Origin: Butyrivibrio sp.
GTDB taxonomy: Bacteria; Bacillota; Clostridia; Lachnospirales; Lachnospiraceae
Assembly: GCA_017615275.1 (NCBI GenBank)
Contig: JAGAAO010000064.1
Span: forward strand, 1-57,991
Reading direction: 5' to 3'
Length of the DNA: 57,991 bases
The notes beneath the pieces are model-generated. The model did no database searches. It was given only the letters and a program-made list of their open reading frames with translations, and was not told the DNA's origin. Positions 1 to 57,991 of this stretch are shown here, one piece after another. Numbering within the stretch: the stretch's first letter is position 1; the number at the start of each line of letters is the position of its first letter. Both the position numbers and the translations under genes were made by a program.

Positions 1-186
1 GTCTTGCTAAACTGCTGTCTTCCTTTAATTCGCTTCGATATGACTTTTGCAACTTACTATGCCAAGAAGCGTCATGAAGGAAAACCTCATCGGGTAGCTA
101 TAACCCACGTTGCAAAGAAGCTTTTACGAGTTATCTTTGCGTTAGAAAAGCAAAACATAGACTTCAATTCTCAGAAACTTCGCTAA
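1..186 (+). CDS. IS110-family transposase, C-terminal end (cut by window edge)
   Basis: The frame is open from base 1 to a stop at 184-186, so only about the last 61 residues are present. The motif AYYAKKRHEGKPHR followed by a basic helix ending near DFNS matches the C-terminal region of IS110/IS116/IS902 transposases (Transposase_20 domain), which recombine DNA with a RuvC-like domain and a serine. The catalytic parts lie outside the window, so whether the copy is intact cannot be judged. A perfect 10-bp inverted repeat follows at 211-240, and the IS end is probably within the next 120 bases. Family call is from recalled family features, not from a search. Confidence 0.75.
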   Translation, partial: VLLNCCLPLIRFDMTFATYYAKKRHEGKPHRVAITHVAKKLLRVIFALEKQNIDFNSQKLR

Positions 187-210
187 CATCAAAAGGCAGG
201 AAATCCGGTC

Positions 211-240
211 ACCATCTGAAATACGGTGTATTCAGATGGT
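211..240 (+). terminator. Hairpin after IS110 transposase
   Basis: ACCATCTGAA and TTCAGATGGT form a perfect 10-bp stem around a 10-nt loop, 24 nt after the transposase stop. The downstream run is only weakly T-rich (TTATTAAAG), so this may be a terminator or part of the IS 3' end. Confidence 0.5.
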
Positions 241-320
241 TTATTAAAGTTACCCTCAAACCAATAATTATAAAATATTCTCTAAAACCTATTGACTACT
301 AATAGTTTGTCACCTCTTAC

Positions 321-1142
321 TTACATCAAAAACTTTTTTACAAGCTCCATCATAGCTTCTTTAGGAACAGCATTTTCAAGGCTGATGACAAATGTACTTG
401 ATCCGTCTGCCCATGAAGCGCTTTTAAACGAATCTCCGAAGCCTCTCAGTGTGACAGTCTTACCGGCTACCTCTTCATCGATAATGTCGTCGTACTGTTC
501 ATAGTCACCTGAAATGTCAATGAATTCGACATCTCCCTGCATCTGTCTTACACAGATCTCGTTGTCCTGTGTCTTGTATGTTATCTGCGCAAGGTCTTTT
601 CCAATACTGCGATACTCTGTCTCTTCTGCATCAAAAGATGTGCATTCCTTAACATCAAATCCCACTGCAGCTGAAAGATCATTAAGTGTTGCATATGTCT
701 TCGAATCCCAAACTGCCTGAGCGGTAGCTTCCGCATCTGACTGTATATCCTCGGCAGCCTCTGCTTCCTGCGCCGTATCACTTGCTGCCTCCGAACGATC
801 GTAATCCGCAGGATACATGCTCTCCGAATTTGCCTCCGTCTTTACTGCCGAGTTGTATGTCGGGCTTGATGTATTCGAATCCAAAATAACATTCCTGACA
901 GCAACTCCGCTCACAACAATAACTGCCGCAGCCGCTGCAAGATTTACCCATCTCATATATGAAAACTTATCCGAACTTGATCCGTTTTTCAAGGTCGCAT
1001 TAGTCATAGATTCTATGTGTACTATTTTGTCGTCATTCTCCGTATCATCCAGTTCTTTTTCAATATTCTGAAGGATACGGTTCTTCATGTCTTCAGTAAC
1101 GACAACGTTGTCCATTATTTTATTGTATTTACTCAAAGTCAT
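321..1142 (-). CDS. Anti-sigma-factor-like single-pass membrane protein
   Basis: A 273-residue protein with a charged cytoplasmic head (about 1-65), one hydrophobic segment near 67-86 (NLAAAAAVIVVSGVAV), then an acidic, alanine-rich linker and an extracytoplasmic C-terminal domain ending in a DUF4367-like strand pattern. Its start overlaps the last 14 nt of the ECF sigma gene, implying translational coupling. A membrane protein directly behind an ECF sigma gene is usually its anti-sigma factor, with the outer domain sensing an envelope signal. No ZAS zinc motif (HxxxCxxC) is visible, so the sigma-binding mode is unclear. Role is inferred from position and topology. Confidence 0.65.
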   Translation of the reverse strand: MTLSKYNKIMDNVVVTEDMKNRILQNIEKELDDTENDDKIVHIESMTNATLKNGSSSDKFSYMRWVNLAAAAAVIVVSGVAVRNVILDSNTSSPTYNSAVKTEANSESMYPADYDRSEAASDTAQEAEAAEDIQSDAEATAQAVWDSKTYATLNDLSAAVGFDVKECTSFDAEETEYRSIGKDLAQITYKTQDNEICVRQMQGDVEFIDISGDYEQYDDIIDEEVAGKTVTLRGFGDSFKSASWADGSSTFVISLENAVPKEAMMELVKKFLM

Positions 1143-1611
1143 ATTCCTCCTTCAAAATTTTTTTAAGCTTATCTCGGGCTCGCTTTAGATCCGATCTGAC
1201 GGTAGATTCTTTTCTTCCCAAAATCTCCGCTATATCAACTGTCGAGTACCCTTCCTGGTAGTATAGGTGAATAACTTCGACGAATTTCTCAGGAAGGGAT
1301 TTCACGGCTTCCCAGACAAACGACAATTCCTCTTTATCCTCGGAAACCATCCCCTCCATGAGTTCGTCAGTTTCTCTGATCTTATTATATTTGATCTTAT
1401 TTTTACTTAAATTGATGGCAACTCTTAACAGCCACGCTTTCTCGTGCTCTTCATCATTAAAATCCGTATCAGACTTCAAGTACTGTATCAGCGTGTCCTG
1501 CAAAATATCTTCCGCATCTTCCATATTGTGAAGATAAGAAAACGCAGTTCTGAGTATGGTATTTCCATACTTATCCAAGAGAATTGCCGCTCTTTCTCGA
1601 TTTTCTCCCAT
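1129..1611 (-). CDS. ECF-type RNA polymerase sigma factor
   Basis: A 160-residue protein of typical ECF length. Region 2 lies near residues 10-75 (LHNMEDAEDILQDTLIQ, KAWLLRVAINLSKN) and region 4 near 95-155 (LPEKFVEVIHLYYQEGYS, then TVDIAEILGRKESTVRSDLKRARDKLKK, a helix-turn-helix that reads the -35 element). There is no region 3, as expected for group 4 sigma factors. The start has a GGAGAATGAC ribosome site. It follows the vWA lipoprotein gene by 49 nt and overlaps the likely anti-sigma gene, so the three genes probably form one minus-strand unit answering an envelope signal. The regulon is unknown. Confidence 0.9.
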   Translation of the reverse strand: MGENRERAAILLDKYGNTILRTAFSYLHNMEDAEDILQDTLIQYLKSDTDFNDEEHEKAWLLRVAINLSKNKIKYNKIRETDELMEGMVSEDKEELSFVWEAVKSLPEKFVEVIHLYYQEGYSTVDIAEILGRKESTVRSDLKRARDKLKKILKEEYDFE

Positions 1612-1660
1612 GTCATTCTCCGAATTTTTTTATCAAAGTTTAACACGGGTATTATACCAT

Positions 1661-3247
1661 TTATAGGTCTCTCTTTTCTACCATTCTGACAAGCTGAATA
1701 AATTCATCCTTGTACTCGTCCTTTGCGTCGATCTCAGAATAAGTATCTGTAATGTGATCGTAGCTTGCATCACCCTTATATTCGCTGTCTGTAAGTATAA
1801 GTGCAAACTCTGCAACGATCTGCGCAAATTTCATATTGTCGCTGGGATTCTCTTTTACATCTTCATCGGTAACAGTGTACTGTGAAAGCTTTGATTCCTC
1901 GCCTTCGGGCTCTTTGTAACGAACGCTTACTGTTGCAAATTCATTGCCGTATTCTTTCTGCTCGTCGTTTCCGTACTTTAAGTTTACAGCCTTCTCACTG
2001 TCTGCTGTTGTTATCTCATAAAGAGCGATAACCTGATGACCTGCACCAACTTCGCCGCCATCCTTCTTATCATCGTTAAAATCTGCAGCATCCATCTGTC
2101 TGTTTTCATAACTGATAAGTCTGTAGCCGTTTACCTTGTTGGGGTTAAACTCAACCTGAATCTTTGCGTCTTTTGCTACGGTGACCATTGTTGAACTCAT
2201 CTCTTCAACAAGAACTTTCTTGGCTTCCATCATTGAATCGATGTATGAGTAATTTCCGTTTCCGCAATCAGCAAGTCTCTGCATGCTTGAATCCTTGATG
2301 TTTCCTGTTCCAAAGCCGAGTACTGACAAGAATACACCTGTCTCTTTCTTTTCTTTTATAAACTCCTCAAGTTCGTCGGGATCGGAAATTCCAACGTTGA
2401 GGTCACCGTCTGTAGCCATGATGACTCTGTTTACGCCACCTTCAATATAGTTGTCGGCTGCGATCTGATATGCTTTCTCCATACCACTCTCACCGTTTGT
2501 GCATCCGCTTGCTCTGAGGCTGTCGATCGCCTTCTTGATCTTTTTCTTGTTGCTAAGGCTCTCTCCCTCGAGAAGAACAGATTCATGTCCCGAATATGTT
2601 ACGATGGAAACTTTTCCGTCTCCGCCGTAGTTGTCGACAAATTCTTTTAAGCTCTTCTGAAGAAGAGGAAGCTTATCATCAGAACTCATCGATCCGGATA
2701 CATCTATCAAAAATACTAAGTTACTGTTAGGAAGTTCTTTATTATCCATTTCCTGTGTTGTAAGTCCCACAAACATAATCTTGTGGTCCTCATTCCAAGG
2801 ACAATCGGCAATCTCTGTTGTAATTCCGAATGCCTCTCCGTTATCGGGCTTATTAAGATCATATGAAAAATAGTTGATAAATTCCTCAGGCCTTACTGCC
2901 TCTGCAGGAATATCTCCTCTTGCATATCCGTCTTCGATCATTCTTCTGACATTTGCGTATGACGCTGTATCCACATCCATTGCAAATGTTGAAAGCGGAT
3001 TGGAACTTACAAGAGTATTGCCGTTCTCATCAGGCTTTTCATATGATTCATTGTTTTCGGACCGGTAATACGCCTGCCCCGGTTCTTCGCATGATTCGCA
3101 TGAATCGTATGAATCATAACTTGCGGTAGGTGAACTTTCCGTAGCCGAATAACTGTCTTGTTTTGCTCCGCCACATCCTACCAAGAAGCAACTTGTCAGC
3201 GCCAAACTGACAAATCCGTTAAATCCTTTCTTAAATGTCTTTTTCAT
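1661..3247 (-). CDS. von Willebrand factor A domain lipoprotein (YfbK-like)
   Basis: A 528-residue protein. The N-terminus is a lipoprotein signal with lipobox FLVGC. After a Ser/Tyr/Asp-rich linker comes a conserved N-terminal domain (NPLSTFAMDVDTASYANVRR), then a vWA domain whose MIDAS motif is DVSGSMSSDD, with later metal residues in TDGDLNVG. A C-terminal DUF3520-like domain follows. This arrangement matches the YfbK family of surface vWA proteins. Metal-dependent protein binding outside the membrane is the expected activity. The start has the strong site GGAGGGAAAATT. It stands at the head of the ECF sigma unit and is divergent from the protease gene at 3323. Confidence 0.88.
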   Translation of the reverse strand: MKKTFKKGFNGFVSLALTSCFLVGCGGAKQDSYSATESSPTASYDSYDSCESCEEPGQAYYRSENNESYEKPDENGNTLVSSNPLSTFAMDVDTASYANVRRMIEDGYARGDIPAEAVRPEEFINYFSYDLNKPDNGEAFGITTEIADCPWNEDHKIMFVGLTTQEMDNKELPNSNLVFLIDVSGSMSSDDKLPLLQKSLKEFVDNYGGDGKVSIVTYSGHESVLLEGESLSNKKKIKKAIDSLRASGCTNGESGMEKAYQIAADNYIEGGVNRVIMATDGDLNVGISDPDELEEFIKEKKETGVFLSVLGFGTGNIKDSSMQRLADCGNGNYSYIDSMMEAKKVLVEEMSSTMVTVAKDAKIQVEFNPNKVNGYRLISYENRQMDAADFNDDKKDGGEVGAGHQVIALYEITTADSEKAVNLKYGNDEQKEYGNEFATVSVRYKEPEGEESKLSQYTVTDEDVKENPSDNMKFAQIVAEFALILTDSEYKGDASYDHITDTYSEIDAKDEYKDEFIQLVRMVEKRDL

Positions 3248-3322
3248 AATTTTCCCTCCGTGCAGCTTTTTTTGATATAATTATTTGGCTGCTATACTCT
3301 ATAAACACATGGAGAAAAGAAA

Positions 3323-4030
3323 ATGTTGCAGAAGTTAAAAAAAATTTTTTTGATAATTTTATCGGTATTGGTCATCCTCATCGCAATCCCTCATATAATC
3401 AGAATTGTGCGAGGAAAAGACGCTCCTATTAAATATTTGATGACAGACGAACTTCCCGAAGATAAAGCAGATATCATGACTGCCTACGAAAAAATTTTTC
3501 CGTCTCTTGTCCGCATCTCATCGGGAGATTATCTCGGAAGCGGAAATATATGGGCAATCACCGTAAATAAGATCAAGATAATAACCGCATCACACGTTGC
3601 GGCAGAAGATACATGCACAGTCACTTTCTTTGACGGTGTCACATGCGACGGCACTCTCTCATACAGAGATGAAGCCAAAGATATTGCAATAATAGAAGTA
3701 GACATAACAAACATGCCTGATATAAAAGAAAAGGCCGCAACACCGTATCGCAGTGTGCGCCCTTCAGATAAACTTCCTATGTACGAAGAAAAAGTATTTA
3801 TAATCGACTCACTCTCAGATTCTGCATCGATAGGTTTTGTTGAAGATCCGAATGTCTTCAATCCGCTCAGCGAGCAAAATGTCATCTATTGTATCTGCGA
3901 AGTGGGCGAAGGAATGTCCGGAAGCGGATTGTTCGACGCAAACGGACATTATCACGGCATCCTTTTGGAAAAATCAGATGATACCTGTATTTGTCTTGCT
4001 GTAGAGAACTTCAACATACCCAAACAATGA
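3323..4030 (+). CDS. Membrane-anchored trypsin-like serine protease
   Basis: A 235-residue protein with an N-terminal membrane segment near 8-27 and a single trypsin-like domain. The catalytic triad can be read in order: His in ITASHVAAED, Asp in EAKDIAIIEV, Ser in GEGMSGSGLFD. There is no PDZ domain, so it is shorter than DegP/HtrA. The start is preceded by GGAGAAAAGAAA. It is the only plus-strand gene of the first 20 kb and faces away from the vWA/ECF unit with 75 nt between them. It could cleave the neighbouring anti-sigma or vWA protein, but that is only suggested by position. Confidence 0.82.
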   Translation: MLQKLKKIFLIILSVLVILIAIPHIIRIVRGKDAPIKYLMTDELPEDKADIMTAYEKIFPSLVRISSGDYLGSGNIWAITVNKIKIITASHVAAEDTCTVTFFDGVTCDGTLSYRDEAKDIAIIEVDITNMPDIKEKAATPYRSVRPSDKLPMYEEKVFIIDSLSDSASIGFVEDPNVFNPLSEQNVIYCICEVGEGMSGSGLFDANGHYHGILLEKSDDTCICLAVENFNIPKQ

Positions 4031-4052
4031 AGTTCCGTTATCGCATTCGCTC
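4028..4052. repeat. Partial copy of repeat R1 (5' end only)
   Basis: Starts exactly at the protease stop codon and matches the first 25 bases of the R1 element (GAAGTTCCG, then TCGCATTCGCTC) found in full at 12041 and 22784. It lacks the two later hairpins. It sits between two convergent genes. Confidence 0.5.
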
Positions 4053-5109
4053 ATAAGAATTTTAATGTTCTCTTTATGCCTTCTTTAAGATCAAAGTGTG
4101 CTTTCCAACCAAGGCTCTCAAGATTTGTGGAATCAAGCACGGAATTCTTCATGGGGTTAAAGCTCTTCTGTTCCTCTTCCGAGGGAATCTCGAAGACAAC
4201 TTTAACTCCACTCTCTTTGGCAAGGCACTCTGCCACATCCCTGATTGAAACAATCGAATCTTTATTGGAAATGTTGTACGCTTCGTTGCACTCGCCGTTT
4301 ATAAGAACACTCAAAAGAGCCGAAGCACAGTCAAGCATGTAGCAGTACGATCTAAGCTGCTCTCCCTTGCTCTTCATAACAATATCTCTTCCGGCTTTCG
4401 CATCAAGCGTAAATGCCGCAGATGCTCTGCTGTCAGACGAACTTATCGTAGGTCCGTAGATATATCCCGGCCTTACGATCACGGCATCGACGTCGTATTC
4501 ACTAATATAGCTTGCGCACAGACTCTCTGCCGCTCTTTTTCCCGAAGGATAACACGATCTTGAACTTAGGATATCCACGTACCCATATTCTGTTTCCTTG
4601 ATCTCACCTTCGTTCTCATAAGAAAAGAGCTCTCTGTTTCCGTACACCTCACTCGATGAAACGAACAAAAGCCTGCTTCCCTTGCTATCTGCCGCAAGAT
4701 CAAGAAGCGTCTTAAGCCCTATGACATTGGACAAAAGAGTCTCAACAGGCTCTTTCATAAACCTTCTGTTGTCCGCATTACTTGCGCCATGAATGATATA
4801 GTCTGCAGAAACATTAAGCTTGTACATATAATTGGCGTCATAGTCGATGAACTTGTAATCATCATCTTCAAGAACACCCTTAAATCTGTCGCTGCATCGC
4901 TCTCTGCTCCTGCCTGCGATCATAAGCTCAATGCCCGCATTCTTCTCTTTGTTCAAAAGAGAAATAATGTCCACCACAGGTGAACAGAGCATACCTGTCG
5001 CACCTGTGATAAGAATTTTCTTATTATATAATTTCTGTATATTCGGAATTGAACCTGCGACAAGTCGCACGTCGTCCCAATATTCACTGCAATATTTCAT
5101 TGTCGTCAA
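4051..5109 (-). CDS. NAD-dependent epimerase/dehydratase (extended SDR)
   Basis: A 352-residue protein with the extended short-chain dehydrogenase layout. The Rossmann motif is GATGMLC near residue 36, with Cys where a third Gly is common. SSSEVYG and the catalytic YPSGK pair follow, then RPGYIYGP. Such enzymes interconvert or decarboxylate sugar nucleotides (UDP-glucose epimerase, UDP-glucuronate decarboxylase, dTDP-glucose dehydratase). The substrate cannot be told from sequence reading. The start overlaps the stop of the upstream kinase gene by 4 nt (ATGA), so it is the last gene of the dgt-dnaG-rpoD block. Confidence 0.85.
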   Translation of the reverse strand: MTTMKYCSEYWDDVRLVAGSIPNIQKLYNKKILITGATGMLCSPVVDIISLLNKEKNAGIELMIAGRSRERCSDRFKGVLEDDDYKFIDYDANYMYKLNVSADYIIHGASNADNRRFMKEPVETLLSNVIGLKTLLDLAADSKGSRLLFVSSSEVYGNRELFSYENEGEIKETEYGYVDILSSRSCYPSGKRAAESLCASYISEYDVDAVIVRPGYIYGPTISSSDSRASAAFTLDAKAGRDIVMKSKGEQLRSYCYMLDCASALLSVLINGECNEAYNISNKDSIVSIRDVAECLAKESGVKVVFEIPSEEEQKSFNPMKNSVLDSTNLESLGWKAHFDLKEGIKRTLKFL

Positions 5110-6761
5110 ACCTTAAAGCAGCTTCCGCCCACGAATTCTCTGCATATTGAATTTCTCGGAAGCATAGTACTGTCAACGCCCACAAAGTAATCGAGAAACT
5201 TAAGAAGTCTCTTTGCCTCGTAGTACTCGGGTTCTCCCTTTTCAATCGAGAAAAGAAGCGGCTCAGCAAACGGTTTTATAACCGCAAGCTCATAGATCTG
5301 AGCTGAATTGAACATCTCATCGGCTTCCTCTTGGAACGGGAAGATATTCTCCTCTTCGCCCGCGCGGACAGATGCCCACATGCTGATGGTCTTCTTTGCG
5401 GAAGCACCTCTCGTCCTTGCATCTCTTACGATTCTTCTGAGCAGTCTTCCGTCCGTTGTGGGAATTCTGTTATGAGAATCGATACTGAGTGTTGTAAGAG
5501 CACTTATATAGATCTTGAACTTGGAACTTGCGGGAAGTGCATAAGACATCTTCTCGTTAAGTCCGTGTATTCCCTCGATAACAAGGATATCGTTCTCGCC
5601 GAGCTGAAGGAAATTGCCGTTCATCTCTCTTTTGCCCGTAATAAAGTTAAACTCGGGAAGTTCAACCTTTTTTCCGTTCAAAAGATCTGTCATATCCTCG
5701 TTAAATTTCTCAATGTCCATAGCTCCGAGGCACTCGAAGTTGTAACTTCCGTCTTCGTTAAGAGGAGTCTTTTCCCTGTTTACGAAGTAATTGTCAAGGC
5801 TTATCGGATGCGGAACAAGTCCGTATGTTCTAAGCTGTATGGACAATCTGTTGGCAAAGCTGGTCTTACCTGATGAGCTTGGACCTGCGATCATAACAAA
5901 CTTAACGTCCTTGCGCTCGTGTATTCTCTCAGCAATCTCGCCGATTCTTCTCTCCTGAAGTGACTCCTGAATAAGGATCATCTCATTGATGCGCTCTTCG
6001 CAAACGCGGTTATTGAGGTCACCAACGTTGTCGATTCCCATCATTCTGCCCCACTCGCTTGCAAGCTTCATGGTGTTAAACAGCTTGGCTCTGGGCTCAG
6101 ACATGATGACTCTGTCCGGACAAGCCTTTGATGGAAGTGTCAGCATAATGCCATCGTCAAGTCTCGAAATCTTGAAGTTCTTGATATACGAAGTGTTAGG
6201 AAGCATATAACCATAGAAATAGTCATAGAAATCCTCAAGCTTGTATATATTGATCTCTGAACTTCTTCTGTATTTAAGGAGCGCAACCTTATCGGTCATG
6301 CCCTGTCTTTTAAAGATCTCAATGGCATCATCGATAGGATAAACACGCTTTGCGATAGGTATCTCCTGATCGACGAGCTCCTGAAATCTGTCGGATATCT
6401 TTTTAATAAACTCATCAGTCACTTCTGTTTCGCCGTGAAGCGTGCAGTAATAACTGTTTGAGATCAAAAATTCTATCTTGGCTTTTGCAGCTTCTTCTTT
6501 TCCTGCCACATCTCTTATAGCCTTTATAAACATCATGACAGCCGTTCTTCTCATGGTCTTGTGACCAATGCTGTCTCCGAAAGTAAGGAACGACAATTCA
6601 CCGTCCTTCTTTACTTCCTTCATAAGTTCTCTTATCTTTCCGTTAAAAAGAACTGCTGCAATGCTGTACTTGTACTCTGACTGGTATTCCTTTGCAATCT
6701 GTTCGAACTTAGTCCCCTTTGGGTATTCTCTCTCTACGTTGTTGATAGTTATTATTGGCAT
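5106..6761 (-). CDS. TGS-domain nucleoside (uridine-type) kinase
   Basis: A 551-residue protein. Residues 1-65 look like a TGS domain (VEREYPKGTKFEQIAKEY), the middle resembles the second additional domain of threonyl-tRNA synthetase, and the C-terminal half is a uridine kinase/phosphoribulokinase fold with Walker A GPSSSGKTSFANRL, LDNYFVNR and VIEGIHGLN. This fusion is a standard Firmicutes protein annotated as nucleoside kinase; phosphorylation of uridine/cytidine is expected from the family. It lies 9 nt behind trmK and overlaps the epimerase gene by 4 nt. Confidence 0.88.
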   Translation of the reverse strand: MPIITINNVEREYPKGTKFEQIAKEYQSEYKYSIAAVLFNGKIRELMKEVKKDGELSFLTFGDSIGHKTMRRTAVMMFIKAIRDVAGKEEAAKAKIEFLISNSYYCTLHGETEVTDEFIKKISDRFQELVDQEIPIAKRVYPIDDAIEIFKRQGMTDKVALLKYRRSSEINIYKLEDFYDYFYGYMLPNTSYIKNFKISRLDDGIMLTLPSKACPDRVIMSEPRAKLFNTMKLASEWGRMMGIDNVGDLNNRVCEERINEMILIQESLQERRIGEIAERIHERKDVKFVMIAGPSSSGKTSFANRLSIQLRTYGLVPHPISLDNYFVNREKTPLNEDGSYNFECLGAMDIEKFNEDMTDLLNGKKVELPEFNFITGKREMNGNFLQLGENDILVIEGIHGLNEKMSYALPASSKFKIYISALTTLSIDSHNRIPTTDGRLLRRIVRDARTRGASAKKTISMWASVRAGEEENIFPFQEEADEMFNSAQIYELAVIKPFAEPLLFSIEKGEPEYYEAKRLLKFLDYFVGVDSTMLPRNSICREFVGGSCFKV

Positions 6762-6770
6762 ATACCCTCC

Positions 6771-7571
6771 TTAATTTAAGAAAATTTCAAGAACAGTATC
6801 TACATCCGAAAGTTCACAAATAATCTCACTTAATCTGTCCGCATGCTCTTTTTCGTCAAGGCTCTTAAGTATGGCCTCGCACACTTTCTTTCCGTGTAAA
6901 AGAAACTTCTTTAAAGTCTCGTCCTTATTAAGAATGTTACACTCGCCATACCTGTTGCAGATCCTAAGAATCTGTTCATCCGTGATATATGCGTTTGCCT
7001 TTTTCAAAAGCCTGCATGCGCTTTCAAACATATCCCCCTTGGAGGTTGATTCTCTTTCCGTTGTAACTTTTATCGGAAAATAAAATTTCCCATCCTCTTC
7101 TATTACTTTCTCATCTGTTATCTGGTATCCATTATCTCTGAGAAACTGCCTGAAATCGGCAATATCTGACTGAGGCTGAAGGACTGCGACTTCTATCCCA
7201 AGTTCCTTTGGCTTTCCCTCTTCAAGTATCCTGCGCATGAGATTTCCTCCCATGCCTGCGATAACAAGGGCATTCGCCTCGTCTTTTTTTAGCTCCTTAA
7301 GGCCATCGGAAAGTCTGGTTGTTATTACCTCCGAAAATCCGTATTCCGCCACGTTGTCTTTTGCCCCTGAAAGAGGTCCTTTCCTGACATCCATGGCGAT
7401 GCATGAGCTTGCGATTCCATGCGTCACAAGATATATGGATACATATCCGTGATCACATCCGACATCCGCCGCCTTAAGTTCTGCAGAACCCCTTAAAAGC
7501 TCTGCTATTTCTTTCAAACGGACGGACATCTTAAGTGCCACATCGTTGTTGTTTCTGTTAGTCATATTCAT
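6771..7571 (-). CDS. trmK: tRNA (adenine-22-N1)-methyltransferase TrmK
   Basis: A 266-residue SAM-dependent methyltransferase. Motif I is DVGCDHGYVSIYL near residue 40, followed by AMDVRKGPLSGAKDN and the family signature VIAGMGGNLM. TrmK methylates N1 of A22 in tRNAs of Gram-positive bacteria. The start codon shares one base with the rpoD stop (TAATG), so translation is coupled. The rpoD-trmK order is common in Firmicutes. Confidence 0.93.
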   Translation of the reverse strand: MNMTNRNNNDVALKMSVRLKEIAELLRGSAELKAADVGCDHGYVSIYLVTHGIASSCIAMDVRKGPLSGAKDNVAEYGFSEVITTRLSDGLKELKKDEANALVIAGMGGNLMRRILEEGKPKELGIEVAVLQPQSDIADFRQFLRDNGYQITDEKVIEEDGKFYFPIKVTTERESTSKGDMFESACRLLKKANAYITDEQILRICNRYGECNILNKDETLKKFLLHGKKVCEAILKSLDEKEHADRLSEIICELSDVDTVLEIFLN

Positions 7572-9103
7572 TAGTCAAGATAATCCTTGAGCTTGCGGCT
7601 GCGGCTCGGATGACGAAGCTTTCTGAGAGCCTTTGCCTCGATCTGTCTGATACGCTCACGGGTTACGTTGAATTCCTTACCTACTTCTTCAAGAGTTCTT
7701 GCTCTTCCGTCATCAAGACCAAAACGAAGTCTTAATACCTTCTGCTCACGCTCTGTAAGAGTTCCGAGCACTTCAACGAGTTGCTCTTTCAAAAGTGTGA
7801 ATGCAGCTGCATCCGCAGGTACAGGCACGTTGTCGTCCTGAATGAAATCACCCAGATGGCTGTCTTCCTCTTCACCGATAGGTGTCTCGAGTGATACAGG
7901 CTCCTGTGAGATCTTAAGGATTTCTCTTACTCTCTCAACAGGCATGTTCATCTCTTTAGCAACCTCTTCCGGAACGGGCTCACGGCCGAGTTCTTGAAGG
8001 AGCTGACGGCTTACGCGGATAAGTTTGTTGATGGTCTCAACCATATGTACAGGGATACGGATTGTTCTCGCCTGATCGGCAATGGCTCTTGTGATAGCCT
8101 GTCTGATCCACCATGTAGCATATGTCGAGAACTTGAATCCCTTACGGAAATCGAACTTCTCTACCGCTTTGATAAGTCCGAGGTTACCTTCCTGAATAAG
8201 ATCAAGGAAAAGCATTCCTCTTCCCACATATCTCTTCGCGATGCTGACAACGAGACGAAGGTTCGCTTCAGCAAGGCGCTTCTTAGCTTCATTTCCTTTG
8301 TAGATCGCCATGTTGAGCTTATCGAGCTTGGCAGGAGGAATCTTTGTTCCCTTCTCCTTGCTCTCGGCAATCTCTTTCTCTGCCTCAAGTCCTGCTTCCA
8401 TCTCTTTGGCAAGATCGATTTCCTGATCTGCTGTAAGAAGCGGAACCTTTCCGATTTCCTTGAGATACATTCTAACGGGATCCTCAATGCTGATTCCGTC
8501 GGGAACAGAGAGGTCAATGTTCTCCATGTCGACCTCATCCTCATCGGTGAGCATCATATCTTCATCATCGGGAATATCATCCTCGTCGTTATCCGAAACT
8601 CTGAGAACGTCAATACCCGAATTCTCAAGAACCTCAAGTACGTTGTCGAGCTGATCTTCGTTGAGGTTAAGCTCTCCGAAGAAATCGCTTATCTCTGTGT
8701 ACTCAAGAACATTTTTCTTCTTCTTTGCAAGAGCGAGAATTTCTTTTACTTTCTGGGAAAAGAGCTCTCTTGTAGCCTCATCGATCTCCCCCGAATCCTT
8801 CTCATCTGCCTTGCTGTCTTTCTTGGAAACCTTCTCATCCGCTGCTTTCTTGGCTGTCTTCTTGGATGTCTTTGTCTCTTTTACTTCCTCAGCAGCTTCC
8901 TTTTTCGTAGTAGCCTTCTTTGCAGCAGTTTTCTTTGCGGGTGCTTCTTCCTTAGCAGCCTTGGTCTCCTTCTTGGCTGTTTCCTTCTTGGCGGGAGCCT
9001 CAGCCTTTGCTTTGAGCTTTGTCTCCTTCTTAGCAGGTTCAGCCTTTACCTTGGTAGTCTTCTTTGTTTCTTTTTCTGTAGTATCTGTAACTTTTTTTGC
9101 CAT
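7571..9103 (-). CDS. rpoD: Primary RNA polymerase sigma factor (sigma-70/SigA)
   Basis: A 510-residue protein. Residues 1-105 are a low-complexity Lys/Ala/Glu tail ([18 protein letters not shown]) not found in the core family. Region 1.1 follows, then 1.2 ([16 protein letters not shown]), region 2 ([34 protein letters not shown]), region 3, and region 4 ending [20 protein letters not shown]. It directs transcription from housekeeping promoters. It lies 82 nt after dnaG and overlaps trmK by one base. The lysine-rich tail is a lineage oddity that may bind DNA or RNA; this is inference. Confidence 0.97.
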
Positions 9104-9185
9104 TCACTCATCCTCTTTTTATTTATTTTTGGGAAACGCCGATCAAAGCATCCCCCGCGCGAAAATCTTAATTATGCCTGAAAGT

Positions 9186-10964
9186 TCAGTCATCCGGCGA
9201 AATGTCGGCATGTGCCAGTTTCTCGAGTTCTTTTTTACCCTGAATGGTTTTGGTCAGAAAGTCGGGATCGTCGGGCTTAAGCTCGCTTTTTCTGTGTTCG
9301 TATCCTGCGGATTTCACTCCGTAAATGATATCTCTGAACGCTTTCTTTCTCTGATCCCTTGTTTCGATCTCCACAAGGTTTGTGTTGAACATCTCGGCAA
9401 CTTTGCCGTGTTCTTCCTCATCCGTAAATCTGTCCAAAATGGCAGCAGGTGAGAAATTGCCGTTTTCCATTCCCTCAAAGAGCTCATTTGCAACATTCCT
9501 GTAGAGCTCGTCGGTAAAGTCGTCGGGAACCACCCATTTCTTTACCTTAGGGAAAATAGCCGGCTCATCAGTGAGCCATGTAAGAAGAAGCCTCTGGTTC
9601 TTCCTTGCGCCGTCTTCGGGAGTAGTCTTTTTCTGTATACCACTCTTTGGCCTTTCGGCAGGCCTCACCAACCCTCCCTGGGATGCGTAATGAGAAACAA
9701 GTTTCCTGAGGTCGTCCACAGCTATGTTGTACCTCGCCGCAACCGCCTCTATATAGTTTTCTCTTTCGAGAGCTTCTTCGAATTCGCATAACTTCTTTGC
9801 AAGTGCCCTGTGGAACTCTGTCTTTGACTCAGGGTCCGACATATCGTGAGCCGCCTGCATAACACGTGTTTCAAAAAAGAATGTGTTTTCCGCATTCCGT
9901 ATTCTCTCTTCGAATGCTTCTTTACCCTCATTCTTGATAAATTCATCGGGATCCTTGTGTGGGCGAAGGTCAAGTACCTTACCCTTAAGTCCCGCTTCTT
10001 TCAAAATTCCGATTCCCCTGAGCGCCGCCTTTGTTCCGGCTTCGTCACTGTCATATGACAAAATGACTTCATCCGTGTAGCGCTTAAGTATCATTGCCTG
10101 TCCCGGTGTAAATGCCGTACCGAGAGAAGCAACCGCCATATTGAATCCCGCCTGATGCATGGCTATTACATCCATGTAACCCTCGCAGATTATCATGTAA
10201 CCTGCTCTGGCGTTTTTGGCATAGTTAAGGCCAAATAGATTCCTACTCTTGTCAAATATGAGTGTTTCGGGGGAATTGAGGTATTTGGGCTTGGCATCGC
10301 CCATAACACGTCCGCCGAATCCTATCACCTTCTGCGATGCATCCTGAATTGGGAACATTACTCTGTTCCAGAACTTGTCGTGAGTTCCCATCTTCTCGTC
10401 ATGGGATGCAAGTCCCGCATCGATTATCTGTCTGTCGCTGTATCCAAGGCTCTTAAGATGCTTTACCAGATCGTTGCTTGAGATATTGGCATATCCAAGC
10501 CCGAAATGCTGCATAGTCTCGTCGGTAAGCTGTCTGTTCCTGAAGTATTCCATGCCCTTCTGCCCGCTTTTTCCTCGAAGCTGGTAATAGTAATACTTGG
10601 CGGCTTCCTTATTGATATCAAGAAGAATCTGCCGCTTGTCGCGCATGGCTTTTGCCGCAGGAGAATCATCTTCATCGGGAAGCTTCACCCCTGCACGCTC
10701 CGCAAGCTGCTTGATTGCCTCTTGAAAAGTTAAATTGTCGTATTTCATCAAAAAAGTGATGACATTCCCGCCTGCTCCGCATCCAAAGCAATAAAACATC
10801 TGCTTCTGCGGCGACACTGAAAAAGAACCTGACTTCTCGTTGTGAAAAGGGCACAGTCCGAAATAATTTGCACCTTTTTTTTGCAAATGAACGTACTGCC
10901 CTATCACATCCACAATGTCGTTGCGGGAGCGCACCTCTTCTATTATTTCTTCTGAGTAGCGCAA
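9186..10964 (-). CDS. dnaG: DNA primase
   Basis: A 592-residue protein with three expected parts. A CHC2 zinc finger lies near 38-62 (Cys38, His41, Cys59, Cys62). The RNA polymerase/TOPRIM core has EGYMDVIAMHQAGF and LSYDSDEAGTKAA. The C-terminal DnaB-interacting domain is more divergent. It makes RNA primers for lagging-strand synthesis. It lies 30 nt after dgt and upstream of rpoD, the classic macromolecular synthesis order without rpsU. Confidence 0.97.
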   Translation of the reverse strand: MRYSEEIIEEVRSRNDIVDVIGQYVHLQKKGANYFGLCPFHNEKSGSFSVSPQKQMFYCFGCGAGGNVITFLMKYDNLTFQEAIKQLAERAGVKLPDEDDSPAAKAMRDKRQILLDINKEAAKYYYYQLRGKSGQKGMEYFRNRQLTDETMQHFGLGYANISSNDLVKHLKSLGYSDRQIIDAGLASHDEKMGTHDKFWNRVMFPIQDASQKVIGFGGRVMGDAKPKYLNSPETLIFDKSRNLFGLNYAKNARAGYMIICEGYMDVIAMHQAGFNMAVASLGTAFTPGQAMILKRYTDEVILSYDSDEAGTKAALRGIGILKEAGLKGKVLDLRPHKDPDEFIKNEGKEAFEERIRNAENTFFFETRVMQAAHDMSDPESKTEFHRALAKKLCEFEEALERENYIEAVAARYNIAVDDLRKLVSHYASQGGLVRPAERPKSGIQKKTTPEDGARKNQRLLLTWLTDEPAIFPKVKKWVVPDDFTDELYRNVANELFEGMENGNFSPAAILDRFTDEEEHGKVAEMFNTNLVEIETRDQRKKAFRDIIYGVKSAGYEHRKSELKPDDPDFLTKTIQGKKELEKLAHADISPDD

Positions 10965-10994
10965 AATAGGTCTCCTACTGAATTAGATTTTGTT

Positions 10995-12002
10995 TCAAAG
11001 TACTGTCCAGGAACGAGGAACATACACTTCTTCAAAAACAGAAACGGCATATCTGTCCGTCATAGAACTTACATAATCGCAGACAACTCTTTCTTTTTTC
11101 TCTCCCTTGTCCATCATCGCAAGCAGATACTCCGGAAGCTTCTCAATGTGGTCGAGGTAGTAGTGATAAAGGATCTTTATCATAACTTCCACTTTCCCCT
11201 CTTGTCCCTTAGCTTCAGGATTGGTGTATACTCTGTCAAACATGAACTGTCTGAGTTTTAAGAAGGCGTCGTAGACTTCCTCCGACATCATGATGTCATC
11301 TTTGCCCATGCTGGTAGCTATAATATCGTGAATAAAAGTATCGAGCCACTCTCCGTTGGTATGCCCGATTATCTTGGCAAGCTCATCCGGAACATCGCTT
11401 TCCTTCATAATACCGCCGCGAATGGCATCATCCATGTCGTGATGCATGTACGCGATTTTGTCGGAAAGTCTCACAACCTTGCCCTCAAGGGTCGAAGGTG
11501 TAAGATTCAGCTCGTGATTTATGATACCGTCCCTGACTTCCCATGTAAGGTTAAGTCCCTGGCCGTAGTTTTCAAGTTTCTCCACTATTCTCAGACTCTG
11601 CTCATTGTGCCTGAAGCCTTCCGGAACAACCGCGTCAAGCGCCCTCTCTCCGGCATGGCCAAACGGCGTATGCCCCAGATCGTGACCGAGTGCTATTGCT
11701 TCCGTGAGATCTTCATTGAGCAAAAGAGCTTTCGAAATAGTCCTCGCATTCTGCGATACCTCAAGTGTATGCGTCATGCGCGTTCTGTAATGATCTCCGT
11801 CAGGCGACAAAAAAACCTGAGTCTTGTCCTTGAGTCTTCTGAAGGATTTCGAATAAAGGATCCTGTCTCTGTCTCTCTGGAAACAAGGCCTGATATCACA
11901 CGGTTTTTCTGCTTTTTCCCTACCTCTGGAATTCATGCTGAGTGTAGCATGTTTACTTAAGAACTGTGTTTCTCTTTCTTCAAGCTTTTCTCGAATTTTC
12001 AA
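10995..12002 (-). CDS. dgt: dGTP triphosphohydrolase-like HD protein
   Basis: A 335-residue HD-superfamily protein. The motif RRLKDKTQVF, HTLEVSQNAR (first His) and HDLGHTPFGHAGE (HD pair) match deoxyguanosinetriphosphate triphosphohydrolase-like proteins, which split dNTPs to nucleoside and triphosphate. The first codon is TTG, preceded by AGAAAGAAG; the next ATG is about 20 codons inside and would cut a conserved N-terminus, so TTG is preferred. It heads the dnaG-rpoD unit. Bases 12003-12040 upstream are AT-rich and could hold the promoter. Confidence 0.9.
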   Translation of the reverse strand: MKIREKLEERETQFLSKHATLSMNSRGREKAEKPCDIRPCFQRDRDRILYSKSFRRLKDKTQVFLSPDGDHYRTRMTHTLEVSQNARTISKALLLNEDLTEAIALGHDLGHTPFGHAGERALDAVVPEGFRHNEQSLRIVEKLENYGQGLNLTWEVRDGIINHELNLTPSTLEGKVVRLSDKIAYMHHDMDDAIRGGIMKESDVPDELAKIIGHTNGEWLDTFIHDIIATSMGKDDIMMSEEVYDAFLKLRQFMFDRVYTNPEAKGQEGKVEVMIKILYHYYLDHIEKLPEYLLAMMDKGEKKERVVCDYVSSMTDRYAVSVFEEVYVPRSWTVL

Positions 12003-12040
12003 TTTATGTCTTCTTTCTATCTATAAAATAGATATAAAAT

Positions 12041-12117
12041 GAAGTTCCGCTCTCGCATTCGCTCGCCGGAACTAAGTAGTACACTACGGTTCGAAAAAAC
12101 CGAACCTAGTGATTACT
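12041..12117. repeat. Repeat R1, full copy a
   Basis: A 77-bp element repeated almost identically at 22784-22859 and in part at 13706-13749 and 4028-4052. It contains three short dyads: TTCCG..CGGAA, GTAGTACACTAC and GGTTCG-A6-CGAACC. It is followed at once by a terminator hairpin. It behaves like a dispersed intergenic REP/MITE-like element of this genome. No coding potential is seen. Confidence 0.75.
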
Positions 12118-12126
12118 AAAAAAATG

Positions 12127-12158
12127 AAACCCACATCTAATATATTCGACGTGGGTTT
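12127..12158 (-). terminator. Terminator after the 12189-13612 operon
   Basis: AAACCCAC and GTGGGTTT form an 8-bp stem. Read on the minus strand the stem is followed by CATTTTTTTAG, a good U-tract, 31 nt after the stop at 12189. Confidence 0.75.
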
Positions 12159-12188
12159 GCAATTTCCTTTTTTTCTTTCGTATTTTTT

Positions 12189-12503
12189 TTATTTTTTTCT
12201 TTTTGGATCAAAATTATTGGTATACTGCTCGTTTATCCACTCAACAGCCTTATCGAATCCCTCTTCGCTTATCTCAAAGTTCTCGCTTGTCATAAGCGCC
12301 TTATCGGTTTTCCCGTAGGAATACGGCTCAGGCCAGACTGTAGCCATCAATGTCGCAGGACCTCTTTGATCCAAGGGGACAAACTTTACGTTTTCAAGGG
12401 GTTCTCTTGCGAGTCTGTATCTCATTCCCTTGTAACTTCCAAAGTACGCCTCCCCATATTCATAATGCATTAAATTAAAAAACTCATTTCGCTCTATTGC
12501 CAT
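12189..12503 (-). CDS. Small conserved-type hypothetical protein
   Basis: A protein of about 104 residues, not recognised. It contains Tyr/Phe-rich strands (YGEAYFGSYKGMRYRLAREP), then WPEPYSYGKTDKALMTSENF and a basic tail KRKK. No signal peptide or membrane segment is visible. The ATG at 12503 is two bases past the preceding stop (TGATCATG), so it is probably translated by coupling with the repeat protein gene upstream; no good independent ribosome site is seen. It is the last gene before a terminator. Confidence 0.65.
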   Translation of the reverse strand: MAIERNEFFNLMHYEYGEAYFGSYKGMRYRLAREPLENVKFVPLDQRGPATLMATVWPEPYSYGKTDKALMTSENFEISEEGFDKAVEWINEQYTNNFDPKRKK

Positions 12504-12505
12504 GA

Positions 12506-13150
12506 TCAAAACTCAATCTTACCCGTATCGGTGTGATTAACCACATAATATGCGGCATTGTCCGAAGGTTTGATGTAAACCTGAATCTCCTTGATAGAGG
12601 TAACCTTATTTCCTTTGCTGATATAGTCTTTTTTAGCCTTTTCGATTATGTCCGAAGTCTTGATCTCATGGTGACTGTACTGAACAAAAACTTCTTCCTT
12701 GCAGGAGCGCTTTGCAGTTTTCTCCGACAGATCGCTACCCATATCTTTTGCAACCTTGGCAACCTTCTGTGAAGTAGCCTTCATGGATTTGGCTGCGGGT
12801 GCTGTCTTCTCTTTTGCCTTTGTGATATAGGGTTCAGCCTTCTCTTTGATATCTTTGAGATAAGGCTCTGTTTTTTTCTTGATATCCTTTATATAAGGCT
12901 CTGCTTTCTCTTTTACATCCGAATAAACAGGCTCCGCCTTCTCTTTGATGTTATTTACAACAGGCTCTGCTTTGCCCTTTATATCCTTGAGATAGGGCTC
13001 TGCCTTTTCAACATAGGGCTTGGTCGCAACCTTGACGTCTTTTATAAACGGCTCTGCTGCCTTGGTAACTTCTTTTATAACAGGCTCAGTTGCCTTTGAA
13101 ACTTCTCTTGCAATCTCTTTGATGGTATCTTCCGCTGAATTCTTACCCAT
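12506..13150 (-). CDS. Protein with 11-residue amphipathic repeats and DUF6465-like C-terminus
   Basis: A 214-residue protein. Residues 15-125 are about ten copies of an 11-residue unit, xxxEPYIKDIK(E/K)KA, like LEA or apolipoprotein repeats, predicting a long amphipathic helix that could lie on a membrane. The C-terminal 65 residues (EVFVQYSHHEIKTSDIIEKAKKDY, ending VNHTDTGKIEF) form a separate domain that I recall as DUF6465, common in Lachnospiraceae; the number is from memory. Start has TAGGAGGAAGACGTA. It is 15 nt behind the membrane protein at 13166 and coupled to the small gene at 12189. Confidence 0.8.
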   Translation of the reverse strand: MGKNSAEDTIKEIAREVSKATEPVIKEVTKAAEPFIKDVKVATKPYVEKAEPYLKDIKGKAEPVVNNIKEKAEPVYSDVKEKAEPYIKDIKKKTEPYLKDIKEKAEPYITKAKEKTAPAAKSMKATSQKVAKVAKDMGSDLSEKTAKRSCKEEVFVQYSHHEIKTSDIIEKAKKDYISKGNKVTSIKEIQVYIKPSDNAAYYVVNHTDTGKIEF

Positions 13151-13165
13151 TACGTCTTCCTCCTA

Positions 13166-13612
13166 TCATTTAAACTTACTCATAAATCCTGCAAGCGGAC
13201 CAACCGAATCCTTAAGATCGGTGATCGCGGTGTTAAGTCCCTCATAGTCTATCTTGGACATGGATGTAACGGCTTCTGTTATGGATTTACCGTTATCGGA
13301 AACAAGCTCATTAAGAGCTGTTGTTGTAGTTGTAATCTCTTTTGCCATGGTGTCAATCTCGCCAAGCGACTGCTCCGCCTTTGTCAAAGCACTACTGACA
13401 TGTGAAAGCGTCGAAAACGCCTTCGGAAGAATTATCACAACTGCCAAAAATAAGATTAAAAACATTCCTGCTAAACAGCAGGTAGCTATCCTTTGAAAGA
13501 AAAGTCTCTTTTTGGACATGTCTCTCATCTCAATCAGAAGACTCTCCGTAGTTATATTGCTCTGTACTTCTGTACCTGATGCCATATCAACCGCGGTCTT
13601 CTCCGGTTCCAT
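13166..13612 (-). CDS. Single-pass membrane protein with coiled-coil outer region
   Basis: The ATG at 13612 has GAAAGGGGG nine bases upstream, so an eight-residue longer start is rejected. The protein is about 148 residues, with a hydrophobic segment near 42-62 (CCLAGMFLILFLAVVIILPKAF), then a Ser/Thr/Ala-rich heptad region (LTKAEQSLGEIDTMAKEITTTTTALNELV) like chemoreceptor or DUF948 coiled coils. Function unknown. It starts the operon with the 11-residue-repeat protein; a membrane protein with an amphipathic-repeat partner suggests a shared envelope role. Confidence 0.7.
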   Translation of the reverse strand: MEPEKTAVDMASGTEVQSNITTESLLIEMRDMSKKRLFFQRIATCCLAGMFLILFLAVVIILPKAFSTLSHVSSALTKAEQSLGEIDTMAKEITTTTTALNELVSDNGKSITEAVTSMSKIDYEGLNTAITDLKDSVGPLAGFMSKFK

Positions 13613-13705
13613 ACCACAAATCCCCCTTTCATACACTTAACACTATGCTTAACTCGTACGTATATATGATACCACATCTTATATAAAAAAGGCATTTCGC
13701 GGGAT

Positions 13706-13749
13706 AAGTAGTACACTACGGCTCGAAAAAACCGAGCCTAGTGATTACT
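13706..13749. repeat. Repeat R1, 3' half (copy c)
   Basis: Contains GTAGTACACTAC and GGCTCG-A6-CGAGCC. Compared with copies a and b the second hairpin has changed on both arms (GGTTCG/CGAACC to GGCTCG/CGAGCC), a compensatory change that keeps the stem. Confidence 0.7.
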
Positions 13750-13757
13750 TAAAAAAT

Positions 13758-13791
13758 GACCACTAAAGCCAAGCGAATTGACTTAGTGGTC
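13758..13791 (-). terminator. Terminator following the structured GC-rich segment
   Basis: GACCACTAA/TTAGTGGTC, a 9-bp stem with a 16-nt loop, followed on the minus strand by ATTTTTTAAG. It lies over 230 nt after the nearest upstream stop (14025), which implies that the intervening sequence is transcribed. Confidence 0.75.
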
Positions 13792-14000
13792 ATAGTCACG
13801 ATCTTTTCCTTTACTTTAATCTTTTCCCCATTTAAAGCGTTTCTACCTTGGTGAGCGCGCCTCTTACGCTCTGTCATAACAACCATATTACGGCGCCGCC
13901 TCTTGCGCCGTATGCCTTTGACGAATTGTGCCTCCTTTGCTTTGCCCCCGAGCCGGCACAATGCCTCCCAATCCGGCCCGGCGACAAGCTATGTTACAAC
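13792..14000 (-). ncRNA. Candidate structured RNA or leader (unrecognised)
   Basis: This gene-free stretch is clearly more GC-rich than its surroundings. On the minus strand CCGGGCCGG (13981-13973) pairs with CCGGCTCGG (13956-13948). ATTGTGCC (13962-13955), in that loop, pairs with GGCACAAT (13932-13925). The two helices interleave like a pseudoknot or are alternatives. Two more stems follow: ACGGCGC..GCGCCGT and GAGCG..CGCTC. A terminator comes next. A 70-codon basic reading frame spans it but has no ribosome site and no recognisable features. I checked for SRP, RNase P, tmRNA and c-di-GMP riboswitch signatures by eye and found none. Confidence 0.4.
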
Positions 14001-14024
14001 CATCAATAGCCCATACCCTGCTGT

Positions 14025-14618
14025 CTATTCGATTTTTGTAAAAAAATATAAATCTGCGGAATTCATATTGAATCCCTGAGCATGCTTATCATCTATAACG
14101 ACAAAGAGGAGATCGTAACTACCACCTTGAAGGGTATCGGATTTATCGACGCCTCCGCTTATAAGGTACGTGGGCATGCAGTGTATGCTGTAGACATCTT
14201 CTATACCGACATCTTCAGGAAATTCAAAAGCTCCCAGTGCTTTTTCAGGTGATATTCCCAAATTGTCACATGCCTCAAGTCCTCTAAGTACTTCGACATT
14301 ACCCGAGTAGTAGTTATCCTCAAGATCCTCTGAACTTTTATACCATCCGTATGTTCCGTCCTTGTTGAACACGTAGTATGACTCGCTCTCCCATCCTCCG
14401 TAGATAGCACTGAAATCTTGCGATTCATCTGCTTCATCTTTTGTCTTACTATCGACTTTCACGTTTTCGTATTCTGTTTCAATGTTCTCATCATACGCAG
14501 CATCCGCATCTTCTCTTACGGAACCTCTTACCGTTATTATCCACGCGATTACTGCGATTGCAAAGAAGCCTATGAGCACCCCCGGAAGTACCCATGCATC
14601 TTTTCTGTCATTGTACAT
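14025..14618 (-). CDS. Membrane-anchored hypothetical protein
   Basis: A 197-residue protein not recognised. It has an N-terminal membrane segment near 11-30 (LPGVLIGFFAIAVIAWIITV), an acidic linker with many Asp/Glu (50-70), and an outer domain with WESESYYVFNKDGTYGWY, a lipocalin-like strand pattern that recurs in Lachnospiraceae lipoproteins. It is 5 nt behind the gene at 14624 and likely co-transcribed. Confidence 0.7.
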   Translation of the reverse strand: MYNDRKDAWVLPGVLIGFFAIAVIAWIITVRGSVREDADAAYDENIETEYENVKVDSKTKDEADESQDFSAIYGGWESESYYVFNKDGTYGWYKSSEDLEDNYYSGNVEVLRGLEACDNLGISPEKALGAFEFPEDVGIEDVYSIHCMPTYLISGGVDKSDTLQGGSYDLLFVVIDDKHAQGFNMNSADLYFFTKIE

Positions 14619-14623
14619 CCCGA

Positions 14624-14950
14624 TTACCCCCTCGTATTCTTTATCTCTGCCAAAAGGGATATCGTATTCTCTACATCTTCAATAGTTTCTTCAAGCGAGG
14701 AAAATCTCATGTTATAAAGATATGCTGCCGGATGATCTCCCGGTTCCGGACATTCCTGATGTACAAAGAGCCACGGCTTATCGCCTTTTATCTTGAACAC
14801 TCCGCATAACTTGTATCCGCAAAAATAATCTTCCGGATCACTTAACTGCCTGTACCTGTAGCCGACCTCATTCCCATTGTCATCAATCCACTTGGCAAAT
14901 TCGTTGATGAGTTTCTGCTCATTCTCACTAAGCTGAAGCACCTCTTGCAT
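14624..14950 (-). CDS. Hypothetical protein
   Basis: A 108-residue soluble protein with no signal or membrane segment. It has ENEQKLINEFAKWIDDNGNEVGYRY at the N-terminus and a Cys/Pro-rich centre (FCGYKLCGVFKIKGDKPWLFVHQECPEP). Family unknown. The ATG at 14950 is preceded by GGAGCTGTGAAAG. It is the first gene of a two-gene unit with the membrane protein at 14025. Confidence 0.65.
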   Translation of the reverse strand: MQEVLQLSENEQKLINEFAKWIDDNGNEVGYRYRQLSDPEDYFCGYKLCGVFKIKGDKPWLFVHQECPEPGDHPAAYLYNMRFSSLEETIEDVENTISLLAEIKNTRG

Positions 14951-15069
14951 CTTTCACAGCTCCTTATTTTTTTCCTTCGTTTTTTTTGGATATACATAGA
15001 TTACATATCTCGCACCGATTTGCCAATTAACATTCGATTGTAATTTCATTAAGTTTCAATAAATAAATA

Positions 15070-15205
15070 TAAAGAGTCGTTTTCGACTCTTTAGCGCGCG
15101 AGCGGTATTGCAAAGCAATTAAATTCATTGCCGCGAGCTGCGCATCCATAGCGGAGCGATTTTTATTTAGTATAAATTTCTTTGAAATTTATACTAAATA
15201 AAAAT
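15070..15205. repeat. Repeat R2 copy a with adjoining hairpin
   Basis: Bases 15070-15157 (AAAGAGTCG..CGACTCTTT stem, then GCGAGCGGTATTGC and CGCGAGCTGCGCATCC) recur at 22866-22953. Each copy is followed by a long perfect hairpin of unrelated sequence (here 15158-15205, about 20 bp of stem). The shared part is a dispersed element; the private hairpins may be terminators or element ends. Nothing coding is seen between 14951 and 15245. Confidence 0.7.
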
Positions 15206-15232
15206 AAAGAGCAGGAAAATATCCCGCTCTTT
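15206..15232 (-). terminator. Terminator of the chemoreceptor gene
   Basis: AAAGAGC/GCTCTTT, extended by GG/CC, with a T-rich run (ATTTTTATTT) on the minus strand, 13 nt after the stop at 15246. Confidence 0.85.
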
Positions 15233-15245
15233 ATCGCATAAAACC

Positions 15246-17363
15246 TTATTTGAAATAACTTATTGTTTCCGTAAGGTCCGAAGCAAGCGCTCTTAGCTGA
15301 CCTGCAGACTCGTTGATAACAGTAAATGTCACATCCAGTTCGTTCATCGAATTGCTGGTCTCGGCAGTTGATGCAGCGTTCTCTTCTGATATCGCCGAAA
15401 GGCTCTCCACTATCTCCATCAGCGAACTCTTTGCTTTTTCAAGGTTTCTGACCATCTTGCTGATAGCTTCGGAATTATTCGAAACCACCGAAACATTTCC
15501 TGCCATCTCTGCCATATCACTCTGCGCCGAAACAATGTGCTCACCCTGTTTTTGGAAGCTCTCATTAAGTGTATCCATGGTACTTACGGAGGACTTCGCA
15601 TCAACAATGAGTTTGTCTATGATAGCCTTTATCTCATCCGCACTGCTCTTTGACTGATCGGCAAGCTGCCTGATCTCATCCGCAACAACCGCAAAGCCTT
15701 TTCCTGATTCTCCGGCACGCGCAGCCTCAATTGAAGCATTAAGTGAAAGAAGGTTTGTCTGCGATGCGATATCATTGATGGCATCGGAAAACTTCGCAAT
15801 CTCATTTGCACTTCTGTCTGTAGCTTCAATCGTTCCTTCAATCTCAGTAATCGCATTAGACACGCTCTTGTTCTGCTCAACAATCTCCGCAAGGGCTGTC
15901 GCAACCTTGTCGCAGTTATCTTTCATCTTTGACGTAGCTTCATCAAGGCTCGTTATATTGGTAGACATGTCGTCTATGTTGGTGCCAATGGAATCCATAC
16001 ACTCTGCTGCCGTCTGTACAGATTCTGCCTGTGAAGCGGCGCCCTTTGATATCTCGGATACCGCCGACGTTACGTTCGATGAGTTCGTCGTCGCCTTATC
16101 CGCCGACTCAGCAAGCTCTCCGCCCGCAGAATTCAGATTTTCCGACATGTCTTTTGTCTTTACTATAACTTCATTCAGCCTGTGCTTAAGTTCACCCAAA
16201 CTTTTGATTATACTGTTTATCTCAAAGATAGTACTTGTAATTTCAACTTCCGAAGAAATATCGCCTCCTGCCGCTTTATCAAGCTCGTCGACAGTTGCCT
16301 TAAGCGACTTGGAAACCTTCTGCGCAAAAACAGCTACAACCGAAACAATAAGAACAACTGTCAGGATACCCAGAACGATCATGACAATCATATTGTGAGT
16401 TGCCGATGCATAGAGTTCCTGTTTATCCGCTGTAAGAACGAGCGCCCAGTCATAACCCGGAATCATCGCATAATTGACTATCATTGTTTTTCCCGTATCG
16501 GGATTCTTAAACTCAAACTGTCCTCTTTCCTGCGTCGCGGAACGATTTATTACTTCCAAAAGAACAGGTCTAGTTGTTTCAACCGCGATAACCTCTGCCT
16601 GCTGTTCTTCCGTAGCCTCTGTATCCGTATAAGTTATTGTGGTGCTCGTATTTATCATGTAAAAGTTTTCGGAACTTGCGCCTGATGTAGATGTAAGAAG
16701 TGCCTCGAGCTCCGTATGGAACTCACCGCCGCCTACATATCCGATCATCTGACCGTTTTCAAGTACCGGACAGTACATGGAAAGTGTAAGCTGTCCCGTT
16801 CCGGGCGAAACAATGATTCCTGCATTATAAACACCGTTGATATCCGCTTTCATGGCATTCAAAAGCTGATCCGCTCTTTCTTTTTCAGGTCTTAAGACTC
16901 TTCCGATAATAGGCGGTGCCGTATATGTAAGGATTCTGGTCTCAAGATTACATATATACAGACCTTCCCAGTTGGTCAGCGTGTTATAAAACGCCATTGT
17001 GTACTCCTGCGCTTCAGGGAATGAAGGATAATTATCCGTATAATACGCAGTTGTGTTATATTTTTCATCATTAAATTCAGGAAGTGATCTGGACGAAGAA
17101 TTAAGGTCCTTTGAATCTTCTTTGATAAGCTTCTTAACTATTCCGCTTTCTGAGAACAGTTTAAGCGTTTCCTCAGATCTTTTGACAAAAACCTCAACGG
17201 AAGTAACCCTCGCATCAAGCTGCGACGACATGTTCTCGTTGATCTTTTCCCTAAGGATACTGCTGGAATTCACAGCAGCAAGGGTGCACAAAAGAGCTAT
17301 GCCAAGCAAAGTTGTGACCGAAACAATACCAATAATTACAGTTCTCATCCTATAGTTCTTCAT
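15246..17363 (-). CDS. Methyl-accepting chemotaxis protein (dCache sensor)
   Basis: The ATG at 17363 follows ACGGAGGTATGGTGC, so the longer start is rejected. The protein is about 705 residues. TM1 lies near 7-28, an outer sensor of about 300 residues has a dCache-like pattern ([29 protein letters not shown]), TM2 near 325-348, then HAMP and a signalling domain with the hairpin tip [16 protein letters not shown]. It senses an outside ligand and controls CheA. The upstream minus strand has TTCGATAA at 17425-17432, resembling a sigma-28 -10 box but without a clear -35. It supports a motile host. Confidence 0.93.
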
Positions 17364-17485
17364 GCACCATACCTCCGTTTTTAAGCGTGACGCATAAGTA
17401 TGCAACTAGTGACCGACTCCATTTTTATCGAACTGAATTCCCTGCAAAAATATCGATATTTAGGTATCTTTAATTATATTAAAAA

Positions 17486-17520
17486 AAATACTTCAGCGCT
17501 ATATTTTCGCTGAAGTATTT
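17486..17520 (-). terminator. Terminator of the hipBA operon
   Basis: AAATACTTCAGCG/CGCTGAAGTATTT, a 13-bp stem with a 9-nt loop, followed on the minus strand by TTTTTTTTAAT. It lies 38 nt after the stop at 17559. Confidence 0.88.
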
Positions 17521-17558
17521 CTAAAATTTTCGTATATTTATTTAGTTATTCTTTATGT

Positions 17559-18242
17559 TCAACTAATTCCCGAACAATCTTCCAGCATATGCACGCACGT
17601 CACAATTATGATTACCACTGCTAAAACCGCAAGCACAAATTCGGCTATATAAACTATAATAAGCGTTTTTGCATACTTGCTTTTCGGATTCTTTACAATT
17701 GCCATAATAGCAAGTACATAGCCCGCAATACAAAGACCGGCTGAGAAAAAAACAGCAAATTTTCCGGTATACTCGGATCCGTCTATTAAAAGCATCAATC
17801 GTCCTACAACATGCGCAGCAATCCAGCATATAAGCGATGCATTACATAATTTTTTCTCTTCTCCCGCGATAGAATTCTGCACATACGATGCATATGCCAT
17901 CTGCATATTAACATATATTTCAAACTCACCGTAATATTTACATACACCAGCTTCATTCAGTCTCTGAAAATTTATCGGCAACATCTTTCCGAGCTGATCG
18001 AACAGAAAAGACGTATAGCTTCTGTGATCGGACATTATGCATATCACGGTATCATATCCGACAAAAACTGACACGCTCACAATATTGTAGGTATCACCTA
18101 TATTCGTAGGGACCGCTGTAATCCTCGTTATCGCAGACAACATAAACGGATAATCCATATTATTTACAATTGCATGTATCACGCCATCCTGAACATATAA
18201 TGAGTCCGCTTCATTTTCAATACGAATCTGATTTGTATACAT
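17559..18242 (-). CDS. Membrane protein, last gene of the hipBA operon
   Basis: A 227-residue protein not recognised. The first 125 residues look soluble (beta-rich, DYPFMLSAITRITAVPTNIGDTYNI). Three hydrophobic segments follow near 133-150, 162-182 and 195-218. It begins 15 nt after the methyltransferase stop with GAGAGAACAG upstream, so it is probably in the same unit. The soluble N-terminus with a C-terminal membrane bundle resembles some DUF-type sensor membrane proteins, but no assignment is possible. Confidence 0.65.
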   Translation of the reverse strand: MYTNQIRIENEADSLYVQDGVIHAIVNNMDYPFMLSAITRITAVPTNIGDTYNIVSVSVFVGYDTVICIMSDHRSYTSFLFDQLGKMLPINFQRLNEAGVCKYYGEFEIYVNMQMAYASYVQNSIAGEEKKLCNASLICWIAAHVVGRLMLLIDGSEYTGKFAVFFSAGLCIAGYVLAIMAIVKNPKSKYAKTLIIVYIAEFVLAVLAVVIIIVTCVHMLEDCSGIS

Positions 18243-18257
18243 ATACTGTTCTCTCTC

Positions 18258-18842
18258 CTATTTCTTGGCAATCACATTGATCCACTTCTCGTCTTCTCTT
18301 CCCGGTCTTCCGTCGAAAGTTATTTCTTTGGACAATATGTTGAAACCTGCGTTCTCAAAAAGCGGTACAACACTCAGCTCGTTGAAATCGCAGAACCTGC
18401 GCTCACCGCGCATCTTAGGTCCGTTGCCATATTTAAAAGAAGCATAGATGACACCTCCAAGTTTAAGTGCCGCGTGCATCTTAAGCATTGTACCCGGAAG
18501 TTCTCCCATCGGCACATGGAGGAGCGATGCACAAGCCCAAATTCCGTCAAATACATTATCATAAGTGACATCCTGAAACTTCATCATGAGGACTTCCTGG
18601 TTAAGGTATTGGGAGGCTCTTTTACACATTTCTTCAGATGCGTCAAAAGCTGTTACATAGAATCCTTCTGCGAGAAAAAACTTGCTGTCTCTCCCGCTTC
18701 CGCACCCTGCATCCAAAACGCTTGCGTTATCCGGAAGCAGCGAAATAAACTTCCCTCTTGCACCTGACATGTCCGCGCCGACCGTTCCCCAATAAAAAGC
18801 GTCGGCGTTCTTGTTGTAGTATTCCACATTTTTATCAATCAT
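18258..18842 (-). CDS. Class I SAM-dependent methyltransferase
   Basis: The ATG at 18842 (MIDKNVEYYNKNADAFYW) overlaps the GTPase stop by 8 nt. A start 19 codons earlier would add a basic tail read from within the GTPase gene and is not preferred. The protein is about 194 residues. Motif I is VLDAGCGSGRDSKFF, motif II VTAFDASEEMCKRA, with later IWACASLLHV. The closest remembered class is the Tellurite-resistance/UbiE-like group acting on small molecules; substrate unknown. It is co-transcribed with hipBA and the GTPase. Confidence 0.82.
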   Translation of the reverse strand: MIDKNVEYYNKNADAFYWGTVGADMSGARGKFISLLPDNASVLDAGCGSGRDSKFFLAEGFYVTAFDASEEMCKRASQYLNQEVLMMKFQDVTYDNVFDGIWACASLLHVPMGELPGTMLKMHAALKLGGVIYASFKYGNGPKMRGERRFCDFNELSVVPLFENAGFNILSKEITFDGRPGREDEKWINVIAKK

Positions 18843-20163
18843 TTTTAGCTTTGTTTTCCTTTTTGAATATTTCTCTGGCTTCTTCGATGCTGACTCCATC
18901 GATATAGTATTTTATCGCAGCCGTTCCTATCGCTTTGGTTCCGGCTCCCGCTATTCCCGAGTTAATAAATCCTCCCGCCACGGGAATAAACTTGACTGCA
19001 CTGTGAGCTATTATTCTGAAGACCGCACCGGCTCCGCCCGTTAGGAAAAGAGATGCCAAAAATTCTTTTCCGGTATCTATGGAAATATCTCTGCCGCTGA
19101 GCCCCGCAATCAGCGCAACCATGATGGATTGAACAACTAAAAGAATATATATGTCCGCCACGGGAATATTGGCAAAAGCAATCGCACTCGCAATAGCAAC
19201 AAACGAATTGGTGAGATGCGTCGCCATTTTCCTTACAAGCTCATTGAGCTGAAGCGCCATTCTAAATCCCATCTTTGCGTCAAAATCACGTATGGCTTCT
19301 TCCAATTTCTCACGAAGCTCATCGATATGGTACCTTCCGTCAAATTCAATCTGAAGTCCGTTTATTTCAGACTGACTCATCTCCAGAATATCAGAAGGTT
19401 GAACGCTGTTTCCGGCTGCGTCCGCCCATTCGATATAGCTTGATACATCTACTATACCATCCGTAACAAGTCCGTTCTCTTCACATATCTTTTGGTAGTA
19501 AATAACCGTGCTCTGCAGATTTTCTTTCTTCGCGACATTGTATTCCGCGGGATCTTTTATCCTACTCGGCTGAACTTCATCAGCTTTGTTTATCACCACA
19601 AGCACAGGCACTTCAACCTTATTAACTTCCGCATATTTCTGCTTTATTCTTTTAAGAAACTCAACATCCTTATCTATGTTGTCCCTGTGTGTTGCCGCCA
19701 AAAGAAACAGCACAACATCGGGTTTAAACTCATTTATGCCGTTTAGGAGCTGATCTTCCGCAGTCACCCTCTCGTCTGTGGATATCGATTCAGATATACC
19801 TCTTGAATCCATTATATCCATCATTTTTCTGTCACCGTCATAACAAGGATATATCTTGGTCTCAGTCGTGCAGCTCTCAACATCGCTTACTGCTGCGATA
19901 TAACCCGAACTAAGCGCGTTTATAAGACTGCTCTTACCTACTCCCGTCCTTCCTATCAGTAGAAAGCGCGGAGGACGATGATTCTCTATGCCGTCGATAA
20001 GTTCCTTCAGCTCTTTATCTCCGAGGATTTTATCCCTTATAAGCGTCTTGATATCTTTTGGCAGAACATCGGGAATTTCATCCAGAGTCTTATCAAGCTG
20101 CGCGTAGAACTCTTTCATTTTTATGAGTCTTTTTTCTATTGTCGCCTGATTGTTAGCAGACAT
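18835..20163 (-). CDS. Era/YfjP-like GTPase with C-terminal membrane region
   Basis: The ATG at 20163 (MSANNQATIEKR) has GTGGAGG eight bases upstream, and overlaps hipA by 11 nt. The protein is about 442 residues. The GTPase motifs are in order: GRTGVGKSS (G1), DSRG (G3), NKAD (G4). A DUF697-like C-terminus has a hydrophobic stretch (IPVADIYILLVVQSIMVALI) and a Gly/Ala-rich tail. Such proteins (YfjP/YcjF type) act at membranes and also appear in some defence loci. Coupling to a HipA toxin is unusual. Confidence 0.82.
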   Translation of the reverse strand: MSANNQATIEKRLIKMKEFYAQLDKTLDEIPDVLPKDIKTLIRDKILGDKELKELIDGIENHRPPRFLLIGRTGVGKSSLINALSSGYIAAVSDVESCTTETKIYPCYDGDRKMMDIMDSRGISESISTDERVTAEDQLLNGINEFKPDVVLFLLAATHRDNIDKDVEFLKRIKQKYAEVNKVEVPVLVVINKADEVQPSRIKDPAEYNVAKKENLQSTVIYYQKICEENGLVTDGIVDVSSYIEWADAAGNSVQPSDILEMSQSEINGLQIEFDGRYHIDELREKLEEAIRDFDAKMGFRMALQLNELVRKMATHLTNSFVAIASAIAFANIPVADIYILLVVQSIMVALIAGLSGRDISIDTGKEFLASLFLTGGAGAVFRIIAHSAVKFIPVAGGFINSGIAGAGTKAIGTAAIKYYIDGVSIEEAREIFKKENKAKND

Positions 20164-21427
20164 TTCCAAAACCTCCACTTTGCAAAATCTTTTCCCCCAT
20201 CTGCGAAGCGTCCTTAAATCCGAGCTGTCCGAGATAATCAGCGGCATCACGCACCGCTGCTTCGAACTTATTTGCCACATCATCAAAAATCTTTAATACA
20301 AGCTTCTGACTAAGTCCGATCTCTTTTGCAAAAATCCTGAAATTCTCTCTTGTTATCTTTTTGATATTGACTTCTCCGCCTATGTAAAAAGACATATCGG
20401 TAGTCATGTTATATACTCCCGTGCTGACTATATCGTATGCCGGAGCCAGTCTGACGCTTCTTAGATCCTCGCTGTAAATAAGAGAACAGTTCTTGATGTG
20501 ACAATCGGTATTGCCGACAAGATAGTCAAATATTATGATCTCAAGGAGCTTTCGCTGATCCGCCATAGGATTGGATGTATACCTTCCGACCGTCTCAAAC
20601 ATTTTTCTCAGATATCCGCTCGGCTTTATCTCATACTTGTCCGCAGCGCTTATACTCATTGCCTGCGCAAAATCCTCCTGATGAAGTCTGTAAGGTGCAA
20701 CAAGTCCGTCAATATGCGTTCCTCCGGGGAGCTTTCTGTCGTATCTTCTTGTTGCATAGAGTACCTCATCATCCTTGGCCTTTCCAAGGTTTATTATGAA
20801 GCTGTGCGGCACCTGTATTCCGACATTTCCGGCAGCAAGTATGCAGAGCTGCTCGTTTAAAACTATTCTATCAAGCCTTACATGACTTTGCTTGACTATA
20901 TGTGTGCTCGGCGCATTTCCCTTTGGCAAGTACCACTCATTGTTTGGTTCGTCGTAATATAGCCCGACTTTTCCCGATGCTCCCGTCAAAGAAAGGTGCG
21001 TCTCCATAAGTACTTTCGTAGATCTCGTTGTGCCTTCAGCCGCAAGCTCTTTTACACGCGCTGAAGTAAGTTTCTCATAATGCGGCGCACTTTCCGGCTC
21101 TCCCTCGGTGACCATGATTGCTCCGAGGCACTCTGTTCCAAGCTTGCCTATTATCATGAGATAGTCCTGCTCATCCGCTTTTAACCAGTTTGCAACTGCT
21201 TTTCTTGAGAACCCTTCGGGAAGAAGTCCCTCAAAAAAGTTCTTGGTCTCGGTCGGTGAAAACGGCTCTTCTCTAAGAGGCAAAGCTACTGAGATGGGCG
21301 CTCCGTACTCGGAGTTCATGTACTCTTTGTCATAGGAAAAAGAAGCATCACGGTAGTCCTTGCCCGTGATATGGCCCACATATGTCTGTTTGCCCAATAT
21401 CTCTATATAAACGTTCAGATTCTTCAA
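20153..21427 (-). CDS. hipA: HipA-type toxin kinase
   Basis: A 424-residue HipA-family Ser/Thr kinase. The N-terminal Couple_hipA region is LGKQTYVGHITG..FSYDKEY. The autophosphorylation/P-loop segment is SLTGASGKVGLY. The catalytic loop is VGNTDCHIKN and the metal motif LAPAYDIVST. In E. coli HipA phosphorylates glutamyl-tRNA synthetase and causes growth arrest; the target here is unknown. The usual catalytic-loop GNxDxHxKN pattern is intact. Its start overlaps hipB by 4 nt, the usual antitoxin-first order. Confidence 0.93.
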   Translation of the reverse strand: MKNLNVYIEILGKQTYVGHITGKDYRDASFSYDKEYMNSEYGAPISVALPLREEPFSPTETKNFFEGLLPEGFSRKAVANWLKADEQDYLMIIGKLGTECLGAIMVTEGEPESAPHYEKLTSARVKELAAEGTTRSTKVLMETHLSLTGASGKVGLYYDEPNNEWYLPKGNAPSTHIVKQSHVRLDRIVLNEQLCILAAGNVGIQVPHSFIINLGKAKDDEVLYATRRYDRKLPGGTHIDGLVAPYRLHQEDFAQAMSISAADKYEIKPSGYLRKMFETVGRYTSNPMADQRKLLEIIIFDYLVGNTDCHIKNCSLIYSEDLRSVRLAPAYDIVSTGVYNMTTDMSFYIGGEVNIKKITRENFRIFAKEIGLSQKLVLKIFDDVANKFEAAVRDAADYLGQLGFKDASQMGEKILQSGGFGNVC

Positions 21428-21642
21428 AACAGTTCCCTTTCTTCCATAATGAGATCCACACCAAGAAGGTTGGCTATCCTGAGCGCTTTACCAAGCTCAA
21501 TGGTGGGCTTTCCGTTCTCAAGATCGGATATGAAACTCGCGCTGTATCCGGTGAATTCACTTAAGTATTTCTGAGTATATCCCAGAGCCTTACGGCGTTT
21601 TTTTACTACAGCTCCAAATTCGGATGCATTAAAGACTTTCAT
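21424..21642 (-). CDS. hipB: HipB-type XRE antitoxin
   Basis: A 72-residue helix-turn-helix protein: VKKRRKALGYTQKYLSEFTGYSASFISDLENGKPTIELGKALRI is a standard XRE fold. It should bind and neutralise HipA and repress the operon through the three palindromes immediately upstream (21658-21751). The start is preceded by GAAAGAAAGCGAAA, a modest ribosome site. It overlaps hipA by 4 nt. Confidence 0.93.
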   Translation of the reverse strand: MKVFNASEFGAVVKKRRKALGYTQKYLSEFTGYSASFISDLENGKPTIELGKALRIANLLGVDLIMEERELF

Positions 21643-21657
21643 TTTCGCTTTCTTTCT

Positions 21658-21751
21658 ATAGCCGTTCGGCTATGTTGGTATCATATTTAATCAAATATAG
21701 CTGTTCGGCTATATTTACTTTGATTAATTATAGTTATAGGCGTTCGGCTAT
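21658..21751. promoter_or_regulatory. Three HipB operators, 39 bp apart
   Basis: Three dyads of the form ATAGCC-GTTC-GGCTAT lie directly upstream of hipB: O1 21658-21673, O2 21695-21714 (extended to ATATAGC..GCTATAT, with CTGTTCG centre) and O3 21736-21751 (one mismatch in the left arm). Their centres are 21665.5, 21704.5 and 21743.5, exactly 39 bp apart. Known HipB sites are also multiple palindromes around the promoter. The element is therefore the autoregulatory region of the whole five-gene operon. Confidence 0.88.
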
Positions 21752-21841
21752 GTCAAGCGAGAATATTGAAATTCCGCTCTCGCAAAATCGCCAAAAATAT
21801 GGATCTATCGCCCCTGTGCAACAGATCCACATAATGTCCCA

Positions 21842-22417
21842 TCATTCCGCAATAGACAATGAAGAGCCTCCACTGTATGCATTTGCAAAATCATTCTCAT
21901 CCCAAGTTGAATAATACTCCAAAACAGTCTTATCACCTTCCGCTGTCTGATAGGTATATTGTTTTCCTTCGGAATTCTCCGCCTGTACCTTCACTCCGCC
22001 GTTCTCTACTTTTTCAACAGAATGGATCTTATCGGAGTATTCGATAGCAAAGCTTCCGTCTTTCATATGTCCGTAGTCGACTGTTTCCGCAGTAAACTGA
22101 ACGTAGTACTCCGGCTGCAACTCTCCGTTGTATTCATATCCGATTGAACTCCTCTGCCATGTTCCCACTAGACAATCGGGAATCTCTGCCGTGCTGGCGG
22201 AAGTTTCCGACTTCTCGCTATCTATCGAAGTCTTCACCTGATTATCAGCGTCTTCGGCATCAGTCTCTTCTGTAGCTTCAGTCTTTTCTCCCTGCATATC
22301 TTCTATTGCCACCTGCTCATCGGCTTCTTTCTTGGCACAACCGGACATTGTCGCAATAGCAAGAGCCCCAACCAGCATTGCAGGTAATATATTCTTTATC
22401 AGATCAACTCGTTTCAT
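21842..22417 (-). CDS. Lipoprotein of unknown function
   Basis: The ATG at 22417 follows TAAGGAGGTATAGA, so the 11-residue longer start is rejected. The protein is about 191 residues with a lipoprotein signal ending in ATMSGC, an acidic Ser/Thr/Glu linker (30-80), and a small outer domain (CLVGTWQRSSIGYEYNGELQPEYYVQF) with the lipocalin-like strand pattern also seen in the 14025 protein. No partner gene is adjacent; it is flanked by hipB operators and a terminator-rich intergenic region. Confidence 0.75.
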   Translation of the reverse strand: MKRVDLIKNILPAMLVGALAIATMSGCAKKEADEQVAIEDMQGEKTEATEETDAEDADNQVKTSIDSEKSETSASTAEIPDCLVGTWQRSSIGYEYNGELQPEYYVQFTAETVDYGHMKDGSFAIEYSDKIHSVEKVENGGVKVQAENSEGKQYTYQTAEGDKTVLEYYSTWDENDFANAYSGGSSLSIAE

Positions 22418-22620
22418 TCTATACCTCCTTAAGTCTTGTATACTGTACAACTACATATTATCAAAAACTTAGAGAGAGGTCGTTGATGTATATTAAGATG
22501 TAAATAATAGCAATACTTGATGTCTTTCCCTTCTCAATCATTGGCAAATTCCAGATCTTCAACACATCTTCCATAGTTTTTATCTGGAATTTTAAGGTAT
22601 TTTATCCCAAGATTATCTCA

Positions 22621-22667
22621 AAAACCCAGATAAGAAGTAACTTCTATGTATTTCTTATCTGGGTTTT
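22621..22667 (+). terminator. Long terminator-like hairpin
   Basis: AAAACCCAGATAAGAA and TTCTTATCTGGGTTTT pair perfectly over 16 bp and are flanked by A and T runs, so it can work in both directions. Degraded matches to the same arms (CTTATCTGGGTG) occur at 22550-22590 and 22728-22740, so this stretch (22451-22783) holds repeated hairpin debris and no gene. Confidence 0.65.
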
Positions 22668-22783
22668 TGCACCTCTTTCTGCTATTTTGCCCTGTAAAAC
22701 ACAGATAATTAGTTCATTCTATACTCTTCTTATCTGGGTGTTCGCCATCTGACTACTTTTTTGATTTCAACCAAGACCTGAAT

Positions 22784-22859
22784 GAAGTTCCGCTCTCGCA
22801 TTCGCTCGCCGGAACTAAGTAGTACACTACGGTTCAAAAGGACCGAACCTAGTGATTAT
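22784..22859. repeat. Repeat R1, full copy b
   Basis: Near-identical to 12041-12117. The second hairpin here reads GGTTCAAAAGGACCGAACC, keeping the outer pairs while the loop has changed. It directly precedes R2 copy b. Confidence 0.75.
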
Positions 22860-22865
22860 AAAACA

Positions 22866-22998
22866 AAGAGTCGCTCGCGACTCTTTCGCGCACGAGCGGT
22901 ATTGCGAAGCAATTATCTACCATTCCGCGAGCTGCGCATCCATAGCGGAGCGCTTTTTCTTTGCTGGGAATTTCAGTGAAATTCCCAGCAAAGAAAAA
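22866..22998. repeat. Repeat R2 copy b with adjoining hairpin
   Basis: Same layout as 15070-15205: stem AAAGAGTCG..CGACTCTTT, the GCGAGCGGTATTGC and CGCGAGCTGCGCATCC blocks, then a private perfect hairpin (22954-22998, arms TTTTTCTTTGCTGGGAATTT and complement). Its presence shows that chromosome extends at least to here, which helps place the ICE boundary. Confidence 0.7.
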
Positions 22999-23030
22999 AG
23001 GTTGTTTGTGAACACTCACAAACAACCTTT
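22997..23030. terminator. Terminator hairpin near the ICE boundary
   Basis: AAAGGTTGTTTGTGA/TCACAAACAACCTTT, a 15-bp perfect stem with a 4-nt loop, flanked by an A-run and TCTCTT. Likely the end of chromosomal or ICE transcription. Confidence 0.7.
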
Positions 23031-23180
23031 CTCTTCCAGTGCGGAAGATGGGACTGTATCCACATACCCGCATAAATACTGCTTTTCATGCTATCTGTCA
23101 TCATATCTGTCATCTTTGGTACAAGATGATGTAAACAGGCCTCTATAAGAGCTCTTCTAGCATTTTTGCCGAACCATAAA

Positions 23181-24290
23181 TCATATTACTATTCTCAATC
23201 TGCTCATTGCCTTTTCTTTTGTATCATCTATAACATGACCATATAAATTCATAGTAATGCAATAGTCCTTATGTCCTAATAGTTCCTGCAATGTTCTAGG
23301 TTCTATTCCCTGCTCAATCGCCCTTGTAGCAAAAGTATCGCGAAATGCATGGCATGTAAAATGCTCTATGCCAGCTCTCTTACAAATACGTTTTATTTCC
23401 CTGTCACAAGGTGTTGCCATAAGCAGTCCTCTCTCTGGTGCTTTAAATATCAAATCATCAAAGCCACTTATATTTCCATCAAACATACGATTAAACTCAC
23501 GCTGATGGGCAATTATTTCTGAAATGCTCTCATTTAGCGGAACAGTTCTTTTTCCGCTCCATGTTTTTGTTTCTTTACCCACGCAGTACGATCCATCTTC
23601 TTCCCTTGTGATTGTCCTATTAACGTGTATCGTACCATTGTAAATATCGCTATTCTTCAAAGCACCTATCTCACCAATTCTCATTCCAGTGTGAATAGCA
23701 ATCCTAAAAACATCATAGTAAAAACTGTTTTGCGCATATTCAAAGAAAAGCCGTGTTTCTTCAGGCGTCAAAGCCCTATGAATTGTTTCCCTTGCAGCCA
23801 CCTCAGTTTTCTTAAGCGGTTTGACCGGGCTGCATGGATTATAGTTAATATACTGCTCTCTAATGGCATCATGAAAGATGTGAGAAATGAAGCTGATCTT
23901 ATCATTTACTGTCTGAGTTCTAATTTTTCTCTCAACCAATGTCCTTTGGATTATCCTGATATCTTCCGCTTTCACTTCAGAAAGGCGACAATCTTTAAAT
24001 GCCTTTCCATTTATCTGAATCTTGGCTATTGTATTAAAATGACACTGCTGTGATCTCAGAGTCGCCGGAGTCACACTCCCTCTTCTGTTTTCCATCCACC
24101 TTTCAAAGAAAATGCCTATCGTAGGATTATCATGCATTTCCTTCTTTTCTTCTAATTCCAGCTTTTTCTCGTATATCTTTTTTTCTAATTCATCCTTATC
24201 TCTAGCACGCACAAACACTCTTTTTCCATTGAATGTGAAGGATCTTTGAAATCGACCATCGTCGCATAAGTATTTTTTCTTCTTGCTCAT
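23181..24290 (-). CDS. int: Tyrosine-type site-specific integrase (Tn916-like)
   Basis: A 369-residue phage integrase family protein. The N-terminal arm-binding region (CDDGRFQRSFTFNGKRVFVRA) is followed by a SAM-like core-binding domain (WMENRRGSVTPATLRSQQ) and the catalytic domain. Catalytic residues visible: Arg in HTGMRIGEIG, His-x-x-Arg in HAFRDTFATR, His in LLGHKD, Tyr in TMNLYGHV. It integrates and excises the ICE. It is the outermost gene, reading toward the attachment end. Confidence 0.95.
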   Translation of the reverse strand: MSKKKKYLCDDGRFQRSFTFNGKRVFVRARDKDELEKKIYEKKLELEEKKEMHDNPTIGIFFERWMENRRGSVTPATLRSQQCHFNTIAKIQINGKAFKDCRLSEVKAEDIRIIQRTLVERKIRTQTVNDKISFISHIFHDAIREQYINYNPCSPVKPLKKTEVAARETIHRALTPEETRLFFEYAQNSFYYDVFRIAIHTGMRIGEIGALKNSDIYNGTIHVNRTITREEDGSYCVGKETKTWSGKRTVPLNESISEIIAHQREFNRMFDGNISGFDDLIFKAPERGLLMATPCDREIKRICKRAGIEHFTCHAFRDTFATRAIEQGIEPRTLQELLGHKDYCITMNLYGHVIDDTKEKAMSRLRIVI

Positions 24291-24333
24291 TTTCTTATCC
24301 TCTCAGCATAAGCACACATTTCAGATTATTCTT

Positions 24334-24525
24334 TTATCCCTGCTCTGCTCCCATAGCATCTAAAGCCACATCAATGATGTATCTATCATATAAAACGCGC
24401 CTGCCGATGTGTCTTATGCATTTTATCTTTTCACCATATTCTCTGCACTTATTTCTTTTTAACCCCAGATACTCCTGAGCTTCCTTTTCTGATAAAAGAC
24501 GTTTCATAACCATCTGATTTGTCAT
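24334..24525 (-). CDS. xis: Excisionase-like DNA-binding protein
   Basis: A 63-residue protein with a winged-helix excisionase pattern: LLSEKEAQEYLGLKRNKCREYGEKI, then IRHIGRRVLYDRYIIDVALD. It is the Tn916 Xis type, directing the integrase to excision. The ATG at 24525 has AGGAGAGG eleven bases upstream; MKRLL at 24507 is an alternative. Unusually the first 77 nt lie inside the 3' end of mazF in another frame, so the two are tightly coupled. It precedes int by 43 nt. Confidence 0.85.
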   Translation of the reverse strand: MTNQMVMKRLLSEKEAQEYLGLKRNKCREYGEKIKCIRHIGRRVLYDRYIIDVALDAMGAEQG

Positions 24526-24910
24526 TATGCTTTTTTCCTCTCCTTCTTGTTTTTATATCAAGCTGCGCAGCTATTGATGCTTCAATTCTGTCATCCATAA
24601 AATGTCTTGGCAATGTTCCCATTTTTTCTATTAGCTTGCATTTATCAATAGTGACTATTTGTTCTGCCATAGCAGCTGACTTTTCATTAAGTCCTCCCAG
24701 ATTGTCAATGATGACATGCGTTGGAAGGCCCATGCTTTTGTGTATTTTTGTTGTAATTGGTAATACTGTTACTGTTGGAGAATGCTTGTTGCCCTTATCG
24801 TTCTGAACAATCAATACCGGTCTTATACCTTTTTGTTCAGATCCAACTCCCTCTCCAAGATTTGCAAGATAGATCTCTCCACGCTGGATATTATCTTTTC
24901 CCATACTCAT
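24449..24910 (-). CDS. mazF: MazF/PemK-type endoribonuclease toxin
   Basis: The ATG at 24910 follows GGAAGGTGGTG. About 153 residues. The MazF core is RGEIYLANLGEGVGSEQKGIRPVLIVQND, then VTVLPITTK and LNEKSAAMAEQIVTIDKCKL, typical of sequence-specific mRNA interferases. The last 26 residues (basic, Ser/Gly-rich) extend beyond the usual 110-120-residue domain and are encoded in DNA shared with xis. No MazE antitoxin gene is adjacent. It may stabilise the element or act as a regulator of excision; that is inference. Confidence 0.87.
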   Translation of the reverse strand: MSMGKDNIQRGEIYLANLGEGVGSEQKGIRPVLIVQNDKGNKHSPTVTVLPITTKIHKSMGLPTHVIIDNLGGLNEKSAAMAEQIVTIDKCKLIEKMGTLPRHFMDDRIEASIAAQLDIKTRRRGKKHNDKSDGYETSFIRKGSSGVSGVKKK

Positions 24911-24934
24911 CACCACCTTCCAGACATATGTAAA

Positions 24935-24966
24935 GAGGGCTCCTTATTATATGAAGGAATGCCCTC
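24935..24966 (-). terminator. Attenuator-like hairpin before mazF
   Basis: GAGGGC and GCCCTC, with the inner match TCCTT/AAGGA, form a stem whose minus-strand 3' side is followed by TTTACATATG, just upstream of the mazF ribosome site. It would stop or slow transcripts entering mazF-xis-int. Confidence 0.6.
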
Positions 24967-25370
24967 GTAATTGTTCCAGCGAATTATACGTATCTACTTG
25001 TCCTCGACACCCCGATTTAGGGAAATCATCAGGCGGCTGCAGCTAACAGCACCATAGGCTACACCTCCCCGCGGATCTCGCCGGGCCGCTCCCATTACGA
25101 TAGTTGTGGCTGAGCGGAAGTATCATTATACCTGCAATTATCATCGCCAGGCCGGAACCACCGACTTTCCAGTGAGGCTATATCGCACAGGGCGTACCTT
25201 TGGGGCTATCTGCTGCAGGAATGTACCTGATGAATGGTTATTCAGTTTTCAATGTCCTTTCACCTTTTGCCACAAAACAGTATTTTTTTACATGCACTTT
25301 TTTAATCTTTTTATTTTTTTTTTAAATTAAAAGACAGTAGACCAAAATGCTGATCTACCGCCTTTTATTA
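24967..25370 (-). promoter_or_regulatory. Leader region of mazF-xis-int with possible leader peptide
   Basis: A 400-nt stretch without a standard gene. On the minus strand GGGGAGGTGTAGCCT precedes ATG at 25055, giving an eight-codon frame MVLLAAAA ending in TGA (25031-25029). About 65 nt further on is the hairpin at 24935-24966. Leader peptide plus terminator upstream of a transfer gene is the attenuation pattern known from Tn916-type elements. Bases 25080-25210 are GC-rich with several short dyads (GCCGGGCCGC, GCTGAGCGG). The far end (25255-25340) is very T-rich. Regulatory role is inferred. Confidence 0.4.
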
Positions 25371-25898
25371 TTATTTCTTTATGATTTTTCTTAACCTTAC
25401 AAGTGCTCTATTGATCGAAAGCGACACATTCTGTTGACTGATTCCTTCTAATGATGCGATTTCTTCCTCTGATAATCCCATCAGAAAATAAAGTTTACAT
25501 CTTCTGCGCTGTTTCTCTGGTAGCCTATCAATTGCACTGATAAGTGCTTCTCTATTAATCATTTCAATAACAGTATCCTCCGGTTCTTCTTTTGAAAAAA
25601 TAGAATTGCAATACTCTGTAGCACCCTCTGTATATCCCCAGATATCATGATGCCTGATTCTCCTCATTTCATGCTTATTCTCATTGCGCCTATATTCATG
25701 TAAGGCTTCGCCCTGCTCACATGTCATGATGACATATGGTTTGAATATTGAAAGCTCCTCGCTAAATTTTAAATCTAGTTCTTCCTGCGACAGATCAGTA
25801 ATTATCGCCCACTTTACACCTCCTGTCATTCCTGGATACTCATAGCCAAGGTTAATAATCTCATATTCCTTATTCTGTTCATTTTCATTTCTATTCAT
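25371..25898 (-). CDS. Sigma-70 region 4 regulator of the ICE
   Basis: The ATG at 25898 follows GGAGGAAACGGAAA; a longer GTG start is rejected. About 175 residues. The C-terminal part has a sigma region 4/SigJ-type pattern: IDRLPEKQRRRCKLYFLMGLSEEEIASLEGISQQNVSLSINRALVRLRKI. The N-terminal part (INLGYEYPGMTGGVKWAIITDLSQEELDLKF) is typical of ICE-encoded sigma-like proteins of Firmicutes. It probably activates element genes. It is separated from the zinc-ribbon gene by a 341-nt hairpin-rich gap. Confidence 0.82.
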   Translation of the reverse strand: MNRNENEQNKEYEIINLGYEYPGMTGGVKWAIITDLSQEELDLKFSEELSIFKPYVIMTCEQGEALHEYRRNENKHEMRRIRHHDIWGYTEGATEYCNSIFSKEEPEDTVIEMINREALISAIDRLPEKQRRRCKLYFLMGLSEEEIASLEGISQQNVSLSINRALVRLRKIIKK

Positions 25899-26239
25899 TT
25901 TCCGTTTCCTCCGATTTTTGAAAGTTGATAGATTCAAAAACCGGAAGATCACGGGTACTTCCCTATATAAGTTTCCCAGCACAATAAGTGCATCTGTTAC
26001 ACCCTAAGGGCAAACAGAGGGGACATACTTAAGAGCAAAATAAAAAGACGTAGCAAAACAGAATACCCATCACAGGTATTTCCCATCTGTTTTGCCCGCC
26101 TTTCAACGATTCTTTGTCGTTCTTAGCCGTCTAAGCAAACTCTTGTCATCTGCTGCGAACCTTCCGATTCTCTGTCGGATCCAACGCCTATAACAGTGAC
26201 TCATTACTTATTCAATTACATCAATAATCTATCATCTTC
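25899..26239 (-). promoter_or_regulatory. Hairpin-rich leader upstream of the sigma-like gene
   Basis: No standard gene. A strong compound hairpin lies at 26053-26095: outer stem GCAAAACAG/CTGTTTTGC, inner stem AATACC/GGTATT. Smaller dyads (CGATTCTTTGTCG, CCGATTCTCTGTCGG) are at 26108-26182. A ten-codon frame MSPLFALRV (26026-25997) could be a leader peptide but has no ribosome site. Overall this looks like an attenuation or antitermination leader. Confidence 0.45.
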
Positions 26240-26431
26240 CTACACGGCGCATCTCCGCTCCAGAAGAAGCCTAAATCCGTTCTCATCATTTATCATGACA
26301 ATATGATGATTACACGCTTTACATTCTCGCTCAGCCTCACCATAAACTAAAGTCAATAGATATTTCCCACAGAAAGGACAGTGGACAAATATTTTGCTTC
26401 TCCTTACAATAATTTTTCTTTTTTCTACCAT
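26240..26431 (-). CDS. Small zinc-ribbon protein
   Basis: A 63-residue basic protein with two CxxC knuckles (HCPFCGKYLL, then ERECKACNHHIV) separated by about 20 residues, a zinc-ribbon like those of Com or KTR proteins. Start has GAGGAGATTGTT. It is in the ICE control region, divergent from the XRE gene at 26615 with 183 nt between; that gap has an inverted repeat GCGTA..TACGC (26504-26536). Role unknown, presumably nucleic-acid binding. Confidence 0.75.
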   Translation of the reverse strand: MVEKRKIIVRRSKIFVHCPFCGKYLLTLVYGEAERECKACNHHIVMINDENGFRLLLERRCAV

Positions 26432-26614
26432 AACAATCTCCTCCTCTATACTTCATCAACAATCAAAAGTTCCTTTCTCGAAACATTTTTGATTTTCTAG
26501 GTAGCGTATATGAAATATGTTTCTAATGTGTTACGCAATTATTTTTATACGTTTCATTACTGTAATTTATAAGTATGCCTATTATCCATAGAATATTCAT
26601 AGAGGTAATAGCGC

Positions 26615-26989
26615 ATGAATAAGGACATTAAACTATATTTAACAGCATTATCAAAAGCCGTAAAAAGAGCTAGAAAAGCTCAGCATCTTAAACAAATTGA
26701 TCTCGCAGACATCGCAAACTTGGAAACCATGAGCATAAAGCGTGCTGAGAATCCCAATCTTGTTGATGACCTGAAGTTATCTACTTTTATCTTCATAATC
26801 AGAGCCCTTAATCTGGATTCCAATATTGTTGTGTATCCTGAGCTTAAAGAAATGCAACCCACAAAATCGGAACTACTCAACTTTATTACAACTAATTGTT
26901 CAGAAGCTGACTGCAAATTTATCTTCCCAGCTTTCAAAGAACTCGTAAAGATGGCACATTCCAGCAACTTGTCTGACATAAGAGATTAA
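26615..26989 (+). CDS. XRE-family transcriptional regulator
   Basis: A 124-residue protein, one of very few plus-strand genes in the ICE. The helix-turn-helix is VKRARKAQHLKQIDLADIANLETMSIKRAENPN, followed by a short region ending near residue 70 (LDSNIVVYPELKEM) and a helical C-terminal part likely to dimerise. Opposite orientation to the rest suggests a repressor acting on the divergent minus-strand control genes, as in many ICEs. Start preceded by AGAGGTAATAGCGC. Confidence 0.8.
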   Translation: MNKDIKLYLTALSKAVKRARKAQHLKQIDLADIANLETMSIKRAENPNLVDDLKLSTFIFIIRALNLDSNIVVYPELKEMQPTKSELLNFITTNCSEADCKFIFPAFKELVKMAHSSNLSDIRD

Positions 26990-26992
26990 AAA

Positions 26993-27027
26993 AGAGTCTA
27001 CTCTTCCATATAGGAAAAGCAGACTCT
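26993..27027. terminator. Bidirectional terminator between XRE and KTR genes
   Basis: AGAGTCT/AGACTCT, with inner pairs, a few bases after the XRE stop (26989) and the KTR stop (27035). The U-tract is better on the minus strand (TTTTTTAATC). Confidence 0.7.
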
Positions 27028-27034
27028 CCACATT

Positions 27035-27217
27035 TCATGTGCCCGGCTCCAAGCTTTTTTCTATTTTAAAATTGATTACATTTATTAGAGTTGTCTTTTT
27101 GCATTTTTGGCAATGCAACGGAAACTTAATAAGCACCGTATCTTCGCAAACTTTTATTCTGGTTTTCTTATCACATTCCGGGCATCTTACCCATCGTGTC
27201 TTTTTTTCTTCATTCAT
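27035..27217 (-). CDS. Cysteine-rich KTR family protein
   Basis: A 60-residue protein with CPECDKKTRIKVCEDT and CQKCKKTTLINVINFKIEK, matching the cysteine-rich KTR family found in Tn916/CTn elements next to the integration genes. Two CxxC pairs predict a zinc ribbon. Unlike other copies I recall, it carries the cargo-type tandem operator 78 nt upstream (27295-27326), so it may be tied to the LytTR regulon. Ribosome site is weak (AAGAAGC). Confidence 0.85.
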   Translation of the reverse strand: MNEEKKTRWVRCPECDKKTRIKVCEDTVLIKFPLHCQKCKKTTLINVINFKIEKSLEPGT

Positions 27218-27259
27218 TGCTTCTTACTCATATATTGACAGGAACGCAACAGTTATGTT

Positions 27260-27326
27260 TTATCACTTTGTCATTTAATTATCAATATCAGTTGCATGAA
27301 TGGACGTTATTTTGTCATGAAAAGAC
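27260..27326 (-). promoter_or_regulatory. Tandem operator and sigma-28-type -10 upstream of KTR gene
   Basis: Operator half-sites on the plus strand are CATGAATGGAC (27295-27305) and CATGAAAAGAC (27316-27326), 21 bp apart. 27 nt further toward the gene is AGTGATAA (27267-27260, minus strand), a weak match to the sigma-28 -10. No good -35. It is the first of nine such sites across the cargo. Confidence 0.6.
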
Positions 27327-27372
27327 AAAATTGAGAATGTCATCTTTCTTTTACTCGCAAAACCTACAAAAC

Positions 27373-28410
27373 CTACAACATGGCCAGTCCAAAATAATCC
27401 ATTATCCAGTTTCTGTCACCTGGATTTTTTAAAGGAATTCCATTACTGTTCAAATATTTGTGAATTCTGGCTTTTCCTTCACTTAGCGAGTTGTCATAAT
27501 GACTATTCCGTTGTATTTCCATCACCAGTTTTGAGTCACTACTGTCATTCGTTTTTCGTAAGTTCTTTGAGACATATTTCTCAACAACAGTTTTTATCTC
27601 ATCAAGATTTGAGTACCCCCTAAGATCAGCCCTTGCCTCGCAGAATAAAAATGACCTTGATGGTACAAAATCATTTGCAACAACTCCGGAGTCATCCAGA
27701 CCCCTGTAGATATTTATTGTCTTCTGATTCCATACACCATTGTATGTAATTCCTCCATCTATAAACGTACTGCTCTTATCAATTGCGTCATAGTCAGGAC
27801 TTTCCATTCCGTACTGATCGGCCAGTTCGTTAAATGTATTCTTTACTATGTTCTGCATATCGGAATAAGCGTAGTAATAATCAGCATTGTAGTACATACC
27901 ACCCTTGAGATTACTGTAGTAATCCCCTGCGTCCTGCCTCAATCCAGTTTTGATATACAATTGCTCTGCTTCCCGGTAATTGTTTTCAGCTGCATATTGG
28001 GCATTGGCTCTTGAAATATGCTCATACATTGTAGATAACGCTTTTGAAATTCTTTCTTTGCTGACATTATTGAAGCTACAGGTTTTCTTTACATACGCTA
28101 CGACTTCATCAGCAGTTCTGCAACCGGAATAGTATTCCTTCATCACATCATCTGTTTCATGAAAAAGCTTATTCCAGCTTAAAAGTGGCATTTCAGCCAT
28201 TCTGCTCTTGATATCATTATAGTTTTCACAGGGAATGGGGGCTGAAGACACTACGGAAGCCTCATATCTATATAAAGATGTTTCTGTACCATCTTCATTA
28301 ATCCTGTTAAGGCCACCGTCATCTCCCTTTCTAAGAGTAACAGTTTCATAACTGTTCTTCTGATAATAGCTTAATTCGTATGTATCTGTCAGCCCCGTTT
28401 TCTGAATCAT
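27373..28410 (-). CDS. Cargo protein, unknown (YQ-type N-terminus)
   Basis: A 345-residue protein, not recognised. The N-terminus TYELSYYQKNSYETV places Tyr-Tyr-Gln at 15-17, the motif shared by most cargo proteins; no Sec signal or membrane segment is present. The centre is helical (YEHISRANAQYAAENNYREAEQLYIKTG) with many Tyr (GGMYYNADYYYAYSDMQNIV). The C-terminus ends GDRNWIMDYFGLAML. It lies 25 nt after the 28436 gene and is probably the end of a three-gene unit starting at 31220. Function unknown. Confidence 0.72.
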   Translation of the reverse strand: MIQKTGLTDTYELSYYQKNSYETVTLRKGDDGGLNRINEDGTETSLYRYEASVVSSAPIPCENYNDIKSRMAEMPLLSWNKLFHETDDVMKEYYSGCRTADEVVAYVKKTCSFNNVSKERISKALSTMYEHISRANAQYAAENNYREAEQLYIKTGLRQDAGDYYSNLKGGMYYNADYYYAYSDMQNIVKNTFNELADQYGMESPDYDAIDKSSTFIDGGITYNGVWNQKTINIYRGLDDSGVVANDFVPSRSFLFCEARADLRGYSNLDEIKTVVEKYVSKNLRKTNDSSDSKLVMEIQRNSHYDNSLSEGKARIHKYLNSNGIPLKNPGDRNWIMDYFGLAML

Positions 28411-28435
28411 AATAATTCTCCTGTATCATCCTGCG

Positions 28436-30466
28436 TCAAGCATTCTTTTTCTTCTGTAAAACTGCCCAGTTAGCCAGGTCAAGAAAATCATTTCTGGGTG
28501 TTCTTGCATTAACACGCTGCTCAGCCCACATATTATCCATGAAGTTACAGAACTCATCGAAAGAATAACGTTTGCTGCCATTGTCGTACATGTACCATCT
28601 GCTCGCTGCATTGGGATCTTGCTCAAGCAGTCTTTCTCTGGTGGACTTCCAGTTTTTGTTAAGCTCCTGTTGGTTGCTGGCAACCTTTTCACCCATCATT
28701 CTTATGAACTCATACCCATCCATAGCCTTCTGGATCTTGCCATTCTTCCAGTTTTCTTCAATAAGATTCTTAACATAATCAGAGGATGTCTCATCAACAT
28801 CTTCCGTTTTTTCTCCATGCTGAATCCAATCCTTAAATGATTCCTCGCTTATTTTTCCGCTTAAGTAGTCGGACCACTTTTCTTCATTTGAAAAGAAGCT
28901 CGAGCTGATTGAGTTATCAGCCATCCATGCCATAATAGATTGTGCTCTTTCATATTCTTCTTCACTTTGGAATTCTATCTCCCACTCTATTTCATGGGTA
29001 TCATTGTTAGTATATCGAATTCCATGTACATCCATGGAAATAAGACCAAACTTATTCTCTTCCTGCACATTAACCTTTGTTGTCTCCGAAACTGTCTTAT
29101 CCTTATCTCCAAGAAGCTTCTCCCATTCTTCATCAGTCAGGTCGCCCAGATCCTTGTCACCGCCCTGTGATAAAAAGAGATTACGGGTCTCTTCAAGCAT
29201 CTTTAGAACAACTGACGCATCAATGGTCTCACCAGTCTTCTCCTTAGTGAAAGAAACTTTGGAATCTGACAGGGCACTATTCCAATTCTGCTTCTTTGTC
29301 ATAGCCTCATCAAAGTTTGAGTAACTGTTTTCTGAAAGAGGGTCTATAACGCTTTTCATGGAATGGAAACTGCCAAAAGAGTCCGAGGTGCCTGTTCCAT
29401 GTGCATCGGCATACTGGCAATATGCAAACATCTCTATTACAGTAGCATTCTTGGGATCTACTTCATCAACGTTCACATCAATATCATGATCATGTACATG
29501 AACCCTGACTATCTTGTCATCAGAACCTGGCTTAATGACCTCTGAAGCAGTCATGACATAGCTGTTAATATTTCCGACAGGAATTGTTCCCATTCCATGG
29601 AGTGGTCTTACTTCCAGTTCTCCCAGATATTCTTCGCTCTCTTCTGGTTTATTATCTGTTTTTTCAGCACCACCAATTTCTCTTGTTCCTTCAAAGGTTA
29701 TTGACTGGAACCTAAAGCTGGTGCTCCCAAATGTACCAAAGCCTCCTGTATCTCCCCAGACTTTAGCACCATTAAAGCTTGTTGCTGTAACAGCAGGTTC
29801 CGGTGAGATGCCGGTTCCAATTCCCGATGTCATCATAACTTCCATAAGTCTGTTAATATGTGACAAAAGCTGCTCTGCTCCAAGTGTACTTACCCCCATG
29901 AGCTGATAGTTTTTGATTGAACCATCAAGCTCAGACATATAGTTCTTTTTCTCAAAAATATCATCAGGCGCAACACTATCCACAGCTCCCATAGCCTCAT
30001 CTGCCAGCCCTTCTGTATCCCTGATGTATGAGCAAAGCGCTGCAAACTCTGTAAAATCAGAGTCAGTTGGATCTACATTATAAGGGTCTATCTCCTTTGA
30101 AAACTCATTTCCGTTTTCATCGGTACCTGTGGCGGTATACTTTCTGGTGTCCCCATCTACATCTATTCTGATCTGGAACTGCTGCATTACTCCCTGATAG
30201 GAATAAGCCGTTTTTCCATCTGCTAGCTGCGTCGCACCAAATCCGGAGTTCCAGATATTTGCAGTAATAACGCGAGTATAGCCCTTCTTAGCAGATGTAT
30301 CTTCCTTAGCTACTGCGTCAGTAAGCTCCGGCGCTTCCTCATCCTTATCAAGAACTGCACTCTGAAAATCTCCGCTGCCAATAGTCTGGTTTGAATAATA
30401 GTGGGCACTCTGCACATACGCACTCTGGGTGTAATAATAATTTCCGTTTGTAATGGTATTTGACAT
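28436..30466 (-). CDS. Large cargo protein with at least two copies of the VDP repeat domain
   Basis: The ATG at 30466 follows AAAGGAACACTT; a longer start is rejected. About 676 residues without signal peptide. The N-terminus is Tyr/Gln-rich (NGNYYYTQSAYVQS). A domain near 107-153 (DENGNEFSKEIDPYNVDPTDSDFTE, then FAALCSYIRD) recurs near 318-358 (HDIDVNVDEVDPKNATVIEM, then FAYCQYADAHG). The same module occurs once in the 30603 and 31391 proteins. A third diverged copy may sit near 500. The C-terminal part is helical. It is an internally duplicated paralogue; function unknown. Confidence 0.75.
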   Translation of the reverse strand: MSNTITNGNYYYTQSAYVQSAHYYSNQTIGSGDFQSAVLDKDEEAPELTDAVAKEDTSAKKGYTRVITANIWNSGFGATQLADGKTAYSYQGVMQQFQIRIDVDGDTRKYTATGTDENGNEFSKEIDPYNVDPTDSDFTEFAALCSYIRDTEGLADEAMGAVDSVAPDDIFEKKNYMSELDGSIKNYQLMGVSTLGAEQLLSHINRLMEVMMTSGIGTGISPEPAVTATSFNGAKVWGDTGGFGTFGSTSFRFQSITFEGTREIGGAEKTDNKPEESEEYLGELEVRPLHGMGTIPVGNINSYVMTASEVIKPGSDDKIVRVHVHDHDIDVNVDEVDPKNATVIEMFAYCQYADAHGTGTSDSFGSFHSMKSVIDPLSENSYSNFDEAMTKKQNWNSALSDSKVSFTKEKTGETIDASVVLKMLEETRNLFLSQGGDKDLGDLTDEEWEKLLGDKDKTVSETTKVNVQEENKFGLISMDVHGIRYTNNDTHEIEWEIEFQSEEEYERAQSIMAWMADNSISSSFFSNEEKWSDYLSGKISEESFKDWIQHGEKTEDVDETSSDYVKNLIEENWKNGKIQKAMDGYEFIRMMGEKVASNQQELNKNWKSTRERLLEQDPNAASRWYMYDNGSKRYSFDEFCNFMDNMWAEQRVNARTPRNDFLDLANWAVLQKKKNA

Positions 30467-30602
30467 AAGTGTTCCTTTCTGCGGCTCATCTGTCATTCAA
30501 AGCCGCTCCACTCTCCTGAAAGGACCGAGTGGGTGCTACGTTTTTAGGTTCTTCACATTTAATCCTGGCCTCACCTTCCTTCATCATTTTCTATCCCTGG
30601 TA

Positions 30603-31220
30603 TTAAAGCCATTTAAGAAGATCCAACAATCCTTTCAGACCTCTTGGCGAAGCATTATTGTTCATATTTAACATAAGCTGCTGCTCGTACCAGCTCCTAA
30701 AGTTGATATTTGTACTCATATCCGCATCCGGTCTGCTATATTCCATCTTATGATGGGCAACCACAAGGTTCATCATCACATCCTTACTATCCAGCTTGCC
30801 CTCATCCTGAAGGTGTTGCATCCTCACGGATAGTTCTATAAAGTCACAGCTTGATGCATCTACTTTATCAACATCAATGTGCCTCTCTTCATATCTTCCA
30901 TCGTTAAACTTTAGCTTGACCGTATACTCAGAGTCTGTTCCTTCATCTCTGTAAACTTCTGCATCATATCCATATTTGCCGTCATACCAATGGAACGTAG
31001 GCTTTTTACTCTGCTGGTCATCTGCGATATCATTATCGTCGGAATTGATTCTGTTTTCTACGACATCTGCCTCATTTTCATAGGCTTTACTTTTCTCCAT
31101 CAGTTTTGTTGCAAAAGAATCTGAAATGGATTCTTTATTATTACTGTCTGGTGGTCTGTCGCTTATACGAACGCCCTGATAGAAGCTCGTCTGACTAAGA
31201 TACTGTACGTTTGTTACCAT
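30603..31220 (-). CDS. Cargo protein with one VDP repeat domain
   Basis: The ATG at 31220 follows AGAGGCAGGAAAAAT. About 205 residues, no signal peptide. N-terminus VQYLSQTSFYQGVRIS with Tyr14-Gln15. Residues 97-141 (EYTVKLKFNDGRYEERHIDV, then DKVDASSCDFIELSVRMQHL) are the repeat domain shared with the 28436 and 31391 products. It is the first gene of the unit that includes the 28436 and 27373 genes, with operator, sigma-28-type promoter and 40-nt hairpin upstream. The 137-nt gap before the next gene holds two short stems (GCGGCT/AGCCGC, CCACTC/GAGTGG). Confidence 0.75.
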   Translation of the reverse strand: MVTNVQYLSQTSFYQGVRISDRPPDSNNKESISDSFATKLMEKSKAYENEADVVENRINSDDNDIADDQQSKKPTFHWYDGKYGYDAEVYRDEGTDSEYTVKLKFNDGRYEERHIDVDKVDASSCDFIELSVRMQHLQDEGKLDSKDVMMNLVVAHHKMEYSRPDADMSTNINFRSWYEQQLMLNMNNNASPRGLKGLLDLLKWL

Positions 31221-31251
31221 ATTTTTCCTGCCTCTCTTAAAAAACACAAAT

Positions 31252-31291
31252 GCCGAATACCCCTAGACTTATCAATCCATTGATATCCGGC
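31252..31291 (-). promoter_or_regulatory. Conserved 40-nt 5' UTR hairpin, copy 1
   Basis: Minus strand GCCGGATATC pairs with GGTATTCGGC through G-U pairs; the inner TGGATT pairs with AGTCTA. Length, position just after the -10 box, and one 20-nt arm block (TCAATCCATTGATATCCGGC on plus) are the same as in copies at 32046 and 40327. Confidence 0.75.
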
Positions 31292-31307
31292 TGTTCCTTC
31301 ACTTTTT

Positions 31308-31375
31308 ATATCGGAAATAACACAGGTCATCTTATATTGACTGCATGAATAGTCGCTAAATAGTCATAATTGGAC
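31308..31375 (-). promoter_or_regulatory. Sigma-28-type promoter with tandem operator for the 31220 unit
   Basis: Minus strand TAAG (31334-31331), 15-nt spacer, TCCGATAT (31315-31308), close to the TAAA-N15-GCCGATAA consensus. Upstream by 28 nt is the operator: CATGAATAGTC (31344-31354) and CATAATTGGAC (31365-31375). Confidence 0.8.
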
Positions 31376-31390
31376 TATTAACACCCTTAT

Positions 31391-32017
31391 CTACATGAAT
31401 GCGTATGATTTCGTGTTTGCTCCAAAGAAATTCCGACTTTCTGAGAGTGCATCAAAAAACGCCTTAAACCGCAAATATCCCTGAGTATTTCCTATTGTGT
31501 ACTGCATCTGCATCATGTCACGCGCAAGCTCCATGAAATTTGCTGACCCCAGGCCGTCATAACTGGGATTCTTATCATAAATCTGACTCCTGCACATCAA
31601 AAAACTGTCAACAGCATTCTTACACTTTCCGCTATCTGACAGATATGCAGAATAGGCATGCATTTCAGCCGTGGTAGCATTACTTGGATCAACCTCAGAA
31701 ATCTTTACCATCTGCTCTGTTTTATTTCCATCTTTATCCCATACCTCTACCCGATACTCAGGATCACTCTCATCAAAATCTGCAGGCTTATAAATAACGG
31801 TATTTACTCCTGATCGCGCATCCACCCACGAACTAAGACACCTTGAGCCATCCGTAGGTGTTTTATCATAGTGAAGTGTAAGGCCTTCTGATGAGGAAAT
31901 TGTTGATATACCCTTTCCTCCAATAGCATTCTTAAAATCCCAGTTTTCTGCTTTATTTGTCTTTGATTCATTAATCCCCTGGTAAGAATATGTATTATCA
32001 ACTGCTCCTATTCTCAT
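31391..32017 (-). CDS. Cargo protein with one VDP repeat domain
   Basis: The ATG at 32017 has AAAGGGGAAATGGCA upstream; longer starts are rejected. About 208 residues, no signal peptide. N-terminus MRIGAVDNTYSYQGINES has Tyr12-Gln13. The repeat domain is at 87-133 (YRVEVWDKDGNKTEQMVKIS, then EVDPSNATTAEMHAYSAYLS). The C-terminal part is helical (FMELARDMMQMQYTIGNTQG). A monocistronic unit with its own operator, promoter and hairpin. Function unknown; paralogous to the 30603 product. Confidence 0.75.
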   Translation of the reverse strand: MRIGAVDNTYSYQGINESKTNKAENWDFKNAIGGKGISTISSSEGLTLHYDKTPTDGSRCLSSWVDARSGVNTVIYKPADFDESDPEYRVEVWDKDGNKTEQMVKISEVDPSNATTAEMHAYSAYLSDSGKCKNAVDSFLMCRSQIYDKNPSYDGLGSANFMELARDMMQMQYTIGNTQGYLRFKAFFDALSESRNFFGANTKSYAFM

Positions 32018-32045
32018 TGCCATTTCCCCTTTCAATATACAAAAT

Positions 32046-32085
32046 GCCGGATATCCAGGATTGTCTCAATCCATTGATATCCGGC
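32046..32085 (-). promoter_or_regulatory. Conserved 40-nt 5' UTR hairpin, copy 2
   Basis: Perfect 10-bp outer stem GCCGGATATC/GATATCCGGC, with inner stem GGATTG/CAATCC around AGA. It is the most regular of three copies and starts about 17 nt after the -10 box, so it should cap the 5' end of the mRNA. Confidence 0.8.
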
Positions 32086-32101
32086 TGTTCCATCAATTCT
32101 A

Positions 32102-32170
32102 TTATCGAAAAAAGCACCTGTAATCTTTATATTTATGTCATGAATAGACGTTATAATGTCATGAATCGCA
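32102..32170 (-). promoter_or_regulatory. Sigma-28-type promoter with tandem operator for the 32017 gene
   Basis: Minus strand TAAA (32129-32126), 16-nt spacer, TTCGATAA (32109-32102). Operator half-sites CATGAATAGAC (32139-32149) and CATGAATCGCA (32160-32170), 21 bp apart, 29 nt upstream of the -10. Confidence 0.8.
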
Positions 32171-32175
32171 TATGC

Positions 32176-32787
32176 TTAATCATTTACTATAGTTGTCGGT
32201 CTGCACCTGTCCAGACTGTTCTTAGGTATTCTCACAAAAACATCAGCTATACCTTTATCAAGTTGGGTTCCGGAAACTTCACGGATGATACTTATTGCGT
32301 TCTGATGAGTTCTTTCACCCTCATAGGCTCTCTTCATCGTAATAGCAGAATAAGTATCCGTTATGGCTATAATTCTGGAAGCTGTAGGTATATCTTTTCC
32401 CTTTAAATGATAGTACCCTCTGCCATCAATTCTCTCATGATGGTATAATACCCATTTTGCGATTTCGGAAGGGATCCCGATATTATCAAGAGCTCTGGCC
32501 CCAAGCTCAGGATGAGTTCGTATTATCTCCCATTCTGCTTCATCAAGTTTTGCCGGTTTATATAGTATGGCTCTGGGTATTTCAAGTTTCCCTATGTCAT
32601 GCATGAGAGCAGCAACCTCCAGATCCACAGGATCAACCTTACATCTGTATACTTCCGGTAAAGTAGCATAAAGAGTCATGGTAAGTTTTTGGACATGCAT
32701 GCTATGCCACAGCACTTCATTGTCATCAAAGCAAGCATATAAATTCTCTATCCTATTCTTCCACTCCAACGCTTGTAGAATACTCAA
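32176..32787 (-). CDS. HD-GYP-like phosphodiesterase
   Basis: A 203-residue single-domain protein. First His in WHSMHVQKLT, HD in ALMHDIGKLEIP, then THPELGARAL, and VLYHHERIDGRGYYHLKGKDIP in place of the canonical HHERxDGxGYP (Tyr for Pro at the end). HD-GYP proteins hydrolyse cyclic di-GMP. No receiver domain. It is 40 nt after the GHKL kinase gene and the third gene of the 34812 operon. It gives the locus a possible link to c-di-GMP control of motility; activity is inferred. Confidence 0.85.
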   Translation of the reverse strand: MSILQALEWKNRIENLYACFDDNEVLWHSMHVQKLTMTLYATLPEVYRCKVDPVDLEVAALMHDIGKLEIPRAILYKPAKLDEAEWEIIRTHPELGARALDNIGIPSEIAKWVLYHHERIDGRGYYHLKGKDIPTASRIIAITDTYSAITMKRAYEGERTHQNAISIIREVSGTQLDKGIADVFVRIPKNSLDRCRPTTIVND

Positions 32788-32827
32788 TTTCTAAAATTAC
32801 CCCTTAGGAAAAGCGTAAAATACTGCA

Positions 32828-34105
32828 TCAGATCATTACTACCGCACTAAATTCCTGATCATTGCAAGATATTGCGAAGCTGCCATCATACTTACTTGCC
32901 ACGTGTTCCACATTGGTAAGTCCGATCCCATGACCTGCCGAATTATCCCCCTGAACCTTATTGTCAATAATATCAACTCTCCGGATTACAGGATTTTTTA
33001 CCATAATAATTATGTTTCCATCCTTCTCAACAAATTTAACCTGTATTGAAGCCATTCTACCGGCTGAGATTACTTTTTCACATTCATGAATGGCATTCTC
33101 AAGAAGATTTCCAAGAAGAACTACAATATCCTCATCGGATATACGGATGCTTTTAAGATCGCTTACTGCAAATGTCATTCCGATATTCTTTTCCTTGGCA
33201 ATACGATACTGCTGGTTTAGAACAGCGTTTACCACAGGATGACCAACATTGACCTCCGCAATTTCGACAGAAATACTCTTAGTGAGCTGTTCCACATACT
33301 CTGTAGCTGCACTAATATCTCCGCTGTTTAATAATTCCTGCACAATGCCAAGCTGCTTTTTATAATCATGGAGTTTTCTTCCCTGTCGTTCATACAAGGA
33401 CTGCATATCCCTGAATGCCTGTAGCTGATTCTGCTTACTTTCGATTTGTACCTCAGACAGCCTTATCTTCTCGTCTTTAATCATTAGTTCCTGTAACGCG
33501 AACAAGGCTGCGACATTTCCAATAAGCAACACCGCAGAAACAAACGTTTCAAATGGTCCCATAAGCGCTTGTGTGAAAAAAGAACCATAATACAAACCGG
33601 CAATAACACCTGCAAATGGCAACCATATAAATTTCAAAAGCTGATTTGTAGGTCTTTTTAGCAGTTGTTTTATCGCAGACATTTTCCATTTTAAAAGGCC
33701 TATGATAGCAATCCTGATCATATATGAACAACTCATTCCAAGTAAAGAAAGCCACCTATTCTTATCATCATATGTAAACTGAAGTATCCCGATCATTATT
33801 GTTTCTGCTAATACCATAAATGTAGTGTTGATGCTTGCAACAAATACAGCTGTAATAACATTTGATTTGTAGCATACCTTCAAAAACACTATAAAAACAA
33901 ACATCAATATCAGCAATTTCAATGCAAAATTTGTAGAGAAAGCTTCAACCAAAAGCGCGTTTCCAACAATCGCGACATATAATGGCACACCGGAAACATA
34001 TTTCCTGACTGAGTTCCATTTATGGCTAAGGAATATGTCAAACAACCGCATGCTTGTAATCGCTTCAATCACACCAGATGCCAAAAAGAAAAACCATGCT
34101 ATCAT
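32828..34105 (-). CDS. AgrC-like GHKL sensor histidine kinase (system B)
   Basis: A 425-residue protein. The first 215 residues hold about six or seven membrane segments (SGVIEAITSMRLFDIF, LLILMFVFIVFLKVCY, FVSAVLLIGNVAALFAL). The His box is RKLHDYKKQLGIVQEL, the N box LLGNLLENAIHEC, the G box GHGIGLTNVEHV. This is the GHKL class used for peptide quorum sensing. It overlaps the LytTR gene upstream by 4 nt. No AgrB or clear AgrD gene is in the window, so the signal is unknown. Confidence 0.88.
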   Translation of the reverse strand: MIAWFFFLASGVIEAITSMRLFDIFLSHKWNSVRKYVSGVPLYVAIVGNALLVEAFSTNFALKLLILMFVFIVFLKVCYKSNVITAVFVASINTTFMVLAETIMIGILQFTYDDKNRWLSLLGMSCSYMIRIAIIGLLKWKMSAIKQLLKRPTNQLLKFIWLPFAGVIAGLYYGSFFTQALMGPFETFVSAVLLIGNVAALFALQELMIKDEKIRLSEVQIESKQNQLQAFRDMQSLYERQGRKLHDYKKQLGIVQELLNSGDISAATEYVEQLTKSISVEIAEVNVGHPVVNAVLNQQYRIAKEKNIGMTFAVSDLKSIRISDEDIVVLLGNLLENAIHECEKVISAGRMASIQVKFVEKDGNIIIMVKNPVIRRVDIIDNKVQGDNSAGHGIGLTNVEHVASKYDGSFAISCNDQEFSAVVMI

Positions 34106-34812
34106 ATCCGATCCCCCGCATAGAGAGCGAACTCATTTCTTACTTCTTTGTATCTCCCCCGCGGAACAGGTAACTCCCTGCCGTCATCCAAAGTCAGGAC
34201 ATAGTTATTAATGCTTCTAACGTGATCCATGTTTACAAGAAAACTGTTATGAATACGGAGAAATCCGTGCGGTTTAAGCTGTCCCTCCATATCATCCAGC
34301 TTCTTATATATCTGGTAGGTCTGATTACTCAAATTGATAATATTCTTATGTCCTGCAGTTTCTACCAGTAAAATGTCCGCTGCTTTCAGGCAGACGTCCC
34401 CACCCACACATGAAAACATTATCTTACTGGATCTTCTGTGCTTGTCACTGCAAATATCGTCCATGCACTCAAAGATAGTCTTATCCAGATCGTCCTTTAT
34501 CAGGAACCGACTTGCTCTTACTTTATAACCATCAAGAGCATAATTCATGTATGCAGTAACAAGGATTATCGGAACATCTTCCATATCCATTCTGATTTCC
34601 TTTGCTACAGCAAGTCCATCCATTCCTTCCATGTTTATATCAAGGAAAATGGCATCTGTGTCGGAATCTGTTTTTAGCGAGTGAAGCAGCTCAGATCCCG
34701 ATTTATACTCAGAAAAAGAAATGCCAATTCCTGCCTTTTTATCATATTCTTCAATCAGCTTCTCCAATCTTTCTATATCCCTTATATCATCATCACATAT
34801 TGAAATGTTCAT
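34102..34812 (-). CDS. LytTR response regulator (system B)
   Basis: A 236-residue protein. The receiver domain (1-120) has ICDDDIRDIE and phospho-acceptor Asp in IFLDINMEGMDG. The LytTR DNA-binding domain (about 140-235) has VETAGHKNIINLSNQTYQIY, PHGFLRIHNSFLVNMDHVRS and DGRELPVPRGRYKEVR. It is first in the operon with the GHKL kinase and HD-GYP gene and carries one of the nine operators 68 nt upstream, so autoregulation is likely. Confidence 0.9.
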   Translation of the reverse strand: MNISICDDDIRDIERLEKLIEEYDKKAGIGISFSEYKSGSELLHSLKTDSDTDAIFLDINMEGMDGLAVAKEIRMDMEDVPIILVTAYMNYALDGYKVRASRFLIKDDLDKTIFECMDDICSDKHRRSSKIMFSCVGGDVCLKAADILLVETAGHKNIINLSNQTYQIYKKLDDMEGQLKPHGFLRIHNSFLVNMDHVRSINNYVLTLDDGRELPVPRGRYKEVRNEFALYAGDRI

Positions 34813-34844
34813 AAAACACCTTCTTTCAAGTTCTACTAATAATG

Positions 34845-34911
34845 ATATCGGATATTTTATGAATATAAAGACATGGCAGCATGAATCGACTTCAAAATGG
34901 CATAAATCGGC
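34845..34911 (-). promoter_or_regulatory. Tandem operator and sigma-28-type -10 for the LytTR-B operon
   Basis: Minus strand TCCGATAT (34852-34845), no good TAAA at -35 (TCTT instead). Operator CATGAATCGAC (34880-34890) and CATAAATCGGC (34901-34911), 27 nt upstream. The poor -35 fits a promoter that needs the activator. Confidence 0.72.
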
Positions 34912-34973
34912 GGTAATACATTAAAAATCAAGAAGGCACTCCTTTGGTGGAATGCCTTGACGATTTCCAAAGC

Positions 34974-35954
34974 TTATGTGCCATATAACATTTTCCTATG
35001 CTCTATAGCCTTTTCAGTGAGTTCCTTGTTCAGATCCTGTCTTTTCTGGTAATCTTCGAGTTGCTTTTTCTGCCTTGCAGCCCTGGCTCTGCGTCTTGCA
35101 GCATTATCATTATTATTGTTCCGCCTCCTTTGGGAGTTTTCGCTTCGCATCTTTTCCAAAACTTCATCAAGCTTTTCTGCTGCACTCATAAGTTCAGATT
35201 CACGTCCCTTAATGGCGAGGTCAACGTGCTGGATGGTTCCGGCTGTGCCATCTTCTTTCAGGAAAATGCCTGTTTTACGAACCTTCCCATCCAGAACGCC
35301 ATCCTCACCTTCAAGGGTAAACTCCGTATCTTCCGAACCCAGGAAAATTGCACCTACCCCAGAGTCTTTTAGGCTCTTAAGCTCATCCTTCCCATCCTCT
35401 GTTCTGGTCCAGACTTTGAGCTTGTCAAAAATCTCATCGTTTTCATCAATCCAGCCGTTGCCATCGCTGTCATATTCAGCCAGATCAGAAAAACCGTCAC
35501 CGCTCTTAACTCCAAAGAGTTCATTGCCATCATTAATCTTGCCATCTCCATTTTTATCAAGTGCCAGGAATCCGCTTCCTGCCTTTGTCATAGAGATTTC
35601 ATCTTCCTTACCATCTGCATCCAGGTCAAATTTAAATTTCTTATCACTAAGCCCTGATGTCTGGGCATTTGTATTGATGATCAGCGGATCAAAAAGGTTA
35701 TCCAGAGGTGATGACATTGCAATAAAGGTTTCATGCTCTTTCTTCCTCGCCATGCTCACATCTACATCGACATTGATCTCTCTGCCATCCTCTGTCTGTA
35801 CTTTTCCGGATGCTGTATAATCCGTCTTTTCTTTTTCTATATGCTTTTCTACAATGCCTGCAAAAAATCCGCTAGTCCCTGCGCCGGTTGCTGCCAAATC
35901 CTTTTGATAGCTGTAGTTTGCATTTGAATACACATCACTATTTGCTATCTTCAT
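34974..35954 (-). CDS. Cargo protein with calcium-loop (EF-hand-like) repeats
   Basis: A 326-residue protein starting MKIANSDVYSNANYSYQKDL (Tyr16-Gln17), no Sec signal, site GAGGTAAAAACAT. At 95-185 are acidic loops of DxDxDG type: FDLDADGKED, LDKNGDGKINDG, YDSDGNGWIDEND. They resemble the repeat unit of calcium-binding cell-surface proteins. The C-terminus (270-326) is a basic coiled coil (RRRARAARQKKQLEDYQKRQ). It is 34 nt after the FliD-like gene and in the same unit. A calcium-stabilised extracellular part would fit export, but this is inference. Confidence 0.78.
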   Translation of the reverse strand: MKIANSDVYSNANYSYQKDLAATGAGTSGFFAGIVEKHIEKEKTDYTASGKVQTEDGREINVDVDVSMARKKEHETFIAMSSPLDNLFDPLIINTNAQTSGLSDKKFKFDLDADGKEDEISMTKAGSGFLALDKNGDGKINDGNELFGVKSGDGFSDLAEYDSDGNGWIDENDEIFDKLKVWTRTEDGKDELKSLKDSGVGAIFLGSEDTEFTLEGEDGVLDGKVRKTGIFLKEDGTAGTIQHVDLAIKGRESELMSAAEKLDEVLEKMRSENSQRRRNNNNDNAARRRARAARQKKQLEDYQKRQDLNKELTEKAIEHRKMLYGT

Positions 35955-35988
35955 ATGTTTTTACCTCGTCTGCGCCTGCCTGCTAAGA

Positions 35989-36750
35989 TCAGAACCAGCT
36001 TGAGAACATGGATGAAAGCATCGAAGCATATCCTCCATATCCTCCCAAGAAACTGTTTGTTCCGTATCTTCCATTTGATCCATAAATACCGCTTGTTGCA
36101 GCGTTATACCTTGTGGCTGTAACGGCTGCCTGCGATGTCAGAGAAGCATTATTACGCATTCTCTGTCCAAAAGATCCTGTATTTCCAAGAGTCTTCTTAA
36201 CAGTCTCTTTGTCTGCTCCCTTAAGAACATCCTCATCAACAGATAATTCCCCAGTCTTACTATTAAATCCAATTCCGATTTTTCTTAGATCAGATACATT
36301 GTTAAGGGCATCTTCCCTCATCCATCCGGCACGGTTTCTTACTGTTGTACTTGTGGTATTTCTGGCATTGTTGTTTACTTCGTTATATCCTTCCACAAAG
36401 CTCTTTACTGTCTTAAGGAGCTGATCCGTGTTCTTTTCCTCATAAAGTTCACCATATGAGAGCTTTCGTCCAGCATTCTCTACTTTCACTGCTCCATCGG
36501 CTACGGACTGATCTGACATATAATTTCTGTTGTATGTCGTGTTATAGGCATTGTTCATGGCCTTGATGGTATTAGCACTGAGTCCAAAATAACTGTTATT
36601 GTTTCCAAGTCCGGTCGTTCGTGACGTACCACGTGTTCCTGTGGTTCTGTTTCTGCTGTTAACATTAGACGTTCCCTGTCTGTTCCAGATATTGGAGGCT
36701 CCGCCAAACCTGCTTGTCAGGACATCAAAATAGTTTTGCCCAAAGTTCAT
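35989..36750 (-). CDS. FliD-like (flagellar cap-like) cargo protein
   Basis: The ATG at 36750 follows AGGAGGTGTTTTTT; a GTG three codons earlier is rejected. About 253 residues. N-terminal 60 residues are Asn/Arg/Gly/Thr-rich and disordered. The middle (YGELYEEKNTDQLLKTVKSF, then VEGYNEVNN) and IGIGFNSKTGELSVDEDVLK resemble the end of flagellar hook-associated protein 2 (FliD), where LGI..dGxLsvDe is typical. The C-terminus is Gly/Tyr/Ser-rich. FliD is longer (over 400 residues), so this is a reduced relative at best. Promoter is sigma-28-like. Confidence 0.65.
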   Translation of the reverse strand: MNFGQNYFDVLTSRFGGASNIWNRQGTSNVNSRNRTTGTRGTSRTTGLGNNNSYFGLSANTIKAMNNAYNTTYNRNYMSDQSVADGAVKVENAGRKLSYGELYEEKNTDQLLKTVKSFVEGYNEVNNNARNTTSTTVRNRAGWMREDALNNVSDLRKIGIGFNSKTGELSVDEDVLKGADKETVKKTLGNTGSFGQRMRNNASLTSQAAVTATRYNAATSGIYGSNGRYGTNSFLGGYGGYASMLSSMFSSWF

Positions 36751-36794
36751 AAAAAACACCTCCTTCTATGGACGTACATTTTGTTTCAATTCAA

Positions 36795-36863
36795 GTATCG
36801 TCCATAAAAAGAGGCGTTTAAATAGCTTTGTCACGAACGGACATATTTATGTAATGAATAGTT
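36795..36863 (-). promoter_or_regulatory. Sigma-28-type promoter with tandem operator for the FliD-like unit
   Basis: Minus strand TAAA (36820-36817), 14-nt spacer, GACGATAC (36802-36795). Operator CACGAACGGAC (36832-36842) and AATGAATAGTT (36853-36863), 29 nt upstream. The operator lies inside the 3' end of the kinase-A gene (36831-38264). Confidence 0.75.
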
Positions 36864-38264
36864 ATTATCTGTATTTTGTAACATTATCTTAACTTCAAAG
36901 ACATTGTTTTCCGTCTTAATCTCCACTGCTCCAAGATACTTCTCAGCTATGTTCTGTACACTCTTAAGGCCAATTCCATGCAGTTCATCTTCTGCCCCAA
37001 GTTTTTTTCTGCTGACTATACTGTTTTCAGAATCTCTTTTGACAATTCCATCATAAGCATTTTCGATATTTATAAGATAGAAGTTATCTTTTACTCTTCC
37101 GGTCAGTTTAATATACCGGTTTCCAACCCGAACCTCAGAAACCGCTTCAAGGGCATTATCCAAGAGATTATTCAGAATGATTCCCATATCAAGAGCACTG
37201 ATTTCGTTATCATCAGGGAATGAAAAGTCGCAGTCAAATCGGCAATCTAACTTCTCACAAGATGCAGTAGCTTCATTTATCACCACATCAGTTACCGGAT
37301 TTCCAGTTGAATATTTAAAGCCACCGGAATTAAGCTCAATATCCATTTCCCCCAGGAACTGCTTTGCATCCTTAAGTCTTCCTGCTTCAAGGAAGCTCTT
37401 TATTATCATAAACTTACCTGCCATATCATGGCGAAGAGTCCTGATCTGATCATGGTATTTTTCGGTATATTCTATTTTCTTTTTGATAAACTCCTGCTCA
37501 TGAAGCTGTTCCTGCAATATCAACTCTTCTTCCTTAAGTCTCCTGTACCTCTGCCAGGTCGCAATGGCTGACATTTCACCGGCAAAGATAAGGATTGCAA
37601 GAACCGGCAACATCCATTTGATATCCTTTTTCTCCTCAAACAACACGAACACCTCGTTTTCCAAAGGAACAATCATTACCTCAGCTATCATGTATACTAT
37701 AAAATACGAAATCACAGAATAAACCGACAGATACAAAGCTTCCGTCAGGCTCATATCATACTTCTTTTTGCATATCACCTTAATGATAAAGTGCGAAACC
37801 ATGAAATAAACACATAGAAATAGGATAGCTATAGCAAACAGAATCGACATCCTGCCATACATCTGTTCCATGGCATTTTCCGCTGAATAATCCAGAGTCT
37901 CTATGATCAGATCTCCCAAGATATCATTGGTTACTGTATTCATCAGAAACCATACATAATAGACATTTGTCCAGAGCAGCAGCACAAATGCGATATGTGG
38001 CATATATTTTCTGTTATAGAAAAAGAAAACTGCAAGAACTGTGATAAGACTTATATATGTCCATACCCCTCTTGATGATACCGGCAGCGAAAACAAAACC
38101 ACGCCTTCTACAGTCACTACCGCCGACAGAATGATATTTTTTTTATTATCTAAAACCGATTGAGCAAAAAAGGTTTTTATCAGCAATCCCAGAAAAATGC
38201 CTCTCACTATGATCATGGCATATCCATAGCCATCCTGAAACAGCAAAAATAGTTCCTCTGACAT
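36831..38264 (-). CDS. AgrC-like GHKL sensor histidine kinase (system A)
   Basis: A 477-residue protein. About seven or eight membrane segments lie in the first 250 residues (YISLITVLAVFFFYNRKYMP, SILFAIAILFLCVYFMVSHF). A coiled linker leads to His box TLRHDMAGKFMIIKS, N box ILNNLLDNALEAV and G box LHGIGLKSVQNIAEKY. Same class as the kinase at 32828 but only distantly similar. It follows the LytTR-A gene by 25 nt. Its 3' end contains the operator of the next unit. Confidence 0.88.
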   Translation of the reverse strand: MSEELFLLFQDGYGYAMIIVRGIFLGLLIKTFFAQSVLDNKKNIILSAVVTVEGVVLFSLPVSSRGVWTYISLITVLAVFFFYNRKYMPHIAFVLLLWTNVYYVWFLMNTVTNDILGDLIIETLDYSAENAMEQMYGRMSILFAIAILFLCVYFMVSHFIIKVICKKKYDMSLTEALYLSVYSVISYFIVYMIAEVMIVPLENEVFVLFEEKKDIKWMLPVLAILIFAGEMSAIATWQRYRRLKEEELILQEQLHEQEFIKKKIEYTEKYHDQIRTLRHDMAGKFMIIKSFLEAGRLKDAKQFLGEMDIELNSGGFKYSTGNPVTDVVINEATASCEKLDCRFDCDFSFPDDNEISALDMGIILNNLLDNALEAVSEVRVGNRYIKLTGRVKDNFYLINIENAYDGIVKRDSENSIVSRKKLGAEDELHGIGLKSVQNIAEKYLGAVEIKTENNVFEVKIMLQNTDNNYSLHKYVRS

Positions 38265-38289
38265 AAAAAGTCTAGCTCCCCCTCTAAAT

Positions 38290-39054
38290 CTATGATATGA
38301 AATCCATATATGCCCTGATAAAATCAGAATACTTATACTTGGAAATAATCAATAGTTCGCCGTTATCTACCTGAACCTCTGTCCTGGAATAACCAACCAC
38401 ATGACTGAGGTTTACAAGGTATCCTCTGTGAATCCTGAAAAAATCTTTTCCAAGCGCCTCTTCAAATTCGGCCATCTGCTTATAAACCTCATATTTCTTG
38501 TCGTTCAAATGAACAATGGCTTTCCTTCCAGAGCTTTCCACGTAAAGAATATCCTTATGCTTAACATTAACGATTCCTTTACCGGATTGTAATGCTATAA
38601 ACGCATCTGACATATCTGCATAGGAAGTCTCGCAGACGAGCTGTGCATCCAGCTTTTTAAGCTCCTCAACAGCCCTGTGAAGTTCACCATCAAAAGAAGG
38701 TCTTGAAACAGGCTTTAACAGATAACCATACGCTTTTACCCCAAAAGCATCGCCCATTCTGTCTGGAATCCCTGTAACATATATGATAAGCGGCCTGGAT
38801 GCACGCATGCTTTTGCCATTATTCTCTATTCTGGTTACAAGTTCTTTAGCAATCTCTATACCGTCACTCGCTCCCATGGCAATATCAAGGAAAAGAACAT
38901 CTATCCTTGTCCCGGTATCAATATCCTTTATGAGTTCTTCCCCTGATGAATAATCACTTATCTGTGCTCTGTATGGACTATCTGACAGCCATCCATGAAG
39001 CAGATCCCTTACAGCTTTTTCATCGTCACACACAGCAAAATGGTATTTTTCCAT
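38290..39054 (-). CDS. LytTR response regulator (system A)
   Basis: A 254-residue protein. Receiver with AVCDDEKAVRDLL and Asp in VLFLDIAMGASDGIEIA, then a LytTR domain (about 155-250) with VKHKDILYVESSGRKAIVHL, DFFRIHRGYLVNLSHV and NGELLIISKYKY. Paired with the GHKL kinase at 36831. The operator upstream (39177-39208) makes autoregulation likely. Having two LytTR regulators with the same operator type suggests cross-talk between systems A and B. Confidence 0.9.
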   Translation of the reverse strand: MEKYHFAVCDDEKAVRDLLHGWLSDSPYRAQISDYSSGEELIKDIDTGTRIDVLFLDIAMGASDGIEIAKELVTRIENNGKSMRASRPLIIYVTGIPDRMGDAFGVKAYGYLLKPVSRPSFDGELHRAVEELKKLDAQLVCETSYADMSDAFIALQSGKGIVNVKHKDILYVESSGRKAIVHLNDKKYEVYKQMAEFEEALGKDFFRIHRGYLVNLSHVVGYSRTEVQVDNGELLIISKYKYSDFIRAYMDFIS

Positions 39055-39135
39055 TTACAGACACCTCTTTTATCCACAAACCAAAAATGCTTAGCATGGA
39101 GCCCCATGTAAGCACTTTTGACTTTAGCACCATAT

Positions 39136-39208
39136 TTATCATAACATCATAGAAATTATCGTTTACACAAGGATGTAATGAATGGACATTTTTTTGTCAT
39201 GAATGGTC
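39136..39208 (-). promoter_or_regulatory. Tandem operator for the LytTR-A operon
   Basis: Operator AATGAATGGAC (39177-39187) and CATGAATGGTC (39198-39208), 21 bp apart. The -10 is less clear: TATGATAA (39143-39136, minus) is 33 nt away rather than 26-29, so this promoter may be sigma-A type or differently spaced. Confidence 0.6.
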
Positions 39209-39326
39209 AAGAATTAAATTGCCTCCAACTCATCACTGTTACCACCATGTTTTCTACCCTCCATGCTCTATATTTTATATATCGAGTTCAACTATTGTTT
39301 ATGTCGAACAAATCAATCAGCTATTG

Positions 39327-40301
39327 TCAGATAAGACCACCGCTTGTTTCATCCAGTTGTCTTTCACGTAATGCACGCAAGGAATTACTTCCTTCATCTT
39401 CATATAGCATTAGAAGAGTAAGATAATTACCACTCTTCTTACATTCACCCAAGAGACATCTCATGCTTTCTGATGTTCTGCCAAACATCATTCCCAGAAG
39501 TCCCATATCATAGTAACTCTGTTTATCACTCAGAATTCCCTGTTCATGAAGATCTTCCATAAGCCCGTTTATCCTTACTTCTTTTCCAATCTCCTGAGCT
39601 CTGTTATACAGATCAGGATCTACTCGCCTTAAATAGTCCAAATATCGGGTCTCAATATTCCTGTTTGGTGTACCACTCATTATCCAATTAGATATGTCTT
39701 CAAGTGACGCTCCCACCTCATAGTCCTGGATTAGATTCATCCGTACTCGTCCTGATTCATCAGTAGTAAATGTATATTTACCATCTTCGGAATACATGGT
39801 TGAAGAGCCAGGGTACTTGGGCATTGCTTCCTGTTTAACCAAAACTTCAAATGCATCATTAACCTTTCTGTATGCTTCCTTAGGGCTATCATCGTCTGTC
39901 ACTGTCACTTTCCCCGCTGATACAGCTATCTGTAATAATTCATAATCAGTCACATTTCTTCCATGATAATAATATTGCTTATTATCTTTTAATTGTTCAT
40001 ATACAGACGGAAGGGATGTGCTTTTGACAGCGGACTCATCACTACCTGACCACTCAGCCGCTTCTTTGCATCCTGCAGTTCTCTTTCTGATACTTGGTCC
40101 GTTTGTTATGGCTGTTCCATACTTGTCAACCAGCATATGCTCAGTAATCGTCACTGAAGCAAATTCAAAAAGACTACCTTTGTTCGATGTATTACCATAT
40201 CCAGAAACCTTGTATGAATATGGAAAACCACCACTTTTTCTTTCACTTCTTAAAGCTGAATATGTACCTGAATAGGGAATACCTCTGTTGTGAACAATCA
40301 T
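39327..40301 (-). CDS. Cargo protein, unknown
   Basis: A 324-residue protein, start with CGGAGGTCATTAA. N-terminus MIVHNRGIPYSGTYSALRSE, no signal peptide; the Tyr-Gln motif is absent here. The middle holds a strand-rich part (MYSEDGKYTFTTDESGRVRM, then NLIQDYEVGASLED) and the C-terminal third is helical (YLDYLRRVDPDLYNRAQEIG, MGLLGMMFGRTSESMRCLLG). It has its own operator, best-match sigma-28-type promoter and hairpin. Function unknown. Confidence 0.72.
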   Translation of the reverse strand: MIVHNRGIPYSGTYSALRSERKSGGFPYSYKVSGYGNTSNKGSLFEFASVTITEHMLVDKYGTAITNGPSIRKRTAGCKEAAEWSGSDESAVKSTSLPSVYEQLKDNKQYYYHGRNVTDYELLQIAVSAGKVTVTDDDSPKEAYRKVNDAFEVLVKQEAMPKYPGSSTMYSEDGKYTFTTDESGRVRMNLIQDYEVGASLEDISNWIMSGTPNRNIETRYLDYLRRVDPDLYNRAQEIGKEVRINGLMEDLHEQGILSDKQSYYDMGLLGMMFGRTSESMRCLLGECKKSGNYLTLLMLYEDEGSNSLRALRERQLDETSGGLI

Positions 40302-40326
40302 TTAATGACCTCCGATAATAACAAAT

Positions 40327-40366
40327 GCCGAACATCCATGAATTTTTCAATCCATTGATATCCGGC
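40327..40366 (-). promoter_or_regulatory. Conserved 40-nt 5' UTR hairpin, copy 3
   Basis: GCCGGATATC pairs with GATGTTCGGC (two G-U pairs), and inner TGGATT pairs with AATTCA. Same length and position as copies 1 and 2 while the right arm has changed, so pairing is maintained. Confidence 0.75.
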
Positions 40367-40385
40367 AAATCCTTTGCTGATATTA

Positions 40386-40453
40386 TTATCGGAAAAAGTA
40401 TTGTTTTGTTTATAGAAACGTCACAAATAGACGGTCATAATGCATGAATGTTA
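40386..40453 (-). promoter_or_regulatory. Sigma-28-type promoter with tandem operator for the 40301 gene
   Basis: Minus strand TAAA (40412-40409), exactly 15 nt, TCCGATAA (40393-40386): the closest match in the window to the FliA/SigD consensus. Operator CACAAATAGAC (40422-40432) and CATGAATGTTA (40443-40453), 28 nt upstream. Confidence 0.82.
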
Positions 40454-40460
40454 TCTATGC

Positions 40461-40658
40461 CTATATGTCTATCGACGAAGCACTTGTCATCTGTGGCGCA
40501 GGAACAGAAACTCTTATACTCTGGGGGACTGAAAGTGTTGTTGCCAAAGAACTTCCGCTGCCACCTCCCATGCCTTGCATAGACGCATTCTTCGCAAGCT
40601 CATGCTTTATCATATTCTTGAGATATTCCGTGCTTAGTTTATTTTGAAATACGAGATT
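40461..40658 (-). pseudogene. Truncated duplicate of the C-terminus of the 41129 gene
   Basis: Directly in frame after the TAA of the 40659 gene, 65 codons continue to a TAG at 40461-40463. They read TEYLKNMIKHELAKNASM, then a Gly/Ser run and SVPQSIRVSVPAPQM, clearly matching the end of the 41129 product (MEYLKDMIKHELAKNASMPS, SLPQSIGISVSAPQM). No ribosome site or full start is seen. It is a partial tandem-duplication remnant, or a rare read-through tail of the 40659 protein. Confidence 0.75.
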
Positions 40659-41090
40659 TTAATACACTGACGAATGCTCACGCCTATATGACTCAGTTGT
40701 CTTTAACAACAATTCTGCATTAACCTGATTTAGCTCTGCTTCTATCTGCTGGCGTTTAGCTTCGTCAGCTGTACGCAGCTTCTGCTCAAGCTCAGCCTTC
40801 TTTTCTTTAAGTCTTTCTATCTCTTTATCCACAGAATCTGTATCTGTAGTTGTCTTTTCTGCCTTAGCTTCCTTATCTTTCTTCAGCGCAGCCATACCTT
40901 CCTCTGAAATAGACAAAGCACTTTCCTGGCGTTGCTGCTTCCTACTGGCCACAAATGCTGCTGCACCCTGAGCATCGCCTTCAGCGATATACTTCCCTTC
41001 AGTCTTTACTTTTTCAATCATAGCCTTGGCTGTAGGCTGACTTGTCAGATAATCAAGTTCTGCTTTTGATACATCAGTGAGAATACGCAT
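40659..41090 (-). CDS. FlxA-like coiled-coil cargo protein
   Basis: The ATG at 41090 follows GGAGGACGATATT. About 143 residues, beginning MRILTDVSKAELDYLTSQPT. The C-terminal half is a coiled coil (VDKEIERLKEKKAELEQKLR, TADEAKRQQIEAELNQVNAE) like FlxA-family proteins; E. coli flxA is itself a sigma-28-dependent gene. It is the last intact gene of the five-gene unit beginning at 44943. Followed without break by the duplicated C-terminal remnant. Confidence 0.72.
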   Translation of the reverse strand: MRILTDVSKAELDYLTSQPTAKAMIEKVKTEGKYIAEGDAQGAAAFVASRKQQRQESALSISEEGMAALKKDKEAKAEKTTTDTDSVDKEIERLKEKKAELEQKLRTADEAKRQQIEAELNQVNAELLLKTTESYRREHSSVY

Positions 41091-41128
41091 AATATCGTCC
41101 TCCACTATTTATGTTTACATAAAAACCT

Positions 41129-42223
41129 CTATGCCTGTATATCTATTGTGGGAGCCTGCATCTGTGGTGCAGAAACAGAAATCCCGATGCTTTGTGGCAA
41201 TGAAACAGATGTTGCAGAGGAAATCCCGCCACCTCCCATGCTGGGCATTGAAGCATTCTTTGCAAGCTCATGTTTTATCATATCCTTAAGATATTCCATG
41301 TTTGCTTTCATGATAGCCTTGTCTTCAGATGCGCGGTGTTTACGTTTAAGGTCTTCTAAATCCGCTTTACTCATATGCGGATCGACCACTTCCATGGTCT
41401 CCATTAGTTCCATGGCTTCTTCAAGCTCTTTTAGTTCTTCCTCTCCGAATTCGGAGATCATCTCATTCAGCTCTTTTAACTCTTCTTCAGAAAAAGAGGC
41501 TTCTCCTTCCTGCATCTGCTGGAGTGCAACATCAAGCATCTCTTCACGGGCATCAAATATGGCATCTTCCTTCTCAGTGATTTTTTCTTCTTCGGCAGAA
41601 GCAAGTGCGCTCTGCATCTGTTGTCCTACGTCTCGCTGATTTTCAAGTTTTTCATCCCTGCTCTGGGTGCGCTCTACCATTTCTTCCAGTTCAAGGTGAT
41701 GCTGCTTTTTCCGGGCAACCATTTCCATGCGTTTTGCATGGGTAAGCGCAAGCTGTAATTCTTCCGGATCACCGTTTCCTGAAGATATCTTTCTTTTTAT
41801 CTTTAAGGTCTCCCTTTTTGCTGCAAGGACGGCCTGTCCTGCGCTTATGGAAGTCTTTGCCCTCTGGATTTTGGAAGCTACTGTCTTGTAATTATATTTT
41901 TCGGAAGTATCTATCTCTTCCTCTTCTGCAGCATCAGGAGATCCTGACAACTCAGAAAAACCATTAACCTTATCCTTTGATGTCTTCGAAGCATACTGTT
42001 CCTGCTTCAAATCTCTGATCATCTGTCGCATCTGTTGTGAGATGGAAGCCTTATCTTCTGTTACCTTGTTCGCAAATTTAGAAAGAGGATTTGCTGATGC
42101 ATCTTTTCCAGGCGCAAAAGGAGAGTTGCTCCCAGCAGTCTTTTGCTGCGAGTTCTGCCCCATAAGAGTGCCTTTTTGATAAAAAGACGAATATGGACTT
42201 TGTGTATTAAACGATATATTCAT
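41129..42223 (-). CDS. Long coiled-coil cargo protein (YQ-type N-terminus)
   Basis: The ATG at 42223 follows GGGAGGAACGATA. About 364 residues. N-terminus MNISFNTQSPYSSFYQKGTL has Tyr15-Gln16 and no signal peptide. Residues 100-300 are highly charged helices (VLAAKRETLKIKRKISSGNG, FSEELKELNEMISEF-type heptads). The C-terminus is MIKHELAKNASM, a Gly run and SLPQSIGISVSAPQM, which is duplicated at 40461-40658. Fourth gene of the 44943 unit. Function unknown. Confidence 0.75.
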   Translation of the reverse strand: MNISFNTQSPYSSFYQKGTLMGQNSQQKTAGSNSPFAPGKDASANPLSKFANKVTEDKASISQQMRQMIRDLKQEQYASKTSKDKVNGFSELSGSPDAAEEEEIDTSEKYNYKTVASKIQRAKTSISAGQAVLAAKRETLKIKRKISSGNGDPEELQLALTHAKRMEMVARKKQHHLELEEMVERTQSRDEKLENQRDVGQQMQSALASAEEEKITEKEDAIFDAREEMLDVALQQMQEGEASFSEEELKELNEMISEFGEEELKELEEAMELMETMEVVDPHMSKADLEDLKRKHRASEDKAIMKANMEYLKDMIKHELAKNASMPSMGGGGISSATSVSLPQSIGISVSAPQMQAPTIDIQA

Positions 42224-42245
42224 TATCGTTCCTCCCATCCATATA

Positions 42246-42899
42246 TCAGCTATGTATCTTTTCTAAAATACTGTTCCATAACCTCTCCTGCGCTTCCTTG
42301 TCTTTATCCTGCTTAGATTGGAGCAGCTTGATCTCATCAGTAGAAATAACAATCGACTTTCTGTTATTTCTCATGTGATAATCATGATTCTCAGGCATTC
42401 CTGAAGACTTAACATAAATATCCACTTCGGGATCTTCGTTATGTATTCTTTCAAAGATATCACCATAAGCCCAGTTATATGCCTTGGCATAGACTTTAAA
42501 CTTTTCGCTTGGATCAGAATCATTATCAGCAGTTTGCTCTGCTTTTAAAAGATCATTATACGAAGTGCGGTCTGTATCCTTCATTCTGCTCCGAATATCA
42601 TAGTACTCTTCAAGCCTGAAGCTTTTTAGAATACACGTTTCATCTTCTGAAAGGTTAAACTTTTTGTAACCCCCATCAAGTTGAACAATGGATTCCTTAA
42701 GAGCAGCCTCTCTTCCGGCACGATCCATCTGCGCAGCTCCTGATGATGAGATTGAAAGTGTGGCTGCCACATCTGAATCAAAGGCATTGGAAACAGTGCC
42801 ATCCTGCTTTGAAGCAGCCAGCTTGTCTTTTATTTCCAACTGCATTCCCTGTAAATAGTTTTCAGTTTTATTGATTCCAATAGAATCAATTCCGTTCAT
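42246..42899 (-). CDS. Cargo protein, unknown
   Basis: A 217-residue protein starting MNGIDSIGINKTENYLQGMQ (Tyr15, Gln17), site GTAGGAGGACATGACTT. No signal or membrane segment. Segments: TLSISSSGAAQMDRAGREAA, then DTDRTSYNDLLKAEQT and IHNEDPEVDIYVKSS. Predicted mixed helical. Third gene of the 44943 unit, 22 nt before the 41129 gene. No family recognised. Confidence 0.72.
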   Translation of the reverse strand: MNGIDSIGINKTENYLQGMQLEIKDKLAASKQDGTVSNAFDSDVAATLSISSSGAAQMDRAGREAALKESIVQLDGGYKKFNLSEDETCILKSFRLEEYYDIRSRMKDTDRTSYNDLLKAEQTADNDSDPSEKFKVYAKAYNWAYGDIFERIHNEDPEVDIYVKSSGMPENHDYHMRNNRKSIVISTDEIKLLQSKQDKDKEAQERLWNSILEKIHS

Positions 42900-42980
42900 A
42901 AGTCATGTCCTCCTACTTTGAGGTATATGTTATGTGTCTGAACGTTACTTTCACAATTTTTGTAAATCTCTATATGCGTT

Positions 42981-43862
42981 TTATCCCTTGAAGTCCACCC
43001 TTGTACCAACTGCTCTTTCGGTATCTGTCATTACTCTTGAAGCTGCATTGTTATAAGAATATGTCTGTACCTTGGAAAGAAGATCATCCAGGGAATTTGC
43101 CTCTATGATTTCAAACTCTTCATCCTCATAAATGTCCGTATCATCTTTGTCTTTTGTCTTCTCAGCCTTACTGTCTTTTGCCTTATTTATGCGTTCTTCC
43201 TGAGCTTTTTTCTCGGCTTTCTTCTTTTCCTTTATCTTCTGTTCTTTCTTCTCAGCAGCCTTCTTCTCTATACGCTTTTTCTGAAGATCCTGAGATTTAC
43301 CAACCGTGGCAAAGAAGCTCTCTTTTCCGTTTGAATCTACGGACATTCCGAAGTTCTTTGCGTTAGAGCCGCTGCTGGAAAGTCCCATCTTTGCCTGCAT
43401 CATCTTGGCCTGGGAGGATGCAATAATACCCTCATACTTCTTGCGGAACGACTCATCGGTGGCCATGCGCTCAAGCTTCTCTTCATCGATCAGGACAACC
43501 ATTTTATTGGCATTGCCATATGCGGCTGCGTTCTGCTGCACCTGAGCCTTCATGTCCTTGCTGACAGTAATAAACTCCATGCCATGGAACTTGGACTGAA
43601 GCTTTCCAAGATAATCCTTCGCCTTGTCAGAAAGCTGGACGTCACCTATTGTCATACCATATTCTGTCTTGGTTGGTACAAGAGATGATTTTGTATCGAT
43701 AGGAGACCAGCCTTTTGTTTCCACCTTTGCCTGTGACCCCTTAGTGGCTGCAGTCTGATCACTTTTAGCTGTGCTCTGTGTTTTAGTGTCATTATTCACT
43801 GTGCTTTTGCTATATGCCTGTGAAGTCTGCTGATAAGCTGATACGCCATATAAACCTGCCAT
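42981..43862 (-). CDS. DUF6033-like cargo protein
   Basis: A 293-residue protein starting MAGLYGVSAYQQTSQAYSKS (Tyr10-Gln11), no Sec signal. The part TEYGMTIGDVQLSDKAKDYL, LQSKFHGMEFITVSKDMKAQ and NKMVVLIDEEKLERMATDES is a compact domain that I recall as DUF6033 in Lachnospiraceae; the number is from memory. A Lys/Glu-rich coiled coil (200-245) and an acidic linker follow. Second gene of the 44943 unit. The recurring SAYQQTS start is like that of many family members, which suggests a shared targeting signal. Confidence 0.75.
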   Translation of the reverse strand: MAGLYGVSAYQQTSQAYSKSTVNNDTKTQSTAKSDQTAATKGSQAKVETKGWSPIDTKSSLVPTKTEYGMTIGDVQLSDKAKDYLGKLQSKFHGMEFITVSKDMKAQVQQNAAAYGNANKMVVLIDEEKLERMATDESFRKKYEGIIASSQAKMMQAKMGLSSSGSNAKNFGMSVDSNGKESFFATVGKSQDLQKKRIEKKAAEKKEQKIKEKKKAEKKAQEERINKAKDSKAEKTKDKDDTDIYEDEEFEIIEANSLDDLLSKVQTYSYNNAASRVMTDTERAVGTRVDFKG

Positions 43863-43908
43863 GTTAATCCCTCCATTTCTGCTTCCAAAGAATTCGGAAG
43901 TACCTTTC

Positions 43909-44943
43909 TCAGATCTGACTGTCTATTGATGTTCCTTTTATATCATTTGATAAAAGACTCAGTCTGTTAAGTATATTGGTAATCTCTGTATTCACAGCAT
44001 TCTGGGTATCTTCCATGGATGTAGCATCGGAAATAATCGTCTTTTCTACATCACCAAGATCCATCCTGTTTGCATCTTCACGCTCACGTCTGGCAACCGC
44101 CTTTTTGATATCAGCACTGGTCCTTCCGCTTTCAGCAGCATGTTCCTTGATGTTTTCTATCATTTCCTGCTGCGCTGCCTCTTTCTCAAGCTTCTTGGCC
44201 TCTTCCTTCTTTTCTTCTTTCTTTTTTTCGGAAGCTTCTTTTGCAGCTTCTTCGCGCTCCTCCTGCTCTTCATCGACATGTTCTACAGCTTCCTGTGTCA
44301 AAAGAGCTATCGTCTCGCCATTTGCTGCTTCCATAATGTCCTCAGCAGCATCCTGGGCTTTAAGCATATCCTGGGACTTGGCACGCTCTGATTTCATGTC
44401 AGCATAACCCTGAACATTAGCCATCTGCATGGCTTTTGCATGATCTATGTCAAGCGAGTTCTGTTGGTTTGTAGTCACATAGTAAAGAGCCTTCTGTTGA
44501 TATTCCGAGAGCCTGCTCATTTCTTCGTCAGAAACTCCTACATTTGGATTTCTCATCTTTGCAGCCAGTACCGACAATTCTTTGTGCTCTTTGCTATCCG
44601 GATCAATGCCATATTCTTCCTGGAGTTCTTTTAGCTTGGCATCATTTTCTCTTGTATCAGCACTCTTCTCATTGATCTCATCCTGCAGGCGCTTTATCTC
44701 ATCCTTGATTCCCTGCATCTGTGCGTCAAGTTTCTTTTCTCCGTCAAAAGCATCGGACACGACTTTAAGAGCCTGCTTCTTTGCAAGGCCCTGTCTCTGA
44801 GCTATCAGGCTATCTCCTGTGAGATTTGCTCCTGATATCGTTGTGCTGTTTTTATTATTAGTATGTGATTTAGACGCAGAATTTACGCCGGTCTGATCCT
44901 GTAAAAAGTTATTCTGCACTTCCATGTTCTGCTGTATCTTCAT
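43909..44943 (-). CDS. Coiled-coil cargo protein, first gene of its unit
   Basis: The ATG at 44943 follows AAGGAGGTGCTTC; a start eight codons earlier is rejected. About 344 residues. N-terminus MKIQQNMEVQNNFLQDQTGV (Phe13, Gln15), Asn/Ser/Thr-rich to residue 45. Then long charged helices: QMQGIKDEIKRLQDEINEKS, and a Glu/Lys/Ala run near 230-260. The end ITNILNRLSLLSNDIKG is hydrophobic-heptad. No signal peptide. It heads the five-gene unit 44943-40659 and has operator and promoter. Function unknown. Confidence 0.74.
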   Translation of the reverse strand: MKIQQNMEVQNNFLQDQTGVNSASKSHTNNKNSTTISGANLTGDSLIAQRQGLAKKQALKVVSDAFDGEKKLDAQMQGIKDEIKRLQDEINEKSADTRENDAKLKELQEEYGIDPDSKEHKELSVLAAKMRNPNVGVSDEEMSRLSEYQQKALYYVTTNQQNSLDIDHAKAMQMANVQGYADMKSERAKSQDMLKAQDAAEDIMEAANGETIALLTQEAVEHVDEEQEEREEAAKEASEKKKEEKKEEAKKLEKEAAQQEMIENIKEHAAESGRTSADIKKAVARREREDANRMDLGDVEKTIISDATSMEDTQNAVNTEITNILNRLSLLSNDIKGTSIDSQI

Positions 44944-45068
44944 GAAGCACCTCCTTGTGACATCCAAATGAACATAATTACAGCTTTCTACTTATATATC
45001 GACTTAAAATAAAACAATCTTAACCCTTTGGATTGAAAAACTTGCTAAATATTGTTTTCCTAATCTTC

Positions 45069-45137
45069 ATATCGGTTCTGCATAGTTCCCATTAAAGAAC
45101 ACTTGCATGAATAGACGTTATTATGTCATGAAAAGAC
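45069..45137 (-). promoter_or_regulatory. Sigma-28-type promoter with tandem operator for the 44943 unit
   Basis: Minus strand TTAA (45095-45092), 15 nt, ACCGATAT (45076-45069). Operator CATGAATAGAC (45106-45116) and CATGAAAAGAC (45127-45137), 29 nt upstream; this is the most regular operator of the nine. The 5' UTR is longer (about 120 nt) and lacks the 40-nt hairpin. Confidence 0.8.
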
Positions 45138-45170
45138 ATTTTCCGGTGTCAATATGTAGCCATTAGGCAA

Positions 45171-45563
45171 TTACCTGCTTAAAACCGTCCATAAAGTGTA
45201 AACTGACCAATAGTTCTCTGATTCCAAGGATATAGTTTTCTTGCCATCAGAGAATAAATATACACTTCCTGCTTGCTCTTGAAACTCAAGACCACTACTG
45301 TCAGAAATATATTGTAGTAATTCCTGACACTCACCACGTCGTGAAATGTATACTGGTCCTTCAGCTTCTTCATTCACCTTTACGTAGGGGTATTCCTCAG
45401 TAATTGCTGTTGCAGCATGTAAGTATGGAAGTGGATTTCCTTTCTGAAAAATCTCTGATGAATAGTAAAAGAATAATGTTCCGATAGCTACCACTACTCC
45501 AGTTATCACTATCATAATTGTTCTTAATGGCTTTGTTTTCTTGCTCTTGTATAGATTATTCAT
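45171..45563 (-). CDS. Small membrane protein partner of the lipoprotein
   Basis: The ATG at 45563 overlaps the upstream stop (ATGAATAA) with GGAG seven bases before, so it is preferred over a longer frame. About 130 residues: a membrane segment near 13-33 (TIMIVITGVVVAIGTLFFYY), then an outer domain with AITEEYPYVKVNEEAEGPVY and QAGSVYLFSDGKKTISLESE. Not recognised. Translationally coupled to the lipoprotein gene at 45556, and under the ninth operator. Confidence 0.68.
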   Translation of the reverse strand: MNNLYKSKKTKPLRTIMIVITGVVVAIGTLFFYYSSEIFQKGNPLPYLHAATAITEEYPYVKVNEEAEGPVYISRRGECQELLQYISDSSGLEFQEQAGSVYLFSDGKKTISLESENYWSVYTLWTVLSR

Positions 45564-46152
45564 CAACGAACTCCATATGCCCTGTGTCATAACCACAATC
45601 TATTTTCACCTTTTTTATTTCATGATCTGACTCCCCAGATGTCGGGACAGGATATGTAAAATATAGTGTATTTTCTTCCCATGAAAAATATGGTTCATCA
45701 GTTGACGTTGCTGTGTAGAACCATTCTTCAAATATACAATTTATATTTCTGTCAGTGCCATTAATTGTGTCATTTAATATGATCCCATTAGCACCTTTTT
45801 CTTTACTGATTATTCCATATGCCCTATATCTTCCGGTAGGATCTTCTGCCATATCTACGAGAATATCTGCATCTTCTTTAAATTCTATCGTATTATTCCA
45901 GGGCACCGGTTTATACTCATATTCATTTAAAACCCGGTCAATAACAGCGCTGTAACTATTATCAGCAGGTTGATCATTGTCATATTCTATACATTCTTCA
46001 TCTTTCTTTTCCGCCATAAACACAGCTGTTGGGCCATCAGTAGTGTCGATTCCAAGTTTTTCAAAATCAATTGTCGGCTCTTCCTTTGCCCCACAGCCGA
46101 ATAGCAACATAATTGAAACAACTCCCAATAATACAATTCCATATTTTCTCAT
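45556..46152 (-). CDS. Lipoprotein under LytTR-type control
   Basis: The ATG at 46152 has TTGGAGAATGAAT upstream. About 198 residues: lipoprotein signal with lipobox LLFGC, then an outer domain (NSYSAVIDRVLNEYEYKPVP, DPTGRYRAYGIISKEKGANG, YFSWEENTLYFTYPVPT). No family recognised. It is the only cargo unit with classical Sec/lipoprotein export. It has the ninth operator 90 nt upstream. Confidence 0.72.
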   Translation of the reverse strand: MRKYGIVLLGVVSIMLLFGCGAKEEPTIDFEKLGIDTTDGPTAVFMAEKKDEECIEYDNDQPADNSYSAVIDRVLNEYEYKPVPWNNTIEFKEDADILVDMAEDPTGRYRAYGIISKEKGANGIILNDTINGTDRNINCIFEEWFYTATSTDEPYFSWEENTLYFTYPVPTSGESDHEIKKVKIDCGYDTGHMEFVDE

Positions 46153-46207
46153 ATATTCATTCTCCAAAAATTTTTTAGTAATTGTTCTAAATCTTCACAT
46201 TTTCATT

Positions 46208-46273
46208 ATATCGCTGTAGTCACTCTCCAATCATTACAATGCATGAATAAACTATAAAATAACATAACTGGTA
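46208..46273 (-). promoter_or_regulatory. Tandem operator and sigma-28-type -10 for the lipoprotein unit
   Basis: Minus strand AGCGATAT (46215-46208) without a good -35. Operator CATGAATAAAC (46242-46252) and a weaker CATAACTGGTA (46263-46273), 26 nt upstream. The least conserved of the nine. Confidence 0.6.
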
Positions 46274-46335
46274 CAAGTAACAGTTGATCTTCGTATTCGT
46301 CAAACCGGACGCTTACGATAATATAAAAAACACAA

Positions 46336-46375
46336 AAGCGGAAGGTTTACCCATTACGAGTAGAACCTTCCGCTT
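46336..46375 (-). terminator. Terminator after the blaI-blaR1 unit
   Basis: AAGCGGAAGGTT/AACCTTCCGCTT, a perfect 12-bp stem with 16-nt loop, followed on the minus strand by TTGTGTTTTTTATATT. It lies 30 nt after the stop at 46406. Confidence 0.88.
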
Positions 46376-46405
46376 ATCTTTGCCCAAACAATCATAAGCA
46401 ATTCT

Positions 46406-46657
46406 TTAATTCATCCAACATCCTACTTTCCCTGAAAAAGTTGCGACAAATTGTTTACCGCTTTTTTCAACTGATTGTAATGCCAAATCACCATCCATCC
46501 ATTTCTGTGTAGTATCATCATAATATCTATAATAATACGTGCTTGGCACATCATCTCTTGAGTAGTATGGTTTTCTTATCGTAACTTCCTTCTCATACCT
46601 AAAAATATTAGGCTTAATCTCTATGGTCTGAATGGTACTTTCAATTTCTACTTTCAT
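46406..46657 (-). CDS. Small protein downstream of blaR1
   Basis: A protein of about 83 residues, not recognised. Tyr-rich centre (YYSRDDVPSTYYYRYYDD), then WMDGDLALQSVEKSGKQF and a C-terminal GCWMN. Ribosome site is poor (CAGGGA). It lies 52 nt after blaR1 and before the shared terminator, so it is in that transcript. It could be a detached C-terminal piece of a longer BlaR1-type sensor or a separate small protein. Confidence 0.5.
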   Translation of the reverse strand: MKVEIESTIQTIEIKPNIFRYEKEVTIRKPYYSRDDVPSTYYYRYYDDTTQKWMDGDLALQSVEKSGKQFVATFSGKVGCWMN

Positions 46658-46709
46658 TCCCTGCATCAGTGAATCTGTCGACCATCATATGCCAAAGCAC
46701 TACTAATTA

Positions 46710-47807
46710 TTATTCGCCTTCATATAAGATTCCACTGTACCCAGCACTTTTTACCCCATAACCCAAATCGCTTATAGAATCAAAATGAAGTTCTCCCCTG
46801 AACCATTTCCCATCAATGTATTCTTCGTAGTCTACTGCTTCCTGCACCTCCTGTTCGCTACTATAGTCTATTTTTACACTTTTGGTTCTGCGTTCAGGTA
46901 TTATATCTGCCACAACAACTGCAATACATACTATCATTATGGCAACAATACCAATAACAATTGCTATCGACTTTCTACTAGTTACCCTCTGCTTAGACAG
47001 AACATTCTTAAATCTGCTCTTTAAGGTCTTTTCTGTTGCAAAAGCTGCTCCGGCAAATACAGAATTTGTTCTGGGTGTGCTAGCCAGAATCACACTCACA
47101 TACTCTTTTTTATCCTCAAACGAAAGTGCTTTCGTCACTCTCTCGTCACACGCATACTCGCAGCTAATCCTTAACTGTTGATAGTACACATACGCAAGTG
47201 GATTAAACCACATCACTAACGTAATCAACTTTGCAACCAATATAGTCAGGGGATCATAATTGTCACAATGAGAAATTTCATGTTTTACAGCATAATATAT
47301 ACCATCAGAATAATTCTCAGGTAATACTATGCTCTTTTTAAATATGCCAAAGCAGAAAGGAGTTTTTGCTTTTTTCCATGAATAAACAGATATCTTTCTA
47401 TCACCAAGAACATCTGAAAATCTAACTGTTATTTGCTCTCCTTTAGTTATCTCATAAGCACTCGCTAGATATCTAAAAAGATATTGAAGAAGAAGGACAG
47501 ATGAGATTGCCAAACATATGTAACACATCCCACTCGAAATACCCTGGGTAAAAGAATTCCTTTTTAGCGATTCTGTCCCAGAAATAAACACTGTTCTCTT
47601 GGCCTCCAAATTCGTTGTCTTACTAACAATAGCAGCTACAATCACCGTAGCCAGAGATACGAATGGAATCATTCTTCTAAAAACATACTGTATGTTAAAA
47701 GAGATAGAATTACGAAATACGAGTAGTAGTACCTCCACTATAGAAACTATAATTGAAAAAGAAATAATTAGAACAATACACCCAAAAACAATTCCCTTCA
47801 TCATCAA
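46710..47807 (-). CDS. blaR1: BlaR1/MecR1-type M56 metalloprotease sensor
   Basis: A 365-residue protein with four membrane segments (IVFGCIVLIISFSIIVSIVE, PFVSLATVIVAAIV, ISSVLLLQYLF, IAIVIGIVAIMIVCIAVV) and an M56 zinc protease domain: YAVKHEISHCDNYD holds the HExxH motif. Such sensors cleave the partner repressor on signal. The outer C-terminal part is only about 60 residues, without a penicillin-binding domain, so the inducer is unlikely to be bound like a beta-lactam. Overlaps blaI by 4 nt. Confidence 0.88.
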   Translation of the reverse strand: MMMKGIVFGCIVLIISFSIIVSIVEVLLLVFRNSISFNIQYVFRRMIPFVSLATVIVAAIVSKTTNLEAKRTVFISGTESLKRNSFTQGISSGMCYICLAISSVLLLQYLFRYLASAYEITKGEQITVRFSDVLGDRKISVYSWKKAKTPFCFGIFKKSIVLPENYSDGIYYAVKHEISHCDNYDPLTILVAKLITLVMWFNPLAYVYYQQLRISCEYACDERVTKALSFEDKKEYVSVILASTPRTNSVFAGAAFATEKTLKSRFKNVLSKQRVTSRKSIAIVIGIVAIMIVCIAVVVADIIPERRTKSVKIDYSSEQEVQEAVDYEEYIDGKWFRGELHFDSISDLGYGVKSAGYSGILYEGE

Positions 47808-48178
47808 TTATCCTCCTGCTGTTCCTTTATCCATAATTCGAGCTCTTTAGCTTTTTCATCAGAAATGGCACCATCTGTCAAAGCCACAAAAAAGTTTGAT
47901 AACGAACCACCAAACACATCTTTTATAAATCGCTTAGCTTCAATTCCGGTTATCTCTAAAGTATTAAATTTAGGGCTATAATACTTTACATGTTTGATTT
48001 TTTCACTCCTTATCGCACCCTTATCCTCCAAACGGGTAAGAAGCGTTGACACAGTCTGTATTTTCCAATCAGTTCCTCTTTCTTCGAAAATACGCTGTAA
48101 CTCTCTGGCTGTAACAGGCTCTTTAAGCTCGCATATCACTTCTAAAACAGCTTTTTCTGAATTCGATAAATTTTTCAT
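47804..48178 (-). CDS. blaI: BlaI/MecI/CopY-type repressor
   Basis: A 124-residue winged-helix repressor: SEKAVLEVICELKEPVTARE, TDWKIQTVSTLLTRLEDKGA and VKYYSPKFN are the Penicillinase_R pattern. It should bind as a dimer to the twin palindromes just upstream (48200-48239) and be cleaved by the BlaR1-type protease encoded next. The target beyond its own operon is not visible in the window; there is no beta-lactamase gene. Confidence 0.92.
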   Translation of the reverse strand: MKNLSNSEKAVLEVICELKEPVTARELQRIFEERGTDWKIQTVSTLLTRLEDKGAIRSEKIKHVKYYSPKFNTLEITGIEAKRFIKDVFGGSLSNFFVALTDGAISDEKAKELELWIKEQQEDN

Positions 48179-48199
48179 TGCTTACTCCAACATACAAAA

Positions 48200-48239
48200 A
48201 CTACAAACTTGTAGTTTTAATTTACTACAAGTTTGTAGT
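48200..48239. promoter_or_regulatory. Twin BlaI operators
   Basis: Two 16-bp palindromes, ACTACAAACTTGTAGT (48200-48215) and ACTACAAGTTTGTAGT (48224-48239), 24 bp apart centre to centre. The TACA..TGTA core is the hallmark of BlaI/MecI/CopY sites. They begin 22 bp before the blaI start codon, so the operon is autorepressed. Confidence 0.9.
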
Positions 48240-48268
48240 TTTTGTCAATAGTGATCAATTTTTTTATT

Positions 48269-48562
48269 TTATATCTCAAAAGTCACATCTTCACCTATAT
48301 CATAGCTGTGAAGAACGTTCTCCTGAAGCTTTTCTCTGAAGTCCTTGCTCACAGGATAAGCAATGTCCTTGAACTGAGGCTTACCATTCTCATCAGTGGT
48401 CTTCATCTTATAGCTGGGCATGGAGATGAAAAGATTACCTGCCTTGCTCTCCACGATAGAGATATTCCTAACAGCAAAGCTATTTCCAAATGTTACTGTT
48501 GCTACTCCCCTTACTCCGTTTGTAGGCTCCTGAAGTGCCTTTGTTCTGATATCAATTCTCAT
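48269..48562 (-). CDS. SpoVG-family protein
   Basis: The ATG at 48562 follows GAGGGGGTTTTTATT; a much longer frame upstream is a shadow of the relaxase. About 97 residues. IDIRTKALQEPTNGVRGVAT, VTFGNSFAVRNISIVES and NLFISMPSYKMKTTDENGKP match SpoVG (regulatory DNA/RNA-binding protein), which is a common passenger in clostridial ICEs. It lies downstream of the relaxase gene. Confidence 0.88.
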   Translation of the reverse strand: MRIDIRTKALQEPTNGVRGVATVTFGNSFAVRNISIVESKAGNLFISMPSYKMKTTDENGKPQFKDIAYPVSKDFREKLQENVLHSYDIGEDVTFEI

Positions 48563-48695
48563 AATAAAAACCCCCTCATAATGAAATTGTTTGTTGTTAT
48601 ACTTTTGTAGTTTTCTTAAAATGCTCAAGATCTTTTTGCTCTGGGCGGTTACTCCGGGACGACCATTGCCGCTGGCAAGGTCGCATGCAAGCAGT

Positions 48696-48748
48696 GCATT
48701 TGTCGGACAAATGCGATTTTCGCTTTTACAACGAGGCCTCCGGCCTCG
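48696..48748. repeat. GC-rich hairpins at the 3' end of the relaxase gene
   Basis: Two perfect stems: GCATTTGT-CGG-ACAAATGC (48696-48714) and CGAGGC-CTC-CGGCCTCG (48732-48748). The second overlaps the last codons of the relaxase. Local GC is well above the neighbourhood. Nothing coding is found between 48563 and 48725, which may carry termination or an inserted element that truncated the relaxase tail. Confidence 0.55.
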
Positions 48749-49907
48749 AGCTACGGCAAGGCTTTGCCTTTGCCTTTTCTTCTTTTTCCTGCTCCTCTCT
48801 GGAGAGCAAAAGTTCAAGATTCTTTCTCGCGATAAGATAATCCTTCCGCGCTTTTCTTAGCTGCACATACTGCTGAAAATCAGGTCTGTTGGCTTCAATA
48901 AGTTCGCCATATTCCCTTCGTAGATCAGCCAGTTTTGGAATCTTTCCTCCAGGGATTTTTTCAAAAACTGACTTAGCGTCCTGATGTGCCCTGATTTCTT
49001 TTTCATGTTCAGCAAGGAACTTTTTGCTATAACCACTCTTCTTGTAAGCAGTGTAAATATCACTGGTTTTGGAATAGGTGATTATGGCATTTTGAAGTTC
49101 TTTGTTATCTGCCATTTTCTGATTTCTCTCTTTAACGCGGTTGTTCAGGTCTTCAATTTCTGCATCCATGGAATCCGTCTTTTTGACCAGTTCCTCGAAA
49201 GATGAAATGCCGTGCTCCTCCAAAAACAGAAGCACCTTGGCACGCTGCTTCAGGTTAAATTTCCTGGCCCAGTTCTCATAACCCTTGCCCTTTCCTTCCC
49301 TCATCTTTTTCTCGATATCAACAAGAAAGCTCAGGCTGTTATAATCAAGATTATGACCACTGCTGTGAGAATTCTTTCGACCATGGCTTTTAATCCGCTG
49401 CTCATATCTGGACTCTATGACGCTGAGATCATTCTCAAGACAGAGCATGTCAGAGATCCTGGAAAGTGCCATTCCGCAAAAGTAAAAATTCCGAAAACGA
49501 CTCTTCCCATCAATAGCCACTGCGTTGAACACTACATGATTATGAATATGATGTTTGTCCGTATGAGTAGTTACAATAAAAGCATGCTTGCCCTTAGTGA
49601 ACTTCATGGCAAGTTCGTAACCTATCTCGTTTGCTCTTTCCGGAGTAATCTCTCCTGGCTTAAATGCCTGTCTTATCTGATACGCTATCACGTCATTTTT
49701 GTGAGGCTTCCGGACATTGTCCTCATAGATTTTTCTTGAAAGAAGGAACTGCTCAGTAACCGAATTGGGATCACAGCCATAGGTGCTAACGTATTTTTCG
49801 TCCTCTGTTTTTCTGGAATCCCTGACATAATCGATGCTGCGGTTAAGACATTCTGCTACTGATTTCGACTTAACATGATGAAGTGCAATCAACATCGTCG
49901 CTGCCAT
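48726..49907 (-). CDS. MobA/VirD2-type relaxase
   Basis: A 393-residue relaxase. The N-terminal catalytic domain shows LIALHHVKSKSVAECLNRSI, GYELAMKFTKGKHAFIVTTH and the HUH motif HTDKHHIHNHVVFN. The catalytic Tyr is probably in SIDYVRD. The helical C-terminus ends in a Lys/Glu run then CRSSRPEASL. It nicks oriT and pilots the strand during conjugation. Clostridial relatives are usually longer; the end is coded in a palindromic GC-rich patch, so the tail may be truncated. Confidence 0.9.
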   Translation of the reverse strand: MAATMLIALHHVKSKSVAECLNRSIDYVRDSRKTEDEKYVSTYGCDPNSVTEQFLLSRKIYEDNVRKPHKNDVIAYQIRQAFKPGEITPERANEIGYELAMKFTKGKHAFIVTTHTDKHHIHNHVVFNAVAIDGKSRFRNFYFCGMALSRISDMLCLENDLSVIESRYEQRIKSHGRKNSHSSGHNLDYNSLSFLVDIEKKMREGKGKGYENWARKFNLKQRAKVLLFLEEHGISSFEELVKKTDSMDAEIEDLNNRVKERNQKMADNKELQNAIITYSKTSDIYTAYKKSGYSKKFLAEHEKEIRAHQDAKSVFEKIPGGKIPKLADLRREYGELIEANRPDFQQYVQLRKARKDYLIARKNLELLLSREEQEKEEKAKAKPCRSSRPEASL

Positions 49908-50005
49908 AAAAGCTCCTCCTTTCTCAAAATGGGCATAAGAAAAAGCAGCCCATATTTTGAAAATACAGACTGCTCTTATGCCTTACTCTTATCGAATCAC
50001 AATGA

Positions 50006-50290
50006 TCAGATGTCGTGATATAGCTCGATAACTCTGTCCAGAAAATACTCACTGTAGCCAAGTACAAGCATCGCTGCTGCGATCATCATTGCCGCAATAA
50101 AAGTCATGCAAACCCCAAACAGGCAGTGGGTAGTGATGTTATAAATTATGATCACTATACCTAAGAGAAATGCTACACCAGCCACAACACCGGATACATT
50201 TACAATGACTTTTACAAAAAGACTCAGCGTAAAAATCATCAAAAAGACAGGAAACAAAACAACCTTTAAAAGAAATCTCACAATACTCAT
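50006..50290 (-). CDS. Small membrane protein of the transfer region (CD1845-like)
   Basis: A 94-residue protein with three hydrophobic segments (VVLFPVFLMIFTLSLFV, VVAGVAFLLGIVIIIYN, FIAAMMIAAAMLVLGY). It matches in size and position the CD1845-type proteins between relaxase and mobC in clostridial ICEs; the name is from memory. Function unknown, perhaps part of the transfer membrane complex. Confidence 0.7.
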   Translation of the reverse strand: MSIVRFLLKVVLFPVFLMIFTLSLFVKVIVNVSGVVAGVAFLLGIVIIIYNITTHCLFGVCMTFIAAMMIAAAMLVLGYSEYFLDRVIELYHDI

Positions 50291-50373
50291 GGCAATTACC
50301 TCCGTGATGTCTAAACAAATGATGCCTACAAGACCATGATAAGATTAGCAAGTACATCTGAAAAGTTTGTCGA

Positions 50374-50706
50374 TTATCTTATCTGCGAAAATGCCAACAT
50401 CATACTTTTGGTATGCCCCCAGATTTCATCAAGACGCTTTTTCAGGTCTTCTATATCTGAGGCATATACATCGCCAAAGGCATTGGCTTTTTTCGCATAC
50501 TGGTTCAGATTGTTGGAGCACATGCGCAGAAGATATACTATCTCTCCAAAGTCATCTGTCTTTAGTTTCACGCAGTATCCATCCAGCATCATCTTTCTGA
50601 TATAAAGGCTCATGCTCCCTACGCCGACCTCGTTCATTTTAGCAAGAAGTCTGGTATATTCCTTATCTGTCAATCTCACGGTAACTTTGTGCACGCGCTC
50701 TGGCAT
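50374..50706 (-). CDS. mobC: MobC-like relaxosome accessory protein
   Basis: The ATG at 50706 follows AAGGAGAAAAAACGAA. About 110 residues. A ribbon-helix-helix start (HKVTVRLTDKEYTRLLAKMN), LYIRKMMLDGY, then VYLLRMCSNNLNQYAKKANA is the MobC pattern. It binds oriT and helps the relaxase. It starts inside the 3' end of the 50663 gene (44-nt overlap). Confidence 0.88.
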   Translation of the reverse strand: MPERVHKVTVRLTDKEYTRLLAKMNEVGVGSMSLYIRKMMLDGYCVKLKTDDFGEIVYLLRMCSNNLNQYAKKANAFGDVYASDIEDLKKRLDEIWGHTKSMMLAFSQIR

Positions 50707-51010
50707 TTCGTTTTTTCTCCTTTGCGATTTCTTCATCTTCGATGGCTTTCTGTCTGGCTGCATCATATTCCCTGGCTCTCTTTACAGATAGTTCAGATGA
50801 ATAATCATCATCAGGATCATCTTCACCATCATCAGGAACTGCATTGATCAGGCCATCAAAGTTATTATCATTGGCCTCTATCGCATCCTCTGCAGCCTTA
50901 AGATAATTCTTGTTGGAACGCATTGTATGTTCCTCCAGGATAGCCTCTTCTGTTTCTGACAGTTCCTCTTCTTTATGGATTCTGTCATTTGCTATATCCA
51001 GTCCGCTCAT
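50663..51010 (-). CDS. Acidic hypothetical transfer-region protein
   Basis: A 115-residue acidic protein: SETEEAILEEHTMRSNKNYL, EDAIEANDNNFDGLINAVPD, then a Asp/Glu run and a basic C-terminus (KEKKRNARARAQSYREIDR). Not recognised. It overlaps mobC by 44 nt and shares one base with the 51010 gene, so it is a coupled part of the transfer operon. Confidence 0.7.
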   Translation of the reverse strand: MSGLDIANDRIHKEEELSETEEAILEEHTMRSNKNYLKAAEDAIEANDNNFDGLINAVPDDGEDDPDDDYSSELSVKRAREYDAARQKAIEDEEIAKEKKRNARARAQSYREIDR

Positions 51011-51228
51011 CAGATCACCCCCTTGGCTTTTTTATAGTTTTCCAGCTTCTGAAGAACAGAAGGCCTGCCATCAGTCTTGCCCTTCTTGATCATCTGTTTC
51101 TTTTTCTGAGCTTTCTTTTTGGCATCAACTACCTCCCCCATCCTGAAGCTGTAGTTGGAGAGACGACTTGTGATCATCTCTACCTTTTCTTCCCCAGTTA
51201 TATCCTGAGCTATCACATTTCCTGCCAT
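51010..51228 (-). CDS. Small basic transfer-region protein
   Basis: The ATG at 51228 follows AAAGGAGATGTGTTCT. About 72 residues, Lys-rich C-terminal half (DAKKKAQKKKQMIKKGKTDG). Not recognised. First of the three small genes ahead of mobC; shares a base with the next start. Confidence 0.65.
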   Translation of the reverse strand: MAGNVIAQDITGEEKVEMITSRLSNYSFRMGEVVDAKKKAQKKKQMIKKGKTDGRPSVLQKLENYKKAKGVI

Positions 51229-51303
51229 AGAACACATCTCCTTTCAAAAAAACAGCAGCCATGCATTGAATCAATACACAGCCGCTGTCGCTATCAGATA
51301 TTA

Positions 51304-51960
51304 TCAGTCTTCTGGTTTTTCATTTATGGTTTCTGCTTTATCCAGCGCTCCACCAGTCTCTTCATCTTCGTTATAGTCCTCATCAGGATCCTTCTTTTCC
51401 TTTTTGCCAAAAGAAAAATCCTCTCTGTTACTGTAAAGATAGAAACCTCCAGCACAACCAAGGATTGCAATAATAACAAATATGATCAGATTGGAGTTAT
51501 CCTTCTTGGGTTCCTCCGGTTCCAGCTCTTCCGGTGCTGGTTCTTCTACTACAGGCTCCGGTTCCGGCTCTTCCTCTTCTCCCATAAGTTCAGCTATTTC
51601 CTCATCATCCATGAGCGATAACAGGTCTCTCTCATCAACCAGATTAAGGAAGTGAACTGTATTCTCACCCTCATCATCACGGTCTATGATGATATAAAAG
51701 ATATTCCCACTCTTGGAAGAAACAGTGATGAACTGCTTACCGCTTTTGTTTGGATCGCCATAATCATCAATGATGGTGAGATTACCATCAGGAGTAAGCG
51801 GACCCATGGGTTCTTCCACTTCTTCCTCTGGCTCAGGCGGAATTATCTCTTCCTCCTCTACGACCTCAGGATCAACATAAGCAAATGCAGTTACCGGTGT
51901 CAGTGTTACAGCCAGGCTCAAACAGCTGGCCAGTATCGCTGCGAATTTAAACTTCATCAT
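51304..51960 (-). CDS. CD1107/DUF4366-like mobile-element membrane protein
   Basis: The ATG at 51960 follows GGAGGACACCGAAG and overlaps the DUF4315-like gene by 14 nt. About 218 residues. A Sec signal ([22 protein letters not shown]) is followed by a Pro/Glu-rich stalk, a domain with [20 protein letters not shown] and [15 protein letters not shown], a second Pro/Glu stalk, and a C-terminal membrane segment ([19 protein letters not shown]). This matches CD1107-family proteins of clostridial ICEs. Probably a surface part of the transfer apparatus. Confidence 0.85.
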
Positions 51961-52219
51961 CTTCGGTGTCCTCCTCATCTGTATTTCCGCTGACAATATC
52001 GCCAACGGATTTGCCTCCAGGCAAATTGTCCTTTGTATAGGCAATCAGCTTCTGCAGGCCTTCAGGAGTAATATCAGCTGCCTTCATCATTTCATGGACC
52101 GCAGCCATCTCTTCCTCCTGGCATTTCTTTTCAAGAGCTTTGACTCTCGTATCGGCCTCAGCTCTTCGTTCCCTTGCTTTTGCAAGTTCAGCCTTATATC
52201 TGTCTAATCTCTCAAACAT
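51947..52219 (-). CDS. DUF4315-like small protein
   Basis: A 90-residue protein: [40 protein letters not shown], then [17 protein letters not shown] and an acidic tail. A coiled coil with a small C-terminal motif, matching DUF4315 found before the NlpC/P60 gene in CTn elements. Overlaps the CD1107-like gene by 14 nt. Confidence 0.85.
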
Positions 52220-52229
52220 AATCTCCTCC

Positions 52230-53948
52230 TCATGGTCTTACTGGTCTTCCGTAACCTAGGAAATGATTTTTCCAGTACTTGGTGTTGATTGATGTGTAGG
52301 ATATTGGATTGCCGCAGTGAAGCATCATGCCATCCCCGACATAGATGCCAACATGGCTAGCTCCGGGAGTGTCATAGGTTCTCTCAAAAAAGATAAGATC
52401 TCCCGGCTTTGCATCTGAAGGGGATACATAAGCACATCTTTTTCTAAGCCCCTGCGCAGTTGTTCTTCCCACACTAAAGCCGCTGTGATTTAGTACCCAG
52501 CATACGAATCCTGAGCAGTCAAAACCCGTAGTTGGATTACTACCTCCCCAGACATATTCCCTGCCAAGGTACTTCTCAGCTTCAGCTATCATTGCTGCAA
52601 ACTGAGCATCAGTAAGTGCATCTCCGGGAACGTGGTAATCTTCAGGATCCTCAAGGTCAGAATAAATATCCTCAAAGAGATATTCCTTGTTACCTTTAGT
52701 CATGAGCAAAAGATCATAATGAGACTTCTGCTTTGCTGTAAGCCCCATTCCTTCAATTACTTTTCCAAGGCTCTTGTTATCCAACTTCACCTTAAGAATC
52801 TTTACGGTATACTCTTCTTCCTCCTCGTAGGTGTATTCCTCCTCATAACCACCTTCAGGATAAGAATCGTCCTCTACCCATCTTGTTCCGGTCTTTTCTA
52901 CTGTACGGGTTCGCTTCTCAGTTCTGGACTTATAAGTCAGCTTGTACTGCTTTTCAAAGAGCTTTTTTATGATAGGCTTCATGTCTTTACGCTTGAAGTC
53001 ATCATATTTGACCGTAAGATATGTGATGAGCTCATAAGGGTTATGTCCTATTTCATCCAGCTCGTACTCATACTCGTCGTAGCCTGGATAGAGACTTTCC
53101 GTATCATCTATCTTTTTCTTAAGATCTTTTTCCAGCTTTCGGTAATCCGTCTCAACGCCGTGAATGTCCTCATCGTAAGCAGTATATGTGGAGACAAGGG
53201 TTCCATCAGACATAGTGGGAACCATCATGGCACAGCTTGATACCATCGCAGATAAAAGGACTATGATCAGGACGACAATAACTATTGCGAGAATCAGCTT
53301 GGGATTACCTTTAACAAAGTTTGCGAGTGCCGCAAGAGCATCGCCTATCTTTTCAGATATTTTGTTTATTGCATCCTCAAGCCATGTGGCTCCACTCCTT
53401 GCAGCCTCACGCTCTTTTTCTTTCTGGTAATAAGATTTACGATTTTTCTTTTTCTGAGCTGCCCTGGACTTTGCGTTTGAGCCATCCTTTGGATTCTGCT
53501 CATTGGCATGCTTCTTTTCTTCTTTATGCTGACGCTTAAGCTTTCTTTGGTAGATGCCTTCGTTGATTTTTTCCGTAGCCTCATGAACTGCAGATGCCCC
53601 CTCATGAACAACATCTCCCGATACGTTCTTATCATCCCTGCAGTCACTGCTACCCACAGCCACCACTTCCGCTGCTGTACCCATAACAGTATTTCCCACA
53701 GTAACTACTGTGCCGGCAGCCTGTAATGCCTTAATCCTTTTGGCCTCAGCCTTCATCTGAGCTTTTACGCCAAGCATCTCCTCAGATTCTGCTCTGCCCC
53801 TAAGGACCTTCTTTCGCTCCGGATCCAGCTTTTCTTCAGTATCCTTCGAGCCAACACCAACTTTTCCCTTCTTTAGCTTTTTTCCATACTCTTCTTTAAG
53901 GGTGGACTGCGTCCGGAACTTCTCTCTGAAATGCTCCCTATCATTCAA
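52230..53948 (-). CDS. NlpC/P60 peptidoglycan hydrolase of the transfer system (CD1108-like)
   Basis: A 572-residue protein. The first 200 residues are cytoplasmic and Lys/Ala-rich, then one membrane segment near 215-240 (PKLILAIVIVVLIIVLLSAM), then an outer region. The C-terminal 120 residues are NlpC/P60: catalytic Cys in TTGFDCSGFVCWVLN, His in GASHVGIYVGDGMML. It opens the wall for the conjugation channel. It lies 4 nt after the VirB4 stop. Confidence 0.92.
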   Translation of the reverse strand: MNDREHFREKFRTQSTLKEEYGKKLKKGKVGVGSKDTEEKLDPERKKVLRGRAESEEMLGVKAQMKAEAKRIKALQAAGTVVTVGNTVMGTAAEVVAVGSSDCRDDKNVSGDVVHEGASAVHEATEKINEGIYQRKLKRQHKEEKKHANEQNPKDGSNAKSRAAQKKKNRKSYYQKEKEREAARSGATWLEDAINKISEKIGDALAALANFVKGNPKLILAIVIVVLIIVLLSAMVSSCAMMVPTMSDGTLVSTYTAYDEDIHGVETDYRKLEKDLKKKIDDTESLYPGYDEYEYELDEIGHNPYELITYLTVKYDDFKRKDMKPIIKKLFEKQYKLTYKSRTEKRTRTVEKTGTRWVEDDSYPEGGYEEEYTYEEEEEYTVKILKVKLDNKSLGKVIEGMGLTAKQKSHYDLLLMTKGNKEYLFEDIYSDLEDPEDYHVPGDALTDAQFAAMIAEAEKYLGREYVWGGSNPTTGFDCSGFVCWVLNHSGFSVGRTTAQGLRKRCAYVSPSDAKPGDLIFFERTYDTPGASHVGIYVGDGMMLHCGNPISYTSINTKYWKNHFLGYGRPVRP

Positions 53949-53952
53949 ATCG

Positions 53953-56412
53953 TTATGCCCCCTTTTCTTCTTTGTACTTCACAAGGTCGGATGGACGTGT
54001 GGTGAGAATCCTGTAAAGTTCTATGTCTTTAGGGAAGTGATCAACAAAAGGAAGGATCACATTTCCAAAAAATAAAAGCCCTTCACCTTCTCCCGCCTGT
54101 GTGACATGGGATAACTGGTGTGGGCTTATATTGAGCTTTTGTGCGAGAACTGTTCTGTCCCCAGCGGCCTGATTAAGCATATATATGAATTCACAGTTCT
54201 CAAGAATATTCTCGATCTCTGCAGAGGCTAGAAGGTCCTTGACGTTCTGCGTGATTGCTGTCGGAATGCCTCCCCACTTACGGAAACGCTTGTAAATCTC
54301 TACAGAATAGCTTGCTGTCTGCTTCTCTCGAAGGAGCAGGTGGAACTCATCCATATAGTAACGGGTACTCTTGCCGGAATCGCGGTTAGCTGATACCCTT
54401 CCCCAGACCTGATCCTCAACAATCAGCATTCCCAGCTTTTTGAGCTGATTTCCAAGATCCTTGATGTCATAACAGATAATCCTGTTATTGATATCAACAT
54501 TTGTCCTGTGATTAAAGACATTAAGTGAACCGGAAACGTATATCTCAAGAGCTGTAGCCAGATTGTGAGCTTCTTTCTCGTCCTGCTTAAGAAGTTCATT
54601 GTATAGGTCTTCCAAAAGAGGCATGTTCTCAGGACGCGGATCCTGGAAATACTTGTTGTATATCTTATGGACGCATCTGTCGATAACAGTTCTTTCTATC
54701 GGCATCAGACCATCCCTTCCTCCTATGACAAGCTCACACAAAGACAGGATAAATTCTGCCTTAAGTGCTACAGGGTTATCATCATCAGAGTAGTTCTGGT
54801 TGATATCCATGGGATTGATATACTGGCTGGAATTAGCGCTGATCTTGATCACCTGACCGCCAAACTTCTGCACAAGAGGCGCATACTCGGCCTCGGGATC
54901 ACATACTATGATGTCATCATCCGTGGAGAGCATGACATTTGCAATTTCCCTCTTTGCAGCAAAAGACTTACCAGAACCCGGTGTACCAAGGATAAGACCG
55001 TTTGGATTCTTTAGCTTTTTTCTATCTGCCATGATGAGGTTGTTGGAAAGAGCATTAAGTCCGTAATAAAGAGATTCCTCTCCCTCCTGAAAAAGCTCCT
55101 GTGTTGTGAAAGGTATCATGATAGCTGAACTTGAAGTTGTCATGCCGCGCTGTATCTCGATGTGGTTATGAGCAAGCGGAAGGCTCGACATAAGTCCCAT
55201 CTCCTGCTGATAGTCCAATCTCACAAGCGTACAGCTGTGCTTCTGAGCAATGCTCTTTGCCTGGAACACATTGTTTTCAAGTTCTCTCAGAGTCTTTCCT
55301 GTATTCATGATAAGGAAAGTTATCATGAACATTCGCTCATTCTGGCTCTGAAGCTCACGAAGCAGTGACTTGGCGTCCTTGCCGTATGTGGCAAGATCTG
55401 AGGGGATGATGTCCATATCATACCCGGAACGGACAGCCTTTTTCTGCTCCTCGATCTTACTTCTATCAAGCTCTGTGATGGTGTGCTTGACCTTCTTTAT
55501 GGCAGTGTTCTGGTCTACAGACTGCATGTGGATGGTGAGAACCTGCGATGAATCCATGGAAAGGAAATCACAGAGCATCTCATCATTTATCTCCGATGCA
55601 GTAATCGAAAGAAAACTCATTGCACAGTACATGTCGCCCATTTCAAAGGTCTTTTTAGTTGGAAACGCAATGCTGCTTGGAACGATAAAATCTTTTGGTC
55701 CAAGGCCACGCTCCGTACACCATTTCCAGTCAAACATGAACCTATCATCATCCCCCATGTGGAAAATGGCATGCATGACTTTAAGTCTCTCTTTTCCATT
55801 AAGACTGTTTGCAAACACTCCCAGGTGCTTGAAGTTATTGAGAACATCAGTCTCTATGCGGGCCAGTCTTGGCTTGGCTTCTCTTATAGAAGCCGCATGG
55901 ATACCGAAAGTAAGGTACTTGGTCTTTGTAAGACCATTATTACCTTTTTCGAACTGGCTCTTTAGCACTGATGAATACTGATCTCGTACATCGTTGAAAG
56001 TATCATGCCTAAGTGGGATCCTGATACTTTTTTCAAACTTTGTGCCATCAGTGCTGACATTAAGAAAGGTCAGGGAAAACTCAACTGAGCTGTCAAAGAA
56101 GTTAAGGAAACTGCACCATTCTTCAAAAATGGTTGTCTTATCTTCTTCCTGGGCCAGCTTATAGTTGATGTCCTGAAACTGGATGGTCTTTGAATAAAAA
56201 TCCCCCTCTTCCCTGCAGATTCCGCTTGGGAACATTCTCTCGAATGTCACTGACTCCTGTGCGGAATGCGGCACCTTATCAGCCTTCTTGGCATCATCGA
56301 TGACCTTTTTTATCTTTTTCTTTTCCTCAGATGAGAGGCGAACCGGAACCTTCAGGTCACGTTTTCTTTTCTTTCTGAACAAAGGAAATAACAATGTCCT
56401 CCACCTCCTCAT
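53953..56412 (-). CDS. VirB4/TraE-type conjugation ATPase
   Basis: An 819-residue ATPase. Walker A is LGTPGSGKSFAAKREI near residue 480, Walker B-like in YYMDEFHLLL, with AITQNVKDLLAS downstream; typical VirB4 features. It powers type IV secretion. The start at 56412 lies 56 nt inside prgI. Another possible start is a TTG after AGGAGGTGGAGG about 20 nt downstream. Confidence 0.95.
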   Translation of the reverse strand: MRRWRTLLFPLFRKKRKRDLKVPVRLSSEEKKKIKKVIDDAKKADKVPHSAQESVTFERMFPSGICREEGDFYSKTIQFQDINYKLAQEEDKTTIFEEWCSFLNFFDSSVEFSLTFLNVSTDGTKFEKSIRIPLRHDTFNDVRDQYSSVLKSQFEKGNNGLTKTKYLTFGIHAASIREAKPRLARIETDVLNNFKHLGVFANSLNGKERLKVMHAIFHMGDDDRFMFDWKWCTERGLGPKDFIVPSSIAFPTKKTFEMGDMYCAMSFLSITASEINDEMLCDFLSMDSSQVLTIHMQSVDQNTAIKKVKHTITELDRSKIEEQKKAVRSGYDMDIIPSDLATYGKDAKSLLRELQSQNERMFMITFLIMNTGKTLRELENNVFQAKSIAQKHSCTLVRLDYQQEMGLMSSLPLAHNHIEIQRGMTTSSSAIMIPFTTQELFQEGEESLYYGLNALSNNLIMADRKKLKNPNGLILGTPGSGKSFAAKREIANVMLSTDDDIIVCDPEAEYAPLVQKFGGQVIKISANSSQYINPMDINQNYSDDDNPVALKAEFILSLCELVIGGRDGLMPIERTVIDRCVHKIYNKYFQDPRPENMPLLEDLYNELLKQDEKEAHNLATALEIYVSGSLNVFNHRTNVDINNRIICYDIKDLGNQLKKLGMLIVEDQVWGRVSANRDSGKSTRYYMDEFHLLLREKQTASYSVEIYKRFRKWGGIPTAITQNVKDLLASAEIENILENCEFIYMLNQAAGDRTVLAQKLNISPHQLSHVTQAGEGEGLLFFGNVILPFVDHFPKDIELYRILTTRPSDLVKYKEEKGA

Positions 56413-56752
56413 ATAGTTTTTTCTGCCTCATGAGGGCAGCGAAATAATTATTGGTCCTGTAGGGACGCTCCTTGGGTCTTTTGAATTGCCACTGGATCAT
56501 ATGCTTTAGGATGGTCTCACAGTTCATGCCATCCTTCTCATATAGAGCCACGAAAAAGAACGGCAACATAAGAGCCATCATCACAAGTGTCGAAGCACTT
56601 ACGTCCTCCGAAAGCTTTTTTACAAAGAAAAAAGACGGTACTCCTACGAGCGCCGCCAGTGAAAAGCAGATGATCTGTCTTTTGGTGAGATTAAGGAAAA
56701 GTTTTTCCTTGACCCTGGAAAGATCCCTGGGGACCGATACGAAATTTGCCAT
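56357..56752 (-). CDS. PrgI/VirB3-like membrane protein
   Basis: A 131-residue protein with VSVPRDLSRVKEKLFLNLTK, two hydrophobic segments (RQIICFSLAALVGVPSFFFV, LVMMALMLPFFFVALYE), then EKDGMNCETILKHMIQWQFK. This is the PrgI family, placed between VirB6-like and VirB4 genes. It is a VirB3-like part of the channel. Overlaps virB4 by 56 nt. Confidence 0.92.
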   Translation of the reverse strand: MANFVSVPRDLSRVKEKLFLNLTKRQIICFSLAALVGVPSFFFVKKLSEDVSASTLVMMALMLPFFFVALYEKDGMNCETILKHMIQWQFKRPKERPYRTNNYFAALMRQKKLYEEVEDIVISFVQKEKKT

Positions 56753-56770
56753 GATATTTGCCCCCTTGTC

Positions 56771-57637
56771 TTACCTTGCATTAAATATGCTCTTTGAGAT
56801 GGAACTTGTCTTCAGAAGGGAGAAACATAAAAGGACTGTATATCCCAGTACTCCCCACATGGAACCGACTATATCAGTTGAAAAAGCCACAGAGCTTATC
56901 AATGCAGCATAAATAGCCACACATACCATGATAAGGAATCCCTGGAAGCCTAAAGCGAACAGACCTCTAACATAGTTCTGCCCCATCTGGCTCTGTTCCC
57001 TGTTACCGAATGTTGCAAACGGAATAGGCGCAAGACTTATGGTCAGATAGATTTCCAGCATACGTCCATAAACAACTACAAATATGAATGCAGCAAGAAT
57101 CCTTGTTGCCAGGTTTACGAACATTACCTGGAAAAACATGCCAAATAGAGCAGCCATATCCATTGCTTCCAGAGTTGACCTCATAGTCGCAAGCGCTGAG
57201 TCATCTATCGCGGTTGACGCTGCAATAAGTCCTCCGCTGCTTCTTACAACATGCTGGGCAACATCAAATACTGCCATGGTAAAGTCAAAGCAGTGTGTGA
57301 TCAGCATGACTGCAACATAGGTCTTAAAAAGCCATTTGAAGAAAATCCATGTCTCAAAGTTAGCCAGGTTATTATGAGCTGTGATTAGCTGTATAAGTTC
57401 ATAGCAGGCAATAAAGGTCAGGACCATACCCGCTATCGGCATGATTACAGTTTCCGATAGGTTACGTATCATGCTAAAAACACTGGGCTGAAATGCATCA
57501 GGAGTCATTCCTACCTGTGTTGTGATATCAGCCACGTGGTTATTAACATCCTGAAACATGCCTACCATAACGCTCATAACACCATCTACAAGTACAGACT
57601 TAAGCCAGGCGGCGAGCTCTTCTACTACTCTATCCAT
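56771..57637 (-). CDS. TrbL/VirB6-like channel protein (CD1112-like)
   Basis: A 288-residue protein with about six membrane segments (VIMPIAGMVLTFIACYELIQ, TYVAVMLITHCFDFTMAVFD, ILAAFIFVVVYGRMLEIYLT, SLAPIPFATFGNREQSQMGQ). This matches the CD1112-type VirB6/TrbL proteins of clostridial ICEs. Start has AGAAAGGTGGCAATCT. Between it and maff2 (57640-57756) are two GC-rich hairpins, GGGxCTGG..CCAGxCCC and AGCGCGGC..GCCGCGCT, possibly for mRNA processing. Confidence 0.9.
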   Translation of the reverse strand: MDRVVEELAAWLKSVLVDGVMSVMVGMFQDVNNHVADITTQVGMTPDAFQPSVFSMIRNLSETVIMPIAGMVLTFIACYELIQLITAHNNLANFETWIFFKWLFKTYVAVMLITHCFDFTMAVFDVAQHVVRSSGGLIAASTAIDDSALATMRSTLEAMDMAALFGMFFQVMFVNLATRILAAFIFVVVYGRMLEIYLTISLAPIPFATFGNREQSQMGQNYVRGLFALGFQGFLIMVCVAIYAALISSVAFSTDIVGSMWGVLGYTVLLCFSLLKTSSISKSIFNAR

Positions 57638-57756
57638 AGATTGCCACCTTTCTGTTTTTTATAGGTGGGGACTGGTCGCGCCAGCCCCCGAACAATATGA
57701 AATTTTCAGTCCTGCATCTTGCTATAGCGCGGCAGGCCGCGCTCCCCACCCAGGAA

Positions 57757-57854
57757 TCAGAAAAGTCCTGAGAGAAGAGGAATGAGCTTAATACCGATGA
57801 GGCAAACACCTCCACCTGCCATCAGCTGCTTGATTCCCTGGCTCTTAGCTCCAG
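57757..57854 (-). pseudogene. maff2, 3' exon fragment split by a group II intron
   Basis: The frame ends GAKSQGIKQLMAGGGVCLIG, then IKLIPLLSGLF and TGA, the conserved end of Maff2 small membrane proteins of clostridial ICEs. Upstream of the Gly-Ala-Lys codons the Maff2 sequence stops and intron 3' sequence begins (about 57855). The 5' exon should lie beyond the window. An ATG at 57888 would read into intron sequence and is probably not used. If the intron splices, the gene is functional. Confidence 0.82.
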
Positions 57855-57991
57855 ATAGCGATAGGTAAGACTTTGATATTATCTCCATCTTTTCCCCCGC
57901 TCCACACCGTGCGTGCGGCTTTCACCGCACACGGCGTTCCATCGAATTCAGTAGCACAGGGTTTTAAACGTAACTTACACACTTCTTTACA
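57855..57991 (-). mobile_element. Group II intron, 3' end (domains V and VI)
   Basis: On the minus strand, CGCCGTGTGCGG, a GAAA tetraloop and CCGCACGCACGG form the short stem-loop typical of intron domain V, with a CGC catalytic triad. It is followed by a domain VI-like stretch ending CTTACCTATCGCTAT, a usual 3' intron end, at the junction with the maff2 exon. Domain V lies about 57906-57940. The intron body and any reverse transcriptase are outside the window. Confidence 0.85.

Follow-up and report, generated by a model that had tools for sequence, protein, structure and literature searches.

VirR of Clostridium perfringens belongs to the LytTR family, and its box motif differs from the operator described here; GrgA of Chlamydia is not a LytTR protein. 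Like the sites considered here, VirR boxes consist of two imperfect direct repeats, placed directly before the -35 element; VirR is a response regulator, helical phasing matters in this system, and its regulon is partly plasmid-borne (PMC2838878). In contrast to the present locus, the available part of that paper makes no mention of sigma-28 and names toxins and regulatory RNAs, rather than genes linked to the flagellum, as targets (PMC2838878). In Streptococcus mutans, LytTR repeats lie 4–11 bp upstream of -35 and activate their own operon; as proposed here, the HdrRM and BrsRM systems autoactivate via direct repeats, there 11–13 bp apart, which occur at both the regulator operon and the target promoters (PMC6193735). 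The partner in those systems is a membrane inhibitor, whereas a receiver/GHKL kinase pair is found here, and the string "flagell" occurs 0 times in the available part of the source, in contrast to the presumably flagellum-linked targets of our locus (PMC6193735). Chlamydia GrgA is an activator serving both kinds of sigma factor, as is proposed here, and works through direct contact with both (PMC8409740). AgrA of Clostridioides difficile 027 is, like the regulator described below, a LytTR regulator tied to flagella: in the agrA mutant most flagellar genes, fliA and flgM included, were under-expressed (PMC3754575). However, AgrA acts on the whole flagellar regulon and is part of an agr locus, and in the available part of that paper no LytTR operator is described at a sigma-28 promoter (PMC3754575). 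A literature search of titles and abstract starts found no published description of a LytTR regulator at sigma-28 promoters. To our knowledge, few sequence-specific activators that act on flagellar sigma promoters have been described.

The window, i.e., the whole stretch of 57,991 nucleotides of Butyrivibrio sp. that was analysed, starts with chromosomal genes (rpoD, dnaG and an HD phosphohydrolase gene), followed by a tyrosine integrase, a MazF-like gene and the cargo region. After the cargo come a BlaI/M56 pair, a relaxase, MobC, CD1107-like and NlpC/P60 genes and a TraG-type ATPase; the window stops partway through the transfer region and so holds the element incompletely. An Rfam pemK leader RNA was found upstream of the MazF-like gene (25052–25129, minus strand). 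With its tyrosine integrase, relaxase, CD1107-like protein, TraG-type ATPase, NlpC/P60 protein and Cys-rich KTR protein, the element presumably resembles those of the Tn1549 type, but its cargo is a putative LytTR/sigma-28 gene set and not a resistance operon. Compared with Butyrivibrio sp. CB08, positions 23038–28444 and 29074–46271 are 97–98% identical and 48273–57854 are 90% identical, whereas the aligning chromosome stretches (1050–12701) are only 68–78% identical; 12702–23037 gave no alignment to CB08 at the limit used. Since the element is far more CB08-like than the chromosome, its recent exchange between species is the simplest reading of these identities. The presence of the integrase, relaxase and mating-pair ATPase, together with this difference, bears out the earlier proposal of a mobile element, made in a sequence-only reading of the same DNA. 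The near-identical CB08 element lacks the segment 46271–48273, which includes most of the BlaI/M56 pair, so this segment appears to have been inserted or lost recently. Within the cargo, 40454–40635 and 41128–41303 cross-match (about 76% over 182 columns, versus the CB08 copy), and a second copy of the c369 3′ end lies downstream of c148, probably as a duplication remnant.

Table 1. Coordinates of the operators, promoter elements and genes of the element in the window; operators are named by number or by first position.
Feature	Position	Strand	Remark
Tyrosine integrase of element	23181..24290	-	
Cys-rich KTR protein (PF14205), 60 aa	27035..27217	-	Element backbone gene
Operator 1	27295..27326	-	Faces Cys-rich KTR gene; no CGATA (GTGATAA)
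Cargo protein c345	27373..28410	-	No family
Cargo protein c686	28436..30496	-	No family
Cargo protein c214a	30603..31247	-	No family
CGATA (-10) of operator 31344	31309..31313	-	
Operator 2	31344..31375	-	Before c214a
Cargo protein c214b	31391..32035	-	No family
CGATA (-10) of operator 32139	32103..32107	-	
Operator 3	32139..32170	-	Before c214b
HD-GYP-like protein (HD_5)	32176..32787	-	GYY replaces GYP
GHKL1 sensor kinase	32828..34105	-	
LytTR1 response regulator	34102..34812	-	
CGATA (-10) of operator 34880	34846..34850	-	
Operator 4	34880..34911	-	Before LytTR1-GHKL1
EFh326, EF-hand-like cargo protein	34974..35954	-	Motif by eye; Pfam EF-hand below cut-off
FliD-like cargo protein	35989..36759	-	FliD_C above cut-off; best alignment of model is with flagellar cap
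CGATA (-10, GACGATAC) of operator 36832	36796..36800	-	Identical in 9 sites
GHKL2 sensor kinase	36831..38264	-	
Operator 5	36832..36863	-	Overlaps GHKL2 gene 3′ end; before FliD-like/EFh operon
LytTR2 response regulator	38290..39054	-	Conserved partner of operators
Sigma-A-like -10 (TATGAT) of LytTR2 promoter	39138..39143	-	
Operator 6	39177..39208	-	Before LytTR2; probably autoregulatory
Cargo protein c324	39327..40301	-	No family
CGATA (-10) of operator 40422	40387..40391	-	
Operator 7	40422..40453	-	Before c324
Cargo genes c352, DUF6033 (42981..43862), c217, c369, c148	40659..44967	-	Read as one operon
Flagellin-type sigma-28 promoter GGTTAAG-N17-CGATA	44997..45025	-	Between operator 45106 and its operon
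CGATA (-10) of operator 45106	45070..45074	-	
Operator 8	45106..45137	-	Before c352/DUF6033 operon
Lipoprotein-like cargo protein, 203 aa	45556..46167	-	
CGATA (-10) of operator 46242	46209..46213	-	
Operator 9	46242..46273	-	Before lipoprotein gene
Relaxase of element	48726..49907	-	
TraG P-loop/VirB4-like conjugation ATPase	53953..56412	-	

Nine 32-bp sites had been reported for this region at the positions given in Table 1, each upstream of a minus-strand unit; all nine are present there, and 9/9 face a minus-strand gene. On the gene strand, the operator reads GTCxATTCATGAC-N8-GTCxATTCATGxC, with a period of 21 bp. When each site was scored by a leave-one-out weight matrix, the operators ranked third to tenth of all window positions on both strands; with the full matrix, trained on the same nine operators that it scores, they reached 27–44 versus 8 for the next best position in the window. 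The nine window operators are real and far above chance. A single operator pattern with up to three mismatches gave six matches in the genome to which the window belongs (99 contigs, 3.18 Mb, 85% complete), all confined to the window, and the reversed control gave none; the other three window operators differ from this pattern by more than three mismatches. Across the genus, 25 sites with up to two mismatches were found in 14 of 61 genomes, own genome included, and the reversed pattern again gave 0. The three-mismatch threshold is noisy, because in four genomes it returned 12 operator sites versus 5 control matches.

Both LytTR1 and LytTR2 contain PF00072 and PF04397 over the cut-off, and the receiver aspartate is conserved in 16/16 aligned sequences. 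LytTR2 relatives in named genomes (11 loci) come from Butyrivibrio only. An operator was found upstream of LytTR2 in all 11, 153–162 nt before the gene; these loci were fetched by protein, independently of the operator, and 9 of the 11 are on contigs that, matched by length, the operator search also found, so that the genomes overlap while the search is independent. A second operator lies past GHKL2 in all eight loci reaching that far. The direct repeats, about 21 bp apart and just upstream of -35, also stand at LytTR2's own promoter. This comparison of loci supports the assignment of the operators to the LytTR system encoded beside them. LytTR2-GHKL2 is the only regulator pair recurring in both small and large modules, whereas LytTR1-GHKL1 turned up in the larger elements alone (window, CB08, G011, G007). 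Since these are the elements with many operators, and LytTR1-GHKL1 itself stands behind an operator-CGATA promoter, LytTR1 might be the activator at the cargo sites and LytTR2 merely its inducer. We consider this rather doubtful, because loci L060–L063, which lack LytTR1 in the stretch fetched, still have an operator in front of LytTR2 and another in front of the FliD-like gene. The idea that both LytTR regulators activate flagellar-sigma promoters is retained for LytTR2, to which the operators are tied, and for the flagellin-like -10 described below, but is narrowed for LytTR1, seen in the larger elements only. The "quorum-type" character ascribed to this control is unsupported: no AgrB was found among the 20 cargo-region proteins scanned. 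In the LytTR2 leader (about 39075–39125, minus strand) and its relatives, a strong, recurring terminator-like hairpin (AAAATGCTTACATGG..CCRTGCTAAGCATTTTT) is located between promoter and gene and is a possible attenuator.

A CGATA-type -10 had been placed 26–29 nt from eight of the nine operators; counted in nt after the 34-mer used here, exact CGATA occurs there in 7/9 only. At operator 39177, the usual distance is taken by a sigma-A-like TATGAT, and CGATA stands at 13 nt; operator 27295 has GTGATAA instead; these two operators with sigma-A-like -10 elements precede the LytTR2 gene and the Cys-rich KTR gene of the element. For the 26–29 nt frame, which was picked after the sites had been seen, the chance is 0.0045 per site and P(at least 7/9) = 1.2e-15; a frame-free count of CGATA anywhere in 70 nt gave 8/9 operators versus 0.070 per site (P = 4.7e-9). 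Exact CGATA was located 26–30 nt after the 34-mer in 24 of 52 sequence-distinct operator sites, many of which are orthologous and hence not independent. The operator with in-frame CGATA precedes the FliD-like gene at 9/9 sites, LytTR1 at 4/4, c214a and c214b at 3/3 each, c352, c324 and c686 at 1/1 each, the lipoprotein gene at 1/3 and others at 1/8, while it was absent from the sites of DUF6033 (0/1) and EFh326 (0/2), with CGA variants, and from those of LytTR2 (0/12) and KTR (0/4). Thus, the operators are not uniformly paired with CGATA, and the pairing sorts by gene class. The LytTR2 promoters keep a sigma-A-like tgatg-ta--aTAAAta (13 sites). At four related sites, a LytTR operator stands before the KTR gene, whose promoter there is not of the CGATA type; the presence of an operator at this backbone gene indicates that the cargo regulator may control part of the element itself as well.

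The promoter GGGTTAA-N17-CGATA (mostly GGGTTAAG-N16) was found in 11 of the 20 Butyrivibrio flagellin loci examined, the others being seven without a start codon, one with a false start codon and one without CGATA. By this comparison, the cargo CGATA elements match the -10 of the flagellin promoters of the genus. The -35 elements, which had been described as TAAA-like, are weak: neither the GG of the flagellin -35 nor GGTTAA as a whole occurs in any of the nine window operator-linked promoters, and among 43 other operator sites GGTTAA stands at the right spacing only in L066. A GGTTAA scored at an L072 operator site was out of frame and was discounted. The best -35 candidate lies at the flagellin spacing for operators 36832, 40422 and 45106 and is 1–2 nt off at the other four CGATA sites, so the cargo promoters retain the flagellin -10 and the approximate spacing without the GG of -35. 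Such degraded -35 elements are expected if an activator takes over the role of -35. It could be argued that every operator promoter is of the usual sigma-A kind, its spacing extended as with other LytTR activators, and that CGATA is the chance look of a degenerate -10; the weak cargo -35 elements and the sigma-A-like LytTR2 and KTR promoters at the same geometry would agree with this. However, the non-random occurrence of in-frame CGATA by gene class (24/52), its identity with the flagellin -10 of the genus, and full flagellin-type promoters, with no operator found, in two cargo families (L071, L075) make this explanation unlikely.

One full flagellin-type promoter lies in the window itself (44997–45025, minus strand) and was absent from the sequence-only reading. 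The strict pattern G[GT]TTAA-N14-19-CGATA gave only four matches in 843,656 strand-bases of the window and 20 loci, in which cargo genes are over-represented because the loci were chosen around operators or DUF6033 genes. One match precedes the c352/DUF6033 operon of the window and one the chromosomal DUF6033 gene in the window's genome (L071); a third stands before a c369 homologue (L075), and the fourth is part of an operator-linked promoter before a c686-like ORF (L066). Some DUF6033 copies thus sit behind flagellin-type promoters, but the strict form was not found at 12/13 DUF6033 loci or at 6/6 c352 homologues outside CB08. The chromosomal DUF6033 copy, with its strong sigma-28 promoter and no operator found, suggests that a bare promoter can presumably work without an activator, and LytTR binding at CGATA promoters might then repress flagellar transcription of the cargo. 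This is improbable, since the degraded -35 elements fit activator-dependent promoters and the site ends upstream of -35, where, in the available parts of the sources, VirR and other LytTR proteins are placed as activators (PMC2838878, PMC6193735).

Sigma-28 is available in the genus: FliA was over the cut-off in 34 of 36 same-genus relatives and also in CB08. The bin that holds the window (85% complete) yielded neither FliA nor FlhA but contains six flagellin-domain genes. The element carries a sigma-like protein of its own (25371–25982), with relatives of 53–56% identity in two related elements (L056, L069), and this protein might read the CGATA boxes instead of a host factor. We regard this as the most remote of the explanations, because sigma-70 region 4 alone was found, with no region 2 for reading the -10, the CGATA promoter also occurs in L060–L063 with no such gene within the approximately 20 kb fetched, and CGATA is identical to the host flagellin -10.

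The FliD-like protein of the window scored 26.7 bits with PF07195 (cut-off 25.4), and 9/9 aligned members matched this model at E up to 1; PF02465, the N-terminal FliD domain, was not listed for any of the nine at the same limit. The model of the window protein aligns best with the flagellar cap, and the protein appears to be FliD-D1-like. In the host's family, 58 of 180 genomes have DUF6033, which, among 179 genomes sampled, was confined to FlhA-bearing ones (57/57); no mention of it was found in the literature searched. By sequence comparison, DUF6033 and the FliD-like protein are thus linked to the flagellum, a point absent from the sequence-only reading. With such cargo, sigma-28 control is less surprising than the "unusual combination" of quorum and motility control proposed earlier; the sigma-28-like -10 of that proposal is supported and its quorum part is not. 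A small HD-GYP-like protein, in which the presumed GYP motif is altered, is also encoded within the operator-driven region and may provide a link to c-di-GMP. In addition, a leader hairpin (GCCGGATATCAAnGGATTGA...GATATTCGGC) is conserved in 11 sequences, mostly between cargo promoter and gene; it occurs at 31240–31295, 32034–32089 and 40315–40370 (minus strand) and in L056, L058, L061, L069 and L070. It is 99% paired, with one-sided changes only, and its 5′ arm and loop are apparently more conserved than pairing demands.

Based on these comparisons, we consider it probable that the LytTR two-component system activates its own operon via sigma-A and the cargo via host sigma-28. The element would encode the GHKL2 kinase and the LytTR2 regulator, and active LytTR2 would bind the direct repeats 21 bp apart, which end about 40 bp upstream of the predicted transcription start. 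LytTR2 would assist sigma-A RNA polymerase both at the promoter of its own gene and at the Cys-rich KTR gene, so that the system would feed back on itself. At the cargo promoters, where the operator has the same position, next to a weak -35 and a -10 that fits the flagellar type well (CGATA), it would recruit host sigma-28 (FliA) RNA polymerase in vivo. The cargo would then be made only with the signal present and the host at a late flagellar stage. The FliD-like protein, DUF6033 and others without a hydrophobic N-terminal segment would probably be exported by, or attached to, the host flagellum. More tentatively, and with more doubt than confidence, we suggest that the conjugative element may possess a private, signal-gated late flagellar regulon, in which LytTR contacts sigma-28 at the cargo and sigma-A at its own promoter, and whose products (the cap-like D1 protein, DUF6033 and relatives) would use the host flagellar export channel and alter the surface or tip of the flagellum to the element's benefit.

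For the DUF6033 family, co-occurrence with FlhA and the flagellin-type promoters at some copies offer a first lead. The combination of the operator with a flagellar sigma signature would be an unusual route for mobile DNA into the motility programme of a rumen bacterium. If the proposed scheme is true, mobile DNA couples its cargo to the motility stage of the host through promoter architecture alone.
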